Positions 1-64,000 of a stretch of 64,000 nucleotides of DNA are shown piece after piece (the first letter of the stretch is position 1; each line of letters begins with the position of its first letter). Under the pieces are notes generated by a model. The model was not told the origin of the DNA. It did not search any database and saw only the letters and a program-made list of their open reading frames with translations. The stretch is from Diaporthe sp. PMI_573. Lineage: Eukaryota > Ascomycota > Sordariomycetes > Diaporthales > Diaporthaceae. Where the stretch lies: contig JAJTUP010000063.1 of NCBI GenBank assembly GCA_021399435.1, forward strand, positions 62,001-126,000. Reading direction: 5' to 3'. The position numbers and the translations under genes were made by a program.

Positions 1-987
1 AGCGTCATCGCCCTCCGGCATCCGCGCCAGGAACGCATCGGCGCACAACACCGCCGTCTCCAGGAACTCCTCCTCCCGCGTCCACCCCCACGCCTCCGCA
101 AACCCGGCCACCGCCCACGCCTGGCCCCGCGACCAGCAGCTCCCGTGGTGCCGCCCCTGGTTCGTAAGGCGCTGCCGGACCGCCCCGTCCGCCGGGTCCA
201 GGACAACCAGGTGCGCCGTGGTCCCGTCGTGTCGGACGTGCGTGCGGCGCGTGGTGCGGGCGTGACTGACCGCCGCGGCGCGCATCCCGTTGTCCCCCGT
301 CTGCGCGGCCACGTAGAACAGCAGCGACAGGTTCATCATGTTGTCGATGATGACGAGGAATTCCTTCGTGGGGTCTTGGAAGCTGTAGGCGCGCGTCACG
401 CACGAGTCCCACGAGCGGATGGCGCCCACCGCAGGGCTGTAGCGGGCGTGCAGGGTCGCCGCGGCGGTCTTGAGGGTCTCGAGGGCGCGGGCATCGTGCC
501 GGAGCTCCCAGGCTGGGCGGGCCCAGGGCGTGATCATGAAGCCTAGGTCGTGGGTTGTTGCCAGGTGGGCGTTGGCGTGGAGGTTTTCTGTCCACCAGGT
601 GCAGGCGTGTTCGAGCTGGAGGCGGTGGAGGGGGGATGGTCGTTGCTTTTGTTGGAAGACGTGGGGGTATCGGACCTGCCTCTCTAGGAGGAGGTATAAG
701 CTCCCTGGAAAGAAACCCGACGTCCAAAATTCTTGGTCGCGGTAGACGTATTTGCTGCCGCCTGGGTGAGTGTATTCTGGATATAGTGTAGGTGGGCTGG
801 GACTGAGTCTCAATGCCTGTTGGGCAACAGACCACAGCTTGGCCGTCACAGAGGGAGCGTACAGCTCAGAGAGAGTTGTCGTAGGCTTTCCTCCGTTTGC
901 AAGTGGCTCAGATCGATACGCAGATGTGATTTGAGCATGATTTCCATTTTGCAATGGTTGTCTTTCCGTTCCGCTCAATGTACCCAT
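1..987 (-). CDS. GH88 unsaturated glucuronyl hydrolase, 3' end outside window
   Basis: The frame from the ATG at 987 stays open to the window edge (329 residues seen, no intron, no stop). It reads as glycoside hydrolase family 88. EFWTSGFFPGSLYLLLERQ lies at about residues 86-104, THDLGF at 145-150, LVIIDNMMN at 211-219 and SCWSRGQAWAVAGF at 283-296. In this family the two conserved Asp, here Asp147 and Asp215, carry the catalytic roles, and the enzyme hydrolyses unsaturated uronyl residues left by polysaccharide lyases. Upstream of 987 the frame has no other ATG before an in-frame stop near 1155, which fixes the start. No signal peptide is visible, so it is probably cytosolic. It lies tail-away from the PKS and is probably unrelated to it. 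Family assignment is firm; the exact substrate is not known. Confidence 0.88.
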   Translation of the reverse strand, partial: MGTLSGTERQPLQNGNHAQITSAYRSEPLANGGKPTTTLSELYAPSVTAKLWSVAQQALRLSPSPPTLYPEYTHPGGSKYVYRDQEFWTSGFFPGSLYLLLERQVRYPHVFQQKQRPSPLHRLQLEHACTWWTENLHANAHLATTHDLGFMITPWARPAWELRHDARALETLKTAAATLHARYSPAVGAIRSWDSCVTRAYSFQDPTKEFLVIIDNMMNLSLLFYVAAQTGDNGMRAAAVSHARTTRRTHVRHDGTTAHLVVLDPADGAVRQRLTNQGRHHGSCWSRGQAWAVAGFAEAWGWTREEEFLETAVLCADAFLARMPEGDDA

Positions 988-1998
988 AGTTACAGAGTAC
1001 TCGTTATGTTTGACCTTAGGCAGTCCCTCGTACAGGAGATCTGATACCGCCCGTGGTGCGAACTTGCAGACCAATGACCACCGGTGACTTATATCGAGCC
1101 CGATTTTTAGAATAAATGTGTAAAAGAATTTCCATTGGGATGGAAAGTCATGGTCTTAAAAAGTCGATTGAAATAAATTGGGTGATCGACTGTGGGCTTC
1201 AATAGGAGGCTTAGATTTACGGAGCATTTGCCTCATTTTTAGGGTCATCTCAGCCCGCTTCAACACAGTGCACACTCTTTCCAAACTGTTCTAGGGGAGG
1301 AAGGGGAATATGGTGCGGTTGCTCATATGACATTGTCCCGGCCAGTCCTCCGCCCATGTCCTGACTGCTCGACATTGGTCTTGGCAGCCATGTCGAGACC
1401 CGGCATTGCGGAGGAAGCACCGGACCGCCCCCCCGCTCCCATACAAGGGTGTACGCAGGAGCTATTACTATGGCCCTCCCATTATCAAGCAAGGCAATTC
1501 CTCTGCAAGATCAACTCGTAGAGGTTTCGTAATTTAGAGATGACTCCTGTGTAAGGGAACCAATTGGCTGTTTGGCATCTTTGCTCTGCACATAGCCACA
1601 CACAAAACGTTAATACGGAGGAACCTTCAAAAAGAGTGTTCATAGAGCAGTCGGTAAAATATGGTATATGCGGGGAAACAAGCATGGGTTGCAGCCTGTT
1701 TGTCACTATGTTAAAATTATAACAATAGTAAGGCAGAGGTGGGTGATGTGTACGCCAAAAATGATGCATTACAGTGTTCACGACATAGGCCACACATTCC
1801 TCAATCCAAGCAAATACGGCCATAGACACAGGAAAATACGGGACTGCAGGGGCCACCTCGCCACCCCTCAGCCTGCCCTTCACTTCTAAGAACTGAAAAG
1901 GCGAAACATCTTATGATTAAACGTCTATATTAAATCTAAACTATATGGTCGATACTTTTCCACTATTCCTTTATAGACTCCAGACCTTTAGTGGCTTC
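988..1998. other. Intergenic region, about 1 kb
   Basis: This lies between the GH88 start and the 3' end of the first PKS gene. I see no coding frame with recognisable protein features and no RNA gene. It holds the GH88 promoter and the PKS 3' untranslated region. The stretch 1900-1980 is AT-rich, as expected for a transcript end. Confidence 0.5.
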
Positions 1999-3585
1999 TC
2001 ATTTCCTAGAAACGACCTTGACACCACTACTACTGATCTGGAATGTCATCCTCTTCGGACCTGAGCTCCCAACAATCTTTTTTGACAGCGAATACTGCTC
2101 CCGTCGGGAACATTTGGCATCCACAGGCGGCTCAACCAGGGTAGACGCATAACGGTATGGTGGTCTCATGGTGCCATTCGGCACATGGACCTCACCATAG
2201 CCCTGGGACAATTCACGTTGCGTATCCCGGCCATCCTCCCCCTGATGTGAAAGCTGACCGTTGTCGACGGTGTCGGTGGGCGCTGAGGAGAGTACGACAT
2301 GGCCGTTTGTCCCACCAAAGCCAAATGAGCTTATTCCAGCGTGAATGGTGGGACGACCGCTTCCGGTCCCCTGATACTGGCTCAGTCGGATAGGTGCCTG
2401 TGGCAACACAAAGTTGAAGGATCCCGGAAGGATCTCAGGGTTGAGTGTCTGGTAGTTGACGTTCTTGGGTAACAATCCCCCATGGTTGAAGACGAGAATC
2501 ACCTTGATGAGACTGGCGATCCCTGCTGCTGCCTCTAGGTGGCCGATCTGGCCCTTGAGCGCCCCCAGCGCCAGGGGCAACGGCCGTTGGCCTTCCTCGT
2601 TGGTGCCAAAGACGTTGCGCAGCGCGTTGAACTCGATTGGATCTCCCAGTTTCGTGCCCGTTCCATGTGTTTCAATATACGATACGTCGGCAGGCCCGAG
2701 TTGAGCATCCTCTAGGGCTTGCCTGATGACAGCCTCCTGTGACGGCCCGTTGGGCGCCGTCAGGCTGGCGCTTCGACCGTCCTGGTTGACAGCTGTGCCC
2801 CCGAGGATGGCAAGAGGCGACCCGAGGCTTCGGCGTGCCGCCTCGGCGGCGCTGAGCAACACGAGGGCCCCGCAGCCTTCGCCCCGTCCGTACCCGTCTG
2901 CCCTGGCGTCGAATGGCTTCGAGCGGTTGTCGCTGGGCGAAACCATCTGGGACCGAGAGACCTGTTCAAAGGTGGCCGGGTCCAGGTGCACCTGTACGCC
3001 GCACACGACGGCGATGTCGCATTCACCGCCCTGTAGTGATTGCTTGGCAAGGTGCAGGGCAACCAGACTGCTCGAGCAGGCCGTGTCGACAACCATGCTC
3101 GGGCCAACCAGCCCGAACACATAGCTGACGCGATTGGCCAGCAGGCTGGTGGCCGACCCGGCGCCCGTGAGCGCGTTCTTGAAGCCTAGGGCGTTTGTCC
3201 ACCCGCTGGGGCCCGTGCCGACAAAGACGCCGGTGCGGCTCCCCTGGAGCTCATCGCGCGTGTAGCCGGCGCGGTGCAGGGCCTGGAAGCAGGTACGCAG
3301 CACTAGGCGCTGGGCCGGGTCGGTGGCTTCAGCCTCCCGACGAGACATACCGAAAAAGTCGTGGTCGAAGGAGAAGATCTGGTCGTAGCCAAGCATTGAT
3401 GCTTCCTTGATTGTGATGGCCTTGGAGCCCTGGCTGGCGTTGTAGCCCTCGATGTCGAGACGGTCGGTACTTATGGGATGGCACATGTCCTGACCACTCA
3501 TCATCTTGTCCCAGAAGGCCTCGACGCCGTCTGCGCCTGGGAAGACGCAGTCCATGGCGGCTACAACGACCTTTTGTATCGGATC
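1999..3585 (-). other. C-terminal KS6 and tail of the first PKS (first half of split module 6)
   Basis: KS6 spans residues about 10438-10874 with DTACSSS (Cys10607), ETHGTGT (His10744) and IGHLEA (His10786), so it should be a live condensing enzyme. It is followed only by a 95-residue tail and the stop codon at 2001-1999. No AT or ACP follows. The tail starts with an acidic, Gln-rich piece and ends basic. The segment PPYRYASTLVEP loosely recalls the leader that precedes DH domains in the other modules. The partner processing domains are at the N-terminus of the 37743-55523 protein. Confidence 0.85.
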
Positions 3586-6500
3586 ACGGCGATCAATCCT
3601 TGAAATTGTAAGGGGTTTTGCATTGGCGTCCACCGCATCTGGTTCTCTGGTACGCTGAGCCTGTTCTCGAAGGAACCGACCGAGGAGCACCCGGTTTGGG
3701 TAATCAAAGGCCAGTGATGTTGGCAGGCTGATGTGAAGCTTGTCTTCGAGAACGTGTCGGAAGGACACCGAGGTCAACGAGTCCAAGCCAGCATCCATGA
3801 ACGGTGTCGAGTCGCCTGCGAGTGGGGTCCCAGTGACTTCCTCAAAGGTGCTGTGGATGACCTCCCGGATGTGATCAGATTGCTCATCTGTCTGAGCGGG
3901 ACGGGCCCTGGGTTTCGGGTCGTCTGTTCGGTTGCGAGCCGCTTGACTTGGAGCTGGCAGCTCGTGCGAAGTAGTGGCAGACGTGCGAACACCTTGCCGA
4001 CTTAACCAGAGGGCTGCACGATTGCCACCTAATAAATCAATGGCACCCGATGGTGCGTCCCGTGCAATATGAACGATGAGGCGCTGAAATTCATCTATCC
4101 GCATTAGGCCCTCCTGGCTCGAGTTCTTCAGGTGGCCCGCCGCAAAGCCCACCGAGGCAACAGCATCGATGTGGACAGAGATATACCTAGTCTGCTGCCG
4201 GGGATCCCGCGGAGGATTCTGCGCATACTGGAGGATGGTCTGATCCATTGCAGCATTGGCAGCTGCGTATTCGGCCTGTTGCCTAAGTCCGACGGTTGCG
4301 GAAGTGGAAGAAAAGCCGACGACTACCTGAAGATCATTGTTGCCGTGCAAGGCGGACAAGATTGATAGCAACCCGTTGACCTTGACAGCATGGTGGCCAT
4401 CAAATACCGCCTCTGAGAAGCCCTTGCTGGGCACGTACCCAGAAGACAATTCGCCAGCCGCATGCAAGACGCCGACGATGGCTCCAAACCTGGACTCAAC
4501 GTGGCCAAGCGCTCGCACAACTTCCTGCCTATTCGTTACGTCTGCCAGGTGGATGGAGGCCCGGCGGCCGTTTTCCAGCTGAAGAAGCCGTCTGAGGCGG
4601 TCATCTGAGTTGGTCGTGGCTTGTCCCGTGCGTGAAAGAAGCGCCACATGCCCGACCCCGGCATCAAGAAGAGCCTCCGCAGCGGCAAGTCCCAGTCCAC
4701 CTGTGCCTCCTGTGATCACAAAGGTCCCACGGATCCAGGACGGGGATAGCGGTGTCGAGCGAGCGGGAGGAAGGGCCGAGATTGGCTTCTGGACCGGAAG
4801 GCGAAGAGACTTGTCAGCATCGACGTGAATTGCGACTCCCAGATCGATTGGCAAGCGGCTCAGAAGAGGAACGATGTTTCTCTCAAAGTCATGGTCCTCA
4901 TGTGATAAAAGACCGATATTGGCTTCCGGGTGTTCCAGACGGAATGTTTGAACAATGGCGAGAGCAGGAGCACACAGAGCGGACTCGCTGCTGCAACTGA
5001 CCCACAGGTGGGCGCCTCTCCCGCGATCAGCCCAGCCCTGGGCAACTTGAGCGAGCGACGAGAGACTGTGTGGCACAAAATAGGCAATTTGGTCTGACTC
5101 TGGACTGGCGTACCGGACCTGATCTGCGGTATCAATACGCCGACAAGCACGCAGAGGAAGCGGTTGCTCATCGTGGTGGCCTTCCAACTCTGACAGTGTT
5201 ATCACGGGTGCAAGTCTTGCCGCACCCAAAGAGACGTCCGAGGTAACGGTGACCAGCTCGAGGCCAGTCACACGCAAGAAGCTCTTGCTCTCCTGGGCGT
5301 GAGCGATGATGTCGACTGTGACTTCCCCGCTCCCGCTATGGGCCAAGGTGAGGCTGACCTCGAATATTGACGAGCCGGGTGCAGATTCCCATGACTTAAA
5401 AGCAAAGGCCTGCATTGCTGGTGGCACACACCCCAACTCAACCAGCACACCGATGGCAATGTCGACTAGCTCCGCGTGGCTGGGGCTGATAAACAGTTGC
5501 TCCTTGGGCCGGATATAGGTGAAGTGGATGTGCTGCTTTTGAGGATCGTGGGACACCAGAGAGACACCAGGCGGAAGACGGTTACTTGTATGTGGAGAAA
5601 ATAAATCGCCGCGATCTACAGACCATGCGGCGCCTGCAGGTGGCTTTGTCGACGATGGGGCAGCCAGGCTGGCGGAGCCCAGGACAGTCGACGAGGAGCC
5701 GAATGGCGCGATCAAGCCAATCACCCCGGGGGCAACCTCTTTAGCGCGAACTTTGTCGATTGCCTTTGCTGTGAAGTCGTGGGTTGATCGGAGGAAGCCG
5801 TTGCACAACGAGATGCATCTGCTGTTGGTGTTGACATTGTTATCGGTACTCCTTTGCATGGACAAGATGGCCATGAGATCCACTGCAGCGAGCAAGGGGC
5901 TACCACTGTTGCCAAATTTCTCTGCAAGATCGATGCCAGCCTGGAAAGATGCCGATGCAGACGTTCCCTGCCCGTGAAGTTCGACTCCCGCTGCCTCAGG
6001 GACCGCGGTCAACGGGAACCACGAGCGAGATAGCACGGGAGCCGATAGGGACCTGTCGTTGCGGGACGAGGCTACAGAGCCAGGACGCAGGATGACGTGG
6101 CAATTGACGCCCGAAAAGCCAAACGACGACACGCCAGCAACGACGCCGTCAACACCACCTTGAGATGGCAGTGACTCCCAGCGCTTCGGCAAGACGACAC
6201 GAGATCCGCGGTTCAGCTGCAAATGTCTGTTGTTCTCAGTGACGTGGGATAGAGGAGGCACTCTGCCATGCTTGAGCACCAGCACCGTCTTCAGGATGCC
6301 GGCGAGGCCAGCGGCACTCTCGAGGTGGCCCACGTTTGCCTTGACGGCACCAACGTATAACGCTTGCCATTGTGTTGAAGACACGTTGACCATACTAGCA
6401 TCAAACACATCCTGCAAGGCATTGAACTCGAGGGGATCTCCCAGTTTGGTTCCTGTGCCATGAGCCTCGACGTACGAGACCCGGCCAGGCTCAACCTGGG

Positions 6501-9500
6501 CATCAGAAAGTGCCGCGCGGATGACGGCCGCCTGAGCCGAGGGGCTCGGTGAGGTTAGGTTGGCGGCCGTGCGGCCGCTGTGGTTGGTCGCTATGCCGCT
6601 CACGACCGCGTGTATCTGTGAAGAGGCCTGCATCATTTCGGCCGCGTCCAGGCGTTGTAGAACTACCGCCACGACGCCCTCGCCGCGTACAAAGCCGTCG
6701 GCCTGGTCGTCGAATGGGACACATGCGCCTTGACGCGAGAGCATGCCAGCAGCTGACTCGGACACGTACGTGCGAGGCGAGGATATGCAGTTGGCGCTGG
6801 CAACCAGCGCGTAGTCAATCTTGCCCGAGCGGAGAGCCTCGACGCCGGATTCCATGGCCACAAGGCTGCTGGAACAGGCCGTGTCAATAGTGACGGACGG
6901 GCCCTGCAGGCCAAACACATGTGACAACCGGCTTGACAGAAGTGAGGGAGCTGCAGATGATGCGGACTTGGGCTGCTGCTGCTGGCCTTGGGATTCAACT
7001 GCTCCGAAAGCTGCATCGAAATTCATGGCACCCACGTAAACACCAATGTTGGCGCCGCGGATGGCACTGCGATCCAGCCCGGCATCTGCGAAAGCTCGGA
7101 GGCATACCTGGAGGAGCAGACGTTGTTGTGGATCCATTGATGCGGCCTCGAATGCTGGCAGCCCAAAGGTTTCGTGGTCGAAAAGATCGGCATCGCGCAT
7201 GAAAGAACCCGCATCCGTGTAGGATTTTCCTCGCTGGCGCCCGGTAGGATCAAGCCATGCACTCATGTTGAAACGGTCGCGAGGAACTCGACCAAAGGCG
7301 GTGGCAGGGTGCTTGGACAAAAGCTCCCAGAACTCATCCGGCGACTCTGCACATGGGAGCTGGCAGGCAAGGCCAACAATTGCCACCTCACGAGACGTAG
7401 GCATGACTGTGCACCTAGAGTCAGTGGGACAATCGCACCACATCGCGAGTGTTGGGACTTACCAGTATTGAAAGTACTTGTTGGTTTTAATCCAGGCCGT
7501 GGATCCGCTCCCGCCGCAGTGCCAGTGGGTTCTCGTGCCTCTACCTTTCTATTTTCTTGCTGCTCCGTGACAGCATCAGCTGCAGCTGCCGCTAGTAACG
7601 GTGTCATATCCCTGACCTGTCGATCGAGGTATTCTAGAAGCGCCGGCTTGGTTGGATATTCGAACAAGAGCGTGGCCGAGAGCCGCAGGCCGCGCAGGGC
7701 ACCCTGTAAATAATTGCGAAAGTCGATTGCACCAAGCGAGTCCACGCCAGCTTCGGCAAATGTCTCGTCGCCCTCGATGCTCCGGCCAAGTACATGGTCT
7801 ATGGCCTCCTGCACAATCTGGCCAACGTCAACACCAGGGTCTTGAGAGACGCTGGGCTTGCCTGGGGCGTCGGTTGGGCGAGACTCCTTCTCGGCTGGTC
7901 GAGAAATTGCAAGGTTTCGAGGGGGGACGGGGGCAGGAGAACGTTTCGAAACAGCCTCTTGGTCCGGCCTACTGGCAGCAGTGTCACCCCTCACCATGTA
8001 CTGACTGGGCTTAAAAGGAGCGAATCTCGGAGAGGCGAACTTGTTGCCACTCCGCCAGAGGTTCTGCCAGATAAATGGCACAAAGGTCACCACGGGCCTC
8101 TGCCAGGAGACTGTGAAGAGCTTCCGGATCAGCAAAACGGCCGTGTCTTTGGGTATCGCCTCGTGCACTGTGGACCGGCGCTTGTCCTCGTCCGCCGCTC
8201 CCCGTCTGGCCGCATCGCCAATCTGGGACACCGCCCCCCATTGTACAGACAAGGTTGCGTGGGCTGCCCACCCCGATTCTGCGGCACGGTCGAGAAGCTC
8301 ATTCGCGACGGTGTGATTGCTCTGGCCTGGGGCGCCCAGGAGACCGGCGACGGAGCTGTAGCTTAGGAAGAAGTCGAGAGACGAGATCGGGAGGCGTTTT
8401 TGGATGATGTGGGCAGCATAGGCTTTGGTCTTGAGGACGAGGTGGTAGGACTCTGGAGTCTGGGCCGGGAAAGTTCCGTCGCTCAGAATCCCTGCACCGT
8501 GGACGACGCCGCGGATTCGAGGCAGCTCGGACTGACTGTCAAGAGAGCGAAACAGGTCTTGCACTTGCCACTCGTCACTGACATCGCAGGCACGTGGGAC
8601 GAGTTGAACGTTCCGCGCCCGGCACAGAGAGAGGAGGTCTTGCCAGTCGCCATCGGAGCCTGGAGCAGGCTTCCCGCTGCGCGAGACTAGCACCAGGTGT
8701 CTGGCTCCTAGCTCTACCATGACTTTTGCCGTGAGAATGCCGAGGCCACCTAGCCCGCCAGTGATAAGATAGGTTGCGTCAGATTGAACGGTAAGGCGCC
8801 TCCGAATGTTGAATGGCTTTGCAAATGGTCTTGTCATATCTGTAGCATGGGGGCCAGCCTCGGTCTTAATTGCAGTGAGTATAGCTTGGTTGGCAAAGAT
8901 GCCGTCAAGAGGTGAATGCCCAGTGGGCACGAGGCCAGGGACACTGCGGAATAGCTCGAACCAAGCGCGTGGATGCAAAAGAGGTCCGTCCAGACGATAC
9001 CGGTCAGAGTGGGCATTCCAGCCCGTCGTGAGGCCGAAAGTGCAGTCCGCAAAAGGTTGGACCTTTGTGAGTTCCGAGACGATCAACCGCCCTCCTGGCA
9101 ACATCAGGTCTCGGATGTGGGCCATGACTAGAGGCAGGTTTGACGTGGCGTGAAGGACATTTGTTGCGAGGATGAAATCAAAAGACTCGGCAGCGAACCC
9201 CTGTGGCTCGCAAGGACTCTCGACGTTCAGGACGCGATAATCCACAAAGTCATAGCGTGCGAATGTTTTACTCGCTCTAGCCAGGAAGCTACTAGATAGG
9301 TCGGTAAAGACGTAGCGCACACGCACCCCGAGAGTTGCCAGGGCTGGAAGCACATAACTGGCAGTGCCACCCGTGCCAGCACCAATCTCAAGAATGTGGA
9401 TGGTGTAGTCAGGTGGCAATGACTTCTCAGACGATTGAATGATGTCACGGATAGCGTCGGCTATCAAGGAGTTGAAGTGCTTCGCAAGGAATGTGCTCTT

Positions 9501-12500
9501 GTACAGTGCGGAGGCAGCTTGAGCATTCTGGTCGGAGAAGAGCAAGGTAAGAGGGTCCACGCGGCCAGTCAGAACACCGGAAAGCTCAGGGGCGGTTGAC
9601 ATCAGAAGGTTGACCTGGGGCCCCAGCAGGTCGGCGTCTAACTGCCGGACCTTACCAACGAGTTGAGGTTTCCCCACAGCAGGGCGGTTTGTGGTCGACC
9701 GGTAGCGGTGCCATAGACGGAGGAGATGGGGCGTTACTTGGTGCTCTTCAACTGCCCAAGCGGCCTCTGCCATCAATTGGGTGCAAAGGCTTTGCAATTC
9801 GGCATCAGCTCGAATAAACCTGTCGGCGGTGGGTGCGTTCTCCTCCAAGAAGGTATTTGTCTTGACAGCCAACACATGTGACATCCTTTGTTCCGGATGG
9901 AGGTCTTGGTCTGGAACAAGGGCAGATCGTCCCGCTTCGAACCCAGAAGAGCTCTCCGGACTGATTGGAGCAAGCACGGTGAGAGGAGTTGATCTGGTGT
10001 CCCCGCAGAGGCCAATCTCGGCGACTGAGTTGAGATTGCTGCCTATGCTACCTGCCTCGGACAGCACTAGACTCTCTAGCTCATCGATTACCAGCAGGAA
10101 ATCTGTTTGGGACACTTGGATGTCTAGAGCCATGATCTTGACCGGAATGTGGTACTGTTCCACCTTGAAGGCCCTCGCCATCCCGGCCAGCGCTGCTCCG
10201 CGAGGTCGGCTTGTATGACGCTGAAGGCCGATTAAGCCTGAAGTAATGTGTACGATGAAATCAGGTATTTGAGCATGGTCTGCTTGGCAAATTTCAGCAT
10301 AGAACTTGAGTGTCTTCTTTGCAAGACCCTCCTCAAAGTCAGGATCGAGCCCGTCTTGGACGGCGGGCGCAAAATGCTCTTGAGTATCAATGCCGGCACG
10401 GCAGTCGATACAAATTGTCGTCAGGCCGTCGGAATTTGCCTTGTGATTGGCAATGGTAGCCGTCACAGCCGCCATGTCGCCTACCTGGACCACCTGGGAA
10501 TGGCGGCTCAGAGCGCTCATAAGATGCTGGGTAAAGGAATCGAGCCGTTCTGCAACAACCAGGTAGAGCAGTCGGCTCTTGCGCCTCTGTTGGAGCTGTG
10601 GATCTCGGATGGTATTCGACACGACTTCGGTCCTGTAGGATTGCTGGTACACCATATGCGTCTTCCTGCTCGGATGGGACTGCAGAGTGGGCTGTGCAGG
10701 CCGGCTCTGGAGGCCCTTGAAAGTCATGAGGAGCTCGTCTTGCTCTGAGTAGACCGCGAGGTCAAGTTTAAGCAACGCATCGTCCATCGAGTCGTCCGCA
10801 CGGGCGACGAGGACACTAATACGTGCTGGAAGCCGTCTCAGGAACTCTATGCGCTCCACAGTAAAGGGCATCCGCGCGGGAGTTGTTGCAAGAGAGTCAA
10901 GGAAGAGGCCAGCAGAAGTCTGCAGGATGCCATCAAGGAGACACGGATGGGCGAACATGCCATGTCCCACCAACGACGAGTAAAGGGACGCTTGTGCATA
11001 TCTCCGAGAGCCTGATATGCCAGTCAAGGTCCTGAAATGTGGTCCGTACAAGAGGCCTTTGCGTTCAAAATGCTGATATACCGCCTCGGGCTCATGTACA
11101 TTGCCGCAGTCCCTCATTACGTCGAGGCGAGGTGGAATGGACAAGTCGCATGACGATGATGAGGGAATGGCTGCGCCGACGAGGACACGGTAAAAACCCT
11201 CAACCCTGAGCGTGAGCGACTCAGGATCGCTGTCAGCACGACCCAGGGAAATATTGAATTTCTTGTCATCAACGTGGATTATGCAGAAAAGGGCTATTCC
11301 ATCTTGTCTGCCGGGGCGTTGATGATCGAGCTCGGACTGCGCAATGAAGACTGGGGAGACGAAGGTGACTTCCTCGAGGACAATCCGATTATCTTCACCG
11401 TGCACTGCACGAGCGGCTGCAGCAGCCAGTTCGATATGCAGAGCACCTGGAACAACGACCTTGCCGTGGACCATGTGTTGTTTCAAAACGGATGCCAGCG
11501 AGTGTTGTATTGGCACGGCAAATATGGTTGTCCCATCAGGTCCCTCACGACGATCTTTGAGCAGCGGATGCTGCATCCTGCGGTAGGGAAAGCGCTGCAG
11601 ACACGCCGAAACCTGTGGCTGGGATGGCTGGGAGGCAAGGACGTCCACAGCCTCGCCAGCCGGCGTTATGGGTGGTGGCATAACTCCAGCCTGTCGTATC
11701 TTGGCAATACCGTCCTTCCAAACTCCCTCCGCTTCTCGGGGAGGCTCCTGACAGGCCACAAACGTCATGCTGGGACCCGGGATGCACTGTTTTGCCAGCT
11801 TTGCAAGGACAGCCCTTGGTCCTAGCTCGACAAAGCAGGACCCTCCCAGGCGCTGAGCCTCCCCGATCGCATCCAAGAAAAGAACAGGATCTGTGATGTG
11901 TTTGATCCAATGGGATGGGCTCTCCACCAACTGGTCGGCTAATTTACCAGTAACACAGCTCACCAACTGTGTGCCGCCTGGCCGAGGGCGTTGGATCTGG
12001 ACTCCGGCAAGGGCCTGTTGGAAGCCAGGCACAGCCGGCCGCATCAATGGCGAATGGAAAGCGTGAGAAACCTGGAGCGGCCGGCTAGCAACGTTGGTCA
12101 TTGTGCGGCACAAGACCTCGACCTCTTCCTTGAGACCGGATATGACAGTCATCCGCGGCCCGTTGATGGCAGCAACAGAGCAGCGGTGAAGACCCAGTTG
12201 GCGCAGAGCGGCAGAGACCTTCTCGGCTGGTGCGCTCATAGCCACCATGGCGCCCTCGTTCCGAGGGAGAGAGCCCAGCAGTCGACCACGGGTTGCAACC
12301 AGGCGGATTGCGTCGCGAAGACTCAGATATCCTGCAACATGCGCCGCTACGAATTCTCCAAGAGAGTGGCCGAGGACCAAGCCAGGCCTGTAGCCTTCAT
12401 CATCTTGGAACACGCGCCAGAGTGCGTACTCGACTGCAAATAAACAGACTTGACTGTAAGTCGTATCATCAATAAGTTGCGTCGCGGTTGCCTGCTCGTC

Positions 12501-15500
12501 GACTGATGGGTAAATGACCGAGATGAGGGGTCTTGGGAGGAATTCCTTCACCAGGTCCGCGCATTCGTTGATGGCGGCACGGAAGGTGTTGCTCGTTCTG
12601 AGACCACCGTTAGTAAGTCCAATATAAGAATTATTGAGAGTAAAGAAGCCCGCCGGGGGGGGGGGGGTAGATTACCTGTAAAGACCCTGAGCCATATTGA
12701 TGGACTGACTTCCCTGCCCAGTGAACATCACGACGAGCCCTGGGGTAGGTACTCGTTGGGCAGAGGAGACATGGCCAGAAGCAGCGCTAGCCAACTCCAT
12801 GTTGGAAGCTCGAGGATCCGTGCCGTGTACACTTCTGGTGTTGGCGGCTCTCCTCAAAACCGCATGAGCATTGGCCCCTCCAAATCCCCAGCTGGACACG
12901 CCCGCAGTGAGCGCCTTGCTGATATCAAGAGGCACAGATTCGACAGGCCAGACTATGGGGAATCCGCTCGTATCAATGAGACTGTTCAATCTCGAAAAGT
13001 GCAGGTTCGGGGGGACGGCGGCATGCTGCAGGACGAGCGCGGCCTTGACAAGGCCGGTGATACCCGCGGCGCCCTCGAGATGTCCAAGGTTGGACTTGAC
13101 GGCGCCCACATGGAGGGGCCGAGACGACGTTCTCCCTGGAGAAAAGGCATCCCTGAAGGCATTGAACTCGAGGGGATCGCCGACCTTGGTACCTGTCCCG
13201 TGTGTCTCGAGATAGTCTACGCAGTCACCCGACACCCCGGCCTCGCGAAGGGCAGCTTGTATCACCGCCGTCTGGGCAGGTCCGCTGGGTGCGAGCAGGC
13301 TGGCCGATCGGCCGTCGTGGTTGGTGGCAGAGCCAATCAGCTCCGCGTAGGCGTCGGCGGATTCAGCCTGGTCAGGCTTTTCGAGGAGAATTGCCGCGCA
13401 GCCTTCACCTCGGGCAAACCCATCGGCTGAGTCGTCAAAGGAGCGACTCCGGCAGCCTGGGCTGAGCATGTTGGCCTGACACTCGCCAATGAAGGTGTCA
13501 GGCGATAGGATCAGATTGACGCCAATGACAAGGGCCTTGTCGCATTGCCCGCTCAGGATGGCCCGTCGAGCCATGTCCACAGCATACAGCGAACTTGAGC
13601 ACGCGGTATCGATGGCCAGGGACGGCCCCTTGAATCCAAACTCAAATGAGATGCGGTTGGCCAGCATCGAGTTTGCGCCACCGGCGACATCAAACCCGCC
13701 GCCAAGGAATGCTTCGTCCTTCTTGGCCTTGTGCCAGTCGTTGGAGCACACGCCAACAAATACGCCAGTTGGGCTGCCCCTGAGTTTGCCGACGTCCTTG
13801 TAGCCCGCATCACGCAGCACCTGCATGGCGACCTGGAGGACCAAACGCTGCTGGGGATCCATCTGCAGCACCTGCGAAGGCGAGATCTTGGGGAACAGGC
13901 TGCGATCGAATGTGTCGATGTCATCTATGAAAGCGGCCTGGTCCACGTACGTCTTGCCCGCTGTACCGGGGACAGGATCAAAGTGTGGGTCGATATCGAA
14001 GCGATCATGCGGTATCGGTATGATGCAGTCCACCTTGTTGACAAGATTCTCCCAAAAGAGGGCTGGACTGTCTGCCCGCCCGGGCAGACGACACCCAATG
14101 CCTGTGATAACCAGGGATGTGTTGGTGGGCTGTCGCGAGAATTCTAGCTGTGCATGAGAGACTGCTGGATATAAAACCGGGTCCGAAGCAGTATACGACG
14201 TCGGGAGTGGCATATTCTGTCGAGATGCTGAATAAGGCGGCAAAGGACCTGACAACGATGATGCCGTGTCCTGCCAGGAAGAGCTCTGGACTGACGTGGA
14301 CTGTGATGGCCGGGGCAACTCAGGCATCTGCTCAGAGGCCGACGGCACCGTCCCGGGAGGGTTACCATGAGTGGATTGCGATTGGAAAATGGGGACAAGA
14401 AACTGGGACATTTGTCGTAATGTTGGATGATCAAAAACGAGAGTGGGCGGGAGCCGTTCCGTTAGACCTGAGACCTGCTGAAGAATATTGCGGAACTCAA
14501 TGGACATGAGGGAGTCCAGACCAGCTTCTACTAAAGACTCGTCCGCGCCTGGCACGCGCGGAAGAAGACGAGAAACGGTGCTGCTCAGAATTGACTGGAC
14601 ACGCCTTTCGGCTCCGGCGGTCGATGTTGCTGCGCCGGTGACTGCGGATGAGGCACCTGGCACTGAAGATGTAGCTTGGAACAGCGATTTGGTATCAGCG
14701 TGCACCGGGGCTGGCCGAGATGATTCCGAAGGCCATGATGACGGATGCTTTGTCTCTACCAAGACTGTGGCGAGAGCCTGTACGAGCTCTGACACCGTGG
14801 GGCGTTCAAAGACAATGGTTGACGATAGTCGTGTGGTTGCAGAAGCGAGGAGAGCAGCCTGGATACTGTTTCTCAGATCAATGGCTGAGAGGGAGTCCAG
14901 ACCCGCATCAACCAAAGACTCATCATCCTTGGGTAATCTGCCCAAGTGCTTGGCAGCTAGATTACGAATGACACCACGAATATGGCTGTACTCAGGACCA
15001 GTGGGGGCTGCCGAATGCTCTGGTGTATGTGCACGTGTGGGTGCAAGTGTCTGAGATTGTCAAGTCAGTGTCGAGCCAGTCTACACACAGCCACCGTCAT
15101 GATCAGAAACTTACCCGAGATGCAGAATAATCAGCTGTTCCATCCCTTGGGCCTGATCCATGTGCAGGGCCAGCCTCCAGGTTGGCAAAGATGCGCTTGT
15201 TGCCCCTGTAATCACTGTCGATAGCAGCTAACCGAAGCGGTGCAGCCAGAACGACATCGAAATCTCCAAGCAAAACGGACGAAATAGTCTGGATGGCATC
15301 ATGGAGAGAAACGGCGTCGTACAACATGTTTGGTCTCCGGTCCACACCCCGGCGTGCTGCATCCCCAATTTGAGAAACAGCGCCCCACATCACTGATGAC
15401 GCAGGGAGACCAGATCGGCGCCGCCAGCGGACGAGGTTGTCCATAAAGGCGTTGGCTGATGCGTGATTAGTTTGGCCGGCGGATCCAAAGAAGGCCGCGG

Positions 15501-18500
15501 CTGATGAGAATACGACGAAGCTGCGGAGATGGGGCATCTCGAGAGAGGCGCGGTGGAGGTTGAGAAGACCGCCCGCCTTTGTTCTCATCACGGGATCGAA
15601 AGTGCTGGCAGACTGGTTGGCGATGCTGGCGTCGCGCAGGTGTCCAGCAGCATGAATGATGCCAATTACCGGTTTTTCCAGTAGCTGCAAGACTTGTTTG
15701 ACTTGTTGCTCGTCGCCCACATCGCATCGGTGTACTGTGACATGTGCACGAGAGCGCTGGATAGTATCCCATATAGCCTCTTCCTCCTTTCCAGGCACAC
15801 GGCCAGAACGAGACAAAAGGGCAATGCGTGAGGCGCCCTGAAGAACCAACAGCCACGCTGTAAGCAGTCCGAGACCACCAGTCCCTCCGGTGATGACGAA
15901 CGATCCCTGATCGATCGGGATGGCTCGTGACGGTCGCTCCTGGAGAGAACTCATGATCTTGAGCTGCGTGAGTGGCCGCTTGGCCACCATGACAGTCTGG
16001 GCGCTGATGGTCTCGTCGCTGAAGGCATAAGGCTCAAGTCCAGCGCGGAGGAACACATTATTCCAGGTCGCAACGCTGACGAGCGGCTGTTGTGCGCGGC
16101 GCTCATCGGTGGACCGCCACCAGCCTTCAGCGAACCCAAAAGTAGCATCTGCCCACGCCGAAGGGGCAGTCAGCTCAGATAGCACCAAGAAGCCACCCGG
16201 CTTGAGGAGTGCGCAGACATTCTTGACGGTCTCCACGAGGTTTGAGGTGGCGTGAAGGACGTTGGCAGCAAGGATGATGTCGTAGCTGGCTAACGTGAAG
16301 CCCTGCCGCTCCGGGGAATGCTCGATGTTCAGCAAGGCGGTGGAGAAGCCGGGGATCACGCCCTTGAACTCGCGTTGTGCGCGGGGGAAGAAGGAGGCGG
16401 ACAGGTCGGTAAAGCAGAAAGACTTGCAAACAGCTGCGAGGGATCCCATGACGGCTCGTGTAGTGCCGCCGGTCCCCGCCCCAATCTCAAGTGCCCGGAG
16501 GCCACTGGCGCCATGCTCGACAAGATTTGTCTGAATGGCGCAAAATGCCCCGTCCACGACTTTGTTGAAGAGGGCTGCCATGGGTGACTCATTATACAGA
16601 CGCGAGGTAAGGGCCTGGTCTGAGAATAGGACAGCAGTAGCGTCTACCTTGCCGGTGGTCATATCCACGTGCGATCGGCTGACATGTTCTAGGAAGTCCA
16701 GTCGTGCCGCAATGCTTGGATGCTTGGACCTAGCCTCTTGGGACAGGCTTGATGCTGTTGGGGTGTATGCTCCAACTCGCCGTGCAGAACTGTTTGCATA
16801 CGCAGCATACAGCGAATGGAGACGTGGCGCCACTTGCGATGAATGGACTTGGCTCATACACTCGGAGAGGTAAGCACGAGCAACGCTGTTAGCTGCCTCG
16901 AGGCCCCCGAGTAGCTCGCTGCGGTCAAAAGTAGTGGAGAAGAAGTTGCGGCCAGATTTGGACATGCCATCTCGGAGCGCCCTGTCCATCCCGTGAATAT
17001 CCGCGAGGACAGAGTATCCCCTCACATCCGAGAGGGTCGTAGGTTGCAGCTGAAGGACCACCTTGCCAACATGCTGGCCATGGCGCATGCTCGTGAAGGC
17101 CTCGGAAATATCGGCAAAAGGGAATGTCAGCGTTGGAATAGGGCGGTACCACCCTGCGGCCAGCTCTCCCTCAACGTCTCTCAACAGCCTCGCATGTTCC
17201 TTTGGGTTATCCGCAAGCATCTTGTCAATGGCAACGACTTGAAGACGAACATCACCTGCGCGTCGCAAGGAATCGACCTGCTCTTGCGTCCACACATCCC
17301 TCTTGCCCAGCTCAACAAAGCAGCCACCAGGAGCAAGGGCACGCACCGATAGCCTAATATATTCGCCGGTCAAGCAGTTGAGAACTACGTCTGGCATGAT
17401 GCCCCAAGCCCTCAAGTCTGCCTCAAACAACGAGGAGTCCCTTGAGCTAGAGACAAATTGAACTCCATGTGATCGGACGAGCTGTTCCTTGGCAGGGCTG
17501 CCAACAGTAGCCAGCACTCGTGCACCGAGATGATGAGCGAGCTGAATAGCGCACAACCCGACGCCTCCAGCCGCGGCATGGATAAGTATGGTCTGACCTC
17601 GGCGCAGGCCAGCAACGTTGGTGAGGGAATGGAAGACAGTGGTGAGCACTGAAGGCACGCTGGCAGCCTCCTCGAAGGTCATGCCCGCAGGCTTCCGTAT
17701 CAGCATGTCCGCCCCGGTAGACGCATAGGAGCGCAGGCAGCCCCGGGCAATGCCTAGAACTTGGTCCCCGACTTTCCACTGTGACACATTGCTTCCCACC
17801 CGACTGACAACGCCTGCGCAGTCCGCGCCCAGGGGTCCTGGCACGCCCAGGTTCAGGCCCATGCCGTTCAGGACATCACGGAAATTCAGGCCAACGGCTC
17901 GGACTTGAATCTCGATGTCTTGCGGTGCGGGGGGTTCTCGGGAACCCATGGGGATGATCTTGAGGTGGCTGAAGTCTTGCTCCACGTTGCTACTGACGTC
18001 GCACTCCACCAGCTGAGTAGGTACGTGTTCTGAGTGCGACACGGGTTTCAGACGTGGTACTATAAGGACGAGGTCAGCCATTATGTATCGTTTTGAAGCA
18101 ACCCACTTCGATAAATCCGTGCACTGCTGGGATCTTACCATAATGCCCTTGACCATCGGTCACAACTTCTTGCTCCAAGGGCAATATCCTCGAGATCGCC
18201 TCATTTGCGGCTGTGGTCATGAAATAACCCACAGCGCCGCTGTCTTTCAACACAGATTCGTCCAAACTCCACAGAACGATCTTCAGATGAGGATACTCGA
18301 TCCTGCACGCCCTTACCAGACCAGAAAGAGTCCAATTGTCTTCGGGGACTTGAGAGGGTGAGACGGTTGAAGTCACCATGTCAACAATACACAATGAAGG
18401 GGGGGAGGCCATCTTGTCCAGCGCCTTGACGACATTCAAAACCTCCAAGCAGGCGATTGAGGGCTCGTCTGCCACCCTCGGCGGCGCAAAGAGGACGCCT

Positions 18501-21500
18501 GTAATGGTTGGAAGGGCAGAGAGGCGCGAGTGGAGACTGGGCGAGGGCTCGAGGTCTACATGGGGGATTCGAAGCCATGATAGTTGCCGGGCGAGCTCTG
18601 AAGCCGAGGATTTGGACGTCTGGGTTTCGATAAGCGCGAATGCGTCGAGGGTACTCGAGTCTTTGCTTCCCATGCCACCACGGCTGGCGACCACAGGCTG
18701 CAGTACTTCTCGAAACAAAATGGACCGATCCTCCGTACCTCCTGTAGCTTTGGTCGGTGTATGGGCTGCTCCTGGAGCTTTGGTTTCTGTCCCCAACACC
18801 GTGACCGCCCTTTCACTCGCTGCTGCCTCACGGCCAGGGGAACCCGACAGCTGTTTGGCCACGAATCGTCCTACAGTGAGGAGCGGGAAACCTTGTTGGT
18901 CGTAGATCTCGACAGCCGCAACCATCAGGCCACCGTTACTCTCCTCAAGTCGCCTGGCGATGGCATATTTTGGTTTCCCTGCAGTGTCTTTCCTATCTGT
19001 GACGTGCCAGCGGACCTGGCTCATCTGGAAGGGCATAAAGGTCTTGTCCTCGCCGTCGCGATGTAGCAGGGAGCACGCCTGGAAAGCAGCATCGCAGAGT
19101 TGCGGTGGGACAAAATACTCGGACCGCACGTGTTCGGCTTTTCCGTTGGCATTTTGCAGAAGAGAGGTGCCTCCAATCTTGACAAAAACGCTGCTTTTGT
19201 TTCGGTTGATGGCAATCCGGGTCAAAGTAGCGAATGATGGACCGTAGTCCAGACCACGCGCAGCCAGGCGCTGGTAGAAGTCGGTGGGCTTGATCAAAGT
19301 GGAGTGCATCATGACTGCATCCTCGACGTCCAAGCTTTCGCTCCGTTCCTCAATACCGACCCCGGTGGTGCAAGTGAAGCCTGCAACAGCATGTACCGTG
19401 ACGATGCCTTGAGTTTCTGTCTCGATCTTCCACTCCATATGCTCCGGGCGTCCAGTGATCTGTGTGGTCGAGCATTGAATATATTGGACAGATGAATGCT
19501 CCGCAAGCATCACAACGGGTTTTGCAAAGACGATCTCACGCAGTATAAGGGATGCGGCGAGCTCTTGATCGTCTTGGAACTGGCTTTCGATAGCGGCGCG
19601 AAGCATCTCCAAGATAACAGCGGCCGGTACAACGATGGTGCCCTTCACCTTGTGATCCTCCAGGAGACTTCGGCGGAGTCTCTCCCCAAAGACCACCGTG
19701 TACAATACCTCGCGGCCACCGTCCCGCGTGGCCCTGGATGTGACAAGAGGACTATCACTTGCCCGCCAGCTCAGGTATTTTCGGTCGAATGGCCAAGGTA
19801 CTCTCTCGTGATGCGCACTTGCCACCTTTCCAGACTCCTCAACAGTTGGCAGCCTGAGAATGGCATGAGCGTTCGTGCCACCAAATCCAAAACTGGATAT
19901 ACCGCAAGCCAGTGGTGCAGCAGTCGAGCGATCGTGGAGATTCTGGATCCTAACAGGGACCTCCAAGCCGCTCCCGGTGTCAAAGAGAGGGTTCAGGGCC
20001 TTGAAGTTTGCTTGGGGAGGAATGCGTCGCGAACGAAGGATCATGATTAGCTTGATCAGGCCAGCGATTCCTGATGCGCCTTCGAGGTGGCCAACGTTGG
20101 CCTTGACGCTACCGACGTACAGTGGATGCGCGTCTCCGCGACCACCAAAGACGTTGTTAAGAGCGGACCACTCGATGCCGTCTCCAAGCTTTGTCGCCGT
20201 TCCGTGGCTTTCAACATAGGCAATGTCTGAGGGCTGAAGACGGGCTGACTGGAGCGCGGCGCGGATGACTGCTTCTTGCGAGGGCCCGTTGGGGGCTGTG
20301 AGACCAGCACTTCTGCCGTCCTGGTTGACGGCGGTAGAGGCCAGCACGGCGAGGATTTGATCACCGTCAGCACGAGCCTGGGACAGCCGCTTGACAACAA
20401 CACTACCGCAGCCCTCGCCGCGGGCGAAGCCGTCCGCCTCGGCATCGAAAGTTTTGCACTTGCCCGCGGGAGAAAGCATCGAGGCCTCACATTCGGTTAC
20501 AAATGTCCCATGGGACAGCATGAGGTTGACTATTTCAAGTAGAGCATTAGCGATTTGGCTAACAAGATGCTGCAAACCAGGAAAAAGGTGTTTTAACTAG
20601 TGGGGATACGTACCCGCAGTCACTACGGCGGCGCGACACTTTTTCTCTCTCAGGGCGGAAGCAGCCGCGTCCAAGGCAACCAAGGCGGAGCTGCAGGCGG
20701 TGTCGATAGTCATGCTCGGTGCGCACAGGTTCAAAGCAAAGGATACACGGTTACCCAGGATGGAGCCAGCGGCACCGGTGCCAGAATACGCACTACCCCT
20801 GGCCTCGGGCATCTTGCTCCAGTCGAACGAGCAGCATCCCACGTACACACCCACGTCCTGGCCGTCCAGTTGTTGCTTGTTGTATCCCGCAGAGTGCAGT
20901 GCCTGGAATGAAGTCTCCAGTACGAGGCGTTGCTGCGGGTCTATACGGGAAGCCTCAGCCTCAGACATGCCAAAAAAGGCGTGGTCAAACATCTCGGCGC
21001 TGTCGATGAAGGCGGCATGGCGGACATAAGAGCTGCCGGGCTGGGACAGTCCTTGGCCGCCGGGTCGGTAAACCGCGTCAATATCAAAACGACTGTGGGG
21101 TACCTCAATAAAAGCGTCCTGGCCCTCTAAGAGCCAGTCGAACCATGTTTCGACACGGTCATTATTCTGGCCGGGGAAGCGGCTAGCCATACCGACAATT
21201 GCAATTGGATCGTCAGGGTCCGACGTGCAGTCCTCATTCTGCTCGTTTGGTGACTCGGTATGCCGAGTGGCTCGTCTTCTCACACCACTCCTCCTTGAGC
21301 GACGGCCGCTGGCAGCATCAGCATTGATAACGGCAGGTTTGTGGCCAGGCCGTGTGCCTTTGGTGAGCTGCTTCTGTGGTTGTTTAGACGCCACAAGAAA
21401 CTGCGACATCTTCTCCACCGTGGGATAATCAAACACAATCGTCGCAGGTATCCTGATACCTGCTGGCACCTTGGCCCGTAGCGAGTTCTGGATCTCCAAG

Positions 21501-24500
21501 GACGACAGAGAGTCAACACCACTCTCGGTCAACGGCGCGTGACGGTCAACTGTGTACCCAAGAGTATCTTGGATCACACCATTGACAATGGCCAAGGCTT
21601 GGTCCTTCGACAGCCCCAGCGTGTCGTCTTCATCTGTTGATTGATCTTCTTCGCATGTCTGGCCCTCTTCTTCATCGTCGGAACGAAAACCTTCTGAAGA
21701 ACTTTCATCGTCGCTCTCGCTTTGGGTGTCAGAAAGCATGTCAGATAGCACAACACGGCTTGACGACGAGGCATACTCCTCCTCTCCGCCACCTTGGACT
21801 TCATCTGCGCTGCCTCGAGAACCCTTTTCCCGGGCTATCCATGCTGAAAGGCTTGCAGGGCTCCTCTCCGAGAAGAATATGTTCTCGGGGATTTCCAGTT
21901 CATCACCTACGCCCTGCTGAACAGCAAAGTGGAGCTCGACTGACGACAGCGAGTCGAGCCCGCTGTTCAGAAATTCGTCATCCGGGCCGATGTTACCTCC
22001 GACCGTAGTGTTCCAGGCGTCCATTACAAGATTCAAATATTGCCCGTAGCCAAGCTGGGAATCGGTCGTCTTATATGTCTGAGCTTTTGAATTCGCAATG
22101 CCGACACTCGAGGTGAATGTGCTCTGCAGCCAGTGCCCAACGGCCCGAGGACACGGATGTTGAAGGACGAGATTTTCCGGGATATCATCCAGTAGACCCT
22201 TCAGCCGTGTTTGTAATGCGAAATGAAGTTCGACAGACGATAGAGAATCCAGTCCACAGTCTGCGAATGTCTGCTCGGCCCCGATTGGCGTTGACATGGT
22301 TTCTCCCCAAGCAGCCATGACTATTTCCAGGAAGTCAACCTGGGAGTCCGCCTGGGGAGTCTGGGAGGATGGTTGAGTTTGTGTACGGGTATTTACAGGC
22401 ACTTTCTGTACCCTAGCCTTTTTCTTCCGGGGTGAAGCGGCCACTTTATCTCGACGCCTCGTCTCCGCCGGTTGGTTCCGGCGCGGTTTGGTGGCACGAT
22501 TCTCCCCAGGAGCAGCCTCAGCCGCCAAAAGACGTGCGACAAAGGCGACACACTGTCGAGCGGTAGGATAGTCGAAGATCAGCGTCTGGGGCACATCTTT
22601 GGCAATGCCCCTCTCGATGACACTAGCAGAAATGTTGTTCCGTAGCTCGATCGCCAGCAGAGAATCGACGCCTGTCTCCTGCCAGCCCAAGTTACCCCGA
22701 GGGATATCGTAGCCAAGCACTGCACTGAAAGCAGTGCCAACGATCTGCTCCGCTTGGACCTCGTGCGAGACGCTCTTGCTGGGCCGGTTTTGGGGCTCCT
22801 TTGGTTTGACCGAGGTACTTCCCTTCTTGCCCCTGAATTTGGTCGCATCGGTTGTATCTGTTCGTCCCACCTTGGCTGTAGTAATTCTCGCAGGTATTGT
22901 GGTTGGTGGAGCTGGCTGCGGCGGCGCCGGCACTTGCTGTCCGGCAAAGACATCGAACAGTCGCGGTGGGACTCTGTACTTGGCCAGCATCTTGGGCCAG
23001 ACAATTGGACTAAAGGCAACGTTTACACCATCCGAGTCCATCAGGGCCTCGATACCTTTCTTTGCCAGCGCCTTGGGTATTGGTGCGTAGCCGATGGCAT
23101 GCCTCAGATCCGCCCCACGTCTCGCGGCTTCACCTACCTCTGAAACGCTGCTGAACTGGATTGAAATGGCTGGGAGCCCACGGCTGCGCCGATATGAAGC
23201 CAGAGAATCCATGAAAGCGTTTGCGGTGGCGTGGTTTGCTTGTCCGGCTGAGCCAAGCACGGATGCCATTGAGGAGAAGAGCGCAAAGAACTGGATAGGG
23301 TCTCGCAATGTGTTCTGGTGCAAGTTCCAACTGCCGGCAACTTTGGGAGCCATGAGCTTGCGGAATCGAGCCATGTCCTGGTTGAGAAGAGTCTTGGAGT
23401 CCAGGATACCGGCAGCTTGCACAACACCCATGATCGGGCCCAACTGCTGACGCACCTCGGCCAGTGCGTGGCCTAGCGATGGCAGGTCACTGACATCTAT
23501 GGTCCATATTTTGTATTGCGCACCACTTGACTGCACGGCTTCCTCATACCTCTGCCATTCCCTTTCTCCGCCAGGGCTGACTTTTCCGGATCGGGACAGG
23601 AAGGCGAAACGCCTCCATCCACGCTCCAGGAGCAAGCGGGCTGTGACTATTCCGAGCCCACCCAGGCCGCCGGCGAGCACGACGGTACCGTTTTCGGCAC
23701 TATTATTATGCAACGGAGGGTTCAGCGGCCGTGGAACCGCCGTTAAAGTCGGCGAAGGGGCGCGGGCAACAATCACAGACTGGCTGCGGAGTGGCCCTTG
23801 CTGGCTACTGATCCAGACCTGGTCGAACCCGATTTTTTGCATGAGGAAAGTCCTCCATTGTGCCGAGGTGAGAAGGGGGTAGTCTGGTCTCAGCTCAAAA
23901 TCTTCGAAGAGCCACCAACCCGAGGTCATCCCAAAGGTCGCATCGGCAAAGTGCGACGGGAATGTGACTTCGGACAAAACCAGATAGCCACCGTACTTTA
24001 AGATCTTGCGCACGTGGGTCATTGTTCTTGTCAGGTCTTTGGTAGCATGCAGGACATTACATGCTAGGACGACATCGAAGCTGTTGCAGCGGATGCCCGA
24101 TGCGACAGGTTCTTTCTCGATGTCCAACAGTTTGTACTCGACGTAGGGGTACTGTGAGGCGAAACGCCTCTGAGCGTGGCGGAGGAACGATGTCGACAAG
24201 TCAGTGAATTGGTACGCAGACACTCCATCGCCGAGCGAGGGAAGGATTTTACTGGTTGTGCCACCAGTTCCTGCACCAACTTCGAGCATCCGTAGCGTCT
24301 CACCTGGCACCCTGGATTGGACAAGATAGGCGGTGATTTCGGCAGCGACCTCATTGCAGAACCGAGCATACACGCCATGCTCATACAGATCTTGGGCGAC
24401 TTGTTTGCTATTGCTGCCCGAGAATAGCTTCGTCAGGGGGTCCGTGAGTCCTCGGAAAACTCGCTCATGCTCCCCGTCCACTTGGTGAAGCATGGCGACT

Positions 24501-27500
24501 TGTGGCTGTAGGAAAGGATAGGCTTTGGCGATGGAGTCGAGATCTAGAACACTTGAAACGCCGTCGACAAACCATCCCGTTGGGTCGCCTGCCTTGTAAC
24601 GGTCATACAGTCTCCTCTGCTGGGGGGTGACTTGCTCGGGCAGGACACTCTGCGCGGCAGAATGCAGACTGTTGAAACAGTACCGGCAGAGTTCCTTCCA
24701 ACCAAGCTCCAGTTCTTCGAGTGGTACGCCCAAGTGGTCCAACGCCGTACGCGAGATCTCGTCCATCGCCTTCTCTATCGCACTGGGCTTCACAAGATCG
24801 GGACACAGACTGTCATGTGTGGACCGTGTCTCGGGTGATCGCTGCAGTGACAAGACCACCTTCCCGACATGCTTTGCTCGCCGCATTCGCGTGAAGGCCT
24901 CGACAGTCTTGTCACGAGGGAAGACTTCCTTGGCCAAGGGCTCCAGCTGGCGCTGCTCAATGAGTGAAGCTAGTTTCTGAAGCAGTGAATTAACTCCACC
25001 CTGTTGGTGCAGTCTGTCGAGCTCCACGATATCATAGACAATGTCATGACGGTGCTGCTTCGCCTGATCATGCGTCCAGATGGACTTGCGGCCCAGTTCA
25101 GCGAAATACCCGCCTTCCCGCAGGCATGACATGGACTTGGGAATATAATCACCAGACAGTGAGTTGACCACTAGGCTGATCCTGTTTACTCCAAGATACT
25201 CCATGATCTCTCGCTCAAAGGCGGCGGCGTCACGTGAAGGAAGCGCAGCAACGACTCCGAGCCTTGTCCGTAGGTACTCTCGTTTCTCATCCGAACCAGC
25301 AGTGGCGTAAACCTCACACCCCAAGCTCTGCACGAGCTTGATGACAGCTTGGCCAACGGCACCAGTTCCGGCGTGGACCAGGACTCGGTCACCAGGTGCC
25401 ACGCAGGGCTCGCCGTGGCGGTAGACGGCTATGTGTGCCGTCATGTACGCAGACGGGAGCGTTGCTGCATCGTGGTGGCTCAGATTCGACGGCATCTTTA
25501 CCAGACGGTCAGAACGTGCCTCCACGAGGTCGCTGAAACACCCTGGAGCAATCCCAAAGACATTGTCACCGACTGACAGGTCCGTCACGCGGGACCCTAC
25601 GGCGAGAATCGTCCCTGCACAGTCAGCGCCCAGATCTACCGCACCCACGTCCACGCCTACCGCGGTGAGCACATCTTTGAAGTTGAGGCCCACGGCTCGG
25701 ACGCTGAGAAGAACTGAATCAGGGGCAATATCCTGGGACGGGGTCGGCTGGGTGACCCATTTGAGGCTCGAGAGGTCCCCTGACGCGGCGGCTTGGCGCC
25801 ATGAGAGGCGTTCCGGAAGCCTGCATTGCTCTGCGAATGACTTGACCAGGCGCGGCACGAGCACCTGCCCGTTTCTTATGGCAAACTCAGTCTCACCTTG
25901 GTCCCAAGATGAGCGATGGTCTGTGAGGATAGCCTGAATTGCCGCAAGGGTTGAATCTTTTGCTGCAATGTCGGCAGAGTCCTCAATGTCTATTATAACC
26001 AGTCTCAGGTCCGGGTACTCGACTCTTGCGGTTCGCGAGAGGCCCCACAGAGTGGAATGCGAAGGATTGATGTCACTATCGTCCGGACTTGCCTGGACAG
26101 CCCCACGGGTCAGCATGCAAATTGGAGGCACACTAGCCGCCTCTGTTTCCACCAAAACACGGAGGAACGACTGGATGACGTCTAGACCACGTTCTACGAC
26201 GTCCTCCGCCGCGGATGCCAAGTTCCAATTTGTACGGGACAATGATTGTGGTGGCAGGACAACAGCCAACCTTGAACGTCCCAGGTCGCTCGTCTCCAGG
26301 CGTTGCCATCCACCTGTGGACTCAACCCTGCAGCCCATGCCGTGCCTGAGGCTTTTGGTGAGCATCGCCTCCAAGTCGTCATTTTGTCCCCTTGTACCTA
26401 TCAGCAGCACCGGGCCCTTGTCAGGCGAGGAGGACCCTGGACTCTCTTGCGGTGGACGTGGAATCTTGGCCCATTCGATTTCATATGCCGATTCCTTAAA
26501 GACGGCATCATGCCGCGGTGCAGCTCTGGACTTGAGTGACTTGACCTCCACCAAGACTTTTCCACTGTTGTCGACGAGAATTAGGTCCATCTCGACCATT
26601 CCCTGGCCCCGAGAGACCAGCTTGGCGATGGAATAGTAGGCGGGCGCCGAGCTACTTGACTCCAATGCGGACAACTCTGGGCGACCATGGATGGAGATGG
26701 AACTAACGCTGAAGGGCATATAAGCCTCATGCCTGTCAGTCGCGAAGCCGCATGTTTGAAACGCGCTGTCCAGCAGACCGACATCCAAAAGGAAGCCCGA
26801 CTCCTCTTTGGACGGCAAAAGGGCCGCGATGGCGAGGCCTTCACCTCGCCACAACTCATGGATTCGCTGAAATTGCGGACCATACTGAACTCCAAAGGCT
26901 AAGGACTCCTCATACACAGCATCGGCGCTCATCCGTGCAAGGTCTCTGGTAAGGGAGTGGACATCGATTCCCCTGGCAGAATTGGAGGTCTTTCTGTCCA
27001 CGTTGCACGAGAAGTGGGGCGTGTCGACTCCGGTAATGGTCGTTCTAGAGCTGATTTGAACAGCGCCTTTCTTAGACAAATCGCCCTGTATCCAGATGCC
27101 ATCCTTGGAGGTTAGCCCACCGAAATCAGCGGCTGTGGGTAACTGCAGAGGGCGACGGTAGACAATATCGCGCAGCCGAACACCCATAACCGGAGTCTGT
27201 GTAGTAAGTGCCTCCTTTCCGTTGAGATTGGCGGCTAGGAAAAGAGCGACAGTTGCGTCGATGAAGAGGGAGCCTGGAATGACGGCCACATCGTTGACTC
27301 GATGCTGTTGCAGGAACTTGCCCAAGTGTACACCTAACTTGCGCTCGAAGCGAGAGGACCCATCTTTGCAGCTGGTGATTGTTTTGACAATGCGATGAGG
27401 AACTGGCCGCCAGAATCGTCTCTTGTTGAGCACCAACCTCTGGCGATTCAAGCCGCGGTTACCGTTGGGAGCATCGCCCTGGTGCAGTTGAGTCGATCCT

Positions 27501-30500
27501 CGCTTGGCTTCCAGAGCCCGGACGACGCTCTCAAGATGCTTCAGAGGAGACACAGACTCCTCACCGTCATCACACAAGGTGGCTAGCCAATCGGATTGAC
27601 GTTTCTGAGCATCAGTAACACATCGCTGGCCCATCTTGGTCAACGTAGGTCGTGGGCCGATCTCGACGAAAGTATCGTAACCCGAGTCTGCCAGCAGACG
27701 GATGGCAGGCATGAAGTCAACGTCTCGTACACACTGATCTAGCCAGTACTGAGCGTTTATCGAGTCATCATGCGAATCAGACCCAACGTAACCAGAGATG
27801 GTGGGGAAGAAGCGGGTAGAGCGAGGTGAAGACGTTGATGAGGGCGAACAGAGTGAGACCTGGCTCAGGGGAGCTCGCATGCCCTCGAGTAGAGACTGCA
27901 TCAGGGGCGAGTGGTAGGCATGGGGGATATCCAGTTTGACCTTCGGAGCCTTGATCGAACTGCAGACAGCGGCGCAGGCCTCCTCGGTGCCGGCAATGTT
28001 CGTCATGCGAGGCCCGTTGGACGCGGCGATGGCGACGGGGACGCCATTTGCAGCACGCTTGTCCCTGCCCAAGCCTGAGGTGAACGAGTCAATGGCCTTT
28101 TGGACCGTGTCGCGCGGGGCATGGATGAGATACATGACGCCGGTCAATGTTAGAGAGGCGGCGATGGATGCTCGCAGAGCAACCAGTTTCGCAGCATCCT
28201 CAAGACGCATGATGCCCGCCGCTACGGCGGCAGCGAACTCGCCAAACGAGTGGCCCATCACAGCCGCCGGTCGGATGCCACGGCGTGCAAGCGATTCATA
28301 CAATCCGTACTGGATGGCGAATACTGTTTCATTGATTAGTACAGCCGAGCAGCCCGAGTGCGGCTATTGTGTGCAAGTCAATTCTTTTGCAACCAGGTTC
28401 ATCGGAAAAGCGTGGGCAACGCGCCATTAGGGGCACAAATATCCTTGCTCCGTACACTTGTTCTGCCTCGAGTATCCAGGAACACAGGGGAGGGACTGTG
28501 GCTGCGAAAGGGGATCAACTTACTCGCTGGCTGGGTATATCTTGTGTCCTCAAGGAGTGGTGGGTCCTGAGCTTCCGTGGGCCAGAGAATATCTCGCGTA
28601 AGGGACAGGCCATCCAGCAAGCCCTGGTCCATCCAGATGTCCTCGCACCGCATGACGGCTGCGGCGAAAAGTTCGTCCTCGGCGAAAAGAGACTTGCCCA
28701 TCTCGAGGTAATGACAACCCTGACCAGGAAACAGAAAAGCCACCTTGTCTAATATTGGCTGTTCTGTCCCCGTAGGCAGCATTCTCTTTTTCTCACGGTT
28801 CTGCTCCGTCATTATACCAGCGAGAGATACCTCCGGCTCGTACGAAGACAGGACCACATGTGCGTTTGTGCCGCCGAAACCGAAGCCGCTAACGCCACAC
28901 ACAAGCTGACCAGAGCTGTCGGTGGAGCCTGAGCGACTGACTGCGGCATCGACTTCATTCAAGTCAATGGCGTCGGCACCGGGGAACCGCATCCAGGTTT
29001 CGGCTCCTTTCAGATTGGTATGCGGGTTCAAGGAGCGAAAGTGCAAGTTTCCCGGCACTAGAAGAAGGCAGACCAGCCAGTTAGCAGGGCATCCATCGAT
29101 ACAGATCGGACCGACACGTGTGCTTGACCCAGCTCGACTTACATTTTCGGTTCACGAGGGTAGCGACGGCCTTCAAAAGGCCAGCAATGCCGGCGGCACC
29201 CTCTAGGTGGCCGATGGATGACTTAACGGCGCCGAGGTAAAGCGGACGGTGCGAGACTGCCCTCGTATCTGTGGAAAAGACTTGGCGTAGAGCCTCGACC
29301 TCGATTGGATCACCGAGGGGAGTTCCTGTTCCGTGGGTCTCGATGTAGCAAACCTCATCCGGGGTCACACCCGCATTCTGAAGTGCCTGTCTGATTACGG
29401 CCTGCTGAGACGGACCATATGGGGTAGTCATGTTTGCTGAGCGTCCGTCTTGGTTGACTGCTGATCCGCGTACGACGGCGAGGATGTTGTCGCCGTCACT
29501 GTGGCCGAGGGAAACAAGTGCGGCGTCAGCTGTGTTAATCCACGAAAAGTATGCGGCTCAAAAAGATTCAATGAAAACGCTTACCGCTCCGCCGCAGCCA
29601 ACTCCTTCAATACCAGAGCACCGCATCCTTCGGCCTTGGCATATCCATCAGCACCTGCGTCCCAGGTGTGACAGTGTCCTTTGGGGGACAGCATGCGGGC
29701 TCTACAGCCGTTTATAAATGGGGAGTTGGTTAGGATGCTCTGCACGCCGCCCACAAGAGCCATGGTGCACCGCCCAGACGCGATGTTTTGCAACGCCAGG
29801 TCCATGGCCACGAGACTGCTGCTACAGGCCGTGTCCACAGTCATGGACGGCCCAAGAAGCCCGAAGAAATAGGAGATCCTGTTGGCCATGATGGACAAGG
29901 CGCTGCCCGTTCCACTGTAGGCCGTGAGCTCCCCGGCCGTGAGCACCTGCCGCCAGTCCGGGCTCAGGCTGCCCACAAAAACACCCGTGTTTGTATCCTT
30001 GAGCCGTGAGGGCTCGTAGCCAGCAGCTGCAAAGGCCCGATACGCAGTCTCCAACATCACTCGCTGGCTCGGGTCCATCACCTTGGCTTCCATGGGCGTT
30101 ATGCCAAATGTCTCGTTGTCGAAATACTCAATATCGTCCACAAAACCCGCACGCTGGACGTAGCAGGCCTTGCCGCCCGCCGTGGGGTTTGGGTCGAAAA
30201 AGTCATCAGCATCCCAGCGAGCATAGGGCACGTCTCGTATGCCGTCGACACCAGCGCACAGGTTAGCGAAGAAGGACTCGAAGCTGTTGGAGGACCCTGG
30301 CATGCGCGCCTCGACGCCTATGACGGCCACCCCGCGGGAACCGGAACCGTTTGGTTTAGCACGATTTGAGCCAGGTTCAAGGGGTTGGTTTCCAGGAGAA
30401 TTACGAGGGCCAGCGTTGGGACTAATACCAGGTGCAGTTAGGGCCAGCTGCTGCAGGATATATGCTGATATCTTGTCGATGGATGTGTGGTCGAACACCA

Positions 30501-33500
30501 GTGTAGCAGCAAACTCTACGTCTGGGAACTTCTCAGCCAGCACATTTCGCAGCTGTATGGCGGACAAAGAGTCAAGCCCCGAGTCATAGAGGGATGCGTC
30601 CGTCGGAATGTCAGCTAAGCCAGACACTTCCTCCACAACACCGGCAACGGCCTTGATGACGTCCTCGAGGTGCAGCCGGGGCAGTGGTCCCGGTCTTGAG
30701 CCGGCCGGTTCTGAGCTGGAGCTATGATTAGTATGATTAGCGGGCCTTGAGGAGTCAGCAGTAGTGGTAAAGCGTGTCAAGGGGGATTTAAGGGAAGATG
30801 AGTCCGGCAAGAAGGCAGACAGCTCATGGTTCTGTTCGTGGCGCCTCGTCTTGGCCAGTGTCCTGAAATCGAGGTTGGCTCCTACCACGACCACGGCACT
30901 CGCGTCATCCGCAGAGCCAGCCATCTCGATGACCCTGTTCAACAGGCCGGCAAAGTCACCGCTCGCGATCTGCCCTACACCCCAAGCATGGACGTGATCG
31001 TCCACCCGCGCACTCATACCAACATCAGCCACCCCTCCCAGCTGGACTGTCGCGGTTGGGAGGCCCTTCGTTTGCCTCCACGAACCGAGCAGGGCGTCCA
31101 TCTGACCGTTGGCGGCGGCGTAGCTTGCCTGTGCCGGTAGTCCCAGCAACGAGGCCACTGACGAGAAGCCCACGAAGAACTCCAAGCCCGCGGCGTCATC
31201 CTCGACGAGACTCTCCAACACCCGCCTCGCACCGAGGACCTTGGGCTTGTGCACGGCCTCGAAGCTTCCCGGGCCGATGCTCACCAGCGTCGCATCTGCC
31301 AAGGACCCAGCCGCGTGGACGACGCCGCGGATGGGCAGCCAGCCTTTTGCCCCGAGCTGGGCCCTCAGGCTTGTCAAGGCAGCGGCATCGGTTGCGTCTG
31401 CTGTCGCGCTCAGGACCCAGGTGTTTTGAGTCTCTGGTGCCAGTACTTCGTCCCAGAGCGCCTGGCATCCCTCGGCGGGGCGGCCACTCCTCGACAGTAA
31501 CACGACCTTCCGGCTGCCGACGAAGCTCTTGGCTGATAAGAGGCCTAGGCCGCCGTTCCCGCCCGTGATGATGATACAGCCGTCCTGTTTGTCCGGATGA
31601 GGGTTTTCCTCCGCCAAAGATTCTTCCGTAGATGTGGGGTCGGCCGCGATTGATATGGCGTTATTAGGTGAAGTGGTCACAGACAGCCCACAGTCTTCTA
31701 ATTGCTGGCGCAGGGGACCTTCAAGGTACGCAGCAACCAGCAAACCTCCACTTCGGAGGCAGCTCGCAGCCCTGGATGCGTGGCGAGCAGCATCCCTGCC
31801 AATAATGATGACATCAAACGCTTTGAAGTCGAAAAGTGACAGCTCCTTGGACTCGTCCGGAGGAAGTAGATCTATCCTGTCGATAGCAGGGCGGAACGGG
31901 GTGCTTGTGACCACTCGTGCAAGCGCCTCCGATCTTTCGCCCGTATATGTGATCCGCAGCGTTGGTGGGACCGGATCAGAGTTGCCTGTATTGCCGTCCA
32001 GGAACGAAGGAGCCTCGTCGTCCAGCACAACTAGCACATCTAGGCCGTCAGCTTCATCAGACGCAGCACACGCAAGCACTGAGAGGAGCGTGTCCCGGTC
32101 CAAAGTCGAGGAGTTCTTGGCGATTTCTCGCAATTTATTACAAGCAGCATCTCGGCTCGATTTGGAAAGGCGGCTTTTGCGCATTATCCTTCGGTCAGTC
32201 CGAGTATCCAGTGCCGTAGTCCGTGGCAGATATATAGAGTCCGACCTAAGCGCCACTTCGTGGCCCAGATGTTTCGAGAGTTGGTCACGGGACAGACTTA
32301 GAAGCCACGTCAACTGCGTCTCCTCCGTCGTATCAGAGACATCAATGAGCCTCAGATCGAGATGAGGGTACTCCGACCTGGCCGTGCGCAGCAAGCCAAG
32401 GTATCCTGCATGGGCGCCGTCATAGTCAGCATCATGTGGCGGGTTCAGAACGCCCTGGCCCAACAAGACGACCTGGGGCGAAGATGCCATGGTAGCTCGT
32501 GAGGCCAAGAGGTTGATCAAGCCTGACAGGGCCATCGCGTGGTGGGCCCAACGGCCGCCCTCGTCCTTGCCGCTGTGGATCTGTGGCAATATAAAGACCA
32601 GTTGGAGTCCGCTATGCAGTTCATGAATGGCGTCCACAGAGGAGATAATGCTGGCCTGGGGAAGAGCCTTTTTAGCCACTGTCAGTGCAGTGCTCGTCGG
32701 ACCAGGCTCGAGCAGCGATGTGGAAATGATGGCTGCGTTCATGTCACCTGTCTCTCCTGAAGATCCGATCATGGTCTTTAGCGACTCTAGCTCGACATGT
32801 CTAAGAGTTTTCCATGAGGCCACAAAGGTATTGGCACCCTCCACAGCCAGGGCGGCGGGTTCAGATTCGGAGCGCTGATTTAAACAACTCTGGCTTGCGG
32901 CACGCACTGCCAGACCTTCCACCCTCAGAACAACTTCCTCAGTGTCGTGGTTATAAACAGTGACGTCGGAAATAGTAACAAGATCGTCTCGGTCGCAAAT
33001 GTCGACTACAATCCATAGCGGAGGGGGAGTGCTCCCGCTCCGTCGTGCTGAGAGATCGAGGTGGCGCACAGATCTCTCGAGTTCAAGTCTCGCCCTGGCC
33101 GCTTCATTCTCTTTTTCTCCCGAGGCAAAGAAGATAAGCTCCAAGATAGACAGCCATTCGATTGGATGTACGTGGAAGTTTGCGTCGGCGTGGCTGAAAG
33201 GCACGAACGCCAGCAGCTTCCGTGGGGAGCCATCGCGGGATTTGGTGGAAGACTGAAAGACCCTGGTGATGCGTCGCGCCTCAGGGCCAACTTTATACCC
33301 CAGCAGGTCGAGTCGCTCGTAAAAGGCGCCGAGTGGTACCGCCTCCAACGACTCCAGCCTTTGCTGCAGCGGAGTAGGAACTTGGTCATAGGAGCGTGTA
33401 AGTTGGCTTTGAGGTACGGCTGACTGTTCACGTGATCCGACCTCGACCTTGCAGGTTGCCAAGCAAAGGACCGAACCTGTGGTAGCAGGCGGCATAAGTA

Positions 33501-35751
33501 AAACGGCGCATTGACCCTTTTCGGTGTCGACAAGGCACTGGACGACATCACCGGGCGCCAAGCCTGCTATCTTGACCGCATCATGGACAGTGAGCTCCCT
33601 GATTCCGGCCACTATCATCCTGAATGTCAGCTGACTGCCTCGTCCGCATATGGTGTTTCAATTTGGTGGACAATTGATACCTACCTTTGTGCTCCTGGCC
33701 GATGGCCTTGTCAGCAGTTGCAAGAATGAGCTCAAAAATGACAGCTGCCGGGAAATATGAGTCGTCCCCCTGAGTGAGCGGCTTTGCCATGTCGTGACCT
33801 AGTTGATTCCAGACTGTGGAGTACCTCCCGATCTGGATGTAGGCCGCCTTGACTACCTCACTTACGTCGACCCATGTGTGGCGGCAGGTGTTGAACAACG
33901 GATGCGCCTCGACAGATTTATGCCAGGGGTAGAAATTCCCGCGTAGGCGCTCTCCGGCCTCAACACCTGCTGTGGGCAACGCAGCTGTGGGTGGCGAGGC
34001 GATCACGACCGAGGCATTTGTTCCAGAGAAGCCGAAGCTCGACACAAGTGCATACGCCTCCTCCCTGCGCTCTGCATCCTGTCCTCGCGGGACGACAAGG
34101 CGATCATCCGGAGCAGTATCACTCGTGATGATGCGGAACTTCAGGTTGCGAGTGCCGCGCTCGATTTCGGGGTTGAGTGCTCTGAAATGGATTTGCGGTG
34201 GAGCCTCTCGGTGGCGGAGGAGCAGGACTGCCTTGATCAGGCCTGCGATTCCCGAGACCGACTCTAGATGGCCAAGTGACGCCTTTGACGAACCCACGAT
34301 GATGGGGTCGTTAATAATTTCATCATCATTGCTACCGACGGCGTGCGGTTTGACCGAGAATACGCTCGCGAGGGCTCGAAGTTCGATAGGATCTCCCAGC
34401 GGTGTGCCGGTCCCGTGGGCTTCAATGTAAGAGATCTGATCTGCAGTGACTTTGGCAGCCTTTAAAGCACCAGAGAAAGCTCTAGATTGTGACGACCCAG
34501 AAGGAGTAGCGATGTTGGCTGCCCGACCGACGTGGTTGGTCCAAGAACCGAGTACTGGTGACATGTAAGCCGATGTACCCCATGACCTTGCGTGGCTTGC
34601 GATTTCCTCGACTTACTGCTTCCATAAACCGGACGACCCTCTGCCAAAGCCTGATCCAATGGCATGATCACCACCGAAGCAGCGCCTTCACCACGCACCA
34701 TGCCGTCAGCAGCGGCATCAAAAGGACGGCAGCGCTCTGTGGGCGAGAGCATCTTGGTGGCGCAGAGCTGAATCCAGCGCTTCTCTGACAGATGGAACTG
34801 CACACCAGCAACCACCGCCATACGGCATCGCCCCTGACGGACGGCCTGGCATGCCAGATCAACTGCCACCAGCGAAGACGAACAAGAAGTATCAACAGAC
34901 AGAGACGTGCCCCGCAAACCCAGAACATGCGAAACCCTGTTCGCAAGGGCTGCCGAGGCGGTGCTCGACCGGCCGTACACTCCCTGGCCCACAGCCTCGG
35001 CCTGCACCTCTGACCACTCCACGGCGCTGTTACCGACAAAGACGCCCGCCTCCATGCCCGACAGCGCCTTCTTGTCGTATCCCGCCGCCCGCAGGCTTTC
35101 GTAAACGACGTGCAGCACGAGGCGCTGCTGGGGGTCCATGGCCGCCGCCTCGGCTGGTGGGACGTCGAACAGAGCATTGTCGAATTCCCCAACGTCACGG
35201 TCTGAGAGTAGCGCCCCCTTGCGGACGTAAACCTTGGACAAAGGGACGGGGCTGTCCAGGTCCATCCGAGCAGGCGGGATCTCGGTCACGGCGTCGACAC
35301 CCTCTTTCAGGTTGTCCCAGAAACGCTCCGGGGAGTTGGCACCTCCGGGGAAACGACAGGCAATTCCCACGATGGCCAGGGGACTGCCTGGCTCTCTTGC
35401 TGCCCCTCCATCGTCGTCATCGTCTCTGTGCTCGTCTCCGCCCACGGTCCCCTCCACGGCGCCGGTTTGATCATGATTACCACCACATGTGGCAGGAAGG
35501 CTGCCTTTTGCGACCCGAATAGCATGAGCTGCAAGGCGGACTGTCGGGTGGTCGAAGACAAACGTGTTTGGAATCTCTTCTGGGCCCAGGTCAAAGACTT
35601 GCTGCAGCTCGGCGACCAGCTCGAGAGCCCTGAGGGAATCAACTCCGCGGTACAGGAAGCTGCGGTCTATGTCTGCATTCAGCTGCGCAAATGTGTCATC
35701 ATCTAAAATGCGGCTGACTATCTCAGCTACCTGTCTCTGTGCCTCGTCCAT
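1999..35751 (-). CDS. Multimodular type I polyketide synthase (loading ACP, modules 1-5, KS6)
   Basis: Eleven exons: 35751-34617, 34554-33681, 33619-29585, 29498-29143, 29057-28524, 28323-20614, 20529-18139, 18059-15115, 15050-12676, 12597-7463, 7406-1999. All ten introns (56-200 nt) are GT..AG, and most junctions rejoin a conserved KS, AT or DH motif. The coding sum is 32,898 nt, giving 10,965 residues. Order: ACP0 (Ser39); KS1 (Cys290), psiDH, psiMT, KR, ACP; KS2 (Cys1935), AT (Ser2337), DH, ER, MT, KR, four ACPs; KS3 (Cys4855), DH, ER, MT, KR, two ACPs; KS4 (Cys7144), AT (Ser7530), DH, MT, KR, ACP; KS5 (Cys9341), KR, ACP; KS6 (Cys10607) and a 95-residue tail. It should make a partly reduced, methylated polyketide chain and pass it to the divergent partner at 37743-55523. 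One alternative is a separate gene starting at the ATG at 7404, but the canonical intron and lack of promoter space argue against it. Domain calls are firm; in vivo use of each module is inference. Confidence 0.9.
3658..7392 (-). other. PKS module 5: KS-KR-ACP, no AT
   Basis: KS5 (9169-9604; Cys9341, His9480, His9524) has a Gln-rich insert just after the VYVGAMNFD stretch. The 300 residues after it are poorly conserved: a DH-like remnant without His or Asp motifs, and no GHSxG. KR5 (10056-10301) has GGTGGLG and QAEYAAAN with an intact Tyr10210. ACP5 carries Ser10373. Expected outcome: a beta-hydroxy, unmethylated extension. Confidence 0.8.
7608..14117 (-). other. PKS module 4: KS-AT-DH-MT-KR-ACP
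   Basis: KS4 (6972-7393; Cys7144, His7277, His7317). AT4 (7431-about 7740) spans the exon 9/10 junction and has FTGQGSQ, GHSLGE (Ser7530) and SHAFHSPLM (His7633), the malonyl-type signature. DH4 (7792-8107) has HMVHGKVVVP (His7826) and LLDGILQ (Asp8007). MT4 (8357-8699) has EIGAGTGGT. KR4 (8723-8957) has GGLGGLG and QSNHTVAN. ACP4 carries Ser9072. No ER is present. Expected outcome: an alpha-methyl, alpha,beta-unsaturated unit. Confidence 0.85.
14382..21214 (-). other. PKS module 3: KS-DH-ER-MT-KR-ACPx2, no AT
   Basis: KS3 (4682-5107; Cys4855, His4990 in SHGTAT, His5029). The KS-to-DH stretch lies in one exon and holds no AT. DH3 (5138-5441) has His5174 in HKVKGTIVVP and Asp5361 in CDAAFQ, so it looks active. 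ER3 (5708-6018) has the AAAGGVG loop. MT3 (6026-6374) has EIGAGTGGTT. KR3 (6397-6611) has GGTGGLG and QTNHASAN, again with His at the Tyr position. Two ACPs follow (Ser6713 and Ser6840). It duplicates the layout of module 2 minus the AT. Expected outcome: a fully reduced, alpha-methylated unit. Confidence 0.84.
21386..22762 (-). repeat. Tandem array of four ACP domains in module 2
   Basis: Four carrier domains lie in series, each with its phosphopantetheine Ser: GVDSLLAIELRN (Ser4199), GLDSLSSVELHF (Ser4338), GLDSLSSVELHF (Ser4436) and GVDSLSSLEIQN (Ser4583). The middle two share the same motif and look like a recent duplication. The linker between ACP2a and 2b is basic (Arg/Lys-rich). That between 2c and 2d is very acidic and Ser-rich (about 4478-4546). 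Confidence 0.88.
21386..30339 (-). other. PKS module 2: KS-AT-DH-ER-MT-KR-ACPx4
   Basis: KS2 (1764-2203; Cys1935, His2070, His2112). AT2 (2238-2568) has FPGQG, GHSFGE (Ser2337) and HAYHSPLM (His2449), which fits malonyl selection. DH2 has its catalytic His2652 (Asp replaces the usual Gly of the motif) and Asp2830 in LDSAFQ. The structural KR half (2918-3140) is followed by ER2 (3158-3474, with an AGTGAVG cofactor loop), then MT2 (3478-3834, SAM motif EVGAGTGGTT), then catalytic KR2 (3856-4098, GGLGGLG, His in place of the usual Tyr in QANHATAN). Four ACPs follow. This is the only module with a full reducing set and its own AT. Expected outcome: a fully reduced, alpha-methylated unit. Confidence 0.85.
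30433..35382 (-). other. PKS module 1: KS-psiDH-psiMT-KR-ACP, no AT
   Basis: KS1 spans residues 124-565 with DTSCSSS (Cys290), EAHGTGT (His425) and SLGHLE (His474). About 20 residues later a DH-like fold starts at about 583, with no AT between, inside one exon. The DH lacks the HxxxGxxxxP spacing, and the second half has no Asp-x-x-x-Gln, so it looks dead. Around residues 1260-1310 a fold like the C-terminal half of the other MT domains is present without a SAM-binding glycine motif. KR1 (about 1350-1590) has GGNGGLG and keeps Ser and Tyr (QASYAAAN). ACP1 carries Ser1687. Expected outcome: a beta-hydroxy, unmethylated extension. Confidence 0.82.
35497..35751 (-). other. N-terminal loading ACP (ACP0) of the first PKS
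   Basis: Residues 1-85 form a complete acyl carrier protein fold with GVDSL at 36-40; Ser39 is the phosphopantetheine site. Nothing precedes it: no loading AT, KSQ or ligase domain. The starter unit must be attached in trans. The start Met at 35751 lies directly before the ACP helix. Confidence 0.85.
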
Positions 35752-36390
35752 CAGAATTGAGTTTGGGTCTGTTGTAAAGAATATAGACCACCATATGCCC
35801 CGGCCAATAGAGTTTTAGAATATGAGTTTAACGTTTGTTGTGCAGCTGCACAGCGTGCGGCATGAGAAGGTTTGAAGTACTACAGGTGCTTCAGCGTGCA
35901 CTTTGTTGTATCATTGGGTTCTGCTGCGCATCTGGAACGTTCACGGCGTATTCTGGTAGCTGACAACTAACCCTTGCGAGTTACATCTGTTCCTAGATGG
36001 ATGGCAATGCCAACACGCTGTCACAATTGCCTTTGCCTGCACGCTGCTATGTACTTCGCATGTACCTGCGATTTTTGGATCATTACACGGAGTTGCTTCT
36101 GCCGATCCTGATGCCCTTGTCTTCGAAAGAAGGTTTCGGCCTCGTCTACCGAAGCCGTCTGGGCAAGCCCCACACTCCACACACCCCAGCTTCCCGAGGC
36201 TCCGTTGAGGTACCTCGGTACAAGAAACCCCCCCCCCCACTCTAGCTGAACACGTCTCCGGATGTGTGTCTCAGCCCAATCTAACGTATCAGCACGGTCA
36301 CGATCACGAGGGTGAAGTGGCTGCTGATGGTGTAGGTGTAGGATCGTTAGTTATTAGGTCTATTCACGTGACTGTGAGAAAACGATTAGT

Positions 36391-36571
36391 GTTTTGAAGC
36401 CCACCAGGCAGTTGCCTGGCGGCTTGCATAATCTAACCACCAGATCCATACAGAGACGCTCAAATCTCAAACAGACATAAAATATAGCTGAATATACTTA
36501 ATTCTAATACCTAAGACTAAGTATCCATTTTTAAAGCCTACTAGATAGTTACCTAGTAGCTTATATAATCT
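36391..36571. repeat. Hairpin repeat pair with RIP-like divergence
   Basis: Two related copies of about 44 bp lie at 36391-36434 and 36528-36571. Each is an imperfect inverted repeat opening with AAGCC and closing with GCTT. The first has inner arms CCAGGCA and TGCCTGG; the second has CTACTAG and CTAGTAG. Differences are nearly all C-to-T or G-to-A, as left by RIP. They end in the same CATAATCT or TATAATCT motif. Probably debris of a small inverted-repeat element or a transposon end. Confidence 0.6.
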
Positions 36572-36599
36572 GAGACGAAGCTACTTACTGCTTGCAAAG

Positions 36600-36700
36600 T
36601 AGACCACTCGGCCAAAAGACCAGAATTCCAAATTGACATTTGGCATTACAAGCAGTATATAAGACCCGTACCGTCACATAATCTAACTACTAGATTTACA
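36600..36700. repeat. Dispersed repeat copy A (TATA-containing transposon remnant)
   Basis: The stretch from CACTCGGCCAAAAGACC to CCGTACCGTCACATAATCTA matches two copies near 60.2 and 60.6 kb. It contains GCAGTATATAAG followed by CCGTACCGTCAC. A TATA box just ahead of a conserved block resembles the promoter part of an LTR, but no full element is present. The following bases repeat the ATAATCTAAC motif of 36429-36438 with C-to-T changes. Confidence 0.6.
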
Positions 36701-37742
36701 TTATTATAGTAGTCTTTTATTAAGTTTTAAATAGAGTTATAAGGTATAATAATTTACATGTAATAATTTCTAGTAATTATGTCTATATAGAAAAATGTTG
36801 ACTAGATGGTTGTATTAAGTATCTTTGTATCTTTGGTAGCATGGCCTCATTTGGGAACTCCTTCATGCATTGTCTGACGATGCGTGACCATCAGGCCACA
36901 AGCCACACACATGGACGAGGACTTGTTACCAATTCAATGGAGTCGTTTTTGTGGGTTTAGAGCTCGCATTCGCGTGTGACGTAGCGCTAGTCAGAGCTCT
37001 TACCCAAGGTCTGATTGTATATATACAAACCTTGATGAAGAGATTGTTTCAGCCTCTCAATGCGGAAGGAGCCGAAGTCTTAGATCCGCAGCCTGGGCAT
37101 AGCTTGTTTCCACGTAGCCGTTAGAAGTGCAACGTGGGCTTGTTCATTGGCAACTTAACAGCTTAGAAACAGCCGAGAGCCCATATTAGTCCCACTCCAG
37201 ACATCCACCAGTACCACATATTTCTGGGGCAATACAATAACACACACAGTACGAGTTTTGAGTCATGGATATCGCCATCTTCCATGGGTCCAATTGAGTC
37301 ATGCCTGTCTTCCCGAGGTTGCCTTCGTTTTCGCGTCACCTTTGGATATCCGTACGTGTCTGGTGTTCGGCGGTGACTTGAATCGTAAGAACTCCGTACA
37401 CAAGGTAGTCCGTGAGCGGATACAAGCAGTGTCCATTTCGAGAGGACTTTGTGACTTCGATGTGGCGTGGCGGGCCGGTAGCCGAAGATCGCATAGACTG
37501 CACGTATGTTTGACAGCTAATTACCTTTGCGGTTAGTGGATAGAGTAGACTTACGCCCAGTGTGATCGGCAAGTGTTGAGTATCTGGTGGCATATGGCAA
37601 TCAAGTTCAACTGCTCCAATACGCATTTCCAATACCTAGTAATCGCGGCCATTACACAGACTCGCATACCAATTGCACACAATACCTGAAAACCACACCA
37701 CCTTCCTACCTGCCTTCCCATTCGGTCAAAACGCCGGTAGTG

Positions 37743-40700
37743 ATGTCAGACCAAGCCTCGGAGAGACTCATAGAGTCTCTGGCCGGCCTCACAGGCATGT
37801 GCCTAGTGGCAGGCCAAGCCTGCGGGGACGACGACGGCTGGGAAGTAGCTCGCTTGTCAGACCTTTTCTTCGAGGTAGATGCTATCCGCAACGTCTGTGT
37901 GCGTGAAGAAAGAGGCGACGAGGGGTCAGAATACGCGGTGGACATTCAGCACGGCAATAGAATCTTCGGCTACGCACCAGGAAGCAAAGGAGGGCGCCAG
38001 CTGTTCAGAGCCCAGGCGCATGGCTCGAGAGAGCAGCATGCTGAGCATCTGCCGCTGTCTCATGTTTTCAGACGGGTACCGTTGAGCGGTGCGGTCACCA
38101 AGGGGGACCATTGGACTTTTAGCCCAGGTGTTCTGGAGTCCATCTGGCAACATGTCTTGCAAGTCGTCTCGGAAAGTGGCGATGACGAATGGCAAGGATC
38201 CAAGATCAATGATCTGACCTTGAAGTCGTCGAATCTGTTCGTTCACAGACTAGAGATTCTGAATAAGTCTGGTGGAGGCGAGCAAATCCAGCTTCGACTG
38301 GATCTCGGTGTGGCGAACATGTCCAAGGCGAGCACTAGTGGGATGTCCATTTCTTCTTCAGTATCGGCGGTCCTGTATGCACCAAACAAAACATCGTCCC
38401 CTGATACTCTGATATGGGAAGGCGTAATCGATGCAAAACTATCCAAGGCTGCTTACGACAAGGTGGCTACTCAGGCTCTGGTAGCGCAACCGCTGGGTGT
38501 TGAATGGGCCCAGGTCGCCGACCTATCAGAGACTCCGCACGACTTTCAAGGGGTTCAATCAGTTGCCAGGATGCTTTTTGTCGAGGTTTGCAAAGCCGAG
38601 GGGAGGCCAGCCGATTTCAAAGGGATGCTGGGATGCCTCGCATCAAAAATTGGGGAACGCTCGCCGCTTAAGCTTGAGATCAACCACGAAACGGTGTCTG
38701 CAATGACTGGCAGCACCACAGGCATGAGCTTCACGAGCTCTTTGCCCTCAGATATCCACGCCGTTACAATGTTGGTTTCAGCTGGTGACGAGGAGGAATT
38801 GGATTGGTGCCAACGGTGGCTATCATCCTTTGCTACCGCCAACAAGGTGGACAGGGTTGTATTCGTCACAGAAGGACTCTGCTCGGTAACTTGCCATGAA
38901 GTGGCACAGGTCAGCCCTGACGTACTGGGTGTGACCATTTTGATGTCGAGACTGGCGGAAGCTCCCTCAGGCGAGAAAGACTCGGGCGGGTGCCACAAGG
39001 CTGGGGTGCAGCAGTTTGACGTCGATGCTCGATCTCCTACGGCGAAGAACGTTAGACATCTCCGTTGCCTCATCACCGGTGCTACAGTCAGAAGAGATTC
39101 AAAACACATAACTTCTGAGGCTGAAATCATATGGGATACGTGCGACGTGCTCGCTGTGCGTGACTCCAAAGTATTCGCACCGTTCTGGGTACAAACTGGT
39201 CGAGCCTTCGAGGGCTTAGCAACCGCCGGTGGTGGTCTGGGTGCCCCTTTCCCTTCGTTTCGCATGAGCCCGGAGTTTGCATCTGAGGTCCAGAGGATAC
39301 TACATGAGACTTGTGTCCAAGCCATGAGGTCTATTGTGGACCCCGACGCCTTTCAAAAAGCCAGTCGGGACATCGATGCGCTCGCCAAGAGATCTCTTTC
39401 TGCGGCCGCGAACTCTGTCACCTCGCAAGAACGAGATCACTCTATGCCATCCTATTTGCAACAGCTACTCGGTATGCCCTCTATATAATTTTCTTTTGAC
39501 AAGACTGGATCGAATCTCGTAGCTAACGGTCGACGAAAGAGCGCTATAGGACGGACGGTAGCTCTGGCAACGGCGCTCGCGATCTGAAAGCGGACGCTTA
39601 TGATGCTCAATTAAGGGATCTCCTTTGCCGAAGCCCTGAGCTCGGACCCTCGATATCCCTCTTGACCAATGTTGTCGGGAAGCATCGTGAGATTTTCCTA
39701 GGCCAGCTACATCCTCTACAGGTCCTCTTCGCCAAGACCAAAACCAGCCCACAACAACAGCATGCAAACAGAACCACAGGACAAGCCGTCACCGGCGGGG
39801 CGACTGACGTCTACACCGAGGCGGTACTGGCACGCGTCCACAAGGGCGTGATCAAAGCCGCCGTGGCCCATCTATGCAGCCTCGCCGTCAACCAGTCCCG
39901 CCAACTCCGCATCCTCGAGGTGGGCGCCGGAACCGGCAGCACCGCCCTGCCTGTGCTGGAGCTGCTGACAACGGATTATCCCGGGGTGTGCGTGGAGTAC
40001 GCATTCACAGACCTGGGAACACACTTTGTGAATGCGTTTGGGAAGAAGTACAGTGCCGAGTACGACTTCCTGCGGCCAGCACCCCTGGACATTGCAAAGG
40101 ATCCTCGGACGCAAGGCTTCGCGTCGAGTGAGTATGATATCGTCATTGTACGTATGCTACCTGTCCACTTTCTTTACACCCACTGCCTTATATTTTCTGC
40201 CTACAATCCTATGCGAGTTGAGCTTTACTTACTGTCTCTATCCCCCTTGGGCTAGTGTGTCAACGTGCTCCATGCCACTCAAGATATCGGAGTCACACTC
40301 AGCAGCTGCGAGACGCTCCTAGCCCCCGGAGGTGTGCTTTTGCTCCAGGAGATAACCACACAGACCTCGGCCTTCCTAGACGCAACCTTTGGCCTCACCG
40401 AGGGCTGGTGGGCCGTCTCTCCGTCGGATCCGTTGCGTCCTGGGAGGTACCCGACCCTTGGCGCTCAGGCCTGGCAACGTGCCTTTCAATCTCTCGGTTT
40501 CGCTTGGTCTGCGAGCACTCCCGGGAGCGCTGAGCTGGGGCTCGACCAACAAGCCGTCTTTGTCGCCCAGAAAGCCCACGCACACGAAGGTAATCACCCA
40601 GGCCATGGTCAACTGTCTCTCTCGACATCAACGCCGCCGACTCCTCCACAAGACAACAACCAACTCCTGGTCGGATCCGGAACCATAGCTTCTCTCGCAG

Positions 40701-41800
40701 CAGAAGAGCTTGTGAGAGCACCGGGGAGCCGGCATGTAATTTGGGTCCGCCCACAGTCTGAAGTCAACGGGGGCGACGAGACGCCCCTCCTTGAACTGGC
40801 GCAAAATTTACAGGTTCGTGTGTCCCTCATCAATGTTGACAACATAAAAGAACTACAAGTATTCGAAGTCCTGGATCGTGCTAGTGTTTCCTCGTCCTCC
40901 ATTGATGGCGTCGTATGGGTACCTGATCAAACGACGGCTCCCATGCGCCTTTTTGCCACCTTCCAGCATTTACATGTTGTGCTGGATAATCTGGACAAGT
41001 CGCCAGAGTATTTCGTCATACTGCACGGCGTCGACGTAGAGAGCGAGCTGGGTGGGGAACTTTATCATGACCAGAACCGGTGAGCAACCCATCAAAGTCC
41101 CATTTCCCACGAGAGCAGTGGCTTATACAACCATTCATCGAGAAGGGCCGTTGAATCTCTGGTTTTGTACCGTCGTCATCGCCTCAGTCTTCCAACAGGA
41201 CTCATATTCTGGCCTTTAGATGGTGAAAGGAGCCCGCTGGGAAGGACACTTACCAAGAAAACGTTTACCTCAGCCGTCCGATCTTGCGGTTCCAAAGATC
41301 CCCGCGTAGCAGTTGTCGATTTTGCCAAGGCTTGTAGGAAGGCTCAGCGGGCGAATTCTCGGGGAACACTCTGGCCCGAAGCGCGTGGCGAGAGTGTTCG
41401 GCCAGGTGATCCGCCCCTGACCTCTCTTGAGCCTCGGCCTTCTTCTTCGGCGCCGGTGGCGCGTATTACGCCAAAAAGTGAGAGGGCTCGCCCGAATGCG
41501 GACCAGTATCATGGCCTGGCTTCAAAAGCCAATAGTAACCGCCCTCAGAGCACGCAGAACGCCGATGTGCATGTAGTGATCCAGAGGGTTCTCGAGGAAG
41601 CGCGAGCCTTGACCAGCTCACCAGGGGCTGTTACTACAGAATCCCCCTTGATGATGGCGGGCGTTGACTCACTTGCAGTTGTGGAGCTGCGAGAGGCACT
41701 GCTGAGGACTTTTCCTGGAGTCACACTCGCGAGTACCTACATCTACGAACTCCCAACGTCCAAGGATATCGGCGAGGAGATACACGCCCAGCTACTAGAT
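37743..41800 (+). other. Second half of split PKS module 6: psiDH-MT-psiKR-ACP
   Basis: The protein begins inside a DH fold. Residues from about 10 align with DH helices just after the missing HxxxGxxxxP motif, and the usual second-half Asp motif is replaced (FSPGVLES). The DH is therefore headless and dead. MT6 (about 577-880) is intact: LEVGAGTGST at 702-711 and VLHATQD after the second intron. The following KR (about 890-1100) has GSGTIAS in place of the cofactor glycines and lacks much of its fold; the position of the catalytic Asn is Arg. ACP6 carries Ser1229. Expected outcome: an alpha-methyl beta-keto unit. Confidence 0.8.
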
Positions 41801-44800
41801 CTTCAGCAGCAAAGAGACGACGGGTTTGAGGACGAAGCATCGTCAGAGCCAGGCAGCTCGTTTATTCCAACACCAGACACGTCCATGTCCAGAACCACAA
41901 TACTACCTCTCTCACGGGGCGGGCCCACCCTGTCCGACGGCCGAAGATCATCGTACTTTCCCCCGCAAAGCGATGATGCTCCAGAGGACAAACGCATCGC
42001 CGTCATTGCCATGGAGTGCCGCATGCCTGGCGGCATGAACACCAGTGCCGAGTTCTGGGAAGGTCTCCAACTGGGCACTGATGCCATGGTCGATATCCCG
42101 CTATCTCGCTTCGATACTGACATGGTTTATGATTCATACGACAACGCCACGCGCGGCACAAGCTATGTGAGGCGTGGTGGCTTCCTAGACCGAGCCGAGT
42201 ACTTTGATCTCGCCCGCTTCAATATACCCGCAGCTCAGCTGGAGCAGATGGACCCCCAGCAGCGCATTCTGCTCGAGGTAGTCGATGAGGCCTTGCAACA
42301 GGCCGGCTACGACCATCAAGATGTGCAGGGTACAGATGTCTCGGTATACATCGGGGTATCATCCAAGGACTGGGCCAAGGTGGCACCGAGAGACGGAGCA
42401 TACCTGGGCACCGGCATCGCGGGATCCATCGTGTCCAACCGCATCTCCTTCGAGCTGGGGCTCACGGGAACGAGCATGAGCATAGATACTGCCTGTTCTT
42501 CCAGCCTTGTCGCCGTAGACCTGGCGGTCCAGGCTCTTCGACAGGGCGCAACGGACATGGCTATCGCCGGCGGCATAAACCTGAATCTCCACCCTGACCC
42601 GTATGTTGTGCTGTGCGGCAGTAGGATGCTATCGCCTGATGGGACGTGCAAGACGCTCGACGCCGACGCCGACGGCTACGCGCGGTCCGAGGGCTGCGGT
42701 GTGGTGCTCCTCAAGAGGCTGCCTGATGCCCTGCGAGACGGCGACCCAATCGTGGGCGTTCTCACGGGTAGTTACTCAAATCAGGACGGCAGAAGCACCA
42801 ACATCAGTGCCCCGAACGGCAAAGCTCAGCAGCAGCTTGTGCGGCGGGCTCTCGAGGACGCAGGCCGGATCCCGGACGACGTGGATTACGTGGAGATGCA
42901 TGGGACCGGCACGTCGCTAGGTGATCCTGTAGAGGTTCATGCGCTCAAGGGAGTGTTTGGCATGGCAAGAAGCGCCAACAACAGCTTGAACAAGGACTCA
43001 AAAGGGCTTGGCCGATCGCAACGCCAGCTCCCGCTGTGGCTTGGCGCCGTCAAGAGCAACGTGGGCCATCTGGAGCCGGCGGCGGGTATGGCGGGCTTGA
43101 TCAAGACGCTGTGGGTCGTCAAGGAGCGCCAGGTGCCGCCAAACATTCACATGAACAAGATCAACCCGGGTATCGACTTCACCGGGTTTGAGATGTCGAG
43201 GATACCGCAGCGGCCGGAACGGATTCAAAAGGAGGCAGGTGATGTCGTGGTTGCCGGCTGCTCTTCCTTTGGTTTCGGGGGCACAAACGTACATGTTGTC
43301 GTCGAATCACCACCGCCACACCAGCCGCGGGCTACTATCAAGAGCAAAGTGAGGCCCAAGGCCGTTTTGAATACGAACAAGAAAGCGACTGCCTGTCACT
43401 CCGCTGATCGGATACAATCGACGATGACAGCAAGGCCGCCCAAAACGACTGACGAGGTTCTCGTGGTTGCTTTCACAGGGCAAGGAAGCCAGTCTGCCGG
43501 CATGGCCCGGGATCTCTACGGGAAGGACGACAACTTCACCTCGGCGGTGGATGAGTGCCTGGAGGTGGCATCCCGAGAGGGCTTGGCGCTGTCTACGGAC
43601 CTTCTTAGGGTCCTCATTGAGCCGGCACATGCCATTGAGCCGGCTGTGTTGTCGCAGACGAGCCTCTTTGTCTTCGAATATGCCGTTTACCAGAGCCTTG
43701 CATCGCGTGGCCTGGTGGCAGATATCGTTGTTGGGCATTCAATCGGAGAGATTGCTGCATCGGTGGCCGCAGGATGTCTCTCTCTTACTCAAGGCCTTCA
43801 GTTGGTCTGCCATCGCGCAGGTAAGTACCTAACCATGAACTCCCACTGATTAGCCCTCTAATCGAAACCCTCCACGCGAATAAATGGACTAATATGAGTG
43901 ACTTCTTCTAGCGGCTATGGAAGCAGCGTCCGGTCCAAGCGGTACGATGTATGCTTTAATGGCCCCACACGGCACCATCGAGGAGCACATCGCCGAGCTC
44001 CAGCTCCAGGATTCCCTTTCTGTGGCGGCAGTCAATGGCTACAGTCTCACGACCGTGTCAGGATCCGAGAAGTCGATGCAACTCCTGATACAGGCCCTGG
44101 GCCCCAACATAACCGCAACACGGCTCGACATCACGAAGCCCTTCCATTCACCCCTCATGGCGTCCTGTATGCCCGGCTTCATGGCTAGCATCAAAGACTT
44201 GACGAGCCAGCCGCCAGGACAGGACGGCAAGCCCCGGATGTGGTCGACAGTGACGGGAGGCGAGCTCGTAGAAGGGCCGACAGCAGAGTATTGGCGTCGT
44301 CACGCGCTGGGGACGGTCCTGTATGAGCCTGCAGTACGCTCGGTCTCGGATACCTTTGCGGGCAAGATCCGTATCCTCGAGGCCGGGCCCAAGCCGGTTC
44401 TCTGCGCAGCAATGCAGCGGTGGGCCCGGGTGCCGGCAGATGCACCGACTCCTGTTTCGCTGTTGGGCTTTACGAGCGTCGCCACCAAGTCCGCTGTGGA
44501 TGTGACAACAGTTCAAAAGGCCGTAGATGCCAACCAGGATCATGTTCAAGTTGAGCAACCTGCGCTTCAGCAGGCTGCTGCCAGTGATACAACGGTGGAT
44601 CCGCACGAGTTCTTGTCCTACAAGTACCTCGAGCCAGAGCCGGATGTGCCTGGTGGCTGGGACACCCTGTTGCCAGACTGCAATGCCCTCCTCGTTGGTC
44701 AAAACAGAAGCAGACTCGACAGAGAGCGTGAGGGCTTCTACCCCTGGCGGCGAGGCTACCACGCCCTGATGACCTCGCCACGGATCACTCAGCTCGACAT

Positions 44801-47800
44801 GCACACGCACGCCGTCATCTTCCAGGCTAACCACCGCATGCTCTCTCTCGTCTCAGACCACGTCGTCCGTGGCAGGCCTATAATGCCCGGCGCTGCCATA
44901 TTTGACATGGCCTTGGGCGCCGTACAGGTGATCGAGGGCCTGCACCCGGTCGAAGCCCTCCCACTCGAGCTTCGCGATACAGAGATCACGAGGGCCGTCG
45001 TCTTTGCGCAGGACCTCGAGCCTCCGTGGCTGCGGATCGTGTACCATGCCGTCGATGGGACCGTGAGGGTTCAGTCGGCTCCAGGAGAACGGGATGAGTT
45101 TATCGACCATGCGAGCGGGACCATTGTGCGCTCTGGGCAGGCTATCCAGGTAGCAGGACGACCGGGAGAGGTAGTCTCGACACCGACGACTCGGCGTCTT
45201 GTCGATCTTGAGGCTGTAGCCAAGCGCTGCACCCGCGAGGCTGACGTGCCCAGCATCCGGGCGCAGCTTGCTTCTCGTGGCCTTCGCTATGGCCCCCAGT
45301 TCCAGGCGCTGACGGCTGCGGTTGGCGGCGAGGGAGAGTGTCTTGGGACTCTCCAGCTGCCCGAGAACGGGTCTTCGGGATACATTGTGCATCCTGGCCT
45401 GTTTGACAGTGCCATGCAGTCATGCTCCGTGACGGTTGGCCAGAGTGAGTCTTGCACGCTTTTTTTTTCCAACTAACTCTTCTGATCTCTGAAACTAACT
45501 TCGTGATGCAGTGACGGGCAAAGACGCATTTGCTGTGGGCGGTATTGGACGTTTACGAGTCTACGCATTCCTGGGCGAACACCGCAAGGGCGCCACCGTC
45601 AAGGTCTGGTCACGCATCATCCGGTCTGACCCGTCGAGCGCTGAGGCTAACCTGGACATCTGCGACAACGACGGGAACATCCTTTTCGCCATAGAGCAGT
45701 TGAGGCTCGTTAAGATCAGCTCCCTTGCTGCTTCCACACCACGCAGTTGTCTCTATGTCACCGAGTGGGCGCTGCTGCAGCCCTCTGCGGAACAAAGCCT
45801 GACAGCCTGCCTCGGCCTGGGTGATTTGCATGACAACAAAACAGGTGAAGAAGAAAAGCTAGATCTACAGATCCAGCTCGATCACGTTGTGGGTGTTATC
45901 TCTGGATCCAAGAGACGACACGCTGGTCGCCGACGTGGGTTGGTCTCAGCTCTGGAGGGCGAGTTGGACCGCTTGCTGGGTCGCCAGCAGGGTCTCAGGT
46001 ATCTGGATCTAGACTTGCTGTCCGGCTCACGGCGGTCTGCTGGCATCCTTGGGGCCCAGAGCCTGCAGACCCTGGTTGTGCCTCTTGATCCGAGCGACAC
46101 AGCCCTGAGTACGGCCTCACGCCTCGCCCGTCTCTTCCAGACGCTTCATGCATCTACCTCGAGCAGAAACAAAGACGAAAACTTGCTCGTGCAGCTCCGG
46201 ACAGTCGTTGTGGTCACCTTTGGGTCCCAAGCCTTGGTGCACGACGACCTTGGCGACGGAGAGGTCCAGGATGCCAGCGGGGTAGAGTCCTCGGCCGCCT
46301 GGGGCCTCCTGAGGACCGCTCGACTCGAGTTCCCACAGCTGCGTCTCGTCACGGTAGATGTTGACCCGGACCATCACCCAGTCAGACAGGCTGCCGCCGT
46401 CCTAGATGCAGTCCACGACGAGTCGGAAGATGAGGTCGTGTGGCGCGGCCACTGCCGATATGTGCCCCGCCTGACTGACCTGGGCGTCGACGTCGAGGCA
46501 GGTGGGGGGCGGGCGGCTGGCTTGGATATATTCCGTCCTTCGGTGGACGTTGACCTGGCTGAAATCCTACCCCGTGACGTCGAGCTCGGACAGGCGGTGC
46601 CCATTCTTATAAGCCGCTCAGAACTCGCACGTATCCGGCGGGGCTACGCCTTGACCAACACACTCTCGCTGGACAGCCTCATCTGCGGTGTCAAGGCCGT
46701 CCCTGAGGATCAAGTTGTGCCCTTGCAGAAGGAGCTCTGGCAACGGTACGCAAATGTCTCGTTTGACCGAGACTCTAGTGACCTCCATGCTCAGCTCCCA
46801 GCCGTGGACTGTAGCGACGAGGGGCTTGCTGCGTGGTTCGACGAGGCACTCAGGTCTCACCCTGAGGTGGCTCCCGAACTGAACATGCTGAGGCCGCTCT
46901 ACCGCCAACACGAGGCTGTGTTTCGTGGGGACAAGGACCCGCTGGAGCTGCTCTTCCGCTCCAATCAGCACGCCGAGACGGCCGGTGTATACTCGGAGTC
47001 CTTCTATGCCCAATACTATAACAGGGTAGTCGTTCACGCCTTCTCTTCCTACGCACGCAACTGGTTGGCTGGAGGATGTGGTGAGAATGACGCATCGCCC
47101 GAACAGTCCCGCCCGATGCGCATCCTCGAGGTCGGGGCCGGGAGCGGCAGTACGTCGCGGAGGCTGCTCGAGGCGGCGGCCGAGTTGGGCCTTGCCGTTG
47201 ATTACTACTTCACTGATATATCCGAGACCTTCTTACGAAAAGCATCTGGAGATAAGACGATAACTGCGACTACGGGGGCCAAGGTGACTTTCACGCTCTT
47301 TAACGCAGAGATTGATCCTCGGTCACAGGGGCTTGCAAGCTCGACGTTTGATGTCGTTGTCGGCGTCAACGTGATCCACGCCACCCAGAAATTGTGCGAG
47401 ACCATGAGACACGTTCGACAGCTTGTGAGACCACGCGGTATCGTGATCCTTTCCGAGATCGTGCAGCCTTCGTCCATCAGTGACGCGACATTTGGCATGA
47501 CTGAGGGATGGTGGAGGTTCCAAGACAGGGACCTCCGTCCCGACTATCCGCTCATGGACGCAGCCCGCTGGGAGCGGCTGCTTCATGCTACAGACTTTGA
47601 CAGGGTGCGCATATTGGAGAATGCTGAGGCTGGCACCGCTCAGGCCGTTGTGGTGGGACAGGCAGCAATGTGCTCGTGGCCGGTAACCCGACTCCCCACC
47701 ACTCTGTCGTCTGTCGGCCAGGCTGGCGACACCGAAGAGCAAGGTGTCTATATCATCACAGGTGGTACTGGTGGCCTGGGTCTACTGACGGCTGCCGTTC

Positions 47801-50800
47801 TCCTTGAGCAAAAGCACTGCGACAAGGTTTACTTGCTCTCCAGGTCCGGCAGTGTGCTCCCCAACTCAGCCCACGTATGGGAGCGTCTCGAGGGCCTGGC
47901 AGGGCAGGGACAGGTTGTCAAGCTTGCCTGCGATGTCAGCAGTGCTTCCCAGGTCGCAGATGTGTTTGACTCGATCCGCCAAAGGGGGGAGTATATCAGA
48001 GGAATAGTCCACTCCTCGGGTGTCCTCCGCGATGCCATGCTCCAGAACCAGACTCGAGCCACCATGACGCCAGTTTTCGGTGCCAAGGTCGAGGCCCTAC
48101 GATGGCTACACGACCTCAGCCTCGACGAGCCGCGCCTGCGCCATTTCGTCATCTTCTCTTCTGCCTCGGCACTGCTTGGGTCGCCTGGACAGGCCAACCA
48201 CTCGTCCGCCAATACGTTCCTCGATGCTTTCGCCGCCCACCGCCGCGCCCAAGGGCTGCCAGCCCTGTGCCTGCAATGGGGGACAGTGATGGGTCTGGGA
48301 GAGGCTGCAAGGAAGGGGGCTAACAAGCTTGCTATCAAGTTTGGACACGGCCAACTGTCTGAGACTGCGGCCGAAGCTGTTCTGAAGACTGTTTTTGCCT
48401 CAGACGGCCACCTTTACCCCGTCCATTCTTTGGCCGTCTCTCCATTTGACTGGAACACCTTCACCAAGTCGAGGACAAAGGTTCCGCACATCACTCGCTC
48501 TTTTACATCCAAAATATCTCCCAAGACCACCGCACAGTCGCCAAAAACCTTGACGGCCAGCTCCAAGCAAAGCACAATATCCAGCACGTCTGGGCCAGTG
48601 CGACGAGAGGCATCATCCAGCATCACAGAGATGATACAGAGTTGTGTGGAGGCAACCATCAGCCACAAGATGCCGGACGAATCGACCACCTTCTATGATG
48701 CAGGTGTTGACTCTCTCTCAGCCATTGAACTTCGCAATCGTCTGCAGTCCAAACTGGGCAACAAGGCAAAGTTGAGTGCTTCTTTGGTCTTTGACTACCC
48801 TACTCTCGAGAAACTGCGGGAGTACTTGGAAAGCATAACCACTGGAGCGGAAGATGACGAGCCTGGACGCGTCAATGATGTCGACACGAATCCAATCCTA
48901 CAAGACGATCTTCAGACGCCGGCTCTTCGGCAGAACCACAGCCCCGGACAAGCATCCACCTCCCTGAAGTCACTCCAGTCAGCGCCAGAGCCTCAGATTC
49001 ATGTTCAGGCGAGACCTGCCATCACAGTAATTAAAGGTGCAACAGGGACCACACAGAATACTGTCGACAAGACAGTGTCGATTGTCGGGATGGACTGCAG
49101 GCTTCCCACTGCTGGTAATGTGGATGAGCTATGGGAGTCGCTCCTTGCGGGCAAGGATGGCTTCCGGGATATACCTTTTTCACGATGGGATCTGGATGAC
49201 AACTTTTATACTCCCAAATCTGAAAACAAAATCAGCCGCTCATATGTCAAGCAGGGCGCATGTAAGTTTCAATCGGCGTCTCGTGCCAGGATGCGTGAGT
49301 GGACATTGAGATTACCGTTCAAAACTAACTGCCGACACAGTCCTCACGCCGGAGCACTTGGAATGGTTCGACAACCGCTTCTTCAACATCTCGGATGCCG
49401 AAGCGCGTACCATGGACCCTAACCAGCGCCTCCTTTTGGAGGTTTGCTACCAGGCCCTGGCGGATGCAGGCTATACTCGGAAGAGCCTGAGAGGTCAGAA
49501 GATCGGCGTGTTCGTCGGGTATGTGTTATACACAATTCAATGTTCTTTCCTTCCCCCGTCTATATCCACTATTCCGATGAAACCCCGTCCAATTCTAGAC
49601 CCATACTGATCAGCTCCGCACAAGCTTTATGAACTACGACCAGTTTTTCCTCACAGACAAAAGCTCACCAGGCGCCTTCACGGCCTCGTCGGCCTCGCCT
49701 GCGGCCCTCTCCAACCGAGTCAGCCACGTCCTGGGGCTCGAGGGCCCGTCCTGCACCATCGATACCGCCTGCAGCGCCTCCCTGTACGCCCTCAACATGG
49801 CCGTCGGGGCCCTCCGCTCGAACCAGTGCGACGCGGCTGTGGTGGCCGGCGTCAACGTGATGATGAGCCCCGCTGCCTTTGTTGCCGAGTGCGCAGCCGG
49901 GATGCTGAGCCCCTCGGAGCGGTGTCACGCCCTTGACGCCAGTGCTGACGGCTTTGCCCGCGGCGAGGGCTGCGCCGCCGTCGTGCTGCAGCGGCTCGCA
50001 CGCCCTGAGCCCCAGTCGGTGAAGCTTCCCCGGGCGCCCCGCGTGTACGCAAACATCCTCGGGACAGCCGTCGGCCACGACGGAACCGCGGCGAACCTGA
50101 CGTCTCCAAACGGGCCTGCGCAAGCCCGGATCATCCGGCGTGCTCTGGACGACGCCGGTGTCGGCCCCGAGACCATCACGTTTGTCGAGGGACACTTTAC
50201 AGGTACTGTCCTCGGCGACCCAATCGAGTTTCACGCGCTCAAGGGGGTCTTTGGCGGCAAGGAGGCGCGAAATGCTCAAGCTCGCTCGCTGCCCCTTCAG
50301 CTCGGCGCTCTCAAGAGTAACCTGGGTCATCTGGAGGGGGTGGCGGGCGTGGCTGGCCTGATCAAGGCCGTGCTCGCCCTGGGACATCGACAACTCCCGC
50401 CAGTCGCGCACCTCAAGGAACTCAACCCGCACCTTGTCCTCGAGGACTTTGGCGTCAGTGTGCCTCGGGGCCCCGGTGCGGTCTCGCTGGCTCCTACCTC
50501 CCCAGCTTGCTCGCACTTGCGGGCCGGTGTTTCGTCGTTTGGCTTTTCTGGGGCCAACGCGCATGTTGTGCTCGAAGGTGCCGGCCGTCCGACTCACGCT
50601 CACGATCAAAAGTCGCTGGCTGGACAGGCTCACTCCTTTTCCCGCCGTCACTTTCCCCTTCGGCGACCTGGCTCCTGCCATGCGATGCTGGGCAATGTTC
50701 AGGCCCGGTTGCCTGAAGCGGGCACACTCCATGTTCCAATCGGCTTCCGACTCTTTTCTCTAATCCAGCAGCACGTGGTAAAGGGTGTTCCTACCCTGCC

Positions 50801-53800
50801 TGGCGCTATGCTTGTTGAGCTGGCTACTGCTGTGGCCATGTACACTGGCAACAGAGCCGCCGGGAAGCCATGTTCTGCCCAGCTCGACAACATTTTCTTT
50901 ATTGCCCCATTCACGGTGGAGACGCCTCGTACTGTGACAATGACAATCACTCGTGACTCTACTGGAGAGTTCACGATTGAGAAAGAGAGCCAGTCTGACG
51001 AGGACGATGAAATGACAAGTATTGTCATGGCGAGCGGCAAGATTGGCACGTCCGAATCTGCTAACAATTCTGAAGAGGCACCGGATCGTCTCACGAGCAT
51101 GGCGAGCTTCCAGGATGCCTGTACGGAGCTGTTCGACGTGAAGGCAATGTGGAAGTCCCTTGAGGCCGCAGGCATCCACCACTCGGGCCATTTCCGTAGC
51201 CTTCAGCGAGCCTATGTCTCGTGCAAAGAGCCCAATCATCCAAAGGCATTTGGGCATATCAGTATAGCGGAGAATGGTGAGGATGGCTTCGTCGTGCACC
51301 CTGCCATCCTTGACTCTGCAATGCAACTAGTTGCAGCACTGGTGCTGGCTCATAGGGAGGGTCAGCCCACTGACAGCAGTCCACGCCAGACTTTCCTCCC
51401 CTTCTCGATGAAGGGCGTCAGGGTGAACTGCCCTGGACCGCGCGAGTCCCCGGGGCGCGACTTCTCTGCTCTGGCCGAGCTCTTCTCCGTCAAGAACACA
51501 GAGATCAAGGCCAAATTGTCTGTCTTGGATGAGTCTGGCAAGGTCATGTTCGACATTGACGAGGTCACCTTCCGCCCCTTGTCGTCTTCATCCTCAGCCG
51601 GCCCCGGCCCAGGAGATGAATCACGGCTGCTGGCCCCTCCTTTACATAACCTCGTCTGGCAACAATCACAGCATGGTCCAAAACATGTCGAGGATAAATT
51701 GCAGCAGTGTTTTTTGCTGTTACACGATGAAGATCAGGATCTTGCCAATGTGTTCACCGACGGTGCGAGCAACCCAGTCAGGGTGACATACTCGACAAAG
51801 GACATCGAGCAATCCGCACCGAATTCGACCTACTGCATCCTGCCAGCCTCTGTGAAGGCTGTAGAGCTGTCCTGCTGGGTCTTGGACTTGGTCAAGATCC
51901 TGACGGACCAGACCTCTCGCTCGGGTAACACGTCGTCTTTGTGGATCGTCACTCGCTCATGCCAGACCGCACCGTACGCTTATCCCGAACACGCTGCAAT
52001 CTGGGGCCTAGTAAGATGTCTGCGTCTTGAGGACACGTCGGGCTTGTCCATCGGTCTATGTGACTTGGTGTACGGCAGTGACGAGGCGACACCACCGCCA
52101 GCGGGGGCTTTCGCATCCTCCCTCGTCGGACGTCTACCAGTCCCGACACGCTCATCCAACGAGTGGGCATGGATCTCGTCTTCCTCTTCGTGGCTCGAGC
52201 CCCGTCTCGTCCCGGACCACACCACAAGCCTCGAACTCCCCACCGCGGCTATCGCAAAGCGCGGCCTCAATTCCCTCGAAGCCGCTCCTCTGCCCGACTT
52301 TGACAGCACTTTGGCCCAGCGCCTCGACGACAATAGCGTGCTCGTCTGTGTGCAGGCGGCAGGGATAAACTTCCACGATGTCGTATTTGCCACTTATGGG
52401 GCCACCAGCGAGGCCATGGACGACGGCAGTGCGCTAGGCGTCGACTTCTCTGGCGTGGTTCAGGCCGTTGGATCCAAAGTAGACCATGTCAAGCCCGGGG
52501 ACAGCGTCTTTGGGATGGCCGACGGCTCTATACGTAGCGTGCTTGTGTGCCATGGCAGTCTCCTGCGCAAACTGGAGCCGGGATGGGGACTGTCGGTCCA
52601 AGAGGCAGCTTCCCTCCCTACCATCTTTGCTACGGCACATTTCATTCTCCGTCACATTGCAGACGTACGCGCAGGCCAGACCGTGCTCATCCACACGGCC
52701 ACCGGGGGACTTGGGCACATCCTAGTCCGCATGGCCCAGGATCTGGGAGCCCGCGTGGTTGCAACTGCTGGTTCAGAGGAGAAACAGAGATATTTGGCTG
52801 ACGAGCTGGGTGTAGACCCGGGCCTGATCGCCACTTCCAGAGACGCTGCGAGCTTCTCGGAGCGCCTGAGTCACCTTGTATCCCAGGTCGATGTTGCTGT
52901 CAATACCTTGAGCGGTGACTACATCCATGAGACACTATCCTTGCTGAAACCCGACGGCAGGTTCTTTGAAACGGGCAAGCTCGCCATCTGGACTCCGGAG
53001 GAGGTTAAGTCTTCGCGGCCAGATGTCGAATACCATGTGGTCCACTTGACACAACCAGAACTTTTGAGTCAGTTCCTAGGGGATTTGAAAGATGCTCTCT
53101 CCCAGGGGGCCGTCTGCGCCCCGAGGATCGAGTCCTTCCAATACCCTGCTCAGCTCAAGGAGGCATTCGAGCACCTTCGAAATGCCCAGCATATTGGCAA
53201 GGTCGTGTTGACGATGCCCCATGCTCCGGGGAAAAGAATTTTGTGCCCACTCCAGTCATCTGTTGATGATTCCGTCAGGAGGGATGACGAAAATAGGGTG
53301 CGCGACGATGCTACGTATATCGTTACTGGCGGGAACAGCGGATTGGGTCTCGTGGCCGCTCGTGTCCTTGTTGATGCGGGCGCTCTCCACATTGTCTTAC
53401 TGTCCAGATCAGGTGTCGTGAGAGATCTCGACGCTCATGTACATGCCGAGATTGAGAAGGTTGCTGCTCAGACTGGTTGCAACTTGCAACACTGGGCTTG
53501 CGATGTCGGTGACAAGGCAGAACTAGGTAGGCTCCGTCCCCATCCCCAAACACCCCTCGTAACACTCCTGCCCCACCCCCCGGGGCCGCCGCCTCGTATG
53601 TCTTCATCGTTGCATGAAGATACACAAGCACTTTCTTTGGCTATTTACTGAACGAGATACCCAACAGAACGCATCATTCTCCACGTCCAACGTGACGGCA
53701 TGCCTCCCATTCGCGGTGTGATTCACGCAGCTGGAGTTCTCCATGACGCACCATTCCGGCAACAGACCAATTCCTTCATGGAAGTCGTCATGAGACCAAA

Positions 53801-55523
53801 GATACAAGGCGCCCAGAACATCATGGACCTGTTAAAGTCGAGCCTCGACTTCCTCATTCTATTTTCCTCGCCCGCTGGCTTGATTGGCACCGTAGATCAG
53901 GCCAACTACGGCGCTGCCAATGCAGTCCTCGACGCAATAGCCGGCGGCTGGCGCACAAATGGTCTGCCAGTAGTGAGTGTGGCATGGGGTCTGGTTGTCG
54001 GACTCGGAATCCTCACGCAGAGACCACCCACCCGAGCACTGGTCGAAAGACTGGGGCTGGTTTCACCAGACCTTGTCTACCGGGCCCTCGGTGCTGCGAT
54101 CGTGGAGGCAACAACTACCGCCGGCTGTGCCTACAAGATGGTTGCTCCGGTTCAGTGGGAGAAGCTGCTGCGGCCAGGAGGTGACCAGCGTGCCCTCTTT
54201 GCTGAGTATCAAAGACTTCTCGCCCTGCAGCGGCAGCAACAGCCTCGTCGCGCTGGGGCTGGCAAGTCTCGTCGTCCTAGAAATTCGACACGGCGGACTG
54301 GAACAACATCGTCTGCCAACGCTGCGCAGTCAACCTTTCCAGAGAGCCTCGCCTCGATAGAGACAACTATGCGTCAAGTATTATCTGACGTCGTCGCCGT
54401 CGACATACCCGAAGGCTCTAGAGACACGCGGCTGGATGACCTCGGCATGGATTCTCTCAGCTCGATGGAGCTGGGCAACCGCCTCAACGCCGCGTTCTCT
54501 GGCCTGAATCTATCTCCCATGGCCGTTCACTCCTTCCCGACTCTTGGTTCTCTGGCGCAGCACATTTATACAAAGCTGAGCATGACTGCAGCTGCTGCAG
54601 GCCCCGGGCTTGCCGAGCTTCCAGCACTCGCAGCTGCGGACGGCGCGACAGAGCGGAGCCTGGTCGAGCTGAATCAAGTTCCAGACGACAACAACCCAGA
54701 GACACCCGTCGGGATCATCATTCACGGCGCCTCGGGCGAGGTACACCATGCGCGAACTTTGGCCGCGAAACTTCCATTCAAAGTCTACGGCATCCGCCAG
54801 ACTTCTGACACACCTTCGCACAGCGTCGCCGCCATGGCAGCCTCCTACATCAACCTCCTTGTCAACGGGCCGCCTGGCATCCTCAGACGCCGCGTTCAGT
54901 TGATGGGTTATTCGTTTGGCGGCTGCGTCGCGTGGGAAATGGCACGCATGCTTGATATGGATGGGCCCTTCCGGCCCGAGCGCCTGTTCCTTCTCGATGG
55001 AGGCCCCTGCTCGGATGTCTCCATGGCGGCGGTCCTCGGCGCGGACATCTCCATGGCGGCCGGCCAGGATGACGATGAGGCTATTGGGCCCCACAGCATG
55101 ACTCTCATGGGGACCCTGCTCTTTGCCAGCGGCGCTGAGGTCGTCGACAAGGCTGAGATTGTCTCCACGCTTGAGGGCCTCGGCCTCACCGGATCGTCGG
55201 TTTCGGGACTGGCAGACGTGGAGAGCATCCGGCGCGCCAGGGAGGACATTGTGCAGAGGATTCCTGAGCAGCTGCGGGGTGATCCTCTCCGTCGCATGAC
55301 AGACGGCTTTGTCGCTAACTGTGCTTCGTATGACAGGTACTTGCTGTCCCACCGGGCGGGCAAGGTGCCCGTTTACGATGGGCCGGTCTGGATCTCGAGG
55401 TCGAGGTTGCCACGTGGGGAGGAGGAGCGAACAAAGGCACAGCTTTGGCTGGATTCTGATCACTACGGGTTCATGGACAGAGATGAGTTGTCTGATGCTA
55501 TTATTGATTTGGTTGGTGTGTAA
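37743..55523 (+). CDS. Multimodular type I polyketide synthase (second half of module 6, modules 7-8, TE)
   Basis: Nine exons: 37743-39471, 39540-40147, 40256-41079, 41146-43820, 43912-45444, 45512-49261, 49341-49518, 49625-53526, 53668-55523. They sum to 17,055 nt (5,684 residues and stop). The third junction was chosen so that the degenerate KR aligns residue for residue with KR2. The ATG at 37743 is preferred over one at 37587, because the added 52 residues look non-coding. Order: headless psiDH, MT, psiKR, ACP (Ser1229); KS7 (Cys1504), AT (Ser1919), DH, MT, KR, ACP (Ser3524); KS8 (Cys3815), DH, ER, KR, ACP (Ser5329), TE (Ser5482). With no KS ahead of its first MT and ACP, it must receive the chain from KS6 of the divergent synthase. 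It completes the chain and releases it. Confidence 0.9.
41990..48840 (+). other. PKS module 7: KS-AT-DH-MT-KR-ACP
   Basis: KS7 (1336-1774; Cys1504, His1639, His1695). AT7 (from 1825) has FTGQGSQ, GHSIGE (Ser1919) and KPFHSPLM (His2024), fitting malonyl. DH7 has HVVRGRPIMP (His2262) and LFDSAMQ (Asp2444). MT7 (2826-3176) has EVGAGSGST. KR7 (3202-3441) has GGTGGLG and QANHSSAN with His for Tyr. ACP7 carries Ser3524. The layout equals module 4. Expected outcome: an alpha-methyl, alpha,beta-unsaturated unit. Confidence 0.85.
49072..54575 (+). other. PKS module 8: KS-DH-ER-KR-ACP, no AT
   Basis: KS8 is broken by two introns. It has DTACSAS (Cys3815) and LGHLEG (His4001), but the usual HGTGT block reads EGHFTGT, keeping His3956. 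DH8 begins about 60 residues after the KS with no AT between: HVVKGVPTLP (His4149) and LDSAMQ (Asp4329). ER8 (4652-4982) has the TATGGLG loop. KR8 spans an intron, with GGNSGLG and QANYGAAN (Tyr5147 kept). ACP8 has DLGMDSLSS (Ser5329). No MT. Expected outcome: a fully reduced, unmethylated last extension. Confidence 0.83.
54696..55523 (+). other. C-terminal thioesterase, animal-FAS-like
   Basis: Residues about 5410-5684 form an alpha/beta hydrolase with nucleophile elbow MGYSFGGCVAWEM (Ser5482), LFLLDGGP (Asp5510) and DSDHYGF (His5665). The blocks KVYGIRQT, GYSFGGCVAWEM and LFLLDGGP resemble the type I thioesterase of animal fatty acid synthase more than the release domains usual in fungal PKSs. 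It should hydrolyse or cyclise the finished chain from ACP8. Confidence 0.8.
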
Positions 55524-55810
55524 GACAGCTGGTCGGTTGATTTGATTGGTCAAACATCGCCCTGTTCTTTCAGGAAATAAGAATCATTTACTACACCCAC
55601 CATGGACTATTTATATTCTTTAAGTTCCTCTACTAAGCTGGAACGGCAATGAGTGTCCTATAATGACAAGGAACAATGTGTCTTGTCGACGATAACAGTG
55701 AGATTCGCTATGCAAGGCTTTAATTAAACAGTGACTTTCCAACCTATATATACACCCACCATAGACCTGGTATCTATATACGTGAGACTACAGCATAGTG
55801 TTTGCAATAA
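55524..55810. other. Convergent 3' intergenic region
   Basis: This lies between the stop codon of the second PKS and the stop codon of the minus-strand FSH hydrolase. It is AT-rich toward 55700-55800 and shows no coding frame. It carries the two converging transcript ends. Confidence 0.5.
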
Positions 55811-56701
55811 TTACAGGTGGCTATTAGTAACAACTCTTCTCCAAGCTCCAATTATCTCTGCCAGGTCCTTATCAGACGTTGGCACCTTGTGCCCGTCATT
55901 GAAACGGTACACCTCAGCAGTCGGCTTGGAACCAAATCTTGTATTGGGGTGCACCATGCCCCAAAGCTCCTCGCTGCGCTCCCTATACACATGGTCTTCG
56001 AGGCCAATAACATGCACACACGGTGTACGCATACGCACGAGAGTCTTCCTCCCCTTCATCTTGTTAGCGGCGGGCACGCCATCATGTAGCACCGGATCCA
56101 GATAAGGGTCAACGGCGCACACCAGCACCACAAAATCCCACAGCTTGGGCACCAGACCCATCTCGGCCTTGAGGGTGAGGCTTGAGATGATGGCACCACC
56201 GTCGCTAAAGGCGAGGACGCCGTGGATGGGGCCGACGGCCCGGATGTCATCCAGGAGCCGATTCTCGACGGCCGCGTCCCGCCTGCGCCCGTACTGGGCG
56301 CCGTCGTGCGGTTCGAGCCACGACCGATATGGGCCGGGGAAGAGCGAGGTGACTTCTGCGAGGGGCTTGTCGACCGGGCCGAGCTCGCAGGACGACTCGA
56401 GGAAGACGAACTCGACGTCAGAGAAGACGACGGGGTCCCCAGCCTTGAATGAGGTATTGTGTCGAGGGCTCAGAGGGCTGAGGACCAGTGGGGTCTTGCG
56501 GAGGTGTTCTGCCCAGTACTTGCGCAGGCGGCTTGTCTGGAACTTGTTGATGTTGGCGTTGCAGCTGAAGCCGTGGAGACAGGCGATACGTAGCTTGCCA
56601 CCATTGGCTGAGGCCAATGGCTTTGCGTCTCGCGTTGGCGCAAGCTGCCCGGGTGTGTTCAGGAGCGAGTCCGTGGGGAGCTTGAACTTGACTTCTTTCA
56701 T
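55811..56701 (-). CDS. FSH1-family serine hydrolase (LovG-like)
   Basis: An intronless frame of 296 residues starting at the ATG at 56701; the 24 codons upstream have no ATG. Domain features of the FSH1 family are clear: IACLHGFSCNANINKFQ (39-55) near the N-terminus, EFVFLESSCELGP (97-109), the nucleophile region VLAFSDGGA (Ser166), and C-terminal candidates Asp236 and His271 (NDGHKVP). Members beside fungal PKS genes, such as LovG of the lovastatin pathway, hydrolyse the polyketide from its ACP in trans. Its end is 287 bp from the PKS stop, so a role in release or editing is plausible. The neighbouring synthase already has a TE, so the exact function is open. No signal peptide; cytosolic. 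Confidence 0.88.
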   Translation of the reverse strand: MKEVKFKLPTDSLLNTPGQLAPTRDAKPLASANGGKLRIACLHGFSCNANINKFQTSRLRKYWAEHLRKTPLVLSPLSPRHNTSFKAGDPVVFSDVEFVFLESSCELGPVDKPLAEVTSLFPGPYRSWLEPHDGAQYGRRRDAAVENRLLDDIRAVGPIHGVLAFSDGGAIISSLTLKAEMGLVPKLWDFVVLVCAVDPYLDPVLHDGVPAANKMKGRKTLVRMRTPCVHVIGLEDHVYRERSEELWGMVHPNTRFGSKPTAEVYRFNDGHKVPTSDKDLAEIIGAWRRVVTNSHL

Positions 56702-58008
56702 GTCGATCTTTGAACACAACACAAATTTTGAGAAGGAAAAAGGATACACACTGAAATATCTTGGAACTGTCAAATATGGGTGCTATAATTGCTGTCCGTG
56801 TAGGAGCGTTGCCTGGACCGGGTAGCATGTATTACAACAGATGAGTACTCTCAATGCCTGGCCAGCCTTCACAATTTGTAAACGTCTCCATCTCGATATC
56901 TCTCACAGGTGTCCATTACCCCGTGGTCCCCCTTGAATTTGCAATCAAACAAATCTTATCTCCAAAGCGTCGCACCCAAGATGTTCACACAAGGCAAATG
57001 AATCGCGGTACGCGCTAGAATACGGGCTGGCATTTGTCGATGTCTGAGACGACTCTCCACTATGCCGCGATCGTATAGAAAGGACCCGCCAAGTGCTCCG
57101 TTCTCTCGGGCGGACTTCATCCGGAAGCATGAACCTTCTTTTATGGGTTGGCGGAGCGACCCGCGTCACTGCGGTCCGGCAAGGAAGCATGCAAAGAAGC
57201 CGAGGTGCTTGGCCTGAGTACAACGAGTGGTGGGCCGAAGCATGACTCGAAAACATTTACCCGGTTCAAGTACATGATGTGTCAGATATTATATACCGTG
57301 TACTTCAGAGCCTTCTGGAGCATGTTCCTTTTAGTACAGTGCAGTGGTTAGAATTTGACAACGTGTATTAAGTCCATGCCGGGTGTAGGGCACTAAAGAG
57401 GGGTGCGGGAGATAAAAGCCCAAGGTTATACCACTTATACCTTAATAAAAAGATGAATCTATCTATGATATTAACTGTGTTATAATTTTCAACCATAACG
57501 TTTTTAATGAAAAAATGGAAATTCATTATATATTTTCCATCACCAAAAAAGAGAAATTCATATCTTTTAAATAATTTAGACATAATGGAACCTTTGTTTC
57601 CTATTATAAATGGCTGATTGTAGAAGTATTTGCGTGCAAAGTTGGTTGTGTGCCTCATGTACTGTATTTGACCCGCACGTACCGGGTGGGTGTGACAGCG
57701 AGACAGCAACCCCGCCTGCAAGCAGATATCAACCCTGTCTTCTCGCTTGTGACGTAAACAGACCACACTACCCCCAGCGGTCTACCGAGTTGCATGCACT
57801 GTGCCATGTGGAGTATTAGACCGGAAATGTTACGACTAATGAGAAGACTCGCGATTACTTCGAGTCAGATTGTCTAACACGGAACGTGACCCTAGCTGGA
57901 GTTCCTTTCACGACGTGATGCGGCCAGAATAGAAAACAGCAGGATCATCGTCCGTCTTCTGGATTCGGTCTTGGCCTAAGGTCATACCTAGGAGAATCGC
58001 AAATTATC
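56702..58008. other. Intergenic region with an AT-rich patch
   Basis: This lies between the FSH hydrolase start and the P450 start (divergent), so it should hold both promoters. The segment 57410-57610 is strongly AT-rich and contrasts with the GC-rich genes; it may be decayed repeat DNA. No protein frame with recognisable features and no tRNA was seen. Confidence 0.5.
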
Positions 58009-59986
58009 ATGTTTGTAATCCAAGCAGGTAGTGCTGCTCTTGCCGCCTACGGACGTCAGTCTCTAACCGTGGTGTCTTTACTCTTGGCTGGTTACGTCTT
58101 CTCTTTGTATTTTCAGAAGCTCCTGCTTCACTACCAAGTCACCAAGTTTCCTCTAGTAGGTGAAGAGCTCGGTGGCAAGGAACAACGCAAGAAGGCATGG
58201 ATCAAAGACTCTCGAAGTATGTACGCGGAAGGGTACGAGAAGTACAAGGATCGACCGTATCGAATCACGACAAAGGATGGTAAGTTTGATAGCGTCAGAG
58301 CCTCTTATTCTCCCTCCTTCGGATCCTAGGGATGAGTGAGTGCTCACCGTCGATACAGCCAATAGAATCACGATAGTTATCCCGTACAAAGAGTTGGATG
58401 CCCTGAAGCGCTTGCCGAATAATCACCTCAATTTGAACCGCGAGGTCCATGAGGTGAGTTGAGAATACGGTGCTCAGGCAAATCTTTCTCAACTAGCTAC
58501 TAACAAGGTACAGAGAACCGAGTCGATGCATACAGGCATGGACAGGGTGGACAAGGACTTCATGATTCACATGATTCGCTCTGACTTGACAAAAAACCTG
58601 AGTAAGTGCACATGAGCCCGCTCCTAATCAAATGAAGTCCTACATGTTTGTGCACCCCAGAGACGGCCGGCAGGTTCTGACATTGAACGTCAACGTAGAT
58701 CGCATCCACCCAGTCCTGGCCTCAGGCGCGAAAAGAATAGTCAGCGATGGACTTGGTGCGTGTGAGGACTGGACCGAGACAGTCCTCTTCCCCAAAATGC
58801 TCAAGATCGTCGCCATTCTCTCGGGGGAAATCTTTGTTGGCCCAGAAATTGCACACAAGGAAGAATATTACACGAACACCGTCACCGCCGTCAACGACTT
58901 CTTCCTGGCCGTCAACGCTGTCAAGAGGTGGCCCCAATTCCTCAAGCCCTATGTCAAATATTTCTCATCCGAGGTGAAAGGCCTTCAGCGTCATCTCACC
59001 GTCCACCGGGCTCTGATTACGCCAACTATCAAGGCACGAAAAGAAAGCCGTGACCGCGGGGAGGATATCCCTGACGATTTGATTACCTGGATGATGGATA
59101 AGGCGCCTCAGGTGAGTGAAATTTGCGTGCAAGAACTTCTCCCTAATATTTGTGTGGTGCTTTCTCCTTGAAGTCAGGAACCAGCTCAGCTTCTATAGTT
59201 GTGTCACGAGAGGTTTCTTTGTTTTGCTAGTGAATGCAATAATTACTTACAAGCTCAATCACTTAGTGGCCCGGCCAGACAGACGATGTGCAGGCAGAGG
59301 TTCAGTTTGAGTTGAGCGCGGTCACCATCTTCACGACCACAGCCATGATCGTCGCTGCGCTCTTCGAGCTGGCTATCCGACCAGAGGTTATGGAGGACCT
59401 TCGCGCGGAGATTCGAACTGTGCTCGACGCCAATAACGGCGAGATGACGCCCAGCGCGCTACATCAGATGAGACTCACAGACAGCTTCCTGCGCGAGACG
59501 GCAAGAGTGAACCCCCAGGCCCCAGCTCGGTTCCAGCGCTATGTCGAAAAGCCCCTCGTCCTCAAAGATGGCACATACATCCCCGCTGGAGTGTACATTG
59601 AGGCACCGGCTGAACCTATCCTGTACGACGCAAATGTTTTCCCCAACCCAGAGGTCTTCGACGCACGACGTTTCCTGAAGCTCCGAGAGGGGACAGGCGA
59701 GGATTATATCGGATATCAGAACAGGGAGCTGTATCAATTTGTGACTTCGACCAAGGAGAACCTGGCCTTCGGGTTCGGCCCCCACGTTTGTCCAGGTCGT
59801 TTCTGGGCTACCAACGCCCTCAAGCTGATGCTAGCCCGTATTATTTCGCGTTACGACATCAGAATGCCGAATGGATCCAAGGAGAAGGCCCGCTTGGTTA
59901 GTGCTGGTCTTCATGTCCAGCCCGATCCCACTGCCAAGATTGAATTCAAGGGACGAACCCCTGATGGAATTGAGGCAAACGCCTAA
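58009..59986 (+). CDS. Cytochrome P450 monooxygenase
   Basis: Five exons: 58009-58279, 58359-58453, 58514-58601, 58699-59111, 59279-59986, giving 524 residues. An N-terminal membrane segment (about residues 18-36) anchors it in the endoplasmic reticulum. The ExxR motif is ETAR at 362-365, the I-helix region reads TIFTTTAM at about 305-312, and the haem loop is FGFGPHVCPGRFW with Cys460. The layout resembles fungal secondary-metabolism P450s. The acceptor of exon 4 is the least certain: a second site at 58663 would add 12 residues and also keep the frame. Lying next to the FSH hydrolase and PKS pair, it is the only oxidase in the window and a candidate tailoring enzyme. Substrate unknown. Confidence 0.87.
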
Positions 59987-60151
59987 AGGGCTGCGATGCT
60001 GCTTGTGGTTGATTCGGGTCAGAGAGCTGGAATATCAATGCAAGTCGATTGCACCAACCAGGACCTACCTATCCAACGTTTCAGTCAACAATTGAACCAA
60101 CCTGGACGCCTATCTTGTTATTATAGCCCACCAGGATCTCATTTTCAGAGA

Positions 60152-60257
60152 GAATTTAAAGAATTACTGCTAGCAAATTCCACCGCTCGGCCAAAAGACC
60201 AAAGTTCCAATCTCCAATTGGAATTCCATAGCAGTATATAAGCCCGTACCGTCACAT
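60152..60257. repeat. Dispersed repeat copy B
   Basis: It runs from AATTTAAAGAATTACTGCTAG through CTCGGCCAAAAGACC to GCAGTATATAAGCCCGTACC. It pairs with copy C about 350 bp downstream and with copy A near 36.6 kb. This copy keeps more C and G than copy C and is the less mutated one. Confidence 0.65.
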
Positions 60258-60504
60258 TCCCCCCCTAAGGCCTTCCAGAGCTCTAGACAATAAGGGGCCA
60301 TATGTGGTTTCCATCGGCATGCAGCTTATAGGAGGCCTAAACTCTCAACAGGACAGAATCTCACTACTGGTTTAATAAAGTCATTTGCTAGACAAACGGC
60401 CCTTTGTGGTACTACAACCAGTGTCCCCTTCTACTAGGGCACCCTGTATTGTTGATTTTCAAACTAGGGGGCTTAAACCCCAGCCCTTTGATTGGAAATT
60501 AAGA

Positions 60505-60610
60505 CGGTTTAAAGAATTACTACTAGTAAATTCTACTGCTCGGCTAAAAGACCAGAATTTCTAATCTCTAATTAGAATTCCATACCAGTATATAAGCCTG
60601 TACTGTTACA
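60505..60610. repeat. Dispersed repeat copy C, RIP-mutated
   Basis: Same orientation as copy B. Its differences are mainly C-to-T: CGGCCAAAAG becomes CGGCTAAAAG, GCAAATTCCACC becomes GTAAATTCTACT, and CCCGTACCGTCAC becomes CCTGTACTGTTAC. This directional change is the expected mark of RIP. Confidence 0.65.
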
Positions 60611-60622
60611 GTTATTAGATAC

Positions 60623-60778
60623 TTAGATTTTTCTAAAAAGATTAGAAAGATATTAAAGAGCGAGAAGAAACAGACACAATTTAAGGTGCCACCGGAGGAG
60701 AAGCACAAGCAGATATATAAAGCCGTTATCGAGTTTGTGTACAAGCTTAGGGCTGCTGAAAACCAGTCGGAAGGTTAA
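60623..60778 (+). pseudogene. Short coding-like remnant, unrecognised
   Basis: An open frame of 51 codons plus stop with no ATG, rich in Lys and Glu (contains KVPPEEKHKQIYKAVIEFVY). Its composition is protein-like and less AT-skewed than the repeat beside it. It may be the C-terminal end of a transposon protein. Function not assigned. Confidence 0.3.
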
Positions 60779-60944
60779 GTAGACAGTAGACAGATCAATA
60801 AATAGTTGATCAAAAAAAAATACAGTGTGGCTGAAGCCTGACAATCAGTAAATACCCAGTGCTGTATGTTTTTGTCATTTTTGTCAGAGCCGTGCAAGGC
60901 TGTCTGTGTGGAGCTGGTGCACTGGAACTCATGCAACCTCCATC

Positions 60945-62584
60945 CTACTCATTAATGTTCCCCGTGCCATTGGGTCCAATAGATCCTCCGCCCCATATCG
61001 TACGGTCATTATTGTTCAAAAAACTGCCCTTCCCTGGATACGACCAGATCAGGTCACCCCAGCCAGGGTGATCAGTTGTGGAAGCTGAGGCCGATCCAGC
61101 TGCAGGTGAAGAGGGTCAGTATACATGAAGCAATCTATAATGATAAGAAGAACGCGAAAGTGAGTGAGGTTTCACTTACGATATTGCTCCCCACCTGACG
61201 CATCAGAAGCGGCCTTTGCCTGCGCTATGTAGGGAGTGTCTAGCCCTCTCTTGACATTGTACTGGTAGTACAGTATCTAGGTTGATAGGTCGAGTCAGCT
61301 CGGGAATGGGGTCGAAACATGATCAAGGTTATGTGATAGATATGTTTACTTACATCCCAAACCTTGGGGCTCCCAGCAATACCACGCTTGATCTCCGAAG
61401 GCCGGTCCCAAGGCCCCTTAACGAGGATGGCCTCGCAACGATAGAAACTGCGGTCGTACGGGACGTCATACCCGAGGTTGTACCTTGCCGCATACTCGCC
61501 ACCCTTGAGTAAGAGAGTATCCAGGATGGTATAAGAGTCCTCCCAGCCCTGGGACTGCATCACGCGCGCGGCCTCGGCCGCCCACCCGACACTGGTGACG
61601 GCGTGGCCCTGGTCGCGGCCTGTCTCGGAACCCTGGCCGGTGGTCTGGTCGTAGTTCCCCGGGAGCCCGGCGCATGGGTCGTGTTGGTATGCTGCGAGGG
61701 CGTAGTTGTACTGGTTGGAGAGAAGTCGTATCAGTCTGGTGAAGCATAAGTACTCTCTTCTGGCGAACACTTACCATAGACACATCGTCAAGGTATACCG
61801 CAAAAGACAAGAGGCCCTTGATACTTGCTAGTCCATAGTTGGCTTGCCCAATTATGATAGACTGCCTCGCGAACAGCCAGTAAAGCTGGTTGGAAAAGCT
61901 ACCATCGTCCCAGCCGCCCTCCCACCGCATGATCTCGGCGGCGTTGACCAGTAGATCTCCATCGAGGCTGACAAGAAGCGAAGTGTCCGTGCCGATTATG
62001 TCCGTCAGGTTGCTGCCCCACGCGTCCAAGATGGTGGTCGCACGATCCCAGTGGCTCTGGTTTCGTGTGATGTACCACATTAGAGCATTCTGCCAGGCAG
62101 CACGGGCGTCGTAGGAAAAATCGGTATAATTGCTGCCCTTTGGGCCCCGGTAGAGTACGGGATGGGGGCCTTTCATCGCATACTGGGTGCAGTGGAATAT
62201 AATCAGCAAATTGTAACTCATGTGATGATATTTAAACAATCAGTAGCAATTTGGTGTCAGAGTGGAAGTGGAGGGGTAGTATTCTTTTCTCACCTCGCTA
62301 CTTGAGAACCTGTCGGTGGTGAAGTTGACAAATGCAGACTTCCACGGTTCTGTGCCGTTCTGTACGCCAAGACGAATGCGTTCCAAATCATCGTGTGTGT
62401 GCCAGATGCCTGGATGAATAAACTCTCCAACTCTGGTCTTCATGCCCGGGATAGCATTGAAGTACGGGGGAGTGATGGGCCCGTTGAGAACAGGAAGTCC
62501 ATTGAGCCCGCCCGTGGCGACAGCGAACCTGGCTAAAAGCCACATAAGGGAGACTACTTTGAACACATTATGCAGAAAAGACAT
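60945..62584 (-). CDS. Secreted alginate-lyase-like polysaccharide lyase
   Basis: Five exons: 62584-62294, 62182-61775, 61710-61354, 61276-61180, 61099-60945; all introns are GT..AG, and the sum is 435 residues plus stop. Residues 1-23 form a signal peptide with a hydrophobic core (VVSLMWLLARFAVA). WHTHDDLERIR at 61-71 and SETGRDQGH at 261-269 match fungal proteins of the alginate lyase superfamily (alpha/alpha barrel). Several Asn-x-Ser/Thr sites fit an extracellular glycoprotein. It likely attacks uronate-containing polysaccharides by beta-elimination; the true substrate is not known and may not be alginate. It is probably outside the polyketide pathway. Confidence 0.83.
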
Positions 62585-63588
62585 GACGCTTGTGCTTCAA
62601 GTTGTCAGAGTTTAACAAAAGTACCCTGGCTCTTCTGAAGGGGTGTAATGATTCCAGGAACCCAGAAGATAGAGACGAGTCTGGCACCAGCCTGGTCCAG
62701 CATATGCAGCACTTATATACAACACACTCCTCACGGGATCCATGTCAAGCAGTGTATAAGTGGTGCCAGAAATGAGCCTCGGGGCCGGCGTTAGTATCAC
62801 ATCTTGAGGTCCGGATGTCAACGGTAGGTCATTGTGGGGCCAGCAAGCATTTAATTGAGATTCTCATAAACACTACATAGAGTATGCGCAGGAGACGAAG
62901 CAGGCTGCCTGTTTGGGGGGCATTGCTTGTGGCTCTGTACGGGCAGCGGGTTAGATATCGGAGCTGTACAGCGTGGCTGCGTAAGTACGTACTTGTGCAA
63001 GCCACTTTCATCAGTACGACCATCCACTAAACCATAATTGACAGTAGACTCTCCCACCCACAGACTGGCCTGTAATTCGGGGCAGCAGGGATTGGGATCC
63101 CGCTGGGCTAACACTATGTTTATACTATAGTAGCGTGGCCAGGTCCGTGCCTCTCGCCTGCGAATTAGCGAAACTTTGCTTGCGGAGCCGAGGCCCAAGG
63201 TAAAGTTGGGGGAGAGGGAGCTGCAGGTGCAGGTGCAGGTGCAGGCAATTCCGGGGGAAGGCTGGGCGTTGGGCATGACGAGTGCGACGTGAGTTCATTA
63301 TTGCTTGTGACACAACATAACATACGACGATACTGTAGACGACACCTCCCTGTGTGTCGTGTGCCTTTAATCAATACTCAATGTAGGGCTTCTGGTCCTT
63401 TTACTTCTTTCTACCTTCTGGTCGCCTGGCCAAACTCCCAAATCGCAGATCCCTTTTCCTCGGGCCGACCCAGACAAACTGACTGACAACCAATTCTCCC
63501 CCGCCTTTGAATCAACCAGTTCAAGATCGCCTCTGGACATCTACAACCGTTTGGTGACCGCCAATTCCAACTGACAGCCAGCCCAGCT
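62585..63588. other. Divergent intergenic region before PEX3
   Basis: About 1 kb between the starts of the lyase gene (minus) and PEX3 (plus). It carries both promoters. Apart from a short GCAGGT repeat, no feature is recognised; the frames present show no conserved protein. Confidence 0.5.
63223..63246. repeat. GCAGGT hexanucleotide microsatellite, four units
   Basis: Four tandem six-base units, the last ending in C instead of T. A simple repeat in the divergent promoter region. Confidence 0.85.
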
Positions 63589-64000
63589 ATGTTCGCTGCT
63601 ACGCGGCGGTGGTTCCGTCGCAATAGGACACCCCTTGCCATCGGTTTCGGTGTCCTCGGCGCCGGCTATGTCGCCACCCAATATGTCCTCAACAAGCTGA
63701 ACGACGCCCGCGAGCGCATGAGCGGTGATCGCATAGCCAAGGAGAAGTGCGTCCTGTCCTCTCCTGCCCCCTCTTCACCCAGCGTGTCCCATAATGTTGT
63801 CATAATCATGCTAACAAGCCGTCTTCCACCGCGTATAGTCTGCGGCGGCGCTTCCAACAGAATCAAGAGGACTGCACCTACACCGTGCTCGCCCTGCTGC
63901 CGACAGCGACCACGCGCATACTCGAGTCCATGGACGTGGAAAAGATCACACTTGAGATCCAGAAGATGAAGGGCGGCAATGGCTCCAAGTCGGTCAAGAG
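63589..64000 (+). CDS. PEX3: Peroxin-3 (PEX3), 5' part only
   Basis: Exon 1 is 63589-63746. After an intron at 63747-63838, exon 2 runs off the window. The protein begins MFAATRRWFRRNRTP with a basic cluster, then a hydrophobic membrane segment (about residues 16-34), then RERMSGDRIAKENLRRRF across the splice and CTYTVLALLPTAT. This is the classic start of fungal PEX3, the peroxisomal membrane protein that docks PEX19 and inserts other membrane proteins. It is a housekeeping gene and marks the end of the accessory region. Confidence 0.93.

Follow-up and report, generated by a model that had tools for sequence, protein, structure and literature searches.

The window, by which we mean the whole 64,000-nucleotide stretch of Diaporthe sp. 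PMI_573 DNA analysed here, carries a PKS locus of two divergent genes that together encode eight KS domains, six in protein A and two in protein B:

1999..35751, minus strand: gene A, 11 exons, 10,961 aa; ACP0-KS1-DH(degenerate)-KR-ACP / KS2-AT-DH-ER-MT-KR-ACPx4 / KS3-DH-ER-MT-KR-ACPx2 / KS4-AT-DH-MT-KR-ACP / KS5-KR-ACP / KS6
35752..37742: divergent intergenic region between both start codons
37743..55523, plus strand: gene B, 9 exons, 5,670 aa; X-MT-ACP / KS7-AT-DH-MT-KR-ACP / KS8-DH-ER-KR-ACP-TE

The spliced models of both genes close in frame, with a single terminal stop each and none internal, as an earlier note on this DNA had claimed; its two giant proteins also stood, but their lengths, given there as 10,965 and 5,684 residues, were revised to those above. 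Fungal splice sites, likewise claimed, were found throughout, all 18 introns (56-200 bp) starting with GT and ending with AG. Eleven introns were chosen on splice-site score alone, and the remaining seven were settled or tie-broken by the reading frame and the expected domain sequence, namely 34616-34555 in gene A and 39472-39539, 40148-40255, 41080-41187, 43821-43911, 49519-49624 and 53527-53667 in gene B, of which 41080-41187 is the least certain. The GC content is 47% in the 36001-38000 bin, compared with 55-60% in the remaining PKS-gene bins. In-frame stops do occur in several other KS matches of this genome, which would fit a misassembled or decayed locus, but more than 16,600 codons are open here, the motifs are intact and several assemblies contain colinear relatives; the relatives refute this explanation, to which we give practically no credence. 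The domains of protein A were located as follows:

35521..35670, minus strand: ACP0, N-terminal carrier domain, candidate loading site
34013..35397, minus strand: KS1, interrupted by an intron
32902..33757, minus strand: DH1, degenerate (catalytic His to Leu, catalytic Asp to Leu)
31018..31587, minus strand: KR1, active-site Tyr
28861..30351, minus strand: KS2
27617..28737, minus strand: AT2 (GHSFGE, HAYHS)
23129..27331, minus strand: DH2, ER2, MT2 and KR2 in that order; KR2 has His at the Tyr position
21395..22693, minus strand: four tandem ACPs of module 2, DSL in each
19868..21223, minus strand: KS3, without AT downstream
15361..19669, minus strand: DH3, ER3, MT3, KR3 (His)
14397..14927, minus strand: two tandem ACPs of module 3
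12867..14129, minus strand: KS4
11781..12734, minus strand: AT4 (GHSLGE, HAFHS)
8214..11504, minus strand: DH4, MT4, KR4 (His)
7626..7772, minus strand: ACP4
6100..7401, minus strand: KS5, without AT downstream
3670..4731, minus strand: KR5 (Tyr) and ACP5
2302..3582, minus strand: KS6, final catalytic domain of gene A; ACP partner predicted near the start of gene B

Those of protein B are:

37743..39730, plus strand: X, N-terminal region, residues 1-640, conserved in four relatives
39902..41776, plus strand: MT6 and ACP6, predicted second half of a split module
41978..44420, plus strand: KS7 and AT7 (GHSIGE, KPFHS)
44832..48828, plus strand: DH7, MT7, KR7 (His), ACP7
49057..50561, plus strand: KS8, without AT downstream
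50745..54566, plus strand: DH8, ER8, KR8 (Tyr), ACP8; without MT
54708..55505, plus strand: terminal thioesterase (TE), GYSFGG and C-terminal His

Alignment of the eight KSs bore out the claim of an intact Cys-His-His set, the Cys and both His residues being present in each (the first His of KS8 lies in HFTGT). The DSL serine is present in 13 of 13 ACPs, GAG(T/S)G in all five MTs and GHSxGE in all three ATs, the ER and TE motifs are intact as well, and only DH1 has Leu at sites where the remaining DHs keep the catalytic His and Asp. Every KS except KS6 is followed by an ACP in the same protein, and for KS6 an ACP lies near the start of B. The reductive sets vary from module to module, in agreement with the earlier note.

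The locus thus displays KSs in series, varying processing domains and a single release domain, the TE, found solely at the end of B after the last module. Together with the recurrence of the two-protein split and the positional orthology of the KSs described below, this layout supports the view that proteins A and B probably constitute one two-protein assembly line, in which each KS would extend the chain once and then hand it over. Counted against it were five modules lacking AT, no clustered AT and the His residue in four KRs.

Eight modules do lie in series, but not all of them are complete, since AT is missing from five and present only as AT2, AT4 and AT7. Serial KSs with module-specific reductive sets also occur in bacterial cis-AT lines, for example EpoD and the Uabimicrobium PKS; a locus of complete cis-AT modules was nevertheless rejected on the AT count, the sampled non-relative proteins having AT in 1,167 of 1,224 KS-led modules. 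The domain order differs too: where a sampled module carries both MT and ER, MT comes first in 12 of 12 cases, but it follows ER here. An AT search of 134 kb around the locus (C178:22001-156000) found no stand-alone AT, and the one stand-alone AT located on another contig of this genome is presumably mitochondrial.

The missing ATs, together with the four and two tandem ACPs in modules 2 and 3, could also be read as a mixed line, in which the modules are serial but some are reused, or AT-less KSs merely pass chains on, so that the product would not match the module count. The iterative PKSs of this genome, which show a single KS apiece in the portions retrieved, are in keeping with such reuse. 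However, non-extending KS domains often lack the His residues, which all eight KSs keep, and each KS has a candidate ACP to serve it, that of KS6 being predicted on protein B; we therefore regard a mixed line as unlikely. Read by eye, the KS matches listed for this genome, at least 136 with 123 of 180 candidates scored, showed no other place with three or more KS genes in a row.

One of the KS trees had 273 rows, reduced from 1,261 KSs. The window KSs grouped with one protein each from Cystoisospora and Durusdinium, the sample containing no other named protist proteins, and with three proteins without assigned host; branch support was 99.6% in the tree of the corrected set described below (99.2% without long branches and 85.7% in the first tested tree), and they fell outside the sampled iterative PKSs of this genome (99.6% branch support). 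A clade made up of the seventeen assembly-line KSs by themselves was not rejected in the first test (p = 0.53). P0116_KS4 and P0116_KS5 were dropped as near copies from later trees and tests, and the tests without long branches left out WINA_KS1, P0057_KS1 and the P0064 rows. The first fungal set consisted mostly of non-reducing (NR) PKSs, and its test without long rows further excluded two own-genome rows, P0226 and P0121; the corrected set comprised 13 of 23 assembled own-genome KSs and L001, and P0226, P0227 and P0121 are absent from its trees. Row L003, labelled HR and represented by the KS and a portion of the AT, fell among the NR rows.

Textbook fungal type I PKSs consist of a single iterative module that is reused, and fungal iterative HR-PKSs have one KS per protein. 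The domain types at the locus are identical to those of fungal HR-PKSs (LovB, 7cpx matched), including the in-line MT, which would suit tandem copies or fusions of ordinary HR-PKS modules. A grouping with the fungal KSs was not rejected with all rows of the first set (AU p = 0.146), the value without long rows being 0.0229, and a clade uniting the window KSs with both HR and NR KSs was barely rejected with all rows of the corrected set (AU p = 0.0485) but clearly without long branches (p = 0.007). The p values for the window with HR alone or with NR alone (5.65e-05, 0.000131 and 0.0004) were not used as evidence because these groupings also break the fungal HR+NR clade. In place of one KS-AT-DH-MT-ER-KR-ACP module per protein, there are six and two KSs of a different group, five modules lack AT, and MT follows ER in both window modules that carry the two. 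The KR letters differ as well: the active-site Tyr is His exactly in the modules with MT (KR2, KR3, KR4 and KR7), a correspondence also seen in most MT modules of the other sampled multi-KS proteins, whereas Tyr is retained in all four MT-bearing iterative HR-PKSs of this genome. HR-PKS duplication was rejected on the KS clade test, the ER-MT order, the KR letters and the missing ATs, and we consider it highly improbable. With His in place of the expected catalytic Tyr, the four KRs of these modules are putative reductases.

Modules without AT, ACPs in tandem and modules divided between two proteins typify bacterial trans-AT lines, and all three appear at this locus, which raises the question of whether it was acquired from such a system and then intronised, an origin that would be compatible with the assembly-line reading. 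A joint clade with trans-AT KSs, represented by two proteins, was not rejected with all rows (AU p = 0.092; 0.0933 with the first set) but was rejected without long rows (p = 0.013; 0.0315 with the first set), leaving the KS grouping unsupported. The locus differs from trans-AT lines in its three cis-ATs and in having no AT gene nearby, and in a search of genome_contigs, holding one genome each of 84,980 prokaryote species, none of 27 pattern matches was a relative of the last exon, a search that reaches near relatives only. Such an acquisition is quite improbable in our judgement.

Parallels were also found with the modular type I PKSs of apicomplexans and dinoflagellates: in the five proteins that group with the window KSs, AT was not detected in 13 of 15 KS-led modules, a count made with a profile from the window ATs that may miss divergent ATs. 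Neither of the two named protist proteins sampled showed a module with ER and MT together, unlike the window, and the locus lies in a fungus, with relatives of it in Lasiodiplodia, and not in a protist. According to PMC10394414, the PKS of Cryptosporidium parvum has seven elongation modules on a single polypeptide, compared with two proteins here. We tentatively suggest, as an idea somewhat short of even odds, that the locus and its relatives may form a fungal branch of its own within a eukaryotic assembly-line lineage shared with apicomplexans and dinoflagellates, a branch in which the junction of the two proteins falls within one module, eight modules share three ATs and MT gain or loss is matched by a His/Tyr switch in the KR.

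Eight relatives proved colinear with the locus, with 43-65% identity in the main alignments, and because they align colinearly chance is excluded. None of the eight covers residues 1-1027 of protein A, nor does any cover ACP0-KS1; the layout, the AT distribution, the tandem ACPs and the ends of A and B recur in the relatives with some exceptions. For KS2-KS8, the sister in all seven cases is the KS at the same position of a relative (SH-aLRT 100 per pair, with the pairs unchanged in further trees), indicating that module identity is inherited by position. Relatives in public genomes bear automatic bacterial names, among them the proteins 'PikA1', 'PpsC' and 'PpsA' of Lasiodiplodia theobromae and L. 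hormozganensis (P0002, P0003, P0005 and P0228), which are colinear in domain order and AT distribution and 43-55% identical to the window proteins in the main alignments. In P0005 module 2 likewise carries four ACPs in tandem, P0228, the final piece of A, terminates with a bare KS, and B starts with X-MT-ACP in P0002 and P0003, all as in the window. Gene A of Lasiodiplodia appears in pieces (P0005 and P0228), and P0003, P0005 and P0228 come from contigs of equal length (371,828 bp), consistent with their belonging to one L. theobromae locus. Four Lasiodiplodia-group relatives differ in carrying an extra MT in module 8, absent here. Full-text literature searches of partial coverage listed neither a function for the Lasiodiplodia proteins nor a fungal assembly-line PKS. 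The system may be undescribed, as had been proposed, insofar as no characterised homologue was found, but it is not confined to this genome.

Since A ends in a bare KS and B begins with X-MT-ACP, one module is apparently split between the proteins. If A and B indeed work as one assembly line, the starter would be placed on ACP0; AT2, AT4 and AT7, or a stand-alone AT, would in addition load the ACPs in the five modules that lack AT; across the protein-protein junction, KS6 of protein A would work with the MT-ACP of protein B, a pairing predicted from the layout; and the TE would release an acid or close a lactone. Provided that the modules act once on malonyl units, the predicted chain would contain the starter and eight units with five C-methyl branches, its beta-carbons being in order OH, CH2, CH2, alkene, OH, ketone, alkene and CH2. 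If acetate is the starter, the backbone would be C18, hydroxylated at C9 and C17, with a keto group at C7, double bonds at C4 and C10 and methyl branches at C4, C6, C10, C12 and C14.

Fungal polyketide chemistry is usually interpreted as one module reused under a hidden programme, so if the modules of a fungal locus could be read off one after another, predictions of the product could be put to the test in fungi. The added MT in module 8 of the Lasiodiplodia relatives offers a ready comparison, with one more predicted C-methyl group. Such a locus would also be a natural case of the eukaryotic assembly of 11,000-residue synthases, and it would prompt one to ask how modules lacking AT are loaded when no AT gene is clustered with them.

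Searches with region X in Pfam, NCBIfam and the PDB sequences and by hhalign matched neither a family nor a structure, none of 24 pattern matches in viral_contigs was a relative of it, and its AlphaFold model (mean pLDDT 35.5) was left unused. Two possible cluster members lie beyond gene B:

55814..56782, minus strand: ORF with an FSH1 serine hydrolase domain
58602..59983, plus strand: cytochrome P450 exons

The P450 match is strong at 59267-59983 and weak at 58602-59168. The contig neighbours include a fungal transcription factor, FSH1 and PEX3, which points to a fungal setting rather than a protist one.

Gene models were built for the two divergent giant PKS genes, A and B, on contig JAJTUP010000063.1 (C178), which lies in a genome of 83.7 Mb in 217 contigs; coordinates without a prefix are those of the window.

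35751 to 1999, minus strand: gene A, ten introns, 10,961 residues, single terminal stop
37743 to 55523, plus strand: gene B, eight introns, 5,670 residues, single terminal stop

Across both models the introns measure 56-200 bp. The earlier note's proposal of two giant in-frame genes holds in that both close with a terminal stop, whereas its sizes, about 10,965 and 5,684 residues, are off by 4 residues for A and 14 for B. The models are borne out by relatives, which align with them colinearly.

Domains were called by iterated profile searches on the models, Pfam searches on the exons and motif alignments, giving the following order.

A, start to module 1: ACP0, KS1, degenerate DH, KR, ACP
A, module 2: KS2, AT, DH, ER, MT, KR, four ACPs
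A, module 3: KS3, DH, ER, MT, KR, two ACPs
A, module 4: KS4, AT, DH, MT, KR, ACP
A, module 5 then end: KS5, KR, ACP; KS6
B, start: region X, MT, ACP
B, module 7: KS7, AT, DH, MT, KR, ACP
B, module 8: KS8, DH, ER, KR, ACP, TE

Together A and B hold 8 KS, 3 AT, 6 DH (both catalytic residues present in five), 3 ER, 5 MT, 7 KR, 13 ACP and 1 TE. Eight serial KSs with module-specific reductive sets, as had been read from the sequence beforehand, are thereby confirmed. A genome-wide AT search revealed no AT pieces in the window beyond the same three places.

Lasiodiplodia theobromae and L. hormozganensis supply some of the best relatives, and four further proteins the rest.

Stretches of A and B aligned with database proteins of the relatives
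A 1028-6747: P0005, 54% identity
A 7009-10930: P0228, 55% identity
A 7486-10959: P0226, 65% identity
A 7490-10943: P0227, 57% identity
B 34-4964: P0001, 48% identity
B 13-4949: P0004, 48% identity
B 4957-5668: all four B relatives (P0001-P0004), 48-49% identity
Remainder of B, two stretches: P0002 and P0003, 43% and 51-52% identity

A 1-1027 is covered by none of the relatives compared. Because P0001-P0004 are 87-92% identical among themselves, we counted them as a single lineage; P0226, P0227 and P0228 are 53-57% identical to one another. The placement of P0003, P0005 and P0228, each on a 371,828-bp contig, is consistent with one L. theobromae contig that carries the whole of B and parts of A. 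The relatives' domain strings match those of the window apart from three differences: module 8 has an MT in P0001-P0004 and none in the window, no KR4 was detected in P0227, and the string of P0005 goes no further than the first of the module 3 ACPs. Among the KS-led modules of the relatives, 6 have an AT and 11 have none. The linker between ER8 and KR8 (53216-53304) lacks an MT-bearing stretch of ~325 residues found in the four Lasiodiplodia-group relatives. The Lasiodiplodia proteins P0002, P0003, P0005 and P0228 carry automatic bacterial names (PikA1, PpsC, PpsA) and their gene A appears in pieces, which may have concealed the family.

A set of 1,261 KSs was thinned to 273 for a FastTree phylogeny. 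All eight window KSs fell there into a single group of 40 (support 0.971), alongside those of the fungal relatives, of Cystoisospora suis (P0155), of Durusdinium trenchii (P0057) and of P0018, P0300 and P0064; the KSs sampled from this genome's other PKSs all lay outside it. P0018, P0300 and P0064 are multi-KS proteins in which AT was not seen in most modules, and their KSs group with those of the window. Quick IQ-TREE runs recovered the same grouping with SH-aLRT branch supports of 85.7% at first (98.7% without long rows), and of 99.6% for all rows and 99.2% without long rows once the fungal set had been corrected. Joining the window KSs with this genome's highly reducing (HR) and non-reducing (NR) KSs was rejected (p = 0.0485 for all rows, 0.007 without long rows), and joining them with sampled trans-AT KSs gave p = 0.092 and 0.013, respectively, in tests of which several were run, with rows removed after the first trees were inspected and only two named protists in the sample. 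With the earlier, mostly NR fungal set the values were 0.146 (fungal) and 0.0933 (trans-AT) for all rows, and 0.0229 and 0.0315 without long rows. A distance of the window KSs from fungal iterative PKSs is thus supported. Each of KS2-KS8 is sister to the same-position KS of a relative (SH-aLRT 100).

Where a module has both ER and MT, ER comes first in the window (2/2 modules) and in the relatives (6/6), whereas MT comes first in the remaining sampled proteins (12/12). At the KR active site, His replaces Tyr in all four window modules with MT and KR (KR2, KR3, KR4 and KR7), and Tyr is kept in the three without MT; likewise, the relatives have His in 12/12 modules with MT and Tyr in 4/4 without. 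We surveyed the window plus 334 fetched proteins with an MT profile built from the window, which divergent MTs may escape: among the 326 database proteins that are not relatives, 19 of 24 KRs beside an MT had His and 5 had Tyr, and none of the 1,146 KRs without MT had His, 1,132 having Tyr and 14 another letter or a gap. No probability was attached to these counts because the proteins share kinship. This genome's HR-PKSs keep Tyr in 4/4 cases with MT, and Tyr also occurs in one where MT was not found. KR8 has Tyr in the window, where its module lacks MT, and its orthologues (53-55% identity) beside an MT have His, so that MT gain or loss and the KR residue vary in step between the two lineages.

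On this layout, a starter would be loaded on ACP0 and module 1, through KR1 alone, would form a hydroxyl. Modules 2 and 3 would methylate and fully reduce, module 4 would methylate and leave an alkene, module 5 would leave a hydroxyl, and module 6, divided between A and B, would methylate and leave a ketone. Module 7 is predicted to methylate and leave an alkene and module 8 to reduce fully without methylation, whereupon the TE would free the chain, perhaps as a lactone via the module 1 hydroxyl. Inactivity of the His KRs is unlikely, since ketones would then persist and leave the downstream DH and ER without substrate.

Full-text literature searches brought up no fungal assembly-line PKS among the titles and abstract openings listed, with subscription journals thinly covered and an earlier description possible. 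Section 6 of PMC10394414 names nematodes, dinoflagellates and apicomplexans as eukaryotic sources, and another passage of it amoebae and choanoflagellates, fungi being named in neither; PMC9582728 classes fungal cis-AT KSs as iterative. The locus is real and conserved, and the assembly line that its two proteins form in this filamentous fungus is probably a working one. The mechanism is of a known kind; what is unexpected is the fungal host and the AT economy.

Within region X, residues 1-576 of B are conserved in four relatives at 44-45% identity. Pfam and NCBIfam searches assigned the region to no family, a PDB search returned a single chain (E = 0.52), and its profile gave no significant match to the DH, KR, ER, MT, AT or KS sets; an AlphaFold model from five sequences was set aside (mean pLDDT 35.5). 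At the C terminus of protein A (1999-2300) the tail after KS6 is shorter than in three relatives, in two of which the longer tail ends near VRTL-FGG; no missing exon was seen downstream of the KS6 end.

The neighbourhood contains the following.

55814-56782: FSH1 serine hydrolase, flanking the PKS genes
58602-59983: P450 exons, flanking the PKS genes
C178:58461-61031: fungal transcription factor, flanking the PKS genes
C178:56249-56923: MFS transporter piece, flanking the PKS genes
C178:61470-63155 (partly window 1-1155): GH88-like ORF, 562 residues, adjoining A
C178:126251-127519: PEX3 ORF
About C178:24000-26600: additional PKS, KS and AT pieces

The GH88-like ORF matches structures of glycoside hydrolase family 88, with a Pfam match under the cut-off. 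The genome-wide AT search also returned one stand-alone AT, on contig C112, which we take to resemble the mitochondrial enzyme. Several other KS matches across the genome contain in-frame stops (e.g. C13:1150099 and C136:550920), reflecting introns or decayed PKS genes.
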